Source of the DNA: Xiphophorus maculatus
Taxonomy: Eukaryota; Chordata; Actinopteri; Cyprinodontiformes; Poeciliidae
Assembly: GCF_002775205.1 (NCBI RefSeq)
Contig: NC_036447.1
Coordinates: 7,490,501 to 7,554,500, forward strand
Length of the DNA stretch: 64,000 nt
Direction: 5' to 3'
Of this stretch, positions 1 to 64,000 are shown piece after piece. Each line of letters starts with the position of its first letter. Positions within the stretch are counted from its first letter, which is position 1. The notes below the pieces were generated by a model. That model made no database searches. It saw only the letters and a list, made by a program, of their open reading frames with translations, and was not told the origin of the DNA. A program made the position numbers and the translations under genes.

Positions 1-1888
1 CTGGTGTGAAGCTCAAATTCAGAAACTGAAGATGCTCAGGATAAATGTCAAGCTCCAGTCTCACGGTAGTACCAGGTGGGATACCGGACACCAGCTCCAC
101 ATCACCTGCAGCAGCAAAACATTATCAGATAAACTTAAATTACCTCATGAATTAATTAATTCCAGGTACCAATAAATGATCTATTTGTGTAACAAGATAG
201 AGAAAAGGCATGCTCAAAGGAGGAAGTCAGTCTTAATTGATCTATTCCTAATCTTAATTAAATTAATTGTTTTTATCATCTTACCTGTATATCCTTCATC
301 CACAGGACCCAGTTCTTCCACATTCGCTGAACCACAGTTTATGGTGGTGCTACCTGCAGAAACAGAAACAACTTTAAGGAAATCTGCAGAATGAGATCAT
401 TCAGGTTTTTACATGCCATCCACAGCCGGGCATTGCCCCCCCACAGAGTCAGCCGTGCCCCCATTGACTGGAAGCTGTTTGTTGTTTTTACCTCAGAGTG
501 GTCAACTCTCCAAGTGTCGTCTATGTTCAAAAGTGGGTAGCACTGCTTACATTCACTTGAGTAACTTTTTTTGGGAAAAAAGGCACTTATAAGAGTAGTT
601 TTACTGCACTGTATATTATTATTCCTACCTAGATTGATTTTGCCCCCTCAAAATAAGCTGATGCCCCCCCCCGTTAAACTCGGCTTATAAATGAAGTCCA
701 TAAGCCGCTCATTATGCACAAAAGTGTCAGTTCATCCAAAGCCAAGTCTATCTTCGACACAAGTTGAGAAACGAAGGCAAGGAAAGCAGAAAAGGCAGTT
801 TCTAGCAGACCGTCCATAAAGCCAGTCTTTTCTTCCTGGTTGAAAAGAGCAGGTACCTTCTGTCTGGTAGCTCGCCGCTGCCTCACCTGCTTCACTAGTT
901 ATCCACACAACCAAAACTACTTGGTAGTAAACTAACAATTGACACAATAAACTATTATTTAAGCTATTAAGTTCAGCCACAGATTGATACACAATCCGTA
1001 ACGTGAATTAATCAGCTTCCATTGCATAATAGTTATATTAATATTATTATAGTTAAACTGTAAAAACACAAACTCTTGCAGTTTTATTATTTGACAATAA
1101 ATGAGACTAACACTTTCCTGTTTTAGATTAGTTAAGGTTACCAAACCTTTTTACTTTTTAATCCCAAGAATAATGAGAGTGAACTAACAAAATGTTTTAT
1201 TTACAGTTCTTCAAATCTTTATAAAATCACACAACTAGTTGAGTGAATTCACATAAAACATAAAACCAAGACAATACCATCCCAGACTCCAAAGACTCTA
1301 ACAACTTAAAGATGTTCTGTTTTTATTAAATGTTTCTTTCAAAAGCAGAACCTGAATTTGCTAAATATTTAACCATGTTTTAGGAGCAGGAGAAATTACT
1401 CCGCTACCCTCAAGCTGTAAAGGACCTGAAGGAGATTAGGTTTTGTTTTTTTACAACAGGGTGGAAAATTAAATATTAAACTTTTCAGTTGAAATATAGA
1501 CGATGCAGAAATAGTGATAAGTGGATTTTGAACCATCGACCCAACAGATAAGGAGCAATTTTATGGCAGTAAAATTCCCCCGTACAGTTTTTCCTCTTCA
1601 GATCTGAAGTGTACAAACGAAAGACTCGTCCTCTGATTGTAGACAAAAAAACATCAAACATTTCCCTCTCAGAGGTTAATTTAAGTCACTTTAGACGCTT
1701 AAGAAACGTTTAAATAGTGAAGGCCCATATTTTTTCATTTTACTACAAAACTGCTATATTAAGCTCCGGTTTACCTGGTTATGAGCAAATTTAATCCTGT
1801 ACTCACCTATTGGACTTTCAGTAACGACATGGATCCAAACAGAGACAATAAGACAGATGCAGGTCCGACGCAAAGCAGCGCCGTCCAT
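1..1888 (-). CDS. Cadherin-related protein, paralogue 1 (5' exons only; runs off window)
   Basis: Seen: three exons on the minus strand that match the first three exons of the complete cadherin gene at 10989-34779. Exon 1 is 1807-1888 (ATG at 1888-1886; a 27-residue hydrophobic signal-peptide sequence starting MDGAALRRTC; phase 1 end). Exon 2 is 285-353 (contains INCGSAN and GPVDEGYTG). Exon 3 is 1-105 and is cut by the window edge (GDVELVSGIPPG onward). All junctions have GT-AG boundaries and keep frame. The intron-1 region also shares an inserted repeat with the paralogue (about 500-640 here, 32510-32640 there), so that insertion predates the duplication. Inferred: N-terminal end of a type I membrane adhesion protein. 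The cadherin repeats themselves lie outside the window, so the assignment rests on the paralogue. Whether this copy is intact is unknown. Confidence 0.82.
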
Positions 1889-1982
1889 GTTGAGTTGTTG
1901 TGTTTCCCAGCCTCAGACAACTGACTCTGAACTGAACCACAGGACTTATGGATGACTTGTAGTTTCCTTCTCCCTATTCAGC

Positions 1983-1990
1983 TTTTATAA
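1983..1990 (-). promoter_or_regulatory. Candidate TATA box of cadherin paralogue 1
   Basis: The minus strand reads TTATAAAA about 95 bp upstream of the ATG at 1888. The surrounding 100 bp resemble the matching position upstream of paralogue 2 (CATAAAAG near 34868-34878), including a shared CTGAACCACAGG block, so the promoter was duplicated with the gene. Function is inferred from position and conservation only. Confidence 0.45.
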
Positions 1991-3239
1991 CAGGCTGTAA
2001 AACAACATTCACCTGTAAAGAGAGGGCAGAGGGGCAGAAAGGCAGAAGGTTGTAAATCCTTTCTTTCAATTTCATTAGGAAAAATAAACACTATTCTATC
2101 AGAAAAGCAGACATTGTTAAAAGCTAATCATAAATAGTATTAAAGCTAAAATGGCTTCAGTCATTCCTAAGTTGTAGGATATTTGGTTTTCTTTACCCAA
2201 GTTTGTGTTTTGGAAACTAAGTGGCTTAGATTTCCTCTTGAAATGTGACTCAGGTTCAGTTCAAACATTTTGATGAAATATACTCCATATTTCTAGATGC
2301 CATTTTATTTTTGGTGAATTAGTGCCACTGTGGAAATAAAGACCAGGGAAGTAGAGGGGAAATGAGAGAGCCTCATAAAAAGATTAAAATAAAGTGCTTT
2401 TTAGTTTTCCTTTATTTTATTAAATATTTATTCTTTTTTCTGACTGACTTTGTTTGCTTTCTTTCTCTCCCTCTTTTTTCCAATTCTACTCAAAATATCT
2501 GTGACGCATTTTAGAGAAAAGTAAAATAATAATGCAAATTACAAAATAACCGCCAAGATTAAAAGAAAAAAGAAGTCCACAGATGTTAAATAATTTCATT
2601 TGTTTTGTTGTGACACCAATTGATTGTGTTCTGTGTTTTGTCTTTGTTTTGAATGTGTCCATTTTAATGTGTAACTCCTTGATTGTTTGTTTGGTTATTT
2701 TTGCTTTGTTTGGTTGTTTTATGGTTTTATTTCTGTTAGTCATTCTCTTATCCGGTTATTTATTTGGTAGATCAATACCCATTTTTGCTACTCTGTAATG
2801 TTTGTTGTAATTGGTGAATTAAATAGAAAGAAATGTGACAGGTTTCTAAGTTACCTGTGAAACTCTCCCTTCCAATCAGAAGGACCTGCTGGAAAATGAT
2901 ATGAAGCCGTGGCGGAAATTCAAACTGGAAAACTCTTCAGCCCGACCTGCATCATCCAATCATCCGCCTATCAGCATCAGACCATGCCTCGTTATAAGTA
3001 ATCATTATTATATATTATTATAAATGCCTTGTTTCACGATGCCATCTGGCTTCCAGCCGTGCTCGACCCACCTCCTCCCCTTCTCCACCTCCCAACTCCT
3101 TGCTGGGAGGTGGTCCGTTCTCCGACCTCCACCACCAGTGTATGGCCCAGGGGGAAGACGTCTCAAATCAGCAAAATCAGCATGGCAAATGCTCATCTAA
3201 GCTTATCACAATTCACAGCACAATGTCTTCTGGTTGGAC
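1991..3239. other. Intergenic, no gene seen
   Basis: AT-rich sequence. Short ORFs here (for example near 2583-2798) are low-complexity, T-rich and lack splice or promoter context. From about 2820 to 3230 the base composition rises and looks like an old interspersed element, but I cannot name it. Confidence 0.5.
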
Positions 3240-3288
3240 AAACTTAATTGAATTACTTGTTACCAATTGAAGCAATTCAATTAAGTTT
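3240..3288. repeat. Perfect 15-bp hairpin
   Basis: Arms at 3240-3254 and 3274-3288 are exact reverse complements (AAACTTAATTGAATT and its complement) around a 19-nt loop. Probably part of a small inverted-repeat element; no coding context. Confidence 0.75.
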
Positions 3289-4198
3289 GCTCAACTCATT
3301 TCTTTCTATAGTGTAACTGAATTCATAGATGTTATCCCGCCAAACAGTACTTGTTAAAGTTTAAGATTTATGTGTGAACTTGTTTTCTTTGTGTCTGAAC
3401 ATGAAACTGACGCATCCGTTATTGAACTTTCTCACTACTGCCACCTTCTGGAAAGAAGTAATCCGTTTTCTCCAACGGAAGATTGATTGTGATTTCTGTT
3501 ATACCTGGAACAATGTCCTGCTTGGAGTCCATGAACACAAAAAATAGAACAATATATTAAAAAGGGAAATACCACATAAAAAAAACAAAACAAAAAAAAG
3601 ACGAAAGTTACTCATACTACTCTATTTTTTTTAGATGTTTCAAAAAGTCAGAACATTTCTGATTCCAACAAGAAAGTTGTCAAAACATTTAACTGATTCA
3701 CCGTATTCAATGCATTTCCGGGAATGCTCCCCCTGGTTTATGTTCTTTTTGTTTAAATCTATATTTCTAACTGTTCTGTATAACTTTTCTCAATAAAGTT
3801 ATCAAAAAACAAACAAAACCATAGATATTATGATGGGAATAGATTATTCGACCCACATACGGAACGAAACTCAGGAGACTCAGTAAAATATGTCAGTAAA
3901 AATAAAGTTTATTGTACGAAATAAGAACTATTTCCCTTGTTTGGGAACCGGGAAACCAAGATAATTGGGCAGGACCACTAAGAACAAGAGAGAAGAAATG
4001 GTGAGCGAGAATGTCACTGAAATAGATGGTCACTGGAAAAGGAGCTCTGACTGGAGTAATGAGAGCAATCAATGACCTGCAGGTGCGTCCGCTCAGCACC
4101 TGTAGCTGAACACGATCTCCTGGCTCCCTCTGGTGGACGATTGGAAAAGGTGCATGAAACCTTACAGGAAACCAAAATCCCGGTCTTGTGCAAAATTC

Positions 4199-4397
4199 TG
4201 TTACATGTAGTATACTACATGTGATAGCACATAGTATACTACATGTGTGATACTACATGTAGTATACTACGTGTGATAGCACGTAGTATACTACATGTGT
4301 GATACTACATGTAGTATACTACGTGTGATAGCACGTAGTATACTACATGCTAATACATGATAGCATGTAGCATGTAGTATACTACATGCTATCACAC
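4199..4397. repeat. Palindromic tandem array (ACATGTAGTATACTACATGT core)
   Basis: About 200 bp of repeated TAGTATACTACATG blocks joined by GTGATAGCAC and GTGTGAT spacers. The core is a perfect 20-bp palindrome, and the larger period is about 56 bp. The spacer variants ACATAGTA and ACGTAGTA alternate. The whole array could form cruciforms. No gene overlaps it. Confidence 0.85.
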
Positions 4398-4399
4398 AA

Positions 4400-5329
4400 C
4401 ATTTTTTGAGAATTTGGAAACAGTTGCTCTTTATTTCCCAAAGTTATGGGGGGAAGGAAAAGAGAGAATTGACATTTCAGCTGCCTGAAATTATTTGCCA
4501 AAGTTAAAGGAGGGGAACCAAATATTTTAGCAACCTAATATAATTCGTTCCCACTCTATAACATGGGAATAAATTAATTTACCAGCAAGTCTTTAACTGT
4601 GCTTTGGAAACATTTGCTCTTAATTTCACAAAGGTAAGAGTCCCTGCCTGGGATTTAAACTATCTTTCCATAGCTACCTTATATTATAGTCCTGTAAGGA
4701 TAAATATCAAACATAGTTTTCAAAATGTAATTTATAAACCATTATACAACATTCATAAACTAGCACACCACAGCAAACTCAGGAACCTATGGCAAACACA
4801 CAAAGCACTGATAAGTTTTTTCCATTGGTGGGCTTCCCACACACGCCTGATAGAACCACCTCAGGCACATGTCACACTGGATCTAGGAAAGAAACCAAAA
4901 ATATAAGGCTTTTTTTTTTTTTAGAAAAATATGTATTTACAATTACAATATACTGTACAATCAATCATTTTAGATTCCTTTATTTTCCAACTGCTGGAGG
5001 ATCACAAGGGGAAATAACCAAAATACAAACACAAAGGATTAAGTAGACTAAAGGAACCTAATGAGAACAAATGAAAATAATTAAAAACAAGAAATAAATA
5101 TAATTAGAATCACCAATGAAGAACAGATGTGGAAAACAAGGCAAAATTAAATGGAAGCAACTAAGGAACAACAAAAGAATCTGAGGAGGACGCCGAAGGA
5201 ACAACAGCCTTGGAGGACGCTGGCGGCAGAGCAGAAACCTAGGAGGATGCGTCCCATCCTGACTGACCTTCTGAGCCTTGTCGCAGGTCCTGTTGACCTC
5301 CCAGCCAACCTTCTGAGCTAGGCTGGGAG
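4400..5329. other. Intergenic, no convincing gene
   Basis: A 100-codon ORF at 4604-4906 lacks recognisable domains, codon bias or a promoter, and I treat it as chance. The rest is AT-rich unique-looking sequence that leads into the minisatellite. Confidence 0.5.
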
Positions 5330-6175
5330 GTCGATGGGACCTGCAACACTGGCAGTGGAGCAGCAGAGCAGAAACCAAGAGGCCGATGGGACACACAACA
5401 AGGATCCGGAAGCCGATGGGACCCTCAACGAAGCCCTGGAGGTCGTCCGGGAGACCAAAGGGACTTGTTACAAAGCCCTGGAGGTCAGCCTGGAGACCAA
5501 TGGGACTCGCTATGAAGTCCTGGAGGAAGGCTGGCAGACCGACAGGACTCACTTCTAAACCCTGGAGGTCGGGCAGGAGACCGACAGGACTTGCTAAGAA
5601 GCCCTGAAGGCAGACCGGGAGACCGACAGGACTCGCTACGAAGCCCAGGAGGTCAGCCTGGAGACCGACAGGACTCGCTACGAAGCCCTGGAGGTCAGCC
5701 CGGAGACCAACAGGACTCTCTACGAAGCCCTGGAGGCAGGCCGGGAGACCAACGGGACTCGCTACGAAGCCCTGGAGGCAGGCCGGGAGACCAACGGGAC
5801 TCGCTACGAAGCCCAGGAGGTCAGCCTGGAGACCGACAGGACTCGCTACAAAGCCCTGGAGGCAGGCCGGGAGACCAACGGGACTTGCTACGAAGCCCTG
5901 GAGGAAGGCTGGGAGACCGACAGGACTCGCTGCGAAGCCCTGGAGGTCAGCCTGGAGACCAACGGGACTCTCTACGAAGCCCTGGAGGTCAGCCCGGAGA
6001 CCAACGGGACTCTCTACGAAGCCCTGGAGGTCAGCCCGGAGACCAACGGGACTCTCTACGAAGCCCTGGAGGTCAGCCCGGAGACCAACGGGACTTGCTA
6101 CGAAGCCCTGGAGGTCAGCCCGGAGACCAACGGGACTCGCTACGAAGCCCTGGAGGCAGGCCAGGAGGCAATGCT
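5330..6175. repeat. 42-bp GC-rich minisatellite, open in frame
   Basis: About 17-19 imperfect copies of a 42-bp unit (core GACCAACGGGACTCGCTACG, then AAGCCCTGGAGGTCAGCC). 42 is a multiple of three, so frames stay open: the plus strand reads a 14-residue unit (LRSPGGQPGDQRDS) through 5591-6238, and a minus frame reads SPxGLxxDLQGFV units in 5058-5552. Copies become more regular from 5590 rightward. I see no splice sites or domain that show which strand, if either, is translated. Best read as a minisatellite; a repetitive coding exon remains possible. Confidence 0.8.
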
Positions 6176-6496
6176 GGCCCCAAGCTCCTCATCCGAAGCC
6201 TAACTAAAATAAAAACAAAACTAGAGTACATAATATAAATAAGTGTCTGATGACCTGGCGACAAAGGAATAGTCTGGTGACGAAGGAGACCTGAGTTTGA
6301 TGGCCTCAAGTTCCCATGGCACCGCAGTCCTGCGGGCCTCAAACTCTCCTGCCAACATCTTTCAAGCGTTAAGCTCTTCCGCCATCAGCCACCAAGTGTC
6401 AAGCTTCCCCTGACACCACAGTCCTGTTGTCCTTAAAAGCTTTTCTGCCACCGATAATCAAGCATGAAGCTTGGAGCCCTCATAACACTTCTTTAT
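6176..6496. other. Spacer between minisatellite and coiled-coil ORF
   Basis: About 320 bp with repeated short TGATGGCC/CTGCC-type segments; no ORF of note. It would be the 3' flank of the minus-strand ORF that ends at 6497. Confidence 0.4.
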
Positions 6497-8062
6497 TTAG
6501 AAGTACCATCTTTCAATCCAGTACCTGAGAGTGTCTGTTTGGTACATTTTCAGGAGTGTATTGGAGACGCCTCCGATCACACGTCTGAATACAGGCGGCT
6601 GCTGCTGTGACTGGTCTGAATCTGACTGGATGTCTTCGTCGGTTTCCTCTTCAGATGGCTGCTCTTTCAGCTGTTCCACTTCAAGCTGCAGGTCGTTGTT
6701 CATATCCTCCAAGATAGTGCTTTTCTGCTCCAGGGCAGCATTTTCCTGCTCCAAGGCGGTGTTTAAATTCTCCAAGACAGTGCTTTTCTGCTCCAGGGTG
6801 GTGTTTATATTCTCCAAGAGAGTGCATTTCTGCTCCAGAGTGGTGCTTTTCAGCTTCAGGGTGGTATTTACCTGCTCCAAGAAGGTGTTTTCCTGCCCCA
6901 GGGTGGTGTTTTCCTGCTTCAGGGCGGTGTTGTCCTGCTCCAGAGTGGTGATTTTCTGCTCCAAGTTGGTCTTTTCCTTCTCCAGGGCTGTGTTGTCCTG
7001 CTCCAGGGTGGTGATTTTCTGCTCCAAGGCACTACTTTTCTGCTCCAGAGCAGTCTTTTCCTTTTCCAGGACGGTGTTTCTCTGCTCCAGGATATTTTGT
7101 TCTTTCTCCTGGGTGGTGTTTTTGGGACCCAGGGAGGTGTTTTCCTGCTTCAAGGCGGTGTTTATTTGCTCCAAGGCAAGGCTTTTCTGCTCCAGGGCGG
7201 TGTTTTTTTGCTTCAGGGCAGTGCTTTCCTGCTTCAGGGTGGTATTTTCCTGCTTCAGGGCAGTGTTTATTTGCTCCAGGGCAGTCTTTTCCTTCTCCAG
7301 GGTGGTGTTTCTCTGTTCCATGGCGGTGGTTTTCTGCCCCAGAGCAGTCTTTTCCTTCTCCAGGGTGGTGTTTATTTGCTCCAGGATGGAGCTTGTCTGC
7401 TCCAGAGCAGTCTTTTCCTTCTCCAGGGTGGTGTTTATTTGCTCCAGGGTGGAGATTTTCTGCTCCAGAGTAGTCTTTCTCTTCTCCAGGGTGGTGTTTA
7501 TTTGCTCCAGGGTGGAGCTTTTCTGCTCCAGAGCAGTCTTTTCCTTCTCCAGGTTGGTGTTTCTCTGCTCCATGGCGGTGTTTTTCTGACCCAGGGCGAT
7601 GTTTTCCTGCTTCAGGGCGGTGTTTAATTGCTCCAAGGCAGTATTTTTTTGCTCCAGGGCACTTTTGTCCTGCTCAAGGTTGGTGCTTTTCTGCCCTCCA
7701 GCAGTTTTTTCCTGCTCCAGGGAGGTGCTTTTATTCTCCAAGGCGGTGATTTTCTGTTTCAGGGCAGTGTTTATCTGCTCCAGTGTGGTGTTATCATCCT
7801 TTAAAATTTTGTTTATGTCGAACAGTTTTTTAAATTCTTCATCTTTCTCCCAAAGCAGCTTATCTTTTTCAAGTGTAGCTTTTTCGATATTTTTAACTTG
7901 ACTCTTCAGCTCTTCATTTGATTTAATCAAAGACTGTCTCTCAATGGACATCTTGTTGACTTCTTTCAAGATGCCATGGAGCTTCTGAGTCTCTCGAGCT
8001 AAGGTCTGTTGTATCTTTTCATTTCCAGAATCAGAAGACGACGCATTACTGATCTGACTCAT
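6497..8062 (-). CDS. Hypothetical heptad-repeat (coiled-coil) protein, intronless ORF
   Basis: A single open frame of 521 codons from the ATG at 8062-8060 (MSQISNASSSDSG); an upstream in-frame ATG at 8110 would add 16 residues. Residues 1 to about 100 are a non-repetitive charged helix with a Glu/Lys/Leu pattern (for example LKSNEELKSQ-like segments). About 100-450 is a 7-residue repeat on the theme NTALEQE/KTALEQK (21-bp DNA unit). It ends in an acidic stretch (EEETDEDIQSDSD) and a short tail with RRVIGGVSNTLLKMYQ and Trp/Tyr residues. Predicted to be a long soluble helical rod; no signal peptide or membrane segment. An acceptor-like TTTGGATTGCAG lies about 30 nt upstream of the ATG, so a 5' non-coding exon is possible. 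I do not recognise the family. The unique ends and the intact frame through 50 or so repeats argue for a real protein. The antisense ORFs here are shadows of the repeat. Confidence 0.6.
   Translation of the reverse strand: MSQISNASSSDSGNEKIQQTLARETQKLHGILKEVNKMSIERQSLIKSNEELKSQVKNIEKATLEKDKLLWEKDEEFKKLFDINKILKDDNTTLEQINTALKQKITALENKSTSLEQEKTAGGQKSTNLEQDKSALEQKNTALEQLNTALKQENIALGQKNTAMEQRNTNLEKEKTALEQKSSTLEQINTTLEKRKTTLEQKISTLEQINTTLEKEKTALEQTSSILEQINTTLEKEKTALGQKTTAMEQRNTTLEKEKTALEQINTALKQENTTLKQESTALKQKNTALEQKSLALEQINTALKQENTSLGPKNTTQEKEQNILEQRNTVLEKEKTALEQKSSALEQKITTLEQDNTALEKEKTNLEQKITTLEQDNTALKQENTTLGQENTFLEQVNTTLKLKSTTLEQKCTLLENINTTLEQKSTVLENLNTALEQENAALEQKSTILEDMNNDLQLEVEQLKEQPSEEETDEDIQSDSDQSQQQPPVFRRVIGGVSNTLLKMYQTDTLRYWIERWYF
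6700..7800. repeat. 21-bp coding tandem repeat
   Basis: DNA-level repeat of the heptad region: 21-bp units on the theme TGCTCCAGGGCGGTGTTTTTC (plus-strand sense). Copies diverge in a way that mostly keeps Leu, Gln and Thr in the minus-strand protein. It opens long antisense frames on the plus strand that should not be annotated. Confidence 0.8.
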
Positions 8063-8419
8063 TGTTGATCCTTTTTGTAATCCAAAAACTGCAATCCAAA
8101 ATCTGCACAATGTTTTTCTTTATTTGTTTGTTTGGATTTGCCCTTTTTATCTTGAAAAGCTTTTGTTTCAATATCTTAATAGGAGACAATCCTTCTACTT
8201 GCTCTCTCAGTCCTCTGCTGCAATGGTTATGACCGTAGAATTCAAGAGTGCTGCTTTTGATGCACTCTTGCTCCACAAAGAGTGCATCACTCTTTGTGAC
8301 ATCAATTTGTGACATCACGCAAGTTGATGTCACTACCTCAGCAGAGCAACTAGAAAACTGCTGAAATTTGAATAAAAACAAACTTTACGGCTGAATGCCG
8401 CTCGGCTTAGCTGATGACT
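8063..8419. other. 5' flank of the coiled-coil ORF
   Basis: Probable promoter/5' UTR region for the minus-strand ORF. Contains a short inverted repeat around GATGCACTCTTG...AAGAGTGCATC (about 8258-8288). A minus-strand ORF of 111 codons overlaps here but shows no domain. Confidence 0.35.
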
Positions 8420-9380
8420 ATTGAAGACAGTTCAGCTAGTAATATATCACCAAGGCTGAAATCGACACTTGGGAGACAGCGGCTCTTGAGGACAATGGAC
8501 TGGCACAACAGGGTGCGAGGACCAACGGTCAAAAGGAAACATTGCGCCCAAAAACAGAAAAAGGGCAAATGAATGGGCATATTGACCCAGCCTAGGAAGC
8601 CACCAATTCTGACTCTCTTTCTGACCAATGTCCGCTCACTGGATAGGAAAGTGGATTTGTTACATCTGAGGCTGAGTTTCTGCAGAGATGAAGGACTGTG
8701 TTGTTCTTTGCCTAACATAAACCTGGCTTAACAGCAACATGCCGTTGAACCTTCCAGATCAACGGTATTCAGTTATTCCAAGCGGACAGCAACCAACAGT
8801 CAGGAAAAACATGGGGAGGAGGACAATGTATGTAAGTGAATGCAGGTTGGTGTACGAACTGTGGACTGGTTAAAAGCTGTCGGCCGGACTATCTGCCTCA
8901 GGAGTTTACTGCGGTGTTCATCACTATTGTTTACATGCCGCCGGGTGCTAACGGCAATGAAGCATCAAAGGAGCTGTATGACACTGTTAGCTCACTGCAG
9001 ATGAGCACCTGGAGGCGTTTTACGTGAGCTGGGGGACTTTAACCACGTGAAACTGACGGACACTCTGCCCAGTTTTTACCGGCATGTCATCCTTCTTACA
9101 CTCTGGACTGTATGTACACCAACATTCACAGTGCATACAGAGCTCTTCCTCACCCCCAGCTCTCCGACAACATCTCCACTCTGCTGGTCTCTCCGGTTCA
9201 GTACTCAACTGGTTTGAATCTTACATAAAGAACAGGGATTTCTTTGTTTCAATAGGAAACTTCTCATTGAAGCGGTCTGAAATCACATGTGGGGTACCCC
9301 AAGGTTCAATCCTCGGACCCCTCTGTTTTAATATCTATATGCTTCTACTGGTTAAGGTTATAACAGGAATCATCTAGGCT
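8420..9380 (+). mobile_element. Decayed non-LTR retrotransposon (LINE) fragments
   Basis: Translated pieces match LINE proteins with frameshifts. Near 8620-8720 a segment reads like the start of an endonuclease domain (LTNVRSLDRKVDLL). At 8890-9000 it reads EFTAVFITIVYMPPGANGNEAS, the endonuclease VYxPP motif. At 9195-9345 it reads SVLNWFESYIKNRDFF, then GVPQGSILGPL, the reverse-transcriptase motif. The stretch between endonuclease and RT is far too short, so the copy is internally deleted, and stops break every frame. Clade (L2/Rex-like) is a guess. Not functional. Confidence 0.85.
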
Positions 9381-9990
9381 CATCAGCCCGAGGCTTGGAG
9401 GAGCTGCATGCTCTCTGGTGGCCCAGAGATATTTGTTCCTTGTGTTACCTTTGATTATTTCCTCGACTTACCTCTTCGTGTTCTCCTTTAAAGGTTCCAC
9501 TGCCGACTTCCTGGAATCTTCCCGTCAAGCCCGTCTGGTTCCCCCTCATGATTTCAAGACTCAAAACAAAATACTCTCTTCAAGTTCCACGGCTGGCAAC
9601 TTTCTGCTCCTCTTCCTTGATTCAAGCTCTGCGAAACCTGTCTGTCCTCTGTTTCTACCATCCTGCGGCTGCCCTCTGGTTCTGCTTCTCTCCCTCGCTC
9701 CGTCACTCCTAAACTCACCACACAGGCCCGGCTCACGTCTCTGTCCGCCTTCCTCTCAGGAACTCACCTTCATCAGTAAGATTTTCATTTCTCCTGTATA
9801 TTCCACCCTGTTGTTCCAGGTAATCACCGTTCTCCCACTCTGTTCCAGTGTTCCCATTCATCCTCCTGTTTCCAGATTCCCCGGACAAAGATGCACATTC
9901 AAATGAATTGTTTTTCAATAAACTTTTACTTTTTCATTTGCCTCCTGAGAGTGTTCTGCATGTGGACCAAAACGTACCAAAAACCCTGAC
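9381..9990 (+). mobile_element. Probable 3' part of an interspersed element
   Basis: C/T-rich sequence ending in AATAAACTTTTACTTTTTC and then CCAAAAACCCTGACAC, the style of fish retroelement 3' ends. A 162-codon ORF (9418-9906) is Ser/Pro/Leu-rich and shows no domain; I take it as chance within the repeat. Whether it belongs to the LINE upstream is uncertain. Confidence 0.4.
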
Positions 9991-10988
9991 ACACTCAGGT
10001 GCACCAGGTGTATAAAACTGAAAACTGAAACTCAATGAAAGGTGCTTTAACACATTAGGGGTGTGCAGAACATTTTTGTAACAAGGTTATTAAAACTGTT
10101 TCACTTGAATTTTTACTCGATGAACCATAGCTTGACTGATTAAAGACAGTCTGTCACAGTAAACCTGCAGCTGTTAACATGAATAAAGCCAGGACTCATG
10201 ACTCAGACACTTCTAAGGAATACTTTTAATTTTTTTTATAGTATATACAACAAAAACACCACCCAGAGGAGGGACAGCTAAAATATCAGTCAACTAATTG
10301 CAGCAAGTAAAATTAGCATTTTATGTTCTTACAGTGAACGTTTTGGAAGGTCAGTGGAGGCATTTACACCCAAATTACGAAGTTAGAAAGTTAAATAATC
10401 ACAACTTTACAGTTTGTGAATGTTCTCCGTTTTAAATAAATCAATTTTTTATTATTTCCGAACATCTTCAGAAACAAAATGTTCACAAAACATTTACATA
10501 TAGCTGTTTTTCAACGTTACGGTTTCTATTTTTTTTTTTTACACTAATCCTTTAGAGAAATTGTTGGAATCTTTATAAAAGCTATAAAATGTGATTTAGT
10601 GAACTTAAATATACCATATAATAATACGACAGATCTTGAAAGTGAAGCAGCAAACTTGTGAAAAAGCTAAATTTCTTTCTCTCTCCAAACATTTGGTCGT
10701 AAATATTCTGAACTCAGATCATTTAGGATTTTACCTCCATGTTAAAGTCGACTGAGACCAAAGTTGGACTCTTATAAATAAAACAGACTTTTATTAAGTA
10801 GATTTGTACAGTCATTAACGGAGAACTTCAATCACATTCATGTTGGGAATCTTTGCTGAAATTTAACTATACAGAAACAAAGGTGCTTGAAGGTGATAAT
10901 AAATTAGGATATTTTAAAGACAGAGAGGCCAATTAAAAATAAAATAGATGATTATTCTGGTGCGTAAAGGTTAACAGAAATGTTCGGA
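9991..10988. other. 3' flank of cadherin paralogue 2
   Basis: AT-rich sequence downstream (minus sense) of the stop codon at 10991-10989. A minus-strand AATAAA at 10795-10790, about 200 nt past the stop, is a candidate poly(A) signal. No ORF of interest. Confidence 0.45.
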
Positions 10989-12296
10989 TCAGAGAGCAGA
11001 GGTGTGGCTTTCATCGCTCTCGCTGTTACTGTGTCGTCTCACTCCCAGACTGTCTTTGTTTGACGTCCGGTTCTCATCAGGTCTTTCCCACTGAGCCATG
11101 TCTTTGTCTTCTGCTCTGCGTTTACTCGGATTCACAGGAAACTGAAACACAAACTGCTGGTCAGCCTCTCGTTTAAACTCTTGACTTGATCAAATATTTT
11201 AGTTAAACATCGTAAAGATCGAAGATTTATTTGTTTCTACCTGCAGATCGGGATTTGTGGAGGCTGCCTGGAAATTCATGTTCCTGAAATGCAACAAAAC
11301 ATCTCAGTTAAAAACATTTTTTCATTTATTTTGTTGTTTGTTTGATAGGAACAGATACAAGAACCAGATCAAGACACTCTGATGCCTGCATCACAGTGTA
11401 CACAGTATAGCCACAGCTAATTTGCAACAGCTGTCCCTACAATACGACGGTGTATTTGGGTATTGTAGATAAAAAAAAGAAAAAAAAGGAGCACATTTTT
11501 GCTAAAAAAAACTAATAAATTTCCTAAAAAACCCAGAAATCCTGAGATTGAAAAGTTGAAAATTTACCAGAAAGAACCCAGAAATTTTAAAATTAATCTA
11601 AAAATGTTTCTAGAAAAACTTATTCTGATTTTCTGAGTTTCATAAGTCAAAAATTTGCAAGAAAAATGTAAGAAATTCTTAGATTAATCTCAAAATTTTT
11701 TGAGCAAAAACATGAATATTTCTAAGTTTCAAAAGTCAAAACATTTTCCCCTTTTGAAACTCAGAAATTTCAAAAGTGAAAAGCTCAGCCCTTTCTGCTT
11801 GATTAAAAATCAGAATGTAGGCTTAACCTACTGACTATTGTTTGGGCTAATCTTGTAATAACTCGACGGCAAAAGGCGCTTAACATTACATTTATTTTAC
11901 ATAATTTGAACAGGGTGATGCTAAATCCATCCCAGTACAGGAGTTTTTGGGCAGAATATATTTACAGACAAAGAAAGTTTTATCTTAACTGCAAAATGTA
12001 TATATTTTTGTAAACTTTTTGTTTAATTACTACTATTTGCGATGCCGCATTAGGGCCATTGTAGACAGAAAAAAAGGAGTACATTTCCGGCAAAAAAGTT
12101 TTTTCTAGAAAATCTTTTAGATTAATCTCAGAATTTCAGGTTTTTGCTGGAGATTTTCAACTTTTGGAGATCAGAAATTTACTTGTTTTACTTGAAATTT
12201 TTTTAGATTAATCTCAAACTTTCATTGTTTTTTGCTGGAGATTTTCAACTTTTGGAGCTCAGAAATTTGCTTGTTTTTTGCTGGAAATCTTTTTAG

Positions 12297-12349
<53 letters not shown>

Positions 12350-15300
12350 CAGTATATCCACAGTGTCCATAATATTGCATCGTAGCCGTTGTTTTTTCAG
12401 CCCATGGCTGTTTTTTTTTTTTGAGTCAGTATGCTCCAGTTAATGATTAATCGATCACTAAATTAGTTAACAATTATTTCAATAATCTTTTCGTCACAAT
12501 TAATCCTACTTACGTGTAACCTTCAGCTTTACGGTTGATGTCAAAGCTCTCTCTGTCAGATGCCTTTTGCTTCCTACTGGTCTTGACACTAATAGCAAAC
12601 AAGAATCATTTAGATTTACTAGTTTGAGTCATTCACCGAACAAGAAACCACAAAGCAGTCTGAGGCTCACCTGATAAATAAAGCCAAGAAAACAATCAGT
12701 GCCACGAACGTCACGCCCAACAAAACCCCCAGAACGATGACTATAGTCTGGTCTGACGAACTCCCTGAGCTGGAGCTCTGAGAGTTTGTCTCTACGTCGA
12801 AATCAATCTCGTTCCCAAACACCACGGCCAGCTCCGCTTTCACCTTTTCAGACTCGCTCTGCAGCTTCCTGGTAAATCAAACAGACAAGTTAAAATTTTA
12901 AAGGGGACCTATTATGCAAAACTTATATTTTTCACGCTTTTAAAATTCCATTTGGATTTCTACTGCTACTAAAAAAAACCAAGAAGTTAAAAAAAAAAAC
13001 ACCCAGCCATTTTTTGGCAAAACATCACAGTCTGCCACCTAGCAACCCACGCTGAGCTCCAAGATGTTCGGTCAGCTGGTTTTATCGCTTTATGTGCTGT
13101 ACAATGGCTGCTGGAAGGGCAAGTGTTTTGTTGCTGGCTTGTCATCCAAAAACCACTTTTTGCATTCTTGTTGCTTGTATAGGAAGCTCTACTTCTGCTT
13201 TTGAAAGATGTTTGCAGCCACTTTTATGTGTGAATGAAACTTTGAGTTGTAAGGCGAGGCCAGCAGCTTATTTGAATTTAAAGTGACAAGAGGCTCTAAA
13301 ACATCTCAGAATAGTCAGAACCGAGGAGACTAAAATCTGATTATCTAAGAATAATTTTTAAAAATTGTATTGCACATGTATAGCCCAAATACCTATCCTA
13401 ATCTGGTCAAGGAAGCAATGTAACGTCTAAATCTAAAATGTTACATCACATTTACTACGTTCCAAAAGGTTGCATGTTTGAATCAAAAATTAAACTCCTA
13501 CTTTGCGACTTCCTGAGGTTCAACAGCTCCATCATTATCAAGAGCGACGAAGCTGACCAACGTCTTGACCGATGCCCTCAGCATTCGGCTTTCTCCTCCA
13601 CCAGAGTTCTGCACCTGTATTATGTTCACCGTCCAGCCCAGAGTTTTACCTAAAGCCCTGAGAGAAAACAAACCCGCGATATGACAACAGGAATGGATGC
13701 AATAAATCCGAAAATAAACATAACTTTATTCATGAACGTACTCCTCCAGCTCTGGAATCTTCCTCTCCACAATGTTAGCCAGCTGATTTATAGAGATGGT
13801 CGTCACGTCGCTGCTGCTGGCGCTGCCCTGAACCACAACCTGCGACAGGAAAGGAGGATTGAAAGCGATTCAGGTCACGCTGCAAGAGTCATGCAGATGT
13901 ATAACAATGCAAACAAACAGAATAGTGACAAGATATGTAGCAGTAAAAGTTCTTTCCTCTGCCACAAGTAACATCGTTTTCTCTTGTTCTAAAAGGTTGA
14001 CGCCAGATTCATAACCTCATCCACCTTCAGTACCTTTACTCTGTTCAGCTTCACTGTCATACTTACAGGATCTCCTCGCTTTCACTCACAATGCATCTTT
14101 TGTCAAAACATCCCACAGTACAATAATTTAGTAGCTCAGTGATTGGTGAAATTGGTTACTGGTTAAAACTTAACAGGCTTGGTTGTTATTTGTTTGGGTT
14201 TTTAAAGATGCTTATTTGGTAGATAGTCCTGTAGACGTCAGGAAACACGTAAAACCCCATTTGGCTGTTTAAATTTACCGTAAACATAGTTTGGTGGTGT
14301 ATTTTGGTGTATATACAGGAGCTGCTGTTAAATGTATCTTTTTGAGCTCTGGTAAAGGCAAATAGCCTTTTGAACTGTTTTGAAAATCATTCACATTTAG
14401 CAAGTCTGGCACAAAATGTCCAGGCTTGCAAAGACGGCAAACCAACCATCCATCCAGCCATTCAACCAACTACTAACCCTTTCATTTTGTCTTATGCACT
14501 ATACTTCAAATGTGGAAAATGTCACTTTAAACCAATCAACCAACCAAAATTCAGTCTTCAGCACTTACTTTATGTGGCTGTAGCATAAAAACCTTAGGGA
14601 CAGCCAAACAATCAACGAAAATTCAGTCTTAAAGGTAAAAGGTAAAAGTAATTTTATTTATATAGCACATTTTCAGCAACAAGGCAATACAAAGTGTTTA
14701 CACTTAGTCACTTACCTCTCCTCTGGGTGTAACATGAACCCTTAGGGGATCTGTAGAATTCACCTAATGAAACAACAACTAGCCAACCAACCGACCGACC
14801 GACCGACCCGGTCACTCAGTCTCAGGCACTATGCCTCAAACGTGGCTGTGAATAAAGCCCTTGGGCATCAGTAGCCTTCACCTCCAATGAATCAACCAGC
14901 CAACCAATCCCTTCATGCAGTCGTAGGAAATATGCCTCAAATGTTGCACGACTACGGATCACGTGGATCAGTAGCCTTCAACCAGCCAACCAACCCACCA
15001 TTATGCCTCAAATGTGTCTGTGGCATAAAGCCCCTGAGGATCAGCCTTCACCTCCAACCAACCAACCAACCAACCAACCAACCAACCAAGCCCTTCACTC
15101 AGACTTAGGCGCTATATTTCAAATGTCCCTGTGGCATAAAGCCTTGGGGATCAGTAATATTCACGTTCAACCAAACAACCAACATTAAGTTTTTACCTTT
15201 ACTGTGGTTGTAGCAGAAAGTCCATTGGGATCTGTGGCCTTCACCTCCATTGTGACGGTTTTTCCACCCAGATCTGCTGCTGACACCACAAACAGCTGAC

Positions 15301-18300
15301 CTGAAGTCGACTCCACGTCAAAGGAGGAGCTTTCTCCTGACAGACTGTAGACCAGATCACTGTTGTCTCCAACATCAGGGTCCGAGGCCTGAGGGTGGGC
15401 AGAAAGACAGACAGAAAGCTCCTTAATGGTGCTGTAGAATATACATTCTAATGAAGCTAATTTTTCAGATTAAAATAATCTTTTGAAAATAACAACTTTT
15501 AAGCAGGCATTAAACACACTTTTAAACAAACCCAGATTTCTGTATTGATCTGATTTAATGCTCTAAAGTCGTGTTTTAATGAGCTTTAAGTGGTAAATCA
15601 TCAAAACTAACAGAAATTAAAGCTTAAAAACATCAGTCTGTGTGTAATTAATCTATATAATGTGCTAAATAGCAGACTGCTGCATCCTTGGTGCACAAAG
15701 GAGCGTTATAATAGATCCTTCCTCCCAGAAGCTCTTAGACTATAATCACCACTAGGCCCGACAAACTCAATGAGTGTTTACATCCCTCAGGGTATTTACA
15801 CATTTTCTTCACTTTTATGTAGTCTGATGGTTTTAATTATAAATTTCTGATAATTATTGAGTCGGTAAGTAATATTTAATTCTCTTTCAGAGAAGGGATA
15901 GGATTAAATAAGTGTTCTTCACACTAATTTTCAAATGGAAAAAAGTGCTAAGCTATTTATTTTGTTCTTGGCTCATGTTTTCTCTTGTCCTTCTGATATA
16001 CAGTATCTGGATCAGAGCTGTTGGGAAATTGTCATACTTAAAAATGCAATCTGGTTGTAATGTGTGGTTAGATACAGAAACAACACCTTGACAGCTGTTT
16101 GGTGTAATAGTACAATCCAATGTTATTATATATAATCCACAGCAGATCTAGAAAATTACAACGCAAGATTGGTTCATTCTTGGTCCCTTAGTGTTGAAAC
16201 AAATTAGTATTGATTGCTCGCTTTCTTGTTTTTAAAAACCTGTTTGAAATAAATAATAAAATGAAACGTAGTCTGTTGTTGTTTAGCCACAACTGTAGAT
16301 GCAATTTTAAAAAATAACTTTTACTAACTGTACAGTATTATCTCTTATGCTGTAAATTTACCCTTGTTGAACAGTTTCTTATTCTTATTTTCTGCTTGTA
16401 GAATTTTTTTACCTGAGGGTTGTGGTTTGTTATTCTTAGGTTGTTCACGATATTTGGTGTTATAGAAACGATAAGCTTCCTTCACATTCCTGAAAATGTG
16501 ACTGCAGATTGTTGACACATTAACCACTTTCATGGGGGGACGGTTTCAGGTCAAAGTACACATCCATATGTTTATGGCCTTTACAGTAACTGTTCCTGCA
16601 ATCTCACTGGGTGGAGATAAACATGTTCAGAACCAGTTGATGGGAGCTGAGTGTGTTTACCTTCACTTGGATGACTGGGGTTTTGTACGGGGCGATGCTG
16701 AACACAGAGGCTTCATAATTATCCGAGGAGAACTCTGGAGGCTCGTTTACGTCCTCCACCTGAATTCTGACCTGAGAGATGCAAAAAGTTGATTTTGTTT
16801 GTATGAAAGCAACAATAAAGAGAGTTTGTGATGATAGCTGTGTGATGTTGCTCTTACCAGCGCCACTGCTGACGTGGGAGGCATCTGCGTGTCCACAGCC
16901 TCCACATCCAGGATGTACCACTCCTGCTCCTCCTTGTCCAGCTCTTTTGTAGAAAAGATGGTACCACTGCTGTCAATGGAGAACAGGTCTTCGTGTGTTC
17001 TCAGTCCATAGGAAACCTCGTACAGGTCGCTTCCTGCGAAGGCGCTGACCTGCCCCACAGTGACCCCCGAATTCTCGTTCTCTTTCAGGCTGAAGTCATA
17101 GGAGGAGTTCGGGAACGCCACGCCGTCCACCAGACTGGCGATCCTGATGTTCACCACCACACGAGCTGCACAGATACCGTCATTCAGCCTTATAATATTC
17201 CCACGTTGCATTGATAATCATTACATTTGTGATCAAGTTAAATGCTTAAACATGGCACAAATAATCACTTAGCTTTCTGAGAAGCAATCTTTTTTTGGAA
17301 GGGGATTATGGCCACGGGAAAAAAAATCTGACTTTAAGGGATTTTCATTTCCACCTCAATCACGAAAGTGTTTTGAAAATCTTTGACAATCCCACACACT
17401 CCTGAATGACCATCAAGTCCCTATCTTGATAAAAAAATACAACCATAATATCATATTATGAACAAATCAACCACCAACAATAATTTAACAAGTCAAAACA
17501 ATTTATGGAGCTGGATAGTAAATGGTCATGTTTTATTTAGTTCCCCCAACTGCTAGGGTTTAATTGGGAACACAAGCGTAGAGTGAGAAAACTTTCCATT
17601 AACAGAAGGTAGACAGGGTTTTTTCATAATAGCAATGAACAACTAATTTTAATGCAGCACTTCAGTATCGGAAATTACATTTTATTTAACACTTTAGAAT
17701 TGCTAAGTTGTCACTTTTCTAACTTCCTATAGCAGATGGTTGTACTGCAGTCCTAATAGTATGAAGTACAACAAGTATAGATTCAGTTTCAACTGTTTTG
17801 GTGCAGCTAAAAACAGTTCGGCCTGTTTACTTATAATAAAAATGTATGGGTTTTTTTCTGATTTAAAGTTACTGCTGGGATAAGCCGTTATATCCTCTGT
17901 GCACCATGAGGTGTGTGAGTACCACTATCTGATCCTGGCTATTTTAATCCTCAAATAGCCAGGATTACACTGGTCACAGATTTTGATGGCCAATAATGGA
18001 TGGTAATAATCCGTGACCTTCTGCCGCCTCTTCACTGGGTAAAATTCAGGATGTCTGCGGCCGCAGCACCACTATTACATACAAAAATAAGAAAACATTA
18101 AGCAATATTCTGACCTGTGGTGCTGAGCGGAGGCTCGCCATGATCTGTGGCCTCAGCCGTCAGAACCAGTGTGGTGTCTTCTTTTACATCAGCAAGGTCA
18201 GAGGTCAGTGTCACTTCTCCTGTTTCGCTGTCTAAGGCCAAATATGGTGAATGTCCTTCCGAGAAACTGAAACCAGAAATTATGAGAAAAGCTGCCTGAT

Positions 18301-21300
18301 TAGTTGATTTGAGACAAGAATATTTTAAATAAATTGGTGTGTTTAAGTGATTGAAATACAGGGATTTCATAAGCATAAACACCAGTTTAAATCTTCCACC
18401 ATTCGTTACGATAATAGTGCAAACTTTATTTTATTTGAATTTTATGTGACAAACCAACATAAAGAAGTACATAGTTGTCCAATGGACGACAAATATGAGG
18501 GTTTCAACATTTTTTACAGATAAAACCCTAAAAATGCAACATGGATTTTGTACTTATTGAGGTATTACTTTGCAGAAACACTTTCTGCAGTAGTTAAGTC
18601 TTCAGTGGTGTGTCTCTACCAGCTTTATATGTCAAGACATTGAAGTTTTTCCCCAATCTCTTTTGCAAAATAGCTCAAACTCAATCATATTGGATGGATT
18701 GTGTCAATTTTCAGTCTTGCCAAAGATTCTCAATTTGATTTTACAAAGTATTTTCCTTTGTGAAAAACAAAAAAGATCCTATTACATCAACTTTGTCTGT
18801 TACTATAAATCTCTGTAAACTATAGTTTGTGGTGGTAACATGAGTTCTGAGCGAACCTGTAGCTGATAAGCGAGTTGTTTCCATAGTCTTCGTCGGTGGC
18901 TCTCAGCGTCAGCAGCAGCTTCCCCTTCTCTGCGTCTTTCACCAGGATGCTAGTTTCATAGCTGCTGGAGCTGAACTCGGGTTTGTTGTCATTGAGGTCC
19001 ATGATGCTCACTCTCATGGTGGTGATGTTCTACGTAGAGCGCAAGGTTTGACTTAAAACATTGTTTTGCAAACAAATGTGCGGAAAAAAGTTGCTTTAAA
19101 GGGGACCCATTATGTAAAATTCACATTTTGCATGTTTTTGTTCATTCATTTAGGTCTCGGCTGTTTCTAATAACAGCCCAAGTGCTTTAATAAACACAAC
19201 CAGTGGTTTTATATAAAGTTTTTTGTGTCTGGAAAATGAGCCGTTTCAAAAACCTCCCGATTGTTACGTCTCATTCCATGGGCAGAAAGTCATTACCTAG
19301 CAACCCCAGCCTAGCCTCGCTCTGCTACCTAGCAACCCAAGTGGAGCTCCAGAACATTTGGGACATTATGCGTTGCACAATGGCTGCTGGAAGAGACAAG
19401 TGTTTTGTCGTTGACTTACCACTTAGAAACCACTTTCTGGATTCTTGTTGGTTGTGCAGGAAACTCCACTTATGCTCTTCTAAGATGTACAGTACGTTTG
19501 CATAACTACGCATCTGTCTGCAGCCATTCTTATGTGTAAGTGTAAATATTGAGATAGTGGGTGTGGCCAGAAGCAGCTTGTCTGGATTGAAAGTCACAAG
19601 ATGCCATAAAATGACTCATTCTGATAGGAGCTCAAAATAGGCAGAACTGACCAGATTAAAATGTCATTATTTAAGGAAGATTGTAAGCAAAAAATGTCAG
19701 AAACATGTTTTGTATGGGCCATGTACCATACAAAACATGTTCAAGGAGGCATAATAAGTCACCTTTATGCACTATTAGATTTAATAAATTCTCTAAATTA
19801 TTCCTACTACTCTCTGTAATAAAACCAAATACTAAAGAGATTTAAAGGGAAGTAAATAGGTTAGTTGCAGCTTTGTTTCACCTCTCTCTGTGGGCTGCCT
19901 TTGTCTGAAGCCTGCAGAACCAGGTTATAGGTTTCCGTGTTTTCCCGATCCAAAGAACCAACAACCAACAGCATCCCATCCTGCAAAACAAACTTGACTT
20001 TAAGATCCACACAGCAAAACTCTGGCAGTTCACTATTAGGGAAGATAATGATGCTGGTTTTACTTCACTAAATATGAACCAAACTTTTATGGCTCACCTC
20101 TCTGAAACTGAAAATGGGGTGAGGTGGACTGAGTGAGAGGGTGACCTCTCCATTCAGACCGATATCTGCGTCTGTGGTCTGGATGATGAAAATTTCTCCG
20201 GGGTTTTCCGCTGAATATTCGCCCTCCAGGATCTCCAAGGGGTAGGGGATGTTCGGGAACTGAGGGGTGTTGTCGTTATAGTCCAGGACGGTGATGTTGA
20301 GCTGAGCCGTGGCGCTCAGGCCGTCGGTGGGCTGATCCACAGCTACAACCTGAAACAAGAAGGATTTACAGCTTAAAACACAACAAACAATAAATCAATT
20401 AATCACACGATAAATTAAAATGAGCACAATAATTTCCATTTGGACAACAAAGAGTTGCTGCATTTTATATTGTTGAAAAGCCGCCATTTTGAGAAACGCT
20501 GCAAACATTTGACACCCAGTAAAAAGTAGTTAGTCTGCAATTTTGGTTACAGAGACTTCATAACCCATTTTAATTATTGTTGTTTTGTTTGTTTTCTTGG
20601 TTATTTTGGATTTTTAACATGTTTTCCTGTCCCAGTGTTAAATGTTCTTTAGAAATTAACACTTTTTGGATCTTTGAGTGAATGTACTCACATTATTATG
20701 CCATTATTATTATATTAGTTGAAAATGGTCTCATAATGATATTATTGTTTATTGCAATAATTTCTAAGACAATTGGGCATCCTTATATCTCACTCTAAAA
20801 TTTACTGTGACCTATTTTTGCTCCAAAGATAAAAAAAAAAAATGTTTGAGTTGTTGAGATATATTGACTTGTAAATATTTAACTTTATGTTTATCAGCAT
20901 CGTTAGGTACATTTATAACAAACGGCTAACAACAGCCAAGCAGTTTATGGATATAAAGCCGTCTGTGATAAACATTCCTCTGTTCTTCATCCAAACAGGG
21001 CGGGGAAACGTCAATCTCTAACTGCTGTTTATGTCCTGTTGCATAAACAACAGCGTCTGTTGCTGCAATCAACTCAGATATCATGTGGAAAATGACGTCA
21101 ATTTTCTGGAACAAAAAAAAAACACTTCATCTGAACTACATGTTAATGTAGTTTAGATGTATACGTACAGAGTTGGTTGGTTAATCCAAAACTTAACTTC
21201 TGAGATCTAAAATGGTGTATTAGGGCTATTTTAGATTTAAAAAAGAGGAGTAAATTTCCACCAAAAAACTCAGAAATGTTGAGAATAATCTCAGACATTT

Positions 21301-22258
21301 CCTAGAAAAAACAAGAAGATTTCTGAGTATGAAAAGTGGAAAATTTGCTAGAAAAAAACAAAAAAATGTCATTGTTCTCAGAAATGTTCAAGAATAAAAC
21401 GTGGGAATCTTTGAGTTTCAAAAGTCAAAGGTTTGTGGGAGAAATTTACTCCTCCTTTTCTTCTCTATTTACGATAGCCCTGAAACGCCGTCGTAGATTT
21501 ATGAGGTGACATTGCAGCCAGGTTCTTCTTTTCAAATGCTTTGGATTCACCAACCAACTTTGTCGTTTGGAGCCCTGGAGCAAACCGAGGTGCAAACATA
21601 ATGCTATAAGAGGAGGAAATTTACCATGACCTCAGAGAATAAATGGTTGCTAAATATTTGAAGCACATCATCCTGCTGTGAAAAACAATATATAGATCAC
21701 AACATCAAAAAAGAAGATTGAAAAAAGTGAGATCAAACCATGCAACGCTGAGAGAAATGATAAAAACCAAAACCTCCATCTGAGAAACATAAGTTTTTCC
21801 CACAACACAAACAGCAAAACCAAAACACAGAAAATATAATCATGTTGGACAGAATGACACCTGCTTACCTGCAGCATGTAGCTGTCCTTCGTCTCTCTGT
21901 CCAAAGTTTTGTCTTTCTTTAGTGAAACTACTCCTTGATTGTTAATGTCAAAAGTATCACTGGTGTAAACGAAGTGGCCATTGGAGAATCCGTCCTGCAC
22001 AGGAAGAAATGTTTGTTAAATAACCAAGATGGACGAGAGCAAAGCATTGAGCATTTTTCTAAAATGTAAAGGTAATAAATACCTTCACACTTTCTTAGAT
22101 GTACCCATTATGTACTGAATATTTTCTCTCTTTTTTTGCTTTTAGGTTGCAAAGTACCTATTTATTGTAAAAAAAAAATGTTTTAAAATTTAAAAAAACA
22201 TATTCATTCCTTTTATGGAAACATTTAATCATTTTCAAAGCAGATGAAGTTTGTTTTT

Positions 22259-22294
<36 letters not shown>

Positions 22295-25200
22295 GATATT
22301 GTAAAAACTTTTGTTTTTGTTCTTTTTTTTACCTATACTGAAGGTAAAAATGGTTTTAAGATTGTAAAAGTTGCTGACGCCTTTAATTATGAATTATCAG
22401 TACTCATACTTCAAAAACTGAATTTAAAACAAACATGTTTGAACCAAAAATTCACCAGACTCAGACACACACACCTGCAGTTTCTGTTAAAATTTCAGAA
22501 GTTTTTTATTGCATGAAACTGATCTTTTGCCTGATTTGCCCATTTTTTTTTGTTATTTATATGAATTATTGTCACTTTGGTCTCTAAAATATCAAAATTT
22601 CCACTTAACTTTATATTTTGGTCCATCTGATAATATGTTGAAGTAGTGCTACTCTTACTTGAGTACAGTTTTTGGGGACTGTACTGACCTCTGACCTTAC
22701 CTCATCTATATCAGTAACCTCCAGTGTGAGGATGGATGCACCGCTGGCCAGGTTCTCAGAGATCGCCTCATCGTAGCGCTCCTTGCTGAACTTTGGAGGG
22801 TTGTTGTTGACATCCTTCACCTTCACCACCACAGATCCATTACCGACCAGAGAGGGCGACCCTCCATCTGACACCTGAACGCTCAGGGTGAACTCTTTGA
22901 CCTCGCTGTAGTTCAGAGGTTGGGCTAGCCTCAGGATCCCGCTGGAGGCCTCCAGCTGAAAAACTGCAGGCTCAGACGACGGACTCTGCTCTGAGATGCT
23001 GTAGGTGACTCTCCCATTCGCTCCTTCATCCGGATCTTCAGCTGACAGCCTCAGGAGGCTCGTACCCACTGCCTCGGTTTCGGAGACTTCCACCTGGTAC
23101 TCCGGTTGTGAGAACGTCGGGGTGTTATCGTTGATGTCGGTTACTTGGAGCGCCAGCATGGCGGTGGCGGACCTGGCAGGGCAACCCTGATCTTCAGCCA
23201 CCACCAGCAGCTCGTACGCCGCTGTGGTCTCCCTGTCGAGCGCACCAGCCAGGCTCACCATCCCGGACACTGGGTCGATGAAGAAGCGCACCTCCCCTCC
23301 TCTCAGGGAGTATCTGATCTCCTTGTTGAAGCCGCTGTCTTTGTCTGTGGCTACGACTTCGGTAATGTTGGATCCCACCTCTGTGTCCTCTGGGACAGAC
23401 TTTGAGACAGAACTGGAGGCGAAAACAGGGCTGTTGTCGTTAATGTCAGTGACCTGAACCTCAACGACTGCCGTGTCAGTGGTGGCGCCGTCGCTGATGG
23501 AGATTCCCACTGAGTAGTTGTGTGGGCCGTCATCGCGGTCAAGCTTCACTGTGGTTTTGACTTCACCAGTTTGGGAGATGGAGAACTTATCAGCTTCTGT
23601 TGTAACTTGAAGGGTCCCGGGTTCAGAAGAAAGTTCGAGGAAGTTCACCTGAAACCAACGAGGAAACAATTAGGAGGCTAAACTGATTTTACTTTTGCAA
23701 AAAACTTGCAAAAAATACTCATAGTTCTGGACTAATTTCATCACTAAATTTTATGTATTTTGTTGAGATTTTACGTGATATTAGAGCATAAATGTGAAGC
23801 AGAAGGAAAATTATGCATTGCTCAAAATTTTATTTTTTTTTCTAGAAAATTTTTGACTTTTCAAACTAAGAAATTTTCTTGTTTTTATTTTTTTGTCCAG
23901 AAATATTTTGAGAATTTTTGGCTGAAATTTACTCCCTTTTTTTTCTATCTGCTGTGGTCCTAATTCAGCGTCGTAAAAATCCAGTTAAACCATATTTCAA
24001 TGTTTATTTCTTTTCATTGTGATTTCATCACATGCTATTTTTATGATTACAATGACACGCAAAATAAAAATAAAAAAAACCCTCCCTCGCTGCAGTGTCA
24101 AGCATAACTCTGCCCCCAGACAAATTTTGGAAAATGTAGCCAAAGTGGGCGGAGTCAGGAAGCGCTAAGGGGCGTGGTCAAGTGTGAGGGTAAGTGGAGG
24201 GTCACTACAAAGGAAATTATTTTTGTCCTAGCAACATTGTCGCCATTTTTTGGACCCAAATAGCTAGTAGTTTAGTGACTGTTTTGTGTTATTGTGTAAT
24301 TTTGAGTGAGATGGTTTTGTACACCAAAACGTTTGCAGTAGTATGTAACCTACCTTCACAATCAGAGCTCCTGGTTCCTGCTCCTCTTCTACGGCGCCTT
24401 GGTAGAGTTTTTGTAGAAACTGAGGATTCGAGTTACCTGGAGCGTGAACGATCACCTGTGCTGCGGTGGAACGGGATATGGTACCTCCTGAAGGAGAAGT
24501 GGACATAAACAGAAATGTTATGTAATGAGTGCGATTGATATCCATTTTTATCATCATGCCTCTTCTGAGCGAACAGATTTTTAAAGTAACCAAACGCAGG
24601 GAGGCAGAAAGTCTTCCCGCCATCAGGAAGCGTTCTGACCCAGAAATAAACTGTTCCATAAATCTACGGTCACATGATTTACAACTAGCTGGAATAACAG
24701 TTTTATAACCTCTATAAATTAGATAAGATGTTACGCAACAGAAACGCTGTAGTAAGTATGCCAGGCCACTGGGTGGCGCATGTTTATTATTGTGGGTTAC
24801 AAAAAAGGCACATGTGGGTTACAAAAAAGATGAGTCTCACATGTACAAACTGAAACACAACGGAGCATTAGGGCCATTGTAAAACAAAGAAAAAAAAAGG
24901 TAAAACATTTTCTAGAAAAAAATGTGAATTTTCCTGAGTTTCGAAAGTTAAATTTTTTTTGACTTTTGAAACTGAGAAATTTGTATGTTTGTTCACATTG
25001 AGCATTGTTCAAGGAGGCCAGTCTCTACAAATAAGCACAATGTTGCTTTGTAGCTGGCATGATGCAAAAAAGAGTTTCCATTGTAATTAAAAAAACAACC
25101 TTCATACAGCTGAAAAACCAGCTCATCCTAGCACAAAAACGTTTTTATAATCAAAAACGTGATATTTTTCAAAATTGGCATGTTTTCATTGAGTAAGCCT

Positions 25201-28200
25201 TTCACAATAATCAATTAATCAATTAATCTCATTAATTAAAATGAGTGATAATTTCCATTTTATAATATATATAAAATATATATTACTTATATTTTTTGAA
25301 TTTTGTTTACAGAAACAGCATAATGATTATTTATGATTTCGGTTTAAGTTGTTGTAATTTCCGTTTTATTTATCGTCTTTGGTTGTTGTGTTTTACTTTG
25401 GATATCTAATTTATCTTCCAGTTCCAGTGTAAAATGTTCTCTATAAAATCATAATTTATTAGTGTTTGAGAGGATGAACTTGCATTAGCATTCAATATCA
25501 ATATATTATTTGAAAATGGTGGCAAAATAACAATATTATCGTTTATTGCAATAATTACTGGAACAATTTATCGTCCAGCTACATGAGTTATTATGACAGG
25601 CCCACTATAAGCAAATTTATTTTTGTAATTCCAATTTTATGGTCAGTGAAAACACAGATAATGTCTCCTTCATATCTACTTCAGTATGTGTAGCTTCCTG
25701 TTCTCACTGTTCCTCACTATTTCCTTTAATTACTCTGCCTGTTTCCTGTTCCTCGCTCCATGTTTGAGTCTTCCAGCAGTCAGAAGTTTTCTTTTGTTGA
25801 CTTTCCTTTCCTTGCATATATATCTGCACTTTGGTTCTCCATTAAACACCAAACATGTCACTTAATTGTTGGAGCTGATTGGTTTAATTCATACAGGATG
25901 CTCCAGAAAATAATAACAACCTACCGTCTCTGGCAGTGATGTAGAGAGGAAACTCCAGCACTCGGTTTTCCTCCAGAGGAATAATTTTAGCCAGACTGAT
26001 CTCGCCGGTGCTAGCATCCATGGAAAAGTATCCGTCATTGTTCCCGAAAGTGATGGAATATTGGATCTCCCCGTTCTTTCCATCGTCTAGATCCTCTGCC
26101 TCAACCTGTAAAGCCAACAACAAACTCATCAGTGTGTAATTTATCAAATGTTCAGTTATTATTTATGATAAATAAATCATAAATCCCTTACTCACCTTGA
26201 CAACCAGCATTCCTACTGTCTGATTTTTAAACACCTGTCCTTCATACATGCTGCTGGTGAATGTTGGGCTGTTGTCGTTCTCATCCAGGAGGTTAACGGT
26301 GACTTGAGCTGTTGTAATTTGATTGGGAACATCTCTCTCCTTCGCTTCGATCTTCAAATTGGGAAAAAAAAACAATACAGATACATTGTATTCACCCCTG
26401 ATCACGAGCTAAAACTAAACGCCACAATTTAGGGTTTATAAATCTTAAGTACTATTGTCTAGTTTCTAGTGCCAATTTTTTAGTACTAGGGCTGGGCAAT
26501 AAATCAATAACAGTATTTATAGAGACAGATACTGTACATGATCAATATCAGAAGATAATACGTCCAACGTTCAATTATTTCACTGAACTCCAACCCAGAA
26601 CAGCAAAGCATTCTGGGGGATTTAGGAAATGCTTCAGCCGCTCAACCTCTCGTGGCCAGCTAAGCGAGGTGGAATCAACTAACTCACTTACTCTTTGGTT
26701 GCTTAGCAACTCACTCACTCTTTGGTTACCTAGCAACAAACTGTCGAGTAACTTGTGCAGCAGCAGTTTCAGGTTTCACCACTGTTCCTCATAACTGCTT
26801 AAAAATGAAAAGCAATGGCGTGGCGTTGAGAGAAAATTAGTACAACAGCTTGAGAGGAAACTGTGATAAAACAGGAAGAGTCACGCCACAAGTTTGGCAG
26901 TAGTAAAACAAAATCAAATCAATAATTATTGATATCAACCGATATGAAATATGGTATGTGTTTCAGCGATATTGTCCAGTCCTACTTAGTACACTTTAAA
27001 TAAGACAAAACTAACTCACAAGTAACTTTGCAGCAAGAAATGGGAGATTTTTTAAGTAAAATAATTGCTAAATATTCATGAAGAGTGCTGGTTCTATTGG
27101 CAGATTATTTCACTCAGAACAAGAAATTTTTCCCATGTTGTAAGTGAAATAATTTGCCATTGGAACTAGCACTTTTTAATCTACATTACTAAATTATTGA
27201 CTTAAAGCAGCTCCTATATCTTGCTGAAAAGGTCTCTGTAAGTTAGTTTAGTCCTATTTCATATGCACTAAGATATTTGCACTAGAAACCAGACAAAAAT
27301 ACTTAGTAAGATTCTGTGTTTTTGCAGTGTAATTTGTGTAAAATTCTCTTCACCTGGAATACAAATGTCTCGGTGACCTCTCGGTCCAGAACTTCAGGGT
27401 TTATGACTCGGACTGTCCCATCAGGGCTGATGGAGAAGGAGGTTGATTCTGGGAGAATTTGCAGGGTTCCCACGAATCCTCCCTGTGGAACAATTGACAA
27501 GATCAGAAGAGAAACGAAATCACATACTTTGCATCTATCTGTGTTAGGTTTTTAGATAAATACAAATATAAATATTAAAGATTAGGAGACTTTAAGGACT
27601 GCGAGAATCTAGGTCTGCTCTCAGAATGTGTGTGTTATGTGTAAGATGTTTGGAGCAGCAGGAAGCAAGTCGACAGATGGCCTGGAGATAAGAGCTGACA
27701 CCTAGCAGGAGATCGGATCAAAGACTAAGGGTCAAAATTTTATGACCTAGAGGGACACGAGAACTGAAGTTTATGACCCAGAGAATCTCGGGAACTGGAA
27801 ATGCAGAATGGCACCATTGTTTAAGTAGTGACTTGTGACTGACTCTGTGTTGACAGCTGTGTTTTCTGTTTGCCGCATCTTCTATGCAAATGATTTGTAA
27901 CTTAAACCATGCCTCAATGTAATAAATATGCAATTGCAAAGGAGCACGTTAGAACTGGTCCAGAGACAGAAATAAGGAGATGTCCCTGGGCAGAGTTCTC
28001 CGTTCAATTGTAAGAAATTTAACCGTCTCCCTGTGTTCTTATTTTTGTCCAGCAAGAATGTCAGGTTATAGATCTGACAATGTGATTTAGAGTAAAACCC
28101 AGTTGTTCTGTCAGTAAAGTCCACCTGGTCCTTATCCGTGACGACAGCTTTGAACACGACGGTGTTAGCGGGGGAGTTTTCCAGAAGGGAGACGTTGTAG

Positions 28201-31200
28201 TTCGACTGATCAAACTCTGGAGCGTTGTCGTTCACATCTTCCACCGTGACGGACACGACAGCATTAGCGGTCTTCAGAGGGTCGTCTGTCTGGGCCGCCT
28301 GCAGACACACAGTCATCTTTCATACAGACTGACCTCAAAGTTACAGTGTCATGGTTTTCTCAACTAGTGATATATTTTTATTCCATATAAACTAGGGATG
28401 CACGATATACTGACACCAACATCGCTATCGGCTGATATTGGTAATTTTTTAACATATCGGTATTGGGACATAAGTAAAACTGGGTCGATATTAACAACTG
28501 ACATCTACTTCCATCTTGTTCCAGTCTGTTTCTGGTAGCTTTTTTTCCCCCAAAGGTGTGAAAACAGTAGAAAAAATTTATATAATATCGGTAAATATTG
28601 ATTATCAGTCAAAACGATTACATTAATATCGGCCCAAATTTTTATATTGGTGCATCCCTAATACATACAGCTGAAAGTAGAAGTTTACACTCACTCAAAA
28701 AAACACTAAATCTCACCAAATGTTCTAGTTACTAGAGCAAATATTTTAGTACACTTGGAATAAAACAAAACTAACTTACAAGTAACTTTTCAGCAAGATA
28801 TAGAAGCTTGTTTTAAGTAAATAATTTTTTAATATTGATCAGAAAGTTCTAGTTCCACTGCAGATTATTTCAGAGTTTAAATGCAGCGGAAATGTATGTA
28901 AACAAGTTTAGAGACATTAATAAACAAATATCCGACATATCTTTTTCTCATTATTGCGGAATTTGACAAATAGAAATAATTTTGGTAATTGGCTGACCTA
29001 AAACAAGAGAAGTTTGCTCTGATGTAACTTCAGAAAGAGTATTTGTATCTTTTTCTTTTGTGTATGTAAACTTCTGTCTTCAGCTGTACACTTGTAATAT
29101 CGCTAATGATGTTCGAGTTTTCTTCATTTTCTTCCAGAGGCTGAGAATAAACGATAATACCTGGATGTTGACAGAGATTTCACTGCTGTCCATTTCCTCC
29201 CTGTCAAACGACGCCACCACAGACAGAGCTCCGGTGTTGGAGTCGATGTTGAAGTTTGCTTGGTACTCGGCAGGAGAGACTGAACAAACGTACATAGTTT
29301 TACATTTATATGACTGATTAATATCAGTTTCTGTTTGATGGTAAACATGTCTGAACTGCAGGTTTTACCACAGCAGGGTTTTCTGTACCTGAACTGATGC
29401 TGTATGTTATCGTCATGTTGATTCCAGTGTCTCCATCTTGGGCCTTTATTGGTTCTGGTTTTATTTCACTGAGAACCCCGTCCTAAAACACAATCAGTCT
29501 GTTCTTCAGAGCAGTTTGAAATAAATTTGTTCTGTACACAAAATATCAGGTAAAACTCACACAACCACTAAATGAGACTCACCTGGTTCTCTGGAATAAC
29601 AGCCTGGTAGAGACTGTGGCTGAAAAAGGGATTTAAGTTATCAAAGTCTTCCACAATGATCTCAACTGAGGTTGTGTCACTGTTTCCACCACTGTCCTGC
29701 AACAACAGGAACAAAGAAAGGGATGGCATATTTATGATGGAGCTAAATAAATCAGAGTGTATGAACATGTTTTGTCTCTGTGTTTTCTTACCATGGCAGT
29801 GACAATAAAATTGTAATTTGGTACTACGTTGTAGTTCAGACGTCTCATTAAAGTAAACGACCCGGAGTTTGTTAAGGAAAAGTCTGCTGTTTCAGGAGTC
29901 TAGAAGGAGAACAATGACATCAACATTCAGTGATATGCAGAACATTTGTAGAAAACCAAAATATACTCAACTTTTAATACACTTAATAGGCTTAATTATC
30001 ATAAAATTAGAATGGAAAATACAATGATTTGGTAGTAAAAGGCATGTTTTCAAGTCTATAGAGCCATAAAACACTAATCACTGCAAAGAAGTTAGTGTCA
30101 AATGTTTGTGCAGCAAAAATTTTCATTCCTGGCAATACATTTTAATAAAAAGCTTCCAAAGGTCATCAGAGATCAACTTGAACCCCAACATTAACAAAAT
30201 CAAACGATTACATTTGTGCAGCTACGAATAATGTAGCACAGCTGGTGTCAACCTCACCAGATTTTCTTAAATACTTTTCTCACTTGTAAAGAGTAGTCGA
30301 CTTAAATAGTTATTGTTATTTAACTTTCAGAGTTCTTACATAGGTGTATGTCAGGAGGTTGAATGCAGGTGTGCTGTCTGCATCCACAGCTGTCACTCGC
30401 AGAACCTCCGTGTTCACAGCATGAATCTGGAAAATAACGATATACCATCATCACTGTATACCAAGAGACACAACCATTCAATTAGTCTCCAAAATTTAAA
30501 CAGATTTAGCTCATGAATGAGATTTTAGATCACAAAAACAACCTACTTCAAAGATAAGAAAGACTGGACCACAAACTGAAAAAAGTGTCAAGTCTGGTAT
30601 TTAAAAAGATGAGTTATTTGAGGCCAAGATGGACAAGAATGAGGGAAAGTTTGTAAACTTTTTAATAATCAAAACTGTTTAGTATGTAGATGTTTTTTCT
30701 TTGAGTAAGTTTCTTTTCTGTCTCCTTGATACTTGGAAAAACAGATCCATCTTATGCACAGAGAAACGATCATATCTTTCCACTTACAGACAGATTTTGA
30801 AAAAAACTTCTTCCTAATGAAGTAAAAATGTTACCAAATATTTTTGTTAAGTTTCTAGTTAAATATCTTAGTACACTTCAAAAATGACAAAGCTAACTTG
30901 AAGTAACTTTTTAGCAAAGTGCAGGTGTTTGAGTTATGTAAAAATTACTTGATATTAATTTAAAAGGTACTAGATCCACTGGCAGATTATTTCACTTAAA
31001 ACATGTAAAAAATATTTTGTAATACATGAAATACTTTACCAGTGAAACTAGTATTTTTCAGATCAATATCAAGGAATTATGGACTTTAAACGAACTCCAA
31101 TTTCTTGTTGAAAAATTACTTGTAAGCTACTTTTGTTTGCACCAGAAACTAAGATAAGGTAAGATTTTGTGGTTTTGCAGTGATGCTCATTATCCTGAGC

Positions 31201-34200
31201 ATACAAATGGTGACAGTGGAAAGGAATGATTCCTTTTAACAGAAAGGAACTTTAAGCACAATATTTTTGGATTTCTTTAAGACAGCATGTTTTAAAATTA
31301 TGCTAAATTGTTTAATCCTGGTAAGAAAAGGGGAAGAGAGGACAGAGAGATTGGATGGCTTCTATTTATTTGAGAAAGGCTGAAGAGTGAAACAGAAAGT
31401 TGGAGATTTATTTTGACATTGAATAATTCATCACCATCAATTTTATTTCTGCTAATCACCTGATTCCTTGATGTTGCAGATGGTTTACTGTTCCTTTCCA
31501 AGAGATCGACTTACCTCTGAAATAGTTTGAGAATAAAACTTCTTCTCAAATACTGGACTGTTGTCATTGATATCATTGATTATCAGCCTGCGGGAGTTTT
31601 TGTACTGTAAAAATAAAAACAGAAAGTGACGGGTTTTAATTGTTATTCATTCAGTTTGCGATGTTTGCTCGATAATTTTGGAATTTCACCCACCTTATTA
31701 GCATTGCCACAGACTATACTGTAGTACAAAACTCTATCAGTCTGCAACACAAAAGTACAGCGGACTTTAGTTCTGCTGCGACATGTTAGCATAAATGAAG
31801 TTGAACAACTCAGTGAAGAAAAAATTTGCATTAAACACAAATATTCAGCAAACAAATTCAGGTACAATAAAGTGGGGGAGCTTACCGTAGTGAGGACGTC
31901 GGCGTCGAGCGGCTTCTGGGTGCGAACAGTCGCTGTGGTTTCCCCTGGTGTGAAGCTCAACTCCACAAACTGAAGGTGCTCAGGAAAAAGGTCCGACTCC
32001 AGCGTCACACTAGTACCAGCTGGGATACCGGACACCAACTCCACATCACCTGCAGCAGCAAAAAATTATCTGATAAACTTAAATTACCTCATGAATTCAT
32101 TAATTATCAATAAATGATCTGTTTGTGTAACATGATAGAGAAAAGGCATGCTCAACGGAGGAAGTCAGTGTTAATTGATCTATTTCTAATCTTAATTAAA
32201 TTAATTGTTTTTATCATATTACCTGTATATCCTTCATCCACAGGACCCAGATTTACAACGCCAGACGCTGAACCACAGTTTATGGTGGTGTTACCTGCAG
32301 AAACAGAAATAACTTTAAGGAAATCTGCAGAATGACATCATTCATGTTTTTTAGCAATTTTCTGAGAGGAAAAATTGCTATTATAATAATAATAATCTAT
32401 TGCACAGATCCAAGATTCTTTATTGTCATAATATATATGCTACTAAAGTCTTATAAATTACTGGAAATACTGATAACAATCCAATAATAATAATAATCTA
32501 ATGATCAGAGTTGGGTAGTAACTGGTCACATTTACTCATTTATATTTACTTGAGTAAAGTTTTGGAATAAATGTCTGAATATGAGTCTTTTTACTACGCT
32601 GTATATATCTTTACATAACTGTATATTTTTTAGTTCCAGTAATATATTTTTTTCAACTGCATGAATAGATAATAATAAAACTATGCTCATGGGAGGATTA
32701 AACAGATTGTTTTCTAAAAGACAGTAGATGTGTTGAGTGAAAACATTTGAAGCGTATAAAATCCTTCTCTCAAACTTAAAAAGTAAGCTCTTGATATTTG
32801 GCATTTTAATTTCTGCATGCACTGGCATAAACTCTGTGATGAAATCTGAGTAATTTGTTGGACATATGGAAGAGAAACTGTTAACAAAACTATCAATCTT
32901 CTCAAGCAGATGTAGATCCGATACCAACATTCACCTTGGAATTGATATCGATATTTAAACGCCCAGCCGTAATAAAAATATGAAATTCAGTTGTCAAGGT
33001 CCCTGATTAGACACATACAAGATATGCTAAGAGTCATAAATAAATAAAATAAATCATAAAACTAAGAACAATGAAGGCACTGACAGTGATAATAAACATA
33101 GATGACTTCTGCATATAAAAAGTTACTTTGTACAATCACCTTGCTTCACCAGAAGGTGGCGACATTGCCAATATTAATTACATTCAAATGGAAAAGAAGA
33201 AGATCGCGAACATCCACAAAGAAATCCTACGTAAAGGATCCTCTGAAAACTATTTTACTTTGACATCATTTATTTATTGAGCTGACATTTTAAATGGAAA
33301 CAGATTCGGGAAAAAGTGAAATGGAGAAGAAATAAATATTCCTCCATCGCTATTTGGAGTAGGGAACTCAAAAATAAAGACAATTATGAGTCTGTGTTAG
33401 CTTTCTGAACAAAATCTCTGCATATTCAGGCCAAATACTTATCGTTTGACTAATATTTCAAGCCATTCCTTTTTTTCTACACAACTAAAAGCAAAAATTA
33501 AAGAAAACATGATTAATTACTCAGCCAAAACTACTTTTTGGTGCTTACTTTTGTCACAATAAACTATTATTTATTTTATTCAGCCATACTTTGATGCACA
33601 ATATCTAACCTGAATTCATCAGCTTACATTCAACTGCATAATAAATAATAATAGTAATAAAAAAACACTATAAAAAAGTAATAAAAATTTGTCACAACAG
33701 GCAAGGAATCAACCTTTCAGATCAAGAACAGGAATAAGCAACCCAAGAACGTTCTCAAACTGTTCATCCCTGATCTATACTTTACAAAACAAGAGTTTTT
33801 TTTTTAATTCACAAAAATAGTGTTTCAACTCTGCTAAATCCCCATGCTAGCAAGGCAGCACCCCTAGTATTTTGCTATGTTAATGTACAGCTGGGACAAG
33901 TAATTTATTCTGAGCTCAGAATTTATGACCTTCAGCTGATATGCTAAAACCAGATGTTTACATGCTCTGTAAAAAACAGTTTCTGTCTCACTGACAATAA
34001 ATTACACTGTTTTCTTGTTTTAGATTAGTTAAGATCACCAAACATTTTTTCCCTTTTGTTAAGTCTCAGAATGAGAGAATTTCTTCAAAACTGTATGAAT
34101 TCATAAAACTGGCTGTGATCATAAAATCAAGACAATGCCATCCCAAACTCCAAAGACACCATAACCACTTGAAATTGTTCTGGTTTTATCAAATGTTTCT

Positions 34201-34779
34201 TACAAAAATAGAACCTGAATTTGTAAAAATATTTAACTTTGTTTTAGAAGTTGCTCATTTACCCTCAAGCTGTAATTTGGATATTTTTATGTTCTGTCTC
34301 GGTTGTGATGGACTTGAAGTTGGATTGTAGGTTTTGGTTTTTGAGGCTACACCAGAAGAAAATGATGAAAATGAAATATTAAACTTTTTGGTGAAAATGT
34401 TGAACATACAGAGACAGTAATACAAGTGGAGGGTGTGGATTTTGAACCATGGACCCAACAGATAAGGAGCGACGTCTTCTCTTCAGAGCTGAAGCGTACT
34501 AAACTAAAAGATCGTTTTCTTATTCTAGACAAAAACAAACTGATCAAATATCTCAGAGCGCTCTCTGAGAGTGGATAATTTATCGTAAAAACTAAATTTA
34601 AATAGTAGAGGTTCATATTTTCTACAACAAAACTGCTTTATTACACAGTGGGCTCTGGTTTCCTGCTTACAGAAGAACATATTCCACCTGTACTCACCTA
34701 TTGGACTTCCAGTAACGACATGGATCCAAACAGAGACAACTAGAGCGACGCATGTCCGACTCCAACCAGCGCCGTCCAT
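10989..34779 (-). CDS. Cadherin-related transmembrane protein, complete 30-exon gene (paralogue 2)
   Basis: All junctions are GT-AG and phases close to 1612 codons. Exons (high to low): 34698-34779, 32223-32294, 31886-32049, 31694-31741, 31515-31604, 30340-30426, 29792-29899, 29583-29696, 29389-29482, 29161-29279, 28125-28298, 27354-27482, 26196-26351, 25925-26105, 24354-24487, 22701-23648, 21869-21994, 20098-20349, 19882-19980, 18857-19029, 18115-18266, 16858-17165, 16661-16771, 15197-15388, 13742-13839, 13502-13657, 12671-12868, 12514-12588, 11241-11283, 10989-11141. Protein: signal peptide (1 to ~24); non-classical N-terminal domain with two Cys (INCGS, SIVCGN); about 12-13 cadherin repeats (~130-1375) marked by DINDNSP, DVNDNAP, DENDNSP, DYNDNTP, DLNDNKP; juxtamembrane module (~1376-1480); one TM helix (~1498-1520); ~90-residue tail ending SAL, a class I PDZ ligand pattern. 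The architecture resembles microvillar CDHR2/CDHR5-type cadherins, which use PDZ tails, but I cannot assign orthology. Role inferred: calcium-dependent adhesion at the cell surface. Confidence 0.9.
11437..12300. repeat. Interspersed A-rich repeat family, two copies plus (TA)n
   Basis: Two tandem-like copies (about 11437-11800 and 12045-12300) of a family that starts GGGCCATTGTAGA then A-rich and AGGAGTACATTT, followed by repeated AAACTCAGAAATTTC / TTAGATTAATCTCAGA motifs. Other copies in the window: about 21215-21490, 23830-23970, 24865-24990, 35125-35530 and 61025-61180. Likely a non-autonomous DNA element common in this genome; no coding capacity. Confidence 0.7.
12299..12345. repeat. (TA)n microsatellite
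   Basis: About 23 uninterrupted TA/AT dinucleotides within a cadherin intron. Confidence 0.95.
12671..12868 (-). CDS. Cadherin transmembrane exon (exon 27 of paralogue 2)
   Basis: Encodes the end of the juxtamembrane module, a Ser-rich spacer, then a hydrophobic helix TIVIVLGVLLGVTFVALIVF followed by a basic cytoplasmic start (KTSRKQK) in the next exon. This fixes the orientation as type I membrane protein and separates extracellular from cytoplasmic exons. Confidence 0.9.
12895..13420. mobile_element. Non-autonomous TIR element, family copy 1
   Basis: Begins AAAGGGGACCTATTATGC and carries an internal block (ACAATGGCTGCTGGAAG, then a TTGTTGCTTGTATAGGAAGC-like segment) also found at 19097-19770 and 54530-54905. 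Sits in the intron between cadherin exons 26 and 27. Confidence 0.7.
14560..15190. repeat. Degenerate tandem repeats derived from the end of cadherin exon 24
   Basis: At least five degenerate units in the intron (about 14567, 14706, 14825, 15003, 15110) share the order TGTGGCTGTAGCATAAAG..CCT..GGATCAGTAGCCTTCACCTCCA with the adjacent exon-24 end plus splice donor at 15197-15255. The units are separated by CAAC-rich stretches (ACCAACCAACC at 15055-15090, GACC repeats at about 14797). The array appears seeded from coding sequence. A few units keep a donor-like CTTACC. Confidence 0.7.
18400..18770. repeat. Interspersed repeat in a cadherin intron
   Basis: Contains TTTTATGTGACAAACCAACATAAAG and later GTCTTGCCAAAGATTCTCAATTTG, features I associate with a widespread fish DNA-repeat family. 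A short fragment of the same family lies at about 23745-23820 (GTGAAGCAGAAGGAAAATTATGC). No ORF. Confidence 0.5.
19097..19770. mobile_element. Non-autonomous TIR element, family copy 2
   Basis: Longest of three copies. Left end TTAAAGGGGACCCATTATG, right end reads CATAATAAGTCACCTTTA, an imperfect terminal inverted repeat. Lies between cadherin exons 19 and 20. No transposase ORF; short ORFs inside are chance. Confidence 0.75.
20385..20790. mobile_element. MITE copy (CACGATAA / GTTTATTGCAATAAT family)
   Basis: Shares ATTAAAATGAGCACAATAATTTCC, GAAAATGGT and ATTATTGTTTATTGCAATAATT blocks with copies at about 25195-25610 and 63405-63640. Typical of fish hAT-like MITEs. Intron between cadherin exons 17 and 18. 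Confidence 0.6.
21215..21490. repeat. Interspersed A-rich repeat copy
   Basis: Same family as 11437-12300 (AGGGCTATTTTAGA, GAGGAGTAAATTTCC, AAACTCAGAAATG), here nearly complete with an inverted ending CTCCTTTTCTTCTCTATTTACG near 21450-21475. Confidence 0.65.
22261..22293. repeat. (AAT)n microsatellite
   Basis: Eleven uninterrupted AAT triplets in a cadherin intron. Confidence 0.95.
22701..23648 (-). CDS. Large cadherin exon (316 codons, exon 16 of paralogue 2)
   Basis: This one exon encodes residues 585-900 without interruption, covering about three cadherin repeats with calcium-binding linkers DINDNSP, DINDNTP and DVNNNPP, plus DRE/LDRD and D-x-D elements. Most other exons in the gene are 40-250 nt and split each repeat in two or three. 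The phase is 0 at both ends. It is either an ancestral unsplit block or a segment that lost introns. Its donor (GTAAGGTCAG) lies within about 20 bp of an interspersed repeat fragment at about 22600-22690. Confidence 0.9.
25195..25610. mobile_element. MITE copy (same family as 20385-20790)
   Basis: Shares CACAATAATCAATTAATC, AAAATGAGTGATAATTTCC and TTATCGTTTATTGCAATAATTAC, and ends near TTATGACAGGCCCAC, the inverse of the CAGGCCTGTCACAATAA start at 63409. Intron of the cadherin gene. Confidence 0.65.
26487..26984. mobile_element. hAT-type MITE with 8-bp target duplication
   Basis: Terminal inverted repeats TAGGGCTGGGCAATA and ATTGTCCAGTCCTA. Flanks TTTAGTAC (26479-26486) and CTTAGTAC (26985-26992) match at 7 of 8 positions, the 8-bp target duplication expected of hAT elements. 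No ORF. Intron between cadherin exons 12 and 13. Confidence 0.85.
27627..28054. mobile_element. Candidate solo LTR
   Basis: 428 bp that start TG and end CA, flanked on both sides by AGAA (27623-27626 and 28055-28058), with an internal AATAAA near 27931. The pattern fits a solo long terminal repeat, but the ends were chosen by eye and short duplications occur by chance. Its right end lies 71 bp from the donor of cadherin exon 11. No coding remnant is present. Confidence 0.4.
28393..28660. mobile_element. hAT-type MITE (TAGGGATGCACGATAT family)
   Basis: Ends TAGGGATGCACGATAT and ATATTGGTGCATCCCTA form a terminal inverted repeat. Flanks ATATAAAC and ATACATAC match at 6 of 8. Internal ATCGG motifs repeat. 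Non-coding, in the intron between cadherin exons 10 and 11. Confidence 0.8.
32510..32640. repeat. Interspersed fragment shared by both cadherin paralogues
   Basis: Contains TTTACTTGAGTAAAGTTTTGG and TTTTTACTACGCTGTATATAT. The same insert occurs in intron 1 of paralogue 1 (about 500-640), so it predates the gene duplication. Related TTACTTGAGTA fragments lie at about 22600-22690, 39200-39450 and 50870-51075. Confidence 0.6.
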
Positions 34780-35692
34780 GTTGGTCCGGTTGTGTTTCCC
34801 CAGTGAACTGAACTGATCAGCTGAACCACAGGCGCTATGGACGATATGCAGTTCCCCTCACCCTCCTTCCCACCAATCATCTTTTATGACCGGCTGTAAA
34901 ATGTTGCAGTGATGTTGGACAGTATCAAAGATCAAGGAACACAGAGTTTAATCTCCCCTGAACAGAGTTTACAGCCTGCCCAAAAGGCCTGACTGAAACT
35001 AGCTGTTAGCTCGGCCTGAGCTGCTGTACTTTTGTTTTATGATATGATTCAATGTGAGTTTAGATATTTTAATTTGTGGGTTTTTCTGAATCCTCCTATG
35101 AGAGCATTGCTATGACGATGTCTTAGGGCCCTCGTAGATATATATAAAAAAAAGGAGTACATGTATGCAAAACAATTCTGAAAGTTAGAGAATAATATCA
35201 GAAATTTTTTTAGAACAAACAAGAACATTTCCGAGCTCCAAAAGTTAAAAAAAACTGAGAATTTCTTTTTGACATTTTTAGATTAATATCAGAAATTTTC
35301 TCAAAAAAACAAGGAAACTTCTACATTTCTAAAGTTGAAATTTTTTATTTTTGAAACTCAGAAAATTTCTAAAATGAGATTTTTTAAAAACTTTTTAAAC
35401 TCCAAACTTTCCTTGTTTTTTGAGAAAACTGAGATTAATCTAAAATTTATTTGATTTTTTCCTGCAAACTTCTGACTTTTCACGTACAAAAACCTCCTTG
35501 TTTTTCTAAGAAAATTACGATCTAATCTAATTCTAATCTGAGTTTTTTTATGTGTAAAATGTCTTACAGAGAAGTTACAAAGGTTAAAGTGATCTCATTA
35601 GGAAGGTATGAGTCAGGAGAAGAAATAATCCACACCAATATATATTCACGTACTTTGGCACAATAAACACAGTCATGGAATAACAGTGACAG
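34780..35692. other. Upstream region of cadherin paralogue 2 and A-rich repeat
   Basis: 34780-34890 carries promoter sequence conserved with paralogue 1 (CTGAACCACAGG, CATAAAAG on the minus strand). About 35125-35530 is another copy of the A-rich repeat family described at 11437. No gene. Confidence 0.55.
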
Positions 35693-35885
35693 GCGTGCCG
35701 TGGTGGCGTAGGGGTTAGCGCGGCCCATATTTGGAGGCCTTGAGTCCTTGACGCGGCCGTCGCGGGTTCGACTCCCGGACCCGACGACATTTGCCGCATG
35801 TCTTCCCCATTTCCTGTCAGCCTACTGTCATATAAGGGACACTAGATCCCACAAAAGACCCCCTAGAGGGGTAAAAAAAACCCAA
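35693..35885 (+). mobile_element. tRNA-derived SINE
   Basis: GC-rich island in AT-rich DNA. Contains an A-box-like TGGCGTAGGGGTTAG and a B box GGTTCGACTCC about 50 bp later, then a non-tRNA body ending in a run of A after CCCCCTAGAGGGG. The head cannot fold as an intact tRNA gene, so this is a SINE and not tRNA. Confidence 0.8.
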
Positions 35886-37003
35886 AAGAACAATGATAAT
35901 ACCAAAATGATTTCAGTTTTAGCTTTATTTTCTCAGTTGTGTGCAATCATAGTTAATGACTAAAAAACCATATTAATTTAAATTACTTTCAAAAATGTCT
36001 CCATTCTCACTCAGTGTTTCATGAATGTGATTTTCTCCTCATCTACCTGAAGTTCTTGTTTATATTTGGTGGTATTTTATTCCTAAAATTAGTAATAAAT
36101 TTTAGGAATAAAATACCTAAACATAGGTTTTTTAAAATGATTAAAGCATTTTTAAAATGATCAAACTCTAACTTGATTTTTCTCTAATCTTGATCACATT
36201 AATTTTAAAATTATTACAAAAATATCTGTCACTAATTTTATTTTTGATGTCGCATAAACTTTCAAAACAAACAAGCCTCTGTGTATGTTTTATCACCTAT
36301 AAATGTGACATTTCTTCACAGAGGTTTTTAGATTTACATATAATTTATTTTGTGATAAAGACAGGTTTTATTTAATTTTATGTAGGAGTTTTGTTTCTAT
36401 TTACATTTGCCCATGTTAAATATGGATTTATATTTTAGATATGTTTATCAATTCATTCATTCATATGTGTTTTTTCTCCCTCTCTTGTTATGTAACCTAA
36501 CTCTAACCTATAAATCATTCAATGATACAAACTACATTGACATAAAGATGGAAGATAAGCTCATTTTTAATTATTATCAAGTTCTCTTTCTGGTGTTTAG
36601 TGGATTTTTCCTAATATCTATAAATGTTTAGGCCTTACTTTTTTTTGATACTTCCCAAAATGTTCAAATTGATTACATTTTCAACAATTTAAAATCAAAC
36701 TCTTCATATCCGGAGATATAAATTGGATCAGAGATAGTAGGACTGGACAAAACAATGAGTGAAAAGGCAGCTAAAGACAAACTTTGGCAAAAATTTTAAT
36801 CTGAGGCACTGTAAGAAAATTGAACTCATTGAAAGGAGGCGAAAAAGTAATGTAAGATATTTTAAAATGTATAGATTTGATTCTTGTCATTCTGGCTGTT
36901 TTGCGTTGTTAGTAACAATTTACTCTTTTGTTTTTAGTTGACATGCTCTAATAGAATCAAGTACTATAGATTTCATAAACAACGTGAGAAAGGTTCAGAC
37001 CAC
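35886..37003. other. AT-rich intergenic, no gene
   Basis: Several ORFs of 60-75 codons here are low-complexity Phe/Leu/Ile/Tyr translations of AT-rich DNA. The only structured feature is the hairpin at 36071-36117. Confidence 0.5.
36071..36117. repeat. Perfect 20-bp hairpin
   Basis: Arms 36071-36090 (GGTATTTTATTCCTAAAATT) and 36098-36117 are exact reverse complements around a 7-nt loop. No surrounding element is recognisable. Confidence 0.85.
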
Positions 37004-37087
37004 CTTCATAAGTGAAGCTGAGTTTTTGAGAAGACATTGTAGAAAAATCGTAGTTAGTGGCAGCATTAGCTCCTCCGGTGGCTTCAT
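37004..37087 (-). pseudogene. Unassigned exon-like segment
   Basis: On the minus strand, a good acceptor (TGTTTCTCTTCTAG) precedes 84 nt open in one frame (reading EATGGANAATNYDFSTMSSQ then KLSFTYE) and a GTGGTC donor follows. Both phases would be 1, as for cadherin exon 2, and it lies 2.2 kb upstream of cadherin exon 1. It could be a relic of a third cadherin copy, an exon of an unseen gene, or chance. I do not recognise the peptide. Confidence 0.25.
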
Positions 37088-37099
37088 CTAGAAGAGAAA

Positions 37100-38800
37100 C
37101 AGACCAACAAATCAGCACATTACATGATACACTTCATTAAAGATGAGAAACCTTTGAAAAATTATTATGCTCTCATTTTTATGTCCCCAAAACTTTGGTA
37201 TTTTCAATTATTTGTTTTTAGTCCACTGCATGATCACTATTGTCCAGCACATTTCCAGCCAACAGTGAAGTCGTGACACAGCACCGAGTTTATCACTGAC
37301 AGAATAGCCTGTTTCTGAATTCCTGATTTACAATCAACAAGGTGTGGCACAGTTTATAAAAGAATCATTACCTGAAGGAAGTGCATAAGAGCCAAAGTCA
37401 AGATATGTTCTGCATAATTACAGTTAAATCTGAAAGGGGAAACATCTATTTATGGGAATCTTTATGGGAACCATAAAGATTTTGGTGGATTTAATTTTAT
37501 ATGTTTTTTTAATGGTCTTTGGTGGATTTAATTTTATATGGGTTTTTTTAATGCCTAACACTGCGTCTAAATTCAACCTGCTCCGTCGCTTTAAAGCACT
37601 TTGGACCCGTGTCCTTAGGTTTATTCAGCCATTTATCAATGCCTGTCATTTAACAAGCTGTGAATAATTAAGTGAAAGAACTTTCCATTCTGTTGTGACT
37701 TACACTTATATGTGGTTAACATATTTAACCTGATTTTAACATTATTGTACATAACTACAAAAGGGTGAAGTGAAATTTAAGTGCTAAGCATGATTTATTT
37801 TGGAGAGCGGAAGTCTTTTATTTTGAAGAATATTTAACAGGACATTGTTTTTTCTTTTGTCATATCTGGCCTTCTGTTGATTTTGGTTGCTAGGTTACAA
37901 ACAGCCGTTGCGGTTAGCATCTGTCGCCATTTTTGCTCAATAAAAACTGAACAGAAACATGTTTGCTTTTCATTCGGTGGGTACAGAATCCAGAAATTGT
38001 ACTCAAGAGTTGCCATACTTCAAAATGAAATTACTCAAGTAAAAATAAAAAGTACAGCTTAGTAAAAATACCCTACGCGTATTTTTGTTCTATTTTTTTA
38101 AAAAAAGTTACTCAAATGCAACTAGTTACTACATAACTCTAGGAAAAGACGATGCATCTCTCTAACTTGACTGAACCTCAAAACAAATCAGTTTATTGTC
38201 TTCCAGTCATTACAGGAAGCAGCAGAAGAATTTCCCAGGTGTTTCTGCCGCCATCTTTGCTCATTTAGCTCAGCCTCTGAGCTCCTGCATCAACAGCAGT
38301 AATGACATTAGGAAAGACTTAAGGAAATGTACGTTTCCATCTGTTACAAATGTATTTTACTGCATTTTATTCAAGAGATATCTGAACAATTGTATAATTT
38401 TAAACTACTGGGTGGTTTGTTAAAATCAATGCAAAAGCTATAGAAAGTAAAATGTTTCTGGCTGAAAGTAAGCAATGGAAAGATGGTGAGACAAATTAGT
38501 AAATTTTTAAAAACAACTTGGATAACTTATTTTTCATGTTTGATTGTTTTTAAACATAAATCTGTTGTGAAGGGACTGCAGGAACTCATCCCTCAAACTT
38601 GACCATTTATTTTTTTGTGTTACATTTTATTATTAGACTCTCCAGGGCTGTATAATAACAGAAACAAAAAACTTTGCAGATGTAAAGACAAATACACACC
38701 TGATTAAGGATTTCAAAGCTGCCCTCTAGCTGTATTGAACAGCAGGTGTCTCCACTACTTCATGTCTTGGGTCAGTACAACTCCAAGGTCACATGTCTCT
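37100..38800. other. Intergenic, repeats only
   Basis: AT-rich. Contains a TTACTCAAGTAAAAATA-type MITE fragment near 37980-38130 and no supported gene. Confidence 0.5.
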
Positions 38801-38820
38801 TCAGGGTAAAACATCCTTCT

Positions 38821-38827
38821 TATATAA
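38821..38827 (+). promoter_or_regulatory. TATA box of deaminase-like gene A
   Basis: TATATAA lies about 30 bp upstream of a plausible transcription start near 38850. Two short non-coding exons follow: about 38850-38895 (donor CAG|GTAGAA) and 39114-39135 (acceptor CTAACAG, donor AAG|GTAGGT). The next acceptor ends directly at the ATG at 39943. Genes C and D have the same arrangement, which supports the reading. Confidence 0.6.
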
Positions 38828-39199
38828 ATGCAGTTGTAGTTTCAGCTTCTTTAGTGGAAACACAGAGGGAAGGAAAGAGCCGACAGAACCATCAGGTAGA
38901 AATTTGTTTTTGAAGATTTTTAACAGATCACCACTGCTTGGTTTCAGACTAAGCTGGACTTCGGTCCTGTTTTGTTGCAAAATGAAATATCTAAAAGTAT
39001 TTAAAAAGAAGTAAGAGACTTACTTTGACTATTAGAATCTCTACTTTCTTCTCAACATTCATGACAGGTAAAATTAGTAATAAGTGTTTTATGTGTTTTT
39101 TGTCTTCTAACAGATCAACACCTGAGACAACAAAGGTAGGTTTTTCCGTTTGGTCCTCCAAACATGAGCAGGTCTTGTTACTTATATGAATTACTGTCC

Positions 39200-39450
39200 T
39201 TGAAATACCAAATTTCCACTTAACTTCATATTTTGGTATGTCTGATGATGTAATTTTAAAATATTTAATTATTGATGTTTTGATTAGTTACTCAGTACTT
39301 GAGTAGACTTTTACCAAATACTTTTGTACCCTTATTTGAGTAATTTCTTGGACGGCTACTTTTTACTTTTTGTTGATTAAAAATATGTGAAAGTAGCGCT
39401 ACTTTTACTTGAGTACAATTTTTGGGTACTCTGCCCACCTCTGGTGATAT
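39200..39450. mobile_element. MITE fragment (TTGAGTAATTTCTTGGACGG family)
   Basis: Shares TTTGAGTAATTTCTTGGACGG and GCTACTTTTTACTTTT with about 50870-51075, and CTACTTTTACTTGAGTACA with 22650. Lies in a 5' UTR intron of gene A. Confidence 0.65.
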
Positions 39451-39942
39451 ATACAGTCGTTACATATTACAGAACGTAAATAGCCATACCTGAGCTGAGA
39501 TTGTGTTAATATGTGATTGAAACTGTGAAAAACAGATGATTTAAAATGGATTGAAAACCTTAAAACTTTGCGTTGTCTTTTTTAACTTTTTTCACACTTT
39601 AGGTAGTTATTCAAACTCTGACATTTTCAAATAAATATATCTCCAAATAAAACAAAAGTTATGAGACCTAGTATTTGATATGTTTTTCAGTGAGTGATTT
39701 AATATCTTAAGTAAAATACTGTTACGCAGAAACTGTTAACTTCAGACAGAGTTAGTATTTAGCATAAATTAGATCCCACAAGCTTGGAAAAATACCAAAA
39801 CCAAATGTTTGGAGAGTCCTGTAAGTGGATGCAAAATAAGATTTAACATCAGCCATAGATATTCTAAGCGTACATGAAGCAAATACATTTATTTCAGATA
39901 AATGTTCACTTTTGTCTAGTAAAAACACTGAACTGTTTTCAG

Positions 39943-41594
39943 ATGGGTTGCCTGTTCTTGATGGTGCTTTCACTGACTGTGTTGCTGCTTGATGCAAACA
40001 ATTTCCCACCTGTAAACATGGGCCGACTACAATATGCAGTTTCACAAATCTTGAATCGGTAAGTTGAACTTCTTTATTTTTGTAGTAAAACTGGCTGTCA
40101 ATTGATTCCAGTATTTAACCGGATATATTTAATCATGTTTCTAAAATATGTCTGTGTTCTTCCTCAGCTACAGACCAAGCTATGAGGTTGGAGATCAAAG
40201 GTGCGCAAGTTACAACATTCATGATTTTTGAGTTCATCTAAACAATAGAATAGTTTGGAACTTACACAAAAAGAAGTGACATTTAATCTGTCATTTTTAT
40301 TTCAAATAATAAAAAACCTAAGTTACTTTTGACAGGTCTTTAATTAGTATAACATTTTTTGCTTTTTGTTTATTGAGTTATTAAAAATAATAAGTTGCAG
40401 AGTAGAAGTAACGTCAAAATTTTTGTTTTCATGTGTTTTAGGTTTTTGTTCTGGTTAAATAATTAGTACAGTAATGTTTGTGTGGAAAAATAATAAAACT
40501 GAAGTATGGAGTCTTTCGAAACAAAATTGTCCTAAAAAAAAAAAGGGTTAGATGACACCAAACTGAAGACTTTTATCATCCAGTTTTTGGTAGGAAGAGA
40601 GAAAAAAAAAGAGATAAACGATAAATCACGGAAATGGAAGTAATTGAGTTTGTTTGAATTTATCATGCCATTAATTGATTTATTGATTATTGTGACCAAA
40701 TATCAATCTACAGTACATAGATTGTTCATAAAGATTTTTTTGATCTGCTTTTTTTTCACATTTACAGTGTGTTTTAGTAAAATACACTAAAAAAATAGAG
40801 TTGGTAAATTTGTGAATTTATTCCTGACATCGTTACATCTGATGTTTTACACACTAATCAGATTTCCATCTCATTTGACTGTCTATTTTTGTGTTCAGTA
40901 AATTTTTCTTATTTCTTTTGACAGGAAACGCCCCATGTTCAGTCTGGTTGCAAGAATCCCGTTCAACAGTGATACTAATCAGTATGATATCAACCAAGTC
41001 ACTGATGATGCCAATAATGTAAAGGACACCATCGTAGGTTGTGAGGTTTACACTGGAACAAATATACTGGCAGCCACAGTTTTAAGATGGCCTGATGTTG
41101 TGTATCAGTGTCCGGATGGACGTGTTCAGTGGCCTATAAGAAGCCAGGCTAGAACTTGGGCGGACGCGTACTGTCAGAATACGATGTCATTTAATGAAGG
41201 CAGAGCTGAGCATGCAGAGTATCGTATTCTGCAGAACTTGGATACTTGGCTCAACAATCAAAATATGGGACAAGACCTGTTGCTTTTTTACGCCTATGCT
41301 TCTCCATGTACTAGAACATGTACAAACAGAGACAGTCCCTATAATATTCTGAGTCCCTTGACAGGCTATGTAGAGTTTAACATAGTGTTTGTGTTTTCTA
41401 TAGTGCACCAGCCTAGAAATGCCATTGTATCTCCAGACGTTCTACAGGATGCTCTGAAGAACCTGGGGGGAACAATCGGTCTGGACCGCATATTTCGTTG
41501 TGATAGAGTGAATGGTAGGATAAAATGTGTAAACTGTAAAGATAATGAAAATGTTGCTGGGTGGTGTTATGATGATAATCAACCGCCAGCCTAA
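39943..41594 (+). CDS. Gene A: secreted AID/APOBEC-like (SNAD-type) deaminase
   Basis: Exons 39943-40058, 40168-40200 (33-nt microexon) and 40925-41594, all phase 2 junctions, total 272 residues. The ATG abuts the splice acceptor (TTTTCAG|ATG). Residues 1 to ~18 are a signal peptide (MGCLFLMVLSLTVLLL). The core has HAE at 146-148 and SPC-TRT-C with cysteines 178 and 182: one His and two Cys to bind zinc and a Glu for proton transfer, as in cytidine deaminases. A hydrophobic strand (DLLLFYAYA) precedes the PCxxxC, as the fold requires. The C-terminus has four Cys (FRC, KCVNC, GWC); two more occur upstream (VGCEVY, QCPDG), fitting disulfides in a secreted protein. Known: fish encode secreted AID/APOBEC-like deaminases (SNADs) thought to act in immunity. 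The SNAD assignment is from motif and architecture, not a search; substrate unknown. Alternative: another bacterial-type deaminase clade captured by fish. Confidence 0.82.
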
Positions 41595-42042
41595 AAAGGC
41601 AGGGGGTAATCAGTAGATGGGGCTCCCATGATTCATTACATGAACTTTAGCTTTGCAGGAACATGAGGTTTATTTTTAAAATAATATCTAAGTATTTGTT
41701 AGTCAGCTGGGTCCATGTCCAGTCTAGCTTCATTTGAATCTAACCCAAGCTATTAGAAATTAACTGATTTCACTGACCAAGAAATTTTGATGAAAACTGC
41801 ATTTTATATTTCCTCAGGTCGTTTTTGTGTGATATTAAAGTTTAATTTATGATCTGAAATATTAAATGTGCATTAAAAAGAAAAAAAAGAATTTTCTGAG
41901 AAAAAAAACTTTTCTACAGTGCTTTGTATGTAAATTTTTGTGAGATTTGATTGCAGAGTTATAATCAGAATTTATTTTTATTGATCCATAATATATTCAC
42001 AATAATGATGTACTTAATGGACTTCAATTTTTCTTCTGTCAT

Positions 42043-42048
42043 AATAAA
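42043..42048 (+). terminator. Poly(A) signal of gene A
   Basis: AATAAA about 450 nt after the stop, within ATAATAAAGCTTTGCTCAGC, which is conserved at the matching position of gene B (47357). Confidence 0.6.
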
Positions 42049-42574
42049 GCTTTGCTCAGCATTCACACTGTTTTATATTTATTTTTGTTCTTTTTGAAAC
42101 AAGTTTCTCATTGTATCACAACAAAGTAAAAATTTGCAAAGTTTTGACCAAGAAGAAAAAAACATCAAACACATTTGACAAAAAAAAAACTACATCTATT
42201 TTTAAAAAAGCGAAGATCTTTATTAACTTTACAAAAATACTTCCTGTAGTGCTACTGATTGCTACAGGAGGCATTCATAAATCAGTTTTCTGCCTTTTAC
42301 TTTCGTTCCCTTTTACACCAAAAGTATTAAAACTTTTGCCAGGTTGTCGTTCCACTGTTGGTGCTCTAACACATCTACGGTTATGCCTATCGCATGGCAG
42401 CTCCTCTCTGGGGAAGAGAGAAAACGTCCCTCCCTGCCCAACAAACACACTGCTAATATATTTTTAATAACAATTGTTCCACCCAAAACAGAAAATGGTT
42501 AAAAAAATAATTAAAGCTGCAGTTTTTAACTTCAATTACTTATAAAAAAAACCCAAACATATTTGTCAAAACTA

Positions 42575-43035
42575 TCACAATGTTGTGACAGTACGATATA
42601 AGAAAGATAATCTGTGGAAAAAAAGGAGCTCCTCTGCCTTCTTCTATGGGCTTTATGTCATCTATAGAAATACACTGCTCTGTTTAAAACAACCAATCGG
42701 AACCAGGAGGAGGGTCTTAGCACTGTCAACTGCCCTTGTGTACGTGCCACTAACACCCTCCATTTTACCCGAATGCTCAGGCTATTATCATAGCTACTGA
42801 TAATGGCAGATAAACAGTTTTACTGGAATGGTAGATTTTTCTCTCCATCATTACCACATTGAGGAGCAAGTACACAAGATTGATTGACAGTGCTAAGACC
42901 CTCCTCCTGGCTCTGATAGGTTGTTTTTGACCAGGAGCGGTGCTTTTCTTCAGATGACAATAGTAGAGCTGGAAGGAGGTGCAAGAGCTCAATCTTAGAT
43001 GATCTGTCTCATATTTTACTGTCACAACATTTTGG
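42575..43035. mobile_element. Foldback (inverted-repeat) element
   Basis: Left arm (about 42580-42760) and right arm (about 42840-43030) are diverged reverse complements. Each contains CACAA..TTGTGACAGTA at its outer end and GGAGGAGGGTCTTAGCACTG (left) or its complement (right) inside. The two arms therefore give related ORFs on opposite strands (both with RRRVLALS), which are not genes. A partial outer-end match occurs near 49935-49960. Confidence 0.75.
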
Positions 43036-43059
43036 CACTTTAAACAAATATTTTAAAAA

Positions 43060-44846
43060 GACAACTATTTTTGTAAAGCTTTAAAGGTTACAGATTTTAA
43101 AACAATAGTCATCTAAACAGTAAAGAAAGGTATAAAAAGATGGCTTAGGTCTGATAAATTGATTCTTCACTTTCAAAGAAAAACAAATGCTTACACTTTT
43201 TAAAATCTTCAGAGTAATTTCCTTACAGACATTGGGTGAGCAATTGAAATGCTACTATGGTGGTTATCCTGTTGTCACTATCTAATTTATGTTTTTCTTC
43301 TTCTGAACAAACCAATTATTATTTAAAAATCTATTATCAGAAGACTGATTCTATCTTGATTACGATTTAGCCAACACAATCCAACAGGCTTTCTGTGTGC
43401 TAAAAAGATAGGAAGAAGAGTTTATCACAATCTCCCGAGAAAGAAATGCAGACAAACTCGTAAAACTGGTGCACTCACATCTGACGTTTCCTTAAAGCGT
43501 TGTTTCCTCTGATTATGTTCACTTTATCAACACCTTTACTCCTGACACAAAGAGAAAACATCAGAAGCGTCTTTACAACACAAGAAGGTAAAGATTTTTG
43601 TTACGAACATTTCTGTTAAGATGTTATTTAAGTCTTACTTCACTATAAAAGCCAATTCACTGGACATCCGAATATCTAAAATTGCCCAAATTAACAAATT
43701 ATTTTAATGTTAAATTTGCACTACAGCCCCCAAAAGCCTAGTTTTTAAAGATATTTCACTTTAGAATTAAGATTTTCATTTTTATGTCATACCATGGACG
43801 ACTGTAGGGGATACAGTATTTTTGTATGTAGAAAAAATACCTTAGCATTACTTCCTTGATACGTAACATTTATCATTGCTGTACCTGATGAAGCAGTGCA
43901 GTTAGTTGTTTTGTGTATTTTTAATTGTTTAGATACTTGTAATGTGATGAAGATTCTGTCTCTATAGCGTTTTCTTCAGATTTGGATTTATTTTATCAAG
44001 ACTAAAATCTTCAGATGAAGCACATTTCAAAAATCAGCTAACATAAGAAATACAAAAAACAAATTTTAAATGAAAATTTTATCTGCTATGGAAAAAAACC
44101 TGCCACATCTAACTATGGACTTTAAAAACTGGTAGCAACATTCTTGGCGTCAACAAATGTAAACAAAACAAAAAAACCTAGCAACCTGTTTGCATTGCTG
44201 TAGATGAATGTTTCTTGATCTATGCCTTGAAAGTTGTTTCAAAAACAAAGTTGTTCTTACTTTCTTGATTTTTCTGCTTTTTAAAACTTTTTTTTATTTC
44301 ACCAACTGAAATATTTTCAAGCTGACATTAAAGTCCACCCAAATAATCCCATTATAATAATGTGAAAAAGCGTAAATGTGAATCTTGCCCCATCTCTTGC
44401 CATTGATCTCCTGTAATTACAATTTTAAATACCGTACTTGTCATCACAATTTTAGTAACAGAACATCTCTCCAGAGTACACTGTCATTGGAAACATGATT
44501 CTTCAGTCTGATTGTCTTATCACACAATGAAACAAGGACCTGTTGTTCTGAACCACTGACATGTTGATGGATACAGATATTTAATTCTGAGAGATTAACT
44601 AAGAATTTTTAGGAAGATACTGGCCTTTGAGAAATGCAGTTTTGCAAATGTTTTGAGATGCAAAATGGTAACTTCAGACACTGTCAGCCCTCTTCCCCCA
44701 TTAAACTCTCTGTACAGTGAATCCACTAAGTGAACGTGATGTTAAACTTTAATGTTAAAATAAGACATTTAAATCAAAGGTAAACATAAATGTTCACTTT
44801 TGTCTAGTAAAAATACTGAACTGAAAATGAACTGAACTGTTTTCAG
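43060..44846. other. Spacer between genes A and B with possible 5' UTR of B
   Basis: No ORF of note. A candidate non-coding exon of gene B ends at 43587 (CAAGAAG|GTAAAG); it contains ATCAACACCT, also present in the second UTR exon of gene A. About 44786-44846 is conserved with the region just upstream of gene A's ATG (ATGTTCACTTTTGTCTAGTA). Confidence 0.4.
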
Positions 44847-46790
44847 ATGGGTCTCCTGTCCATCATGGTGCTTTCACTGACTGTGTTGCTGCTTGCTGCA
44901 AACAGTTTCCCGCCTGCAGTGGACGAGACCCAACTAAAAAATCTAGTTTCACAAGTCTTGAATCTGTAAGTTTAACTTCTTTGTTTTCTGTAGGGAAACT
45001 GGATGTAGACTGATCTCTTATGTTTCACTGGGTGCAATTAAAAATGTTTCTAAAACATGTCTGTGTTCTTCCTCAGCTACAGACCAACATACGAGTTCAA
45101 TAATTCTATGTAAGTTACAGCATGCTTGATTTTTAATATACAAACAACCGAATACTTTGGAGCTGCAAGAAAAGAGGGGACATTTAATGTGTAGTTTACA
45201 TTTTAAATAGGAAATTACAGAAATAACAAAACTTACTTTTTATGATAATTTTTAATTCTTAATTAAGTTATTAAGCATAGTAGGCTGTAGCATAGAATCA
45301 GTGTCAATACTTTTAGTTTTTATGTGTTTCTGCTTTTCATTCTGATTAATTACTAAAGCAATCTGTGTATGAAAAATAATAAAACTCAATAGATAATCAA
45401 TTCCCATTGATACTTAAACATCAACTGTTAAACTGTAATTTATTTGTCTGGTTTGGCATTGGACTGGACCAAACATCGATCTACATGGACTGTTTATAAC
45501 ATTTTTTTGATCTTTAATTTATTCTTTTTACATTTACAGTGAAATTTATTACAGTACTTCCGATTGTTTACACACATACTGGTACTTGAGTCACAACGAC
45601 CACAACATGCACAAAGCCCCTGAAGCAATTCTGCCACAAGCATAATTCCTGCTTTACTCTGAAATTGCAGTTTTAAAACACACATTTTTCAAAACACTGC
45701 ACACAGTTTTCTGCATTTGGGACAATTTTCATGAGGAAAATCTATTGTTTCTAAATTTCTAAGTCAATTGCCCTTAACTTAGAATTATTAAGGGCATGTA
45801 GGCCTTCTGGACCTACTTGGGCGCACAAGTCCGCTCATGATGCGCCCCAATAGACGCCTCCCTGGGTGTTTGTACAGATCGACACTGTAAAATACACTAT
45901 AGGTAAGATACAAATACCAAGCTTGGTCAAGTAGTGAATTTATTCCTCACATCTTTCTGTCCTATGTCTGATATTTTGCACACTAATCAGGTTTCCATAT
46001 CATTTGATTGTCTGTTTTTGAACTGTGTTCAGTAATTTTTTCTGTTATTTCTTTTAACAGGAAAACCCCCATGTTCAGTGTGGTTGCGAGAATCCCGTTC
46101 AACAGTGAAACTAATCAGTATGATATCAGCCAAGTCACTGATGATGCCAATAATGTAAAGGACACCATCGTAGGTTGTGACGTTTACAATGGAACAAATA
46201 TACTGGCAGCCACAGTTTTAAGATGGCCTGATGTTGTGGCTCAGTGTCCGGATGGACGTGATCAGTGGACTATAAGCAGCCAGGCTAGAACTTGGGCGGA
46301 CGCGTACCGTCAGAATACGAGGTCATTTAATAAAGGCACAGCTGTGCATGCAGAGTATCGTACTCTTCAGAACTTGCGTACTTGGCTCAACAATCACAAT
46401 ATAGGACAAGACCTGTTGCTTATTTATGTCTATGCTTCTCCATGTGCTAAGAGATGTACAAACAGAGACAATAAGGGTAATATTCTGAAACTCTTAACAG
46501 ACTACGTAGAGTTTAACCTAGTGTTTGTGTTTTCTAAAGTATTCAAGCCTAGAAATACCATTATACCTCCAGAGGATCTACAGGATGCTCTGAAGAACCT
46601 GGGGGGAACAATTGGTCTGCAACGCATATTTCGTTGTGATGAAGTGAATGGTAGGATAAAATGTGTAAACTGTAGTAATAATACTGGAAATATTACTGGG
46701 TGGTGTTATGATGATAATCAACAGCCTGGCAAAAAAAGGCAAGGGGTAAACAGTAGGTGGGGCTCCCATGATTCATTACATGAACTTTAG
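44847..46790 (+). CDS. Gene B: secreted AID/APOBEC-like (SNAD-type) deaminase, tandem copy of A
   Basis: Exons 44847-44965, 45077-45109 (33 nt) and 46061-46790, phases as in gene A, total 293 residues. Signal peptide about 1-18 (MGLLSIMVLSLTVLLLAANS). Zinc-site motifs HAE at 147-149 and SPC-AKR-C with cysteines 179 and 183; the four C-terminal cysteines are kept. Relative to A, the protein has about 20 extra C-terminal residues (after DDNQQPG) because an indel removes the stop that ends A. Coding exon 3 differs from A mostly by amino-acid changes, many reversing charge, while 46758-46925 matches 41618-41785 with one mismatch. That stretch is coding in B for its first third but 3' UTR in A. 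Predicted function as for A: zinc-dependent deaminase secreted from the cell; substrate unknown. Active-site motifs are intact, so both copies may be catalytic. Confidence 0.82.
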
Positions 46791-47356
46791 CTTTACAGGA
46801 ACATGAGGTTTATTTTTAAAATAATATCTAAGTATTTGTTAGTCAGCTGGGTCCATGTCCAGTCTAGCTTCATTTGAATCTAACCCAAGCTATTAGAAAT
46901 TAACTGATTTCACTGACCAAGAAATGATGATGAAAACTGCATTTTATATTTCCTCAGGCTGTGTTTGTGTGATATTAAAGTTGGTTTCATAATCTGAAAT
47001 ATTAAATGTGAATTAAAAAGAAATAAATGAAATCTATGATTTAAAAAAAAACGTTTCTGCTGTACTTTATATGTATACTTTTCTAACATTTGATGTCCTT
47101 AATTGTAAATAATTAAATAATTACTTAATTATTATTGTATTAGTAATTACTGTACTTAAATAATTACTTAAATTAAAATGTACACATTTGTTTGGTTTTA
47201 AAAAGCTGTTGGTATAAAATAACCCAGACTATTAAATGTATTCATTTCTTGAAATTGCAGAGTTACTATCAGATTTTATTTTATTGATTCATAATATATT
47301 CACAATAATGATGTATTTACTGGACTTTATTTTTTATGCCTTTATTTTCCCTTCAG

Positions 47357-47362
47357 AATAAA
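47357..47362 (+). terminator. Poly(A) signal of gene B
   Basis: AATAAA in CAGAATAAAGCTTTGCTCAGC, homologous to the signal of gene A. Confidence 0.6.
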
Positions 47363-47877
47363 GCTTTGCTCAGCATTGAGTCTGTTTTATGTTTATTTCT
47401 GTTCTCAGGGAACAACTTCCTGACTTTATCATAATAAAGTAAAATTTTGCAAAGTTTTGACCAAGAAGAAAAACCATTAAGCACATTTGACAAAAAAAAA
47501 TCTATTTAAGAAATAGATTTTAAGAAAGGCTGAGGTCTTTATTATCTTTATGAAAATAAATGATGTGACTGAAGTGAAGTCAGTTTGTCAGTGTGCTTCT
47601 TGTGCTACTGATTTGCTAAAATTAAAAAATGTTTGGATTATTTCTCATGAATCTGCACTCAGCATCCCATCAGGACAGAAATAACTAGAAATGTAGACAT
47701 TTTTGCAAATTTATTAAAAAAGAAAAACTGAAATACTGCACATGGTCACGTGATATTTTAGTTTTTGTTGCGTTTTTTTTGTGAAAAAATTTCTACACTT
47801 CTTTTTTTCTGTAAAGAAACAGTAAAACAGTAAAACTAAGACGTATGATATCAGCATAGCCTATGTCTTATTCTCAT

Positions 47878-49313
47878 TAGGGCTGAAACGATTCATCGAG
47901 TACCTCGAGTAACTCGATTACAAAAAATCCTCGAGGAAATTTATCTGCCTCGAAGCTTCGCTAAATTTATTGTATTGTAATAAGCAATGCTGTTAAATAC
48001 GCAGCACACTGGTCTAGCCGGAGGGTTTTTGTGTTGCACAACGCTACCACTTCCGTTAGCGCCTGGAGCACATGTGCTAAGTTTGTAGCTATGGAGGGAA
48101 CCGGAGAATGCTCAGAAGGAGAACCCCGAAAGCGACAAAAAATGTCAAAAGTTTGGGAACATTTTAGGCTAAACAGAAAGGACAACACAGCGCAATGCAT
48201 CCACTGCAAAGCAGAATTGGCGTACCACAACAGCACGACATCAATGTTGCAGCATCTGAAGAGAAAACACCCGCTACATGCATCCAACTCGTACACGGTT
48301 GCCAACAGGTAACGTTTATGTTCTCTTTGCTAACTACGTTGTGTGATAATCTGCCATGTTATAGATGTAAATTGAGGCACATTATTTTGCTAACGTTACA
48401 TCTAAACATAGCGGTTACTTAACCGGGTGTAGTGTAAATTGTATGTGAGGGTGGAACTGAGAGAAATTATGCAGGACTTAATGTAAGTTTGTTAATAAAA
48501 ATACGCAGCAACAGATTACAGGCATAAGCTGAAAAGCATTTATTTATTGGTGTCTTTCCATCCTGAAAAGTTACAGTCTTTTCTTCTCGCTACTGTTATG
48601 TATGAATTAGAAATTTTTGATTAATATTTTTTGTAGTAATTCTATATTTGTTTATACCTAAGCAATCAAGAATAAATAATAGCATCGTTTTAATAAAAAT
48701 AGCAACATTTTTGCATTTTATCATGACTAGTTAAGGCTGCAGAACTCTGTACAAACTCAAACCTTTACATTTTGAGTAAGTTTATTTTTTTCCTAATATA
48801 TAGATTACATTCTGTTTTCCAATACATAAAAAAACATTTCACTGCATTTAGATTTTTCTGTGATGGTTAAAAATAATGCTTTTAATTAAAGCATCCTCAA
48901 AATTGCGTTATCAATAAAATGTTAGCATTAAATGAGTTGTTTACTTAGTTCTTTTACGTGTATGTGTATTACTCACTGAAGATAAATACATAAACTAAAA
49001 GCTGGAGTGTAGACATTTTTATAAGCATATTTGTGAGCCTGCCACTTTATTATTTGAATATAATTTAATATCTTAGTATAACTTTTCTTCAGGTTAAAGC
49101 AAACTACTGTTACAAGTAAACTTTCTAAACTACAAACATTTAACTGTTAGGGATGCTCAAAAAGGAGATATTGGACTGATCTGGACTAACTGGTGTTATT
49201 GCAGATTTGCCAATAGTTTATTTTATAAATTTTTTCTATCCGATTACTCGATTAATCGTAAGAATAATCGATAGATTACTCGATTACTAAAATATTCGTT
49301 TACAACAGCCCTA
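47878..49313 (+). mobile_element. Non-autonomous hAT transposon with perfect 8-bp target duplication
   Basis: Ends TAGGGCTG and CAGCCCTA, with sub-terminal CGAGTA/ACTCGATTA motifs on both sides. It is flanked by identical ATTCTCAT copies (47870-47877 and 49314-49321). The 1436-bp element keeps only the first transposase exon (BED finger); the catalytic part is absent, so it depends on another copy to move. Confidence 0.92.
48091..48308 (+). pseudogene. hAT transposase remnant: BED zinc-finger exon
   Basis: Open from MEGTGECSEG. It reads WEHFRLNRKDNTAQCIHC, then a TSMLQHLKRKH end: the aromatic start, CxxC and H-x4-H pattern of a BED-type DNA-binding finger. The frame stops just past a donor-like CAACAG|GTAACG at 48309, consistent with an original exon whose downstream exons were deleted. 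Not a host gene as far as can be seen. Confidence 0.8.
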
Positions 49314-49499
49314 ATTCTCATTATTAATTATTAATGAGAAATAATTATTTGTCCTTATTTATGAGAAATAATGAAGAATTATTTCTCATTATTCACGAGA
49401 AATAATATTAACTTTTTTGATTTTAGCAAATGGCTGCAATGAAACAAAGAGTGAAAAACTTAAATAGGTCTGAATACTTTCCGTTCCCACTGTACCTGT

Positions 49500-50865
49500 T
49501 TAGTATCTTATCTTTGTTCAGGGCCACTAAAGGGTCGATGGAACCGCGTTTCATTCATGCATGAATTGCAGTCAAGCACAAATGTGCATTTCATCACCAT
49601 GTATAGAAGCACTATTACAGCCTCCTACTAATTTCCTCAGAATGTTTTATAGAAGCAGAAGTGCAGAAAGAGATGAACAAACCATCTTTTTTAATCTCTG
49701 TATCTTAATTTCCATCTGCAAGTTAGAATGAGGCGGCAAAACTGGTTTTGGTATTTCTCAACATCTTGGGTTCTCAAAGGACTTTTCAGAGTTAAGGTTG
49801 AGAAAGTCATCTGTTCTTGCATGATTAGTTTCAAAAGAGGTGAAAACTGGTCACACACATACAAACATTCACATACTGACATCAACTCATCAAGTTATGA
49901 ACATAAACTCCAGCAGCATATCTACCTCATGTTATACTGTCACAACATGATGACAGTTTTAACAAATATATAAAAAAAGTATTTTTGTTAAAGTTACTTA
50001 CTGCAGCGTTAAGGTCAAATGTGCATTGTTTTATTATCAAATCTACGTAAAAATTAGTTTTATAATTTAAATAGCATAGCTTAAGATGGAATATCTTGAA
50101 ACATGTCAAATAATCCTAAATATCATTATTATTAAGTATATAAATCCCAGAAATTTTAACTTATTTCTGCAATTTAATCAAAATAACAATTTCCCAATGT
50201 GTAAGATTGGGAAATAATCTCACATATTAAGATTATTTTAAAATTATGTTATTATTTTAAAACTTTTAACATTTTCAGAAAAATTTGAATCAGTTCGTTA
50301 CTTCACTAGTTAAATAGATCCCATGCCTTGTCTTGTTACTAAACAGCTGATTTATTGATTTACCATTATAATAAACCTGGTACTCATAACAAAAAACTGT
50401 CTCATTAGAAGACATTGCATTTATGTACATCACTGTTTGCTCAAAATGAAAACATAAAACTACAGGATTACAAAGGGACTATGACGGTAAATATTTCAGT
50501 CGATTAAAAATGTAAATAACCACAGAAGTGTAAAACCAGAAACAACTTCATAGTACTTATGCAAATACTATAGTAGCAGAGAAGATATAAAGATCTCTGT
50601 TTTTAAGAGAAAAAAAAATCTGTCCATTATCAATAGTCTATGTAAAAGACAAAAGAATCAGGACTTAAAAACTTGAGATGGGGTGGAAAAAATCAAAAAC
50701 TGTCTAGAGACAGGAGAGAAGCAGAATGCTTCAGATGAGCATCAACAGATGAACAAACAAAAAGTACAAAAATCATTAAAAACCCCCAGTTATACAGGGA
50801 AATAAGAAAATTAGTCACAATTATATAAAGTTTGAAAGCTTGTCTGATTTTTTCTTACTTTTATG
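49500..50865. other. Intergenic, no gene
   Basis: AT-rich; short ORFs (60-80 codons) without domains. Contains several small inverted repeats, for example ATTTCCCAAT...ATTGGGAAAT near 50190-50216. Confidence 0.5.
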
Positions 50866-50869
50866 AATT

Positions 50870-51075
50870 ATTGTCAAAATTTCCACTTAACTTTATATTA
50901 TGGTCCATTTGATGACGTCATTTTTAAATATTAAATGATTGCTAATTTGATCATTTACTCAGTACGTGAGTAGACATTTTACTAAATACTGTTTTCTCTT
51001 AATTGAGTAATTTCTTGGACGGCTACTTTTTACTTTTACTTGAGTAAAATGTTTACTTTACCCACCACTGCTTTC
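50870..51075. mobile_element. MITE fragment (TTGAGTAATTTCTTGGACGG family)
   Basis: Second clear copy of the family at 39200-39450, sharing GAGTAATTTCTTGGACGG and ending at CCCACCACTGC. Confidence 0.65.
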
Positions 51076-51779
51076 ATTTAAATGTTTTGTGGGTGAAGGT
51101 TAAGGGGTCATAAAGTTCAATAAATGTCTTTTTAAAACCGAAAGACAGAAGAGGAGCAAAAATATATACACAACAGAGAGTAAGGAACATACTTATCAAC
51201 TGACAGCTGTAGGAACTGATTCTGTTTGTCTATTCTTTGCAGGTGCAAAGCAACAACTCTGGTAAATAACCTTCAGAGTTTTAAAATGTTCAATCATCCT
51301 CTTCAGAAAATTATTCAGTTTAATTTCAATTCAGTTTTTACTTTCAATCTATCATCAAATCTTGCTTAGTTTACCTCAACTTCTTTGGTAATCATTCAAA
51401 AACAAACATGATGAATGCAGATAAAAGATCTTTGCGAAAATGTGTTTTGTACCACAGCTTTCTTGAAGGTCATTACCTCATGACGAAGCATTTCACAATT
51501 CATATAGAGGGAAACTGCAGCAACATGCCGTTCTCCATGCAGAGACAAAAGAGGAAATGAACATGTTGCAAAAGCAGCAACTTAATTAAAAGTCATGCAT
51601 GAATTTTCTACATATCATCCAACTGTCAACATAAAACCTACTCTGATGTTGAAATATATATTAGAAACTTTAAATTAAAATATGTTTCTGCTAAAGAAGT
51701 ATACACTCCAAAACAAGTTTTTAGTTTTTATTTGACTGATGATAACAAAACTAAATGCAATCAAATTATTATTATTTTT

Positions 51780-51872
51780 TTGTTTTTGGGCATGTGCACC
51801 GACTGATGGCACCCTTTGAATTTCGTTGTCCTTGTGACAATGACAATAAAGATTTATCTTATCTTATCTTAT
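51780..51872 (+). mobile_element. LINE 3' tail
   Basis: TTTGAATTTCGTTGTCCTTG followed by GACAATGACAATAAAGAT and a (TCTTA)n tail: a common fish retroelement 3' end. About 90 bp remain. Confidence 0.6.
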
Positions 51873-53213
51873 ATCAGTTTTTTGTGGTCAAACCACTCTG
51901 CAAATAATTGGTGTAAATGTACATTTACATATAGAAGTGAAAAACTTTTAATAATTCAGTTCTTTCAAAAGAAATGTTCACAAAATAATTTCCCGTTGTT
52001 TTATCTCTGCAATAGAAAAAGATTTAAATGCTTTTAAACAGCAAATTTGTTTTACTCATTGCAGGCATCAACAAATAAAAATGAATTTAGGACATTATGC
52101 ACAGTAACTGATCAAAATATCTTCCGCTAGACAGTTATCTCAGTCATTCACCAGTTTCTTACATCAGTCGTCCAGCAGTTAAATGTTTGAGAAGTTTCAT
52201 GTTTGTAAAGCTTTTGTAAGTCGTCCATGTTTGGGTCATTGTTATGTTGCAGTGTCCAATTCTGCTTTAGCTTAATAATTATTTCTATGGAAAAAGGTCT
52301 CATATTTTCCTTAAGCTCCTTCAGATGATGGAGAGTTAAGGCCATACTGAAAAATTAAAAAGCAAAATGACAAGAATAGAGTTATAAAATCACAAGAATA
52401 AAGTTGAAACATTAGAATTAAGTTGTATGAGACTAAAGTCACAATATTACAAGAATAAAAGAATAAAGTCACAATATTACAAGAATAGTTTTAATGTTAT
52501 GACTATTCTCATAATATTGACTTTATTTTTTTATTATTTTAACCGTATTATCGTACAACATAATTGTCCTAATGTTACTACTTTATCCTTGTGATATTAT
52601 TTTATTTTATTTTTTTCTTAGCTTAGCCCTAACACTCCGCTGTCCTGATGCCCAATTTAATTAATGGTGGATTTTATTATGGCGAGTAGTTCAGGTCTGG
52701 CTGCAGAAAAACTTCCCCACATCATGACATTTCCAGCGCTGTGCTTCACAGTTGGTATGAAACGTTTTTGCTTTTTTCCTGCGTTTGATTCATGCCATGT
52801 TCTCTGATCTGGAATGCAAATAAATGATTTTAGACTCAGCTGTCCAAAGAACAGTGTTTCTAAAAAGCTGAATTAGGTGGTTTGGTGTCAACCACCAAAA
52901 CCTTTTTGTTGTTGCATTTATTTCCACATTCAAACAAAAATATAGAAATAGACAAAAGTGTGTATTAAGATGTAGCTTCACACAATCTGTTTCCTAGATC
53001 TATCTTTTTCAATCTTCCACCAATAAGCCAACTTATATAATATTTTAAATGAATTAAATTTTCACAAACTTCGAATACTCAAATGTTCTGAATCATTTTC
53101 ACATTAACTCCTGTTTGCTTTCTTATCTACATGACAGGAAGGTAGTGAAAAATAACATTTCGTCACATACCGATACAAGCTCCAGCATGGGTTTGCTGTG
53201 ACTCACAGGTTCC
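51873..53213. other. Intergenic with a short tandem repeat
   Basis: About 52370-52590 has AATAAAGTCACAATATTACAAG units in direct and then inverted order, a familiar AT-rich fish repeat. No gene is seen. The right end grades into the promoter of gene C. Confidence 0.5.
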
Positions 53214-53220
53214 TATAAAA
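53214..53220 (+). promoter_or_regulatory. TATA box of gene C
   Basis: TATAAAA about 30 bp upstream of the likely start near 53245. Non-coding exon 1 ends at 53297 (AAAG|GTAGAA). Non-coding exon 2 is 53404-53444 (TTTTAG acceptor, GAAG|GTGTAA donor). The coding exon then starts at the ATG right after TTTGCTCAG. Confidence 0.65.
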
Positions 53221-53646
53221 TAAAGCTCTTCAATGTGCCACGCTCATCAACAAGTGGACAAGTGGAGCAGAAAACCTCTGAACTGCATCTGATAAAGGTA
53301 GAACATTTAATAAAAACACTTCTTTTCACTCTTTAAATTAAAACTGGTTACTGTTAAAAATAAACAAAACAGAGGGTAAATCTTATTTGTTTTAATCTTT
53401 TAGGGCAGCTGGACCAGCGAATTCAGCTGGCTGCAGAAAGGAAGGTGTAATAATTTTTAAAATATTTCTTTATTATGTAATAAAACAAAAAGCCTATCTG
53501 TAAAATAAGCATCTACAATCTCAAATTAATTGTCAGTTTCTTACAATGCAATACTAAAATATAAATTTAAAACATTTCTTTTGCTACAGTGGTTAGCTTG
53601 TTATGTGAATTCAGATCATTTACTTTGTTATTTTTTCTTTGCTCAG

Positions 53647-56061
53647 ATGAAAGGCCTGTTCTGGGTGACTGTGGTCTTCTTCCTGTCTGTTGAAAACACC
53701 TCGGCTGCTGTAGACCAGAAATGGCTTACAGATATTGTGCAAACCATCAAGAATAAGTGAGTAATTGAGTTGCTTTGTTTTACCTATAAGCTGCAGAAGT
53801 ACAGAAAGTGAAGCATAGAAAACCATGGCCTTGAACTGATATGAAAATGTGTCAAATGAAACACATTAATGAAATTTGTAGAACCAGATACAGAACATCC
53901 ACTCCTCATCCTCATGATCCACTTTAGAAAATACTCAAGCTGTGAGAAAAAGCTTGAGATCCAGACGTAGAAAGGGACAAATGAATTTGATGCATTTTGT
54001 TATGATGTAAAGCACTTTGAAATGCCTTGCTGCTGAAATGTGCTATACAAATAAAATTTGATTGATTGATTGATTGATTATCTTTAAAGACTTGTTTGTA
54101 ATATGGCTCTTTTTGTTTTGTACAAACTCCAAAAAGGGGCACATTCCCCAGCTCACCAATGACTTTTTACCAATGGCCCCTTACACATAATACTTTAGGA
54201 AACACTTGCATCCTTTGTTAAAATAACTCTCTATAGTGACAACTGACTTGTGCTCTACAGGGTTCAGAGTAAGCAGATATGATCCATAATTTTTTTAACA
54301 TTTCTTTCATTATTAAGACTGTAGTTTTAATATCAAAGACTCAGCCTGATGCTTCACTTGGATTCTACAGTTTTGCTAAAGTGAAGCCTCTGCAGAACAA
54401 CTGAAGGCTCATTTTAAACCGTTTTATAACCCGAAGTAAAAACAACCTTTTCTCTGCCATTACCTCCGGTTTTTGGTTTATAATCCACAAATACCAGTAT
54501 GAAAAACCAGTGGACCTAGATGCCAAAGGAGAAATACTGTGTGCTATATTAGTATTAGTATGTTATATAAAAGACAAATGTCTTGTTGTTAACTACTGTT
54601 CAGAAACCATTTGCTGCATTTTTGTTGTTGGTTGTGCAGGAGGCTCTGCTTCTGCTTTACAAAGATGTGCAGTCATATTATTGTGCATGTGTTTGCAACC
54701 ATTTTCACATGCAAGTGTAAACCTTGAGCAGCAGCTTATTTGGATTTAAAGTGACAAGAGGCCCTAAACCAACTCATTCTGAAAGGAGCTGAAAATAGGC
54801 AGAACTGATCAGGCTAAAATCTCATTATCCAACAATGATTTTGTGCAATAAATTTCATGAACATGTTTTGTTTGGCCCATAGACCTATCCTAACCTGTTC
54901 AAGGACAGGTCTTTTGTAAAAACCTTCTATCTTATTCCAATGTTTTACACTAAAACTAATACTGACAGCTGTGAAATGTTTTCTTGTGACAGGTATCAGT
55001 TGGGTGACACTTCCAGTTGGGCTGTAAATATACCACAGAACCAAGATCCAAGCCATCTGATGGAAGTTCTGCAGGAAGACCCACCAGATGCAGTGAAAAT
55101 AGCAGTTTCAAAGAGTGACGTGTATCAAGGCAAAAGAATGACAGTATCAACACAGTCAGTTGCAATACCCCATGTGTTAGAGAAAATAAAAGTCAGCCAA
55201 ACAGGAAACCAGGGCAACACCATCATAATCTATTCTGAAAAATACCAAAATATAAATGAGAATGGCATTGCTGCCAACATTAACAAAATCATTCATAGTT
55301 GGGGACGTTACGCCTTTGTATTTTCCAAAGTAGTTGATGTTGCTGATGCTGGGATACCTGCCAGGGCTGAGCTCTTTAAGCAGCAGGAACTTTCCAAATT
55401 TGGGCTAGAAAATATATTTCGTTGTTATGAACCTGGTGGTTCTTTCCAGTGCACAAGCTGCGGCTCTGTTGAAAATGTTGCTCCTTCTTGTCTTGTAAAC
55501 ACACCACCATCAAATGACGTCACAGAGTTGGAAAAACGCAGATTTAAAGAAGCTAGAGGAGGTGGAAGAAAGAGGAGAGGAGGAAGACGTAGGAAAGGTG
55601 GCGAGGTGCAGGGAGGAGGAAGACGTAGGAAAGGTGGCAAGGTGAAGGGAGGAGGAAGACGTAGGAAAGGTGGCAAGGTGAAGGGAGGAGGAAGACGTAG
55701 GAAAGGTGGCAAGGTGCAGGGAGGAGGAAGACGTAGGAAAGGTGGCAAGGTGAAGGGAGGAGGAAGACGTAGGAAAGGTGGCAAGGTGAAGGGAGGAGGA
55801 AGACGTAGGAAAGGTGGCAAGGTGAAGGGAGGCGGAAGACGTAGGAAAGGTGGCAAGGTGAAGGGAGGAGGAAGACGTAGGAAAGGTGGCAAGGTGAAGG
55901 GAGGAGGAAGACGTAGGAAAGGTGGGGAGGTGAAGAGAGGAGGAAGGCGTAGGAAAGGTGGGGAGGTGAAGGGAGGAGGAGGAAGACATTCAGGAGGCAA
56001 TGTGGGAACAGTAAGAACATGTAAAATGCGTAAGAAGGTGGGAGGAGGAAGTAGTATTTAA
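53647..56061 (+). CDS. Gene C: secreted deaminase-like pseudoenzyme with polycationic repeat tail
   Basis: Exons 53647-53756 and 54993-56061 (phase 2), 392 residues. Signal peptide about 1-20 (MKGLFWVTVVFFLSV), then AVDQKWLTDIV, which aligns with gene B's AVDETQLKNLV. Residues ~38-205 align with the deaminase core of A/B (YQLGD; YAFVFSKV; NIFRCY; four Cys as RC, QC-TSC, PSC). The zinc site is gone: PHVLE stands where A/B have HAE, and no PCxxxC follows the matching strand, so it should not deaminate. From about residue 222 the protein is a basic tail: 11 copies of RRRKGGKVKGGG (36-bp DNA repeat), strongly Arg/Lys/Gly. The tail could bind nucleic acid, heparan sulfate or bacterial surfaces; this is inference. 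The antisense ORFs over the tail are artefacts. Unlike A/B, no 33-nt microexon is present. Confidence 0.8.
53930..54085. mobile_element. Retroelement 3' end fragment with (TTGA)n tail
   Basis: GTAAAGCACTTTGAAATGCC, then TGCTGAAATGTGCTATACAA and ATAAAATTTGATTGATTGAT: a common fish repeat end. Lies in the intron of gene C. Confidence 0.6.
54530..54905. mobile_element. Non-autonomous TIR element, family copy 3 (truncated)
   Basis: Shares TTGTTGGTTGTGCAGGAGGC, AAAATAGGCAGAACTGA and CCTATCCTAACCTGTTCAAGG with the copies at 12895 and 19097. In the intron of gene C, ending about 90 bp before its main exon. Confidence 0.65.
55585..55980 (+). repeat. 36-bp coding tandem array in gene C
   Basis: 11 copies of a 36-bp unit (AGACGTAGGAAAGGTGGCAA, then GGTGAAGGGAGGAGGA). 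Interior copies are almost identical; end copies differ (GAGGTGCAG, GAGGTGAAG), which fits expansion by unequal exchange. Length is a multiple of three so the frame is kept. Confidence 0.95.
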
Positions 56062-56181
56062 GGTGGCAATGTGGGAAAAGGAAGAAGACGTGCCAAAGGA
56101 GGCAAGAGGGAAAGAGGAGGAAGACGTGCAAAAGGTGGCAGGTCAGGAGGAAAAAGAGGAAGATGTGGAAAAATGTCATAG
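56062..56181 (+). other. In-frame continuation of the basic tail beyond gene C's stop
   Basis: After the TAA at 56059-56061 the same frame stays open for 39 codons to TAG at 56179-56181 and still encodes Arg/Lys/Gly-rich sequence (GKGRRRAKGG, RERGGRRAKGG, KRGRCGKMS). The tail appears to have once been longer and been cut by a nonsense change. Readthrough or an allele without the stop are alternatives. Confidence 0.75.
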
Positions 56182-56283
56182 GGTAAAAGGAAAAGGTCAT
56201 ATGAAATATGGTAGGGTAAAAACAGGCCAAATATCTAAAACCAGAAAATAAGAACAAAAAGCTGTCATGGGTTTTGAGGATAC

Positions 56284-56289
56284 AATAAA
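56284..56289 (+). terminator. Poly(A) signal of gene C
   Basis: AATAAA in ATACAATAAAGCAGC about 220 nt after the stop codon. Confidence 0.55.
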
Positions 56290-56744
56290 GCAGCTTTGAA
56301 ACCAACAAAGTATTGACCATTCTTAATTTTTAAAATCTAATACATTCAAGTAAAAAAGTTATTTTCAATAAAATAATGTTGCCATATATGCCTATTTTTT
56401 AAAAAGCAATTGAACATTGTGTTACAATTGAACATTGTAACACATTGTTTGCCTGCATTAAAAGTAAAAAAATAAACTTAAAAATGTGTTGTTTGTGGTT
56501 TTGTACAGAAAACTACTTAGCCTTGCTTTTGTACATGTAAACAGTTTTAAAATGTGTGTAAAACCTAACAGAAACTGTTCACTGCAATAAGAAAAGCAAC
56601 TATTTTGTAATTCTATTGCTTTAGAATGAATAGCATTGGTGTTGTCTTGTCACCTGGGTTTTAGCTAGTCACAGCCATAAAAAGTACCAGGGACTAATGT
56701 ACTATAGATCAAATTCCTGTGGGAAGAAGTCAGGTGCAGTATGA

Positions 56745-57665
56745 GGTTGGTGGCAATAGCAGGGACCAATGCATGCTAATTCTGGGCATTGCAAAAAGGT
56801 TTTTGAGTCAAAGGTTTTGGGTGCTATCTTGCTAGATACCATGTATCTAGCAAGAAAGACACGTAAGTTGTGCTTCTGGGGGCAGTAATGTTTGTCTGGA
56901 GAAAAATGAATCTACCAGGAAGGTTGTGATAAGGAGGAACAGCTTCCCCAAATTGAATCTGAGCTTTGCTGGCATGGGATGCCCATAGCAGACGTGTGTT
57001 CGAGCACAAGGTGGTTCAAACGTGTATTTTGTATCCTGTCATTGGTCTACTGGTCGATTTTGTAATCATCAGACTTGTGGTATTAGTTCATCTAAGGACC
57101 GAGCTATCAACTGAACACCACCTGTTAGTGAGTTTCATCAACTGGCAGGGAGGCTATGGGCAGACCTGGGTCTTGTTTGTGAAAACAACGAGTAGTGGAA
57201 GTTATCAAGCTAAAGAAGGAAGTCTTCAGGGCTTCGCTGGGGATTCCTGAAACAGCTGGCAGGTATGGTCAGACGACCTGCAGCTTCTGTGGTCAAGGAG
57301 GCAAGAATGTAGGAATATGAGGAATTTAGAAAAACTTTTGTTTGACAAACAAGGAAATTCTGTAACTTAGAAAGAAAAATAGGTTTGGTTTTTTGTTGGG
57401 GCTGAAGCCAATGAGATGACAGAAGTCACTGAGGGAATCAAAACAAATTACCGGCACCTAGTTGGTAAAAGACATGCTGAAGGCTCTGGACATTGTGGGG
57501 TTGTTGGTGTTGACCTGCCCTTGCAGTGTTGCATGTGGGACCAGGACAACATTTTCAGTGGTGATGGTCCAAACTTTCAAGAAAGGTATCAGAACAGTGT
57601 GCTCCAACAATTCTCATGCAGGGCAGTGTGCCTTGAGGACCAGGGTTGGGAAATACTGCATTACA
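56745..57665 (+). mobile_element. Decayed LINE: endonuclease end and RT start
   Basis: Translations in shifting frames read RRVFEHKVVQTCILYPVIG, then LLVDFVII and RTELSTEHHLLVSFINWQG, the end of a LINE endonuclease domain. Further on come TEVTEGIK, MLKALDIVGLLVLTC and FKKGIRTVCSN, which resemble the segment leading into reverse transcriptase. Stops and frameshifts throughout; not functional. Confidence 0.75.
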
Positions 57666-57699
57666 CCACTTCTGCTACATTTAACATATAAACAGGGAC

Positions 57700-58920
57700 A
57701 TTAGCCTTTCTTGCACGTGTTGTACTTGTACTTAACAAACTGCACTACACGCACTTCATTAAGTATTCGGGTGTTGCCTTAATTTGAATCTCTTGAAGTA
57801 AGTTGATTGTGATATCTCCGCTTCTGTTTTCTGGAAGTTGTGAACGATATTATTCACAGTTGTTTTCAAGGGATATTCTTTACATCCTGACGTCATGCAT
57901 AACTTGAATGACACAATGACCCGCAATGAAAATAAATGTTCAAGTTGAGATTCTGAGCCGTTTTTTGGAACCACCACAGCAGTATTGCAAGCCGGGTCAA
58001 ACTAAGTGTTGCACAAAATCAATTTCTTTCTCCAGCCTTGCCCTTCACATATTGTAATCCTTCAAAAAATTATCTTGTATATTTTTAATGTAGTTGTAAA
58101 GCTAATCATTTAAAGCAGCATTCATATAAGAATGTTTTTTGACATCTAGTATGAGGGTGATTTTATGTTAAATCTGTTGATTCTACAACACACATTTAGA
58201 GTTAATTGAGTAATTTTTAATCAGCATGGAGATTAAACTGCTTTTCTAAACAACCAACATGCACAAATGCAGAAGTTTAATGCAGCCGTTGTTGCATTTT
58301 AGGACATATTTTGCTGCATCACATGCATTCTGACTGATATTAGTAAAACAAGCGATGTGCAGTAATACTGAAGGTTGTGATCAACAATATGTTGATATGG
58401 ACAATATCATGTCAAAGCTGATCTGATGGATTGAGATCTGCTGACTAGAAAGACCACTGAAGTATAATAATCCTATTGATATATTCCATGCTTTAAAACT
58501 TCAAACACATAGCAGATCTGTGAAAATGTCGGGTAATAATATATGCAAACTTATGACCATTAACACTTTGGTGCAAGGACGCCTTTATTGAATGATTTGC
58601 AAATGTATTGCTTTAAGTGAAATACTTTTACACCTTTTTAAGTTCCTCTTCCCTGAGTTAAGTGGTACAAAATACAAATAATTGAAAGAGGATTATTCAT
58701 CGTGCATATATTCTTATTACACCAAATATACCAAGACCCTGAGAAGGAGTATGATAAAAACTTTTTTTTCTTGCTAAACACAAGTAAGATATTTTTGAGC
58801 AATCCATTATTTTAGCACAATTCTAGTAAATGCCTCTATCAATGCTTTAGCCGATTCAAGTGTGATAGGTTTGGCCAAATTTGCAGGCGTTGTTCAATGA
58901 GGTGTTCATTTCCTGTTCAT
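57700..58920. other. Intergenic, no gene
   Basis: AT-rich unique-looking sequence between the LINE relic and the promoter of gene D. Nothing supported. Confidence 0.5.
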
Positions 58921-58923
58921 ACA

Positions 58924-58933
58924 TATAATAAAA
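58924..58933 (+). promoter_or_regulatory. TATA box of gene D
   Basis: TATAATAAAA upstream of non-coding exon 1 (about 58950-59019, GAGAG|GTAACA). Non-coding exon 2 is 59314-59352 (CATCAG acceptor, AGGAAG|GTAAAA donor). Coding then starts at the ATG right after CATTCAG. Exon 2 resembles that of gene C (GGCAG..CAGCTGG / GGAGCTGGCAG and a GGAAG end). Confidence 0.6.
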
Positions 58934-59585
58934 AACGCTTCCTGTCCGAGCATCACTATAGAAGAACTGGCAATAGCACCCAGAAAAAGTGGACGACTCC
59001 TTGTGCATCTAAACGAGAGGTAACAATAAAAAAAAATAACTGTTTTATTATTATAACAATGTAACAATTTCTTGACTAAAAATGCACAACAGCTTGGATT
59101 ATGTTTGAGTTGCATACTCATTATTTGTGAAAAAATTAGAAACTTTCAATTGCAAAAAAGTAGTTTAAAATGTCATACATTTTTAACCAATAACTCAATT
59201 TGCCATTAAATAAATAATCTCTACTACAGCTAAATGTGGTTTAACAGGAGTAATACAATATTTTTTTAAAATTTTGAACTATAAAACCTTGTATTTTTAT
59301 TTCATGTCATCAGACTTGGAGCTGGCAGATTCCTCTGGAACTCAGCAGGAAGGTAAAACTATCAATTTATTTATATTTTCAAATTTATTTGATCAGGGAC
59401 AAGACATCCCTGGTCAAGATTTTTAAAGGTTAACCTCTAAAACTGATGAGACAAAGAAACCTATTTAAAACTAACGGTAAAATGATACTTGTATTTACAT
59501 ATCAAAGTATAATCATTGCATCACTTGTCATGAACTTGGTTACATGATTTTATTATTTTCTTAATGTTGGATTTGATCCATTCAG

Positions 59586-62500
59586 ATGGCTGTCCTGTGC
59601 TGGGTGGTTCTGGTTCTGGCCGTCTTCCTGTCTCCTCAATGCAGTCTAGCCGCTGTAGACGAGGCCTGGCTAACCGACATTATACAAAATCTCAAAAATG
59701 AGTAAGTTTTAAATCAGTTTTCATTGTTTCTTGTGTCTTTTATCCTCAAGAATATGGGATTGCATCAACTTATTTACAGGTTATTTGTAATTCAATTTGT
59801 TGAATTAAAAAACCAGAGCAGTAGCGATGCAGAGCCAACTTAGATGCTTGGATTTTGCAAGATCGCTGCAAAAAAGGCTACAGAGTGCACTGAAAAGCAT
59901 CATAAATTATTATTTTAGGGAAAGTTAAAATTATATAGAGTGACTCTCTCAATTGAAAAACAAAAATAATAAAACTAATATAGAAAAAGGGTCAGTGATT
60001 GCGTTTCTATCAACTTTTTTTTAACTTGCATTTTGAAATATTGCATTAGAAAAGGAAATGTCAAAATCCAAAATAACTTGCTCAATTTCACAAACAAATT
60101 TTTTACACTCCCTTTTAGTTTTTTCTGGCTTTTCCAAAACAGAGTTAATGTGCTAAAAGATAGACAGAAACACATATGCTGAATAAGTTCTGACATAACG
60201 TACTTTATGATTCAGGCAAAAGAGTTGCAGTTCTTTTGTACAGATTTTGTGTAAGAGCAACAATTTAGCCATAAAAGGCCAGAAGGTGACAGAACATTAT
60301 GCTGAGTTGGATACGTTCTGCACTTAAAATCACAACAATCATTTTTAATGGTTTATTATCTGTCTTGCTTTGTCCACACTCCATTTAACTTCAAAGAAGA
60401 TAGTAATTAAATCACCTACAGTGTTTTGGAGAATCGTGGCTTTAGTCACACTCTGGCCAAATGCCACTGCTCTGATGCCACTGTACTGCACCTGAATCAA
60501 ATGAGTTGCTTACAAAAACCTGCTGACATGCTAAGGAGGTAATTAAGCCTTGTGATTGAGATGTTGAAGCAGGGATGCATCCAAAGTTGTAGGACAGAGG
60601 CACTGGAAATGTAGACCCCCGCTCTGGATGATACACCTCATTAAGATTTTAAGATGTTACTTTAATTGACGTTTCCGCCACCTGGTGGCGTCACGTGGTA
60701 TTTCAGAACTTTCATGGACTTATAATTTTTTATTTTTTTAGCAAGTTTGGGCAGAGATTTGATTAACACAGGAATCTGGGAAGGATCAGCTTTATTATTA
60801 TTTTTTTTTATTTAGCTCATTTCTTACAATAAACAACCACTTAATTTAGTCCTTGCTATACCATTGTTGATATAATTATGTTTTAAAAAATACAAAGTGC
60901 TTTTTAAAACACTTGATTTTGTTTGATAAATATTTTTGATACTTTTATTAATCTTTTTCATGCTAAAAGTAAGTATTTTGAAATAACTGTGTTATGTGCA
61001 TCAGTTTATCAGGGTCATTAAATTTCTGCCCAAAATTAAAAATTGTTGAGATCAAACTCTGAAATTTTCTGTAAAAAAAAAAAAAAAAAGGGAGAATATT
61101 ACAAAAAAATAGTTTTGAAACTCAAAAATTTCTAAAAAATTTCAGTTTTTCAAACAAATTTTTGACTTCTGGAACTGTACAATGATCCTTGTCATACATT
61201 ATAGCTTTGCTATGTAGAAATGACAAAAAAAACTCATCAATGGTAGTTATTGTAATGATAATAAACAATTTAAAAGCAATATAAGCAAATTCATTTTAAT
61301 ATAATGATAACTTGTAGTTTGCAGGTATTTGCTGCAATAAAATGCAATTGTCAGACTGACTCAAGGTTTTTTTATCTTGTCAAATTATCAGCTGATATGA
61401 ACTGGAATATTGATCATTTATGTGTGTCTTTTTGATAGGTATGAATTGGGTGACAGCTACAGTCTGGTTGTCAACCTCCCTGTGAACCAAGACATAAGCA
61501 GTCTTGCAGAAGTTCTTAAGGATGACCCTGCAGATGCAGTGAAACAAGCTATTTCAACGGGTCAAGGGTACCAAGGCACGAGGGTTGTTGCAGCTGCCCA
61601 GTCTGGAGCACTGGCCCATGTTCTAGAGAAAATACAGCCCCTCATAAAAAGCAGTGATGGCAACGTCCTCATCGTCTACTCTGAAGGCTACCCTGATGCA
61701 AATGGCATTGACAACAAGATCAGTAACATTGTTCAGAACTGGAAGAGTTATGCTTTTGTGTTTTCTAAAGTAGCTGATGTTGCTGATGCTGACACGCTTG
61801 CGAGGGCTGCAATGTTCAAAGAGCAAGAGGTTTCAAAGTTTGGGCTTGAAAACATATTCCGTTGTTATGAGCAAAGCGATTCTTTTCAGTGCACAAACTG
61901 CAAAGCAGGCGATAATGTTGCACCATCCTGCGTTGCAGATACAATGCAATCAGGTGCCAACGAAGAGACAGCAGTAGGTGCCACAGAGCCGCCTACAGGA
62001 AGTGATGAAGGCACAATTTCAGGTTTAAATAACGAGTCTGACATAGGCACAATCGCTGGCACTGACCAAGACTATGAGGGTGGAGGGATGATTGATGTCA
62101 TGGGTGGACAGGAACCAAGAAAGGGCAAAACGAGGCAAAAGGGGAAGAGAGGTGGAGAGGTGAAAGAAGGAGGTAAACGTGGAAAAGGAGGCAAGATGAG
62201 AAAATCACGTAGACGTGGAGAAGGAAGCAAGATGAGAAAATCACGTAGACGTGGGAAAAGAGGCAAGATGAGAAAATCACGTAGACGTGGAAAAGGAGGG
62301 AAGATGAGAAAATCACGTAGACGTGGAAAAGGAGGGAAGATGAGAAAATCACGTGGACGTGGGAAACGAGGCAAGATGAGAAAATCACGTAGACGTGGGA
62401 AAGGAGGCAAGATGAGAAAATCACGTAGACGTGGAAAAGGAGGCAAGATGAGAAAATCACGTAGACGTGGGAAAGGAGGCAAGATGAGAAAATCACGTAG

Positions 62501-62720
62501 ACGTGGAAAAGGAGGCAAGATGAGAAAATCACGTAGACGTGGAAAAGGAGGGAAGATGAGAAAATCACGTAGACGTGGGAAAGGAGGCAAGATGAGAAAA
62601 TCACGTAGACGTGGAAAAGGAGGCAAGATGAGAAAATCACGTAGACGTGGGAAAGGAGGCAAGATGAGAAAATCACGTAGACGTAGAGGTGGGAGGCGTA
62701 GAAGCAAGAGAAGGGGGTAG
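59586..62720 (+). CDS. Gene D: secreted deaminase-like pseudoenzyme with acidic linker and polycationic tail
   Basis: Exons 59586-59701 and 61439-62720 (phase 2), 465 residues. Signal peptide about 1-22 (MAVLCWVVLVLAVFLSPQ), then AVDEAWLTDIIQ. The core (~40-203) parallels gene C: YELGD, GALAHVLEKI, VLIVYSEGY, YAFVFSKVADVADAD, NIFRCYE and the Cys pattern RC, QC-TNC, PSC. The HAE and PCxxxC sites of genes A/B are not present; only a histidine (AHVLE) remains near the first. Residues ~204-258 form an acidic Gly/Thr/Glu/Asp linker absent from C. From about 263 the chain is basic, with 14 copies of RRRGKGGKMRKS (36-bp unit). Acidic linker plus basic tail gives a strongly two-part charge, perhaps allowing self-association or reversible masking; this is inference. 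The tail recalls histone H4/H2A-like GKGGK motifs, but there is no histone fold. Confidence 0.8.
62170..62690 (+). repeat. 36-bp coding tandem array in gene D
   Basis: 14 copies of a 36-bp unit (AAGATGAGAAAATCACGTAG, then ACGTGGAAAAGGAGGC). Variants are mainly GGAAAA/GGGAAA and GGC/GGG. The first three copies and the sixth carry amino-acid changes (EGS, KRG, RGR). Same period as gene C's array but a different unit. Confidence 0.95.
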
Positions 62721-62859
62721 ATAGCTAACAGTGCATAACAATCTGCTTTGCCAAATTTTGAGCAACAAAAACATTTAACATTTGTTTAAAAAATCAGGTA
62801 CTTTGCAAAAGTGTTTTTACTTCATTTAATCTGATGAAACCATTGGCTTTGTCTGGCCA

Positions 62860-62865
62860 AATAAA
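62860..62865 (+). terminator. Candidate poly(A) signal of gene D
   Basis: AATAAA about 140 nt after the stop. An ATTAAA at about 62984 is an alternative. Confidence 0.45.
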
Positions 62866-63029
62866 CATAATTCATTTATCTGTATTGACATGATTTATTT
62901 GAAAGGATGCTGTCGTGTTTTGCTTTTCTATATAACAGAATTCCAACTATTTATGTGGAACCTTGATATTTTTGCTACTTTTGATTAAAGTTTGCTTTAG
63001 CATTTTAATGTCTCTTTCTGTCCATCATA

Positions 63030-63110
63030 CTTTAACTCACATGTGTCAAACTCAAGGCCTATGGGCCAAATCTGGCCCACCATAGCTTTTTATGTGGCCC
63101 TCTAGATCTG
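63030..63110. mobile_element. Short interspersed repeat fragment
   Basis: CATGTGTCAAACTCAAGGCC followed by GGGCCAAATCTGGCCCACCA and TTTATGTGGCCCTCTAGA: a common fish repeat signature. Confidence 0.6.
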
Positions 63111-63111
63111 T

Positions 63112-63415
63112 TTAAATAACCCAAGTTACTTTTGACAGGTCTTTAATTAGTTTATAACGTTTTTTGCTTTTTGTTTATTGAGTTATTAAAAATAAGAAGT
63201 TGCAGAGTAGAAGTAGAGTCAATATTTTTGTTTTCATGTGTTTCAGGTTTTTGTTCTGGTTAAATAATTAGTACAGTAATGTTTGTGTGGAAAAATAATA
63301 AAACTTATTGCACAGATCATCCATTTCTATTGATGAAATCCACATTCTTAAAAATTGGTTCTTGTTTAACTGTGATGTACCCGCCTAGTTTGGGATTGGA
63401 CCAAATATCAGGCCT
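63112..63415 (+). pseudogene. Relic copy of the A/B-type intron 2
   Basis: 63112-63304 matches gene A intron 2 (about 40313-40503) closely, sharing AGTTACTTTTGACAGG, TTGCTTTTTGTTTATTGAG and TTCTGGTTAAATAATTAG. It continues with GGATTGGACCAAATATC, which matches gene B's intron (45455-45478 region). No exon 2 or 3 is attached. Probably a remnant of a further deaminase gene copy. A transposed fragment is the alternative. Confidence 0.55.
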
Positions 63416-63640
63416 GTCACAATAACAAATTTTCCTGGACGATAAATTGTTCCAGACGTTATTGCGATAAACAATAATATTGTTGTTTTGAGACCATTTT
63501 TAAGTAATATGATGGTAATGGCAAAAACACAAGAACACATTCCCAAAGATCAGCAACCTTTAAATTCTAATGAACATTTAATACAGGAACTGGAAGACAT
63601 TTTAAATATCCAAAATAAGTAAACAAAACAAAAAATATAA
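63409..63640. mobile_element. MITE copy (same family as 20385 and 25195)
   Basis: Starts CAGGCCTGTCACAATAAC and has GTTATTGCGATAAACAATAA with ATATTGTTGTTTTGAGACCA. It is inserted in the relic intron segment; sequence matching gene A intron resumes at about 63653 (GGAGTCTTTCTAAACAAAAT). Confidence 0.65.
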
Positions 63641-63689
63641 AATGAATTTTGGAGTCTTTCTAAACAAAATTGTCCTTAAAAAAAAGGGT

Positions 63690-64000
63690 TAGTGTCGTGT
63701 TCTGTGTTTTCTGTGTGTTAATTTCGAGTTTTCAGTGTCTCTGAGTCTCTTCGTTGTCCTGTTCTCCCCTTGATTGTTCCCAGGTGTGTCTCGTTTCTGT
63801 GATTACCCTCCCGTGTATTTAATGCCACCTGTGTGTCTGCGTCTCTGTCTGGTCCTCGTCGCGTGTTGTGTGATTTCTGTCTGCCCGTTCATTTGCCACG
63901 CTATCTTTCTGTTGCTACCAGTGTGAGCCCTGGTTTCCGCTGAGCTGTGCCACCAGAATCTTTGTGGACTGTTTTTGAACATTTTTCAGTATTAAAATTA
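63690..64000 (+). mobile_element. Interspersed element end, truncated by window
   Basis: C/T/G-rich block (CTCCCCTTGATTGTTCCCAG, GTGTGTCTCGTTTCTGTGAT, GTATTTAATGCCACCTGTGT) that differs in composition from the surroundings and resembles promoter-like ends of fish retroelements. No coding sequence before the window ends. Confidence 0.4.

Follow-up and report, generated by a model that had tools for sequence, protein, structure and literature searches.

We show by computation, from comparison of their sequences, that two genes of Xiphophorus maculatus (genes C and D) derive from a SNAD1 gene, and that purifying selection has acted on their core since catalysis was lost. We put the chance at roughly one half that their products are secreted pseudo-deaminase scaffolds whose disordered tail binds extracellular polyanions, with an innate-immune role in trapping or opsonisation. 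SNADs, which are secreted, are related to the enzymes responsible for mutating antibody genes and viruses, and are said to owe their name to Krishnan et al. in 2018.

Two intact and two tailed genes in one cluster

In the window (the whole stretch of DNA analysed, 64,000 nucleotides), gene models and motif alignment bear out the original prediction of a four-gene cluster with two intact genes (A and B) and two tailed genes lacking the zinc site (C and D). All four lie on the + strand and have GT-AG introns, in phase 2 throughout.

Gene A, 39943-40058/40168-40200/40925-41594, + strand: SNAD1 deaminase, 272 aa, with HAE and SPCTRTC
Gene B, 44847-44965/45077-45109/46061-46790, + strand: SNAD1 deaminase, 293 aa, with HAE and SPCAKRC
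Gene C exon 1, 53647-53756, + strand: signal peptide (by eye) and N-terminal helix
Gene C exon 2, 54993-56061, + strand: pseudo-deaminase core (to about 55500), then cationic tail
Probable upstream exon of gene D, 58897-59019, + strand: located by tblastn of P0002 on the window
Gene D exon 1, 59586-59701, + strand: signal peptide (by eye) and N-terminal helix
Gene D exon 2, 61439-62720, + strand: pseudo-deaminase core, acidic spacer, cationic tail

Gene A is 94% identical over the exon to P0033 of X. couchianus, and the product of gene B is identical to P0035 (LOC111608598). The product of gene C (392 aa) is one residue apart from P0021 (LOC111608597), while that of gene D (465 aa) is the exact C-terminal portion of the 519-aa P0002 (LOC111608595). 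The stretch at 58897-59019 forms an N-terminal extension in this public model, but is more likely 5' UTR of D. In both C and D a hydrophobic N-terminus, read by eye, is encoded on a separate exon, and a similar arrangement is seen in their relatives.

Genes A and B carry the HAE and PCxxxC motifs, as expected of SNAD deaminases, and both match Pfam SNAD1 (PF18744) above the cut-off (4e-16 for A and 5e-14 for B); gene A also matches Pfam SNAD2 (6e-6). By these sequence criteria they are SNAD1-type, ordinary members of the family, with putative cytidine deamination. Co-regulation of the cluster, which had been suggested from its layout, is unsupported, as the upstream regions of the four genes share almost nothing: a comparison of about 2 kb upstream of each (E 1e-3) found a single common stretch, 38 bp shared by A and B.

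The SNAD1-derived core of genes C and D

C and D have the putative signal exon and the phase-2 intron of the SNAD1 family and, by prediction, its order of helices and strands. The YAFVFSKV and NIFRCY strands and the C-terminal cysteine pattern are kept as claimed, corresponding to the VFVFSK and IFRC strands and the C-terminal cysteine cluster of the family; C181, C190, C193, and C203 are invariant across the 31 proteins of alignment A2. Unlike the family, C and D lack the H, the E, and both zinc cysteines, and score below the Pfam cut-off. The alignment thus confirms for these two genes the predicted loss of the Glu and of both zinc Cys: the HAE positions read V-A-I in C and G-A-L in D, so that zinc His and catalytic Glu are gone, and no Cys aligns with those of PCxxxC. 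C and D also lack the long segment that in A and B separates strand 2 from the HAE helix. Scores against PF18744 are 13.5 bits for the C exon (17.5 for whole P0021) and 20 bits for D (E 7e-4), below the gathering cut-off of 25; the precomputed Pfam annotation in the database does list PF18744 for P0002.

Profile-profile comparison of C and D with SNAD1 gave a probability of 100, with an alignment that spans the core, and hence did not place them in an unrelated family. Nor did the profile alignment or the predicted order of elements, which in C follows that of B, point to cores folding unlike those of A and B. The top PDB rows for C were APOBEC3 structures with weak scores. Sequence searches of solved structures returned a single weak match for each profile: that of the HAE-less clade matched VP6 (E 0.99), and that of the intact proteins matched APOBEC3G (E 0.17).

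The dN/dS ratio between the C and D cores, which reflects divergence wholly after the loss of catalysis, is 0.25. The net charge of the core is -2 in C and -11 in D.

Relatives in other percomorph fishes and ancestry

Members of the clade of C and D were found in other percomorph fishes, giving 48 HAE-less sequences; this range is that detected by three homology searches, all dependent on shared 5-residue words, the last of which scored the 7,994 candidates with the most shared words. On viral contigs, 46 stretches fitted a pattern and none was confirmed as a relative. Columns were tallied over 88 rows of 96 proteins (40 with HAE and 48 without), omitting P0062, P0066, P0080, P0081, P0082, P0083, and P0084, which are fragments or fused models, and P0047, whose core end was not clean. 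The catalytic Glu occurs in none of the 48 HAE-less rows, and a polycationic tail follows the core in 41 of them. PCxxxC is kept in 26 (one member that retains it is sea bass P0009, as SPCGPTC), so the statement that both Cys were lost stands for C and D and fails for the clade as a whole. Thus, the Cys pair was lost after the Glu, and decay was stepwise.

We consider it highly improbable that C and D are degenerating genes with tails formed by neutral minisatellite expansion. The repeat tails are unstable, and apparent frame shifts were seen by eye in Cottoperca P0023, Micropterus P0064, and Caranx P0070/P0079, which would agree with decay; however, the ratio of 0.25 for the core and the retention of a cationic tail in 41 of the 48 relatives argue against it.

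The tail is not particular to the stripped copies, contrary to the original prediction, since a strongly cationic one is also present in 6 of the 40 rows with HAE. In flatfish (P0087, P0090, P0091, P0094, and P0092 of the same clade) and in Anoplopoma (P0088), a SNAD1 core is followed by a K/R/G-rich tail like that of C and D, and all six proteins keep HAE and PCxxxC, unlike C and D.

A tree of 79 rows (a further nine, near-copies or long branches, were excluded) and AU tests on 35 chosen rows bear on the origin of these proteins; the AU groups were named after an earlier, first tree had been seen, which weakens their p-values. The proposal that C and D are conversions of A and B fails, since their grouping with the relatives of B (P0035, P0036, and P0040) was rejected (p-AU 0.0025). 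C and D instead group with another SNAD1 lineage, that of Epinephelus, Thunnus, and flatfish. A single group of the HAE-less clade, the flatfish clade, and P0088 was rejected (p-AU 2e-7), and thus at least the tail of P0088 has its own history.

A 100/99 branch has the intact tailed flatfish SNAD1s and the HAE-less clade together on one side, and one clade of the two is allowed (p-AU 0.256). Both observations would favor a reading in which the tail, a nucleic-acid or cell-entry module, originally served to deliver or tether an active SNAD1 and was kept by the HAE-less proteins, which would act as decoys or competitors of the active SNAD1s in the same cluster. Intact and HAE-less records also come from contigs of equal length, putatively the same contig, in four of the four species in which the two classes are separate entries (Xiphophorus maculatus, Gambusia, Channa argus, and Micropterus; the contig of one further HAE-less record of Channa argus has another length), and a passage of PMC9207270 suggests that SNADs are delivered into cells infected by viruses. 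On the other hand, the sisterhood with flatfish competes with a grouping of the HAE-less clade with the tail-less Epinephelus and Thunnus SNAD1s, which is also allowed (p-AU 0.377), the tail kernel was found in one of the four flatfish-clade tails looked at, and no shared promoter was found in the upstream comparison of the cluster. We therefore regard this reading as quite unlikely.

Cationic tails, proposed function, and meaning

The long cationic repeat tails ascribed to C and D are present, with net charges of +70 and +99, respectively. They are a further departure from the SNAD1 family, to which D also adds a clear acidic spacer.

Tail array of C, 55577-55980, + strand: 36-bp tandem repeat, 11.2 copies (TRF), coding for 12-residue units, about GGRRRKGGKVKG
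Tail array of D, 62173-62684, + strand: 36-bp tandem repeat, 14.2 copies (TRF), coding for 12-residue units, about KMRKSRRRGKGG

Both arrays are in frame and have no internal stop in the reading frame. The +1 frame of the tails would give charges of -18 with 11 stops in C and -16 with 19 stops in D; for the +2 frame the charge would be +41 with 17 stops in C and +30 with 23 stops in D. The C-terminal tail is predicted to be disordered, behind the acidic core.

Under the scaffold reading that we prefer, C and D would no longer edit nucleic acid, and the folded domain would be a stable scaffold held by the four C-terminal cysteines. The K/R/G repeat tail would bind extracellular polyanions with high avidity, candidate targets being extracellular or viral nucleic acid and bacterial surface polymers, and the protein might in this way trap or opsonise. 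The exact sequence of the tail would count for less than its charge and length, and this would account for the turnover of repeat units between lineages. Among 19 tails examined, several of them weakly periodic, the best repeat length was 12, 13, 14, 18, 20, or 24.

The same variation leaves no fixed peptide, and this speaks against C and D being precursors whose tail is processed at its many basic sites to release small cationic antimicrobial peptides, the acidic core and spacer acting as a carrier that quiets the tail until then. The constraint on the core likewise exceeds what a carrier needs. The tandem 12-residue units do look like a poly-peptide precursor, the negatively charged cores precede strongly positive tails, and the tails hold many potential cleavage sites (19 RXXR and 50 dibasic positions in D, 3 and 41 in C); overall, we judge this reading unlikely. 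It is rather unlikely, too, that the tail is a retention anchor holding the protein on heparan sulfate, mucins, or egg and skin coats and that the core serves separately as a receptor or structural part. The D tail contains 30 BBXB-type basic sites, and anchoring would make sense for the intact tailed deaminases of flatfish. However, any repeat rich in K/R should contain BBXB, the C tail has one such site, and XBBBXXBX, as scored, occurs in neither tail.

Non-catalytic deaminase folds that serve in binding or scaffolding are found in ADAT3/Tad3, APOBEC2, APOBEC4, and the N-terminal domains of APOBEC3; these resemble C and D in having the fold without catalysis. They are intracellular, and none is known to us to be secreted and to carry a polycationic repeat tail. 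Among cationic secreted defence proteins, eosinophil major basic protein, cathelicidins, and histone-derived peptides resemble C and D in combining an acidic with a strongly basic part; to our knowledge, no sequence relation to them is to be expected.

No description of an inactive tailed SNAD clade was found among the literature matches listed, a scope that excludes the 2018 SNAD-naming paper. Six gene identifiers matched no paper, and six others matched one, the 2024 SNAD1 paper (PMC11004436), which mentions an icefish SNAD1-like gene and, in its abstract, describes the biochemistry and catalytic activity of SNADs as previously wholly unknown. A "Cell wall protein IFF6-like" transcript of salmon cells (PMC10138087), listed among the matches to misleading automatic names, cannot be linked to the clade because the passage concerned gives no identifier and contains neither "SNAD" nor "deaminase."

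We tentatively suggest, at clearly less than even odds, that these proteins form a class of innate effectors in vertebrates that is so far undescribed, in which a secreted AID/APOBEC fold with its catalysis erased carries a fast-changing polycationic repeat tail, present across percomorphs beside intact SNAD1s of the same cluster. If so, the occurrence of cationic tails in several SNAD1 lineages, both dead and intact, would make the capture of extracellular polyanions a main job of the SNAD1 family as a whole, in which base editing would be dispensable. As the dead clade kept the fold and erased catalysis, part of the value of the SNAD family need not depend on editing, and the recurring cationic tail may hint at what that value is.

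Gene cluster and active site

By protein comparison, the window matches Xiphophorus maculatus, since the database protein P0035 is identical to the product of gene B, P0021 differs from that of gene C at one residue, and the product of gene D corresponds exactly to the last 465 of the 519 residues of P0002. Genes A, B, C and D lie in tandem, all on the plus strand, with three coding exons in A and B and two in C and D; all six introns are GT-AG and in phase 2. The Pfam SNAD1 profile hits A at 4e-16 and B at 5e-14, with an additional SNAD2 match in A (6e-6), and the SNAD1 matches of C (0.07) and D (7e-4) are weak and cover the C-terminal half only. Another public platyfish protein, P0001 (LOC111608596 isoform X2), has a core identical to that of D and a tail with fewer repeats plus a unit, RGNGG, absent from D; it is probably a further tandem copy beyond the window, or an allele. 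Sequence 3′ of D (63113-63305) is 95% identical to a piece of an A intron (40310-40500), a likeness that may reflect either a dispersed repeat or a trace left by duplication of the cluster. Other features of the window are:

5058-6238, both strands: repetitive sequence open in several frames, adjoining the coiled-coil frame
6497-8119, minus strand: coiled-coil repeat open frame of 540 aa, ALEQ/NTTLE type
16747-23666, minus strand: cadherin-repeat exons (Pfam Cadherin), upstream of the cluster
47965-48312, plus strand: BED zinc-finger open frame (Pfam, 1e-13), between B and C

The coiled-coil frame gave short or below-cut-off Pfam matches only, DUF3950 excepted. The Cadherin profile matched at 22611-23666 (5e-49) and at 16747-17214 (3e-12), and the BED frame is probably a transposon piece.

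We divided 88 aligned homologs on the presence of HAE (40 with, 48 without). The P, C and C of the second motif are all present in 40/40 HAE-bearing rows. Glu is found in none of the 48 HAE-less rows, where the catalytic column holds L (29), V (15), I (2), M (1) or a gap (1), and His occupies the zinc column in just one (P0075), a contrast partly built into the division itself. For C and D, the alignment confirms the original prediction that the catalytic Glu and both Cys are gone, and the His is lost as well. The two Cys columns are retained in 30 and 27 of the 48 HAE-less rows, and a PCxxxC-type motif in 26; loss of the Cys pair is restricted to some lineages of the dead clade, including poeciliids and cichlids. 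The active-site helix itself is kept, HAESRVVDEL of the intact P0085 aligning over EAVSRVLENI of P0017. In C and D strand 2 and this helix are also separated by a short stretch, but because intact SNAD1s such as P0040 and P0085 share this shortness, it is by itself no sign of inactivation.

The zinc motif has been reported in all but two sequences analyzed (PMC11004436); this paper mentions an icefish SNAD1-like protein, and its main text contains no word starting with "inactive", "arginine", "lysine" or "repeat". A term search of PMC13402138 found neither "inactive" nor "tail". Among the literature matches listed, whose scope did not extend to Krishnan et al. 2018, none described SNADs that are tailed or dead.

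Descent and distribution of the dead clade

All 43 HAE-less rows in a 79-row tree fall on one side of a single branch (support 100/100). In a 35-row tree the group that holds the HAE-less rows (100/99) also takes in Epinephelus, Thunnus and flatfish SNAD1s that are intact, and the clade of B is separate from this group. Joining the HAE-less rows to the relatives of B was rejected on the 35-row set (p-AU 0.0025). This AU test and those below compare groups defined after inspection of an earlier tree.

Strongly cationic tails also occur in 6 of the 40 intact rows, namely flatfish P0087, P0090, P0091 and P0094, P0092 of the same clade, and Anoplopoma P0088. A single clade of dead, flatfish and P0088 proteins was rejected (p-AU 2e-7), and one of dead and flatfish proteins was not (p-AU 0.256). 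Cationic tails and the loss of catalysis are therefore separate events.

Named HAE-less members span many families, including Poeciliidae, Fundulidae, Cyprinodontidae, Cichlidae, Moronidae, Serranidae, Percidae, Carangidae, Channidae, Labridae, Scombridae, Sciaenidae, Apogonidae and notothenioids. Placement in Percomorphaceae was verified for Xiphophorus and Sphaeramia, and likewise for Hippoglossus, which has intact tailed members. Intact and dead records lie on equal-sized contigs in all four species where each kind has its own record (Xiphophorus maculatus, Gambusia affinis, Channa argus and Micropterus salmoides); a second dead record of Channa argus is on a contig of different size. Judged by eye, three gene models fuse a dead member with another SNAD1-like unit (P0083 of Nibea, P0066 of Thunnus and P0080 of Dissostichus). 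The equal-sized contigs and fused models indicate that the tandem layout of intact and dead SNAD1s is probably old. Two further homologs, P0010 and P0071, are encoded uninterrupted across the intron position on contigs of 1,661 and 1,170 bases, which suggests that these contigs are spliced transcripts.

Cationic tails

In most relatives the core is followed by an acidic Gly-rich spacer and then by a K/R/G repeat tail, predicted to be disordered in C and D; the spacer of P0021 (gene C) has just 7 residues and is uncharged on balance. Across the 48 HAE-less rows the net charge of the roughly mature core ranges from -19 to 0, and in 41 of them the tail charge is at least +20. In the window DNA, the +1 frame of the tail has a net charge of -18 (C) and -16 (D) and the +2 frame +41 (C) and +30 (D), both frames being full of stops. 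The best repeat length is 12 residues in C, D and cichlid P0072, 14 in Cyclopterus P0029, 18 in Cebidichthys P0025 and 20 in Trematomus P0067, and periodicity is weak in several tails. The kernel G[GS][KR][VMLI][RK], picked post hoc after inspection, is present in 34 of the 41 tails (rows related by descent) vs. 6.7 expected after shuffling; this suggests rather than proves a single ancestral tail. The same kernel occurs in one of four flatfish-clade tails and was not found in the tail of P0088.

A clear tail is missing from seven of the 48 HAE-less rows (P0013, P0015, P0023, P0063, P0064, P0070 and P0079), several of which resemble isoforms, incomplete models or frame-shifted copies. In P0023, P0064, P0070 and P0079 the core is intact and the tail apparently frame-shifted to acidic or mixed repeats, as real alleles or gene-model errors.

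Selection and proposed function

The split between C and D falls inside the dead clade in the 79-row tree, and therefore their whole divergence postdates the loss of catalysis. Their cores are constrained (dN 0.28, dS 1.12, ratio 0.25 over 181 codons); the signal parts give a ratio of 1.4 over 20 codons. Between A (40925-41594) and B (46061-46790), dN is 0.154 and dS 0.09 (ratio 1.7, 243 codons), with a nonsynonymous excess that is not significant (Fisher p 0.059). This divergence is suggestive of diversifying selection, or of conversion between both intact copies. PMC9207270 comments that the loops of SNAD1 evolve at a high rate.

For C and D, computation supports SNAD1 ancestry, loss of the active-site residues, the charge and predicted disorder of the tail, and constraint on the core. 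C and D may partner with A and B, their neighbors in the cluster, and could have an immune role. Most likely, C and D are presumably inactive, secreted pseudo-deaminase scaffolds that would be held by disulfides, with a disordered polycationic tail that would bind polyanions outside cells.
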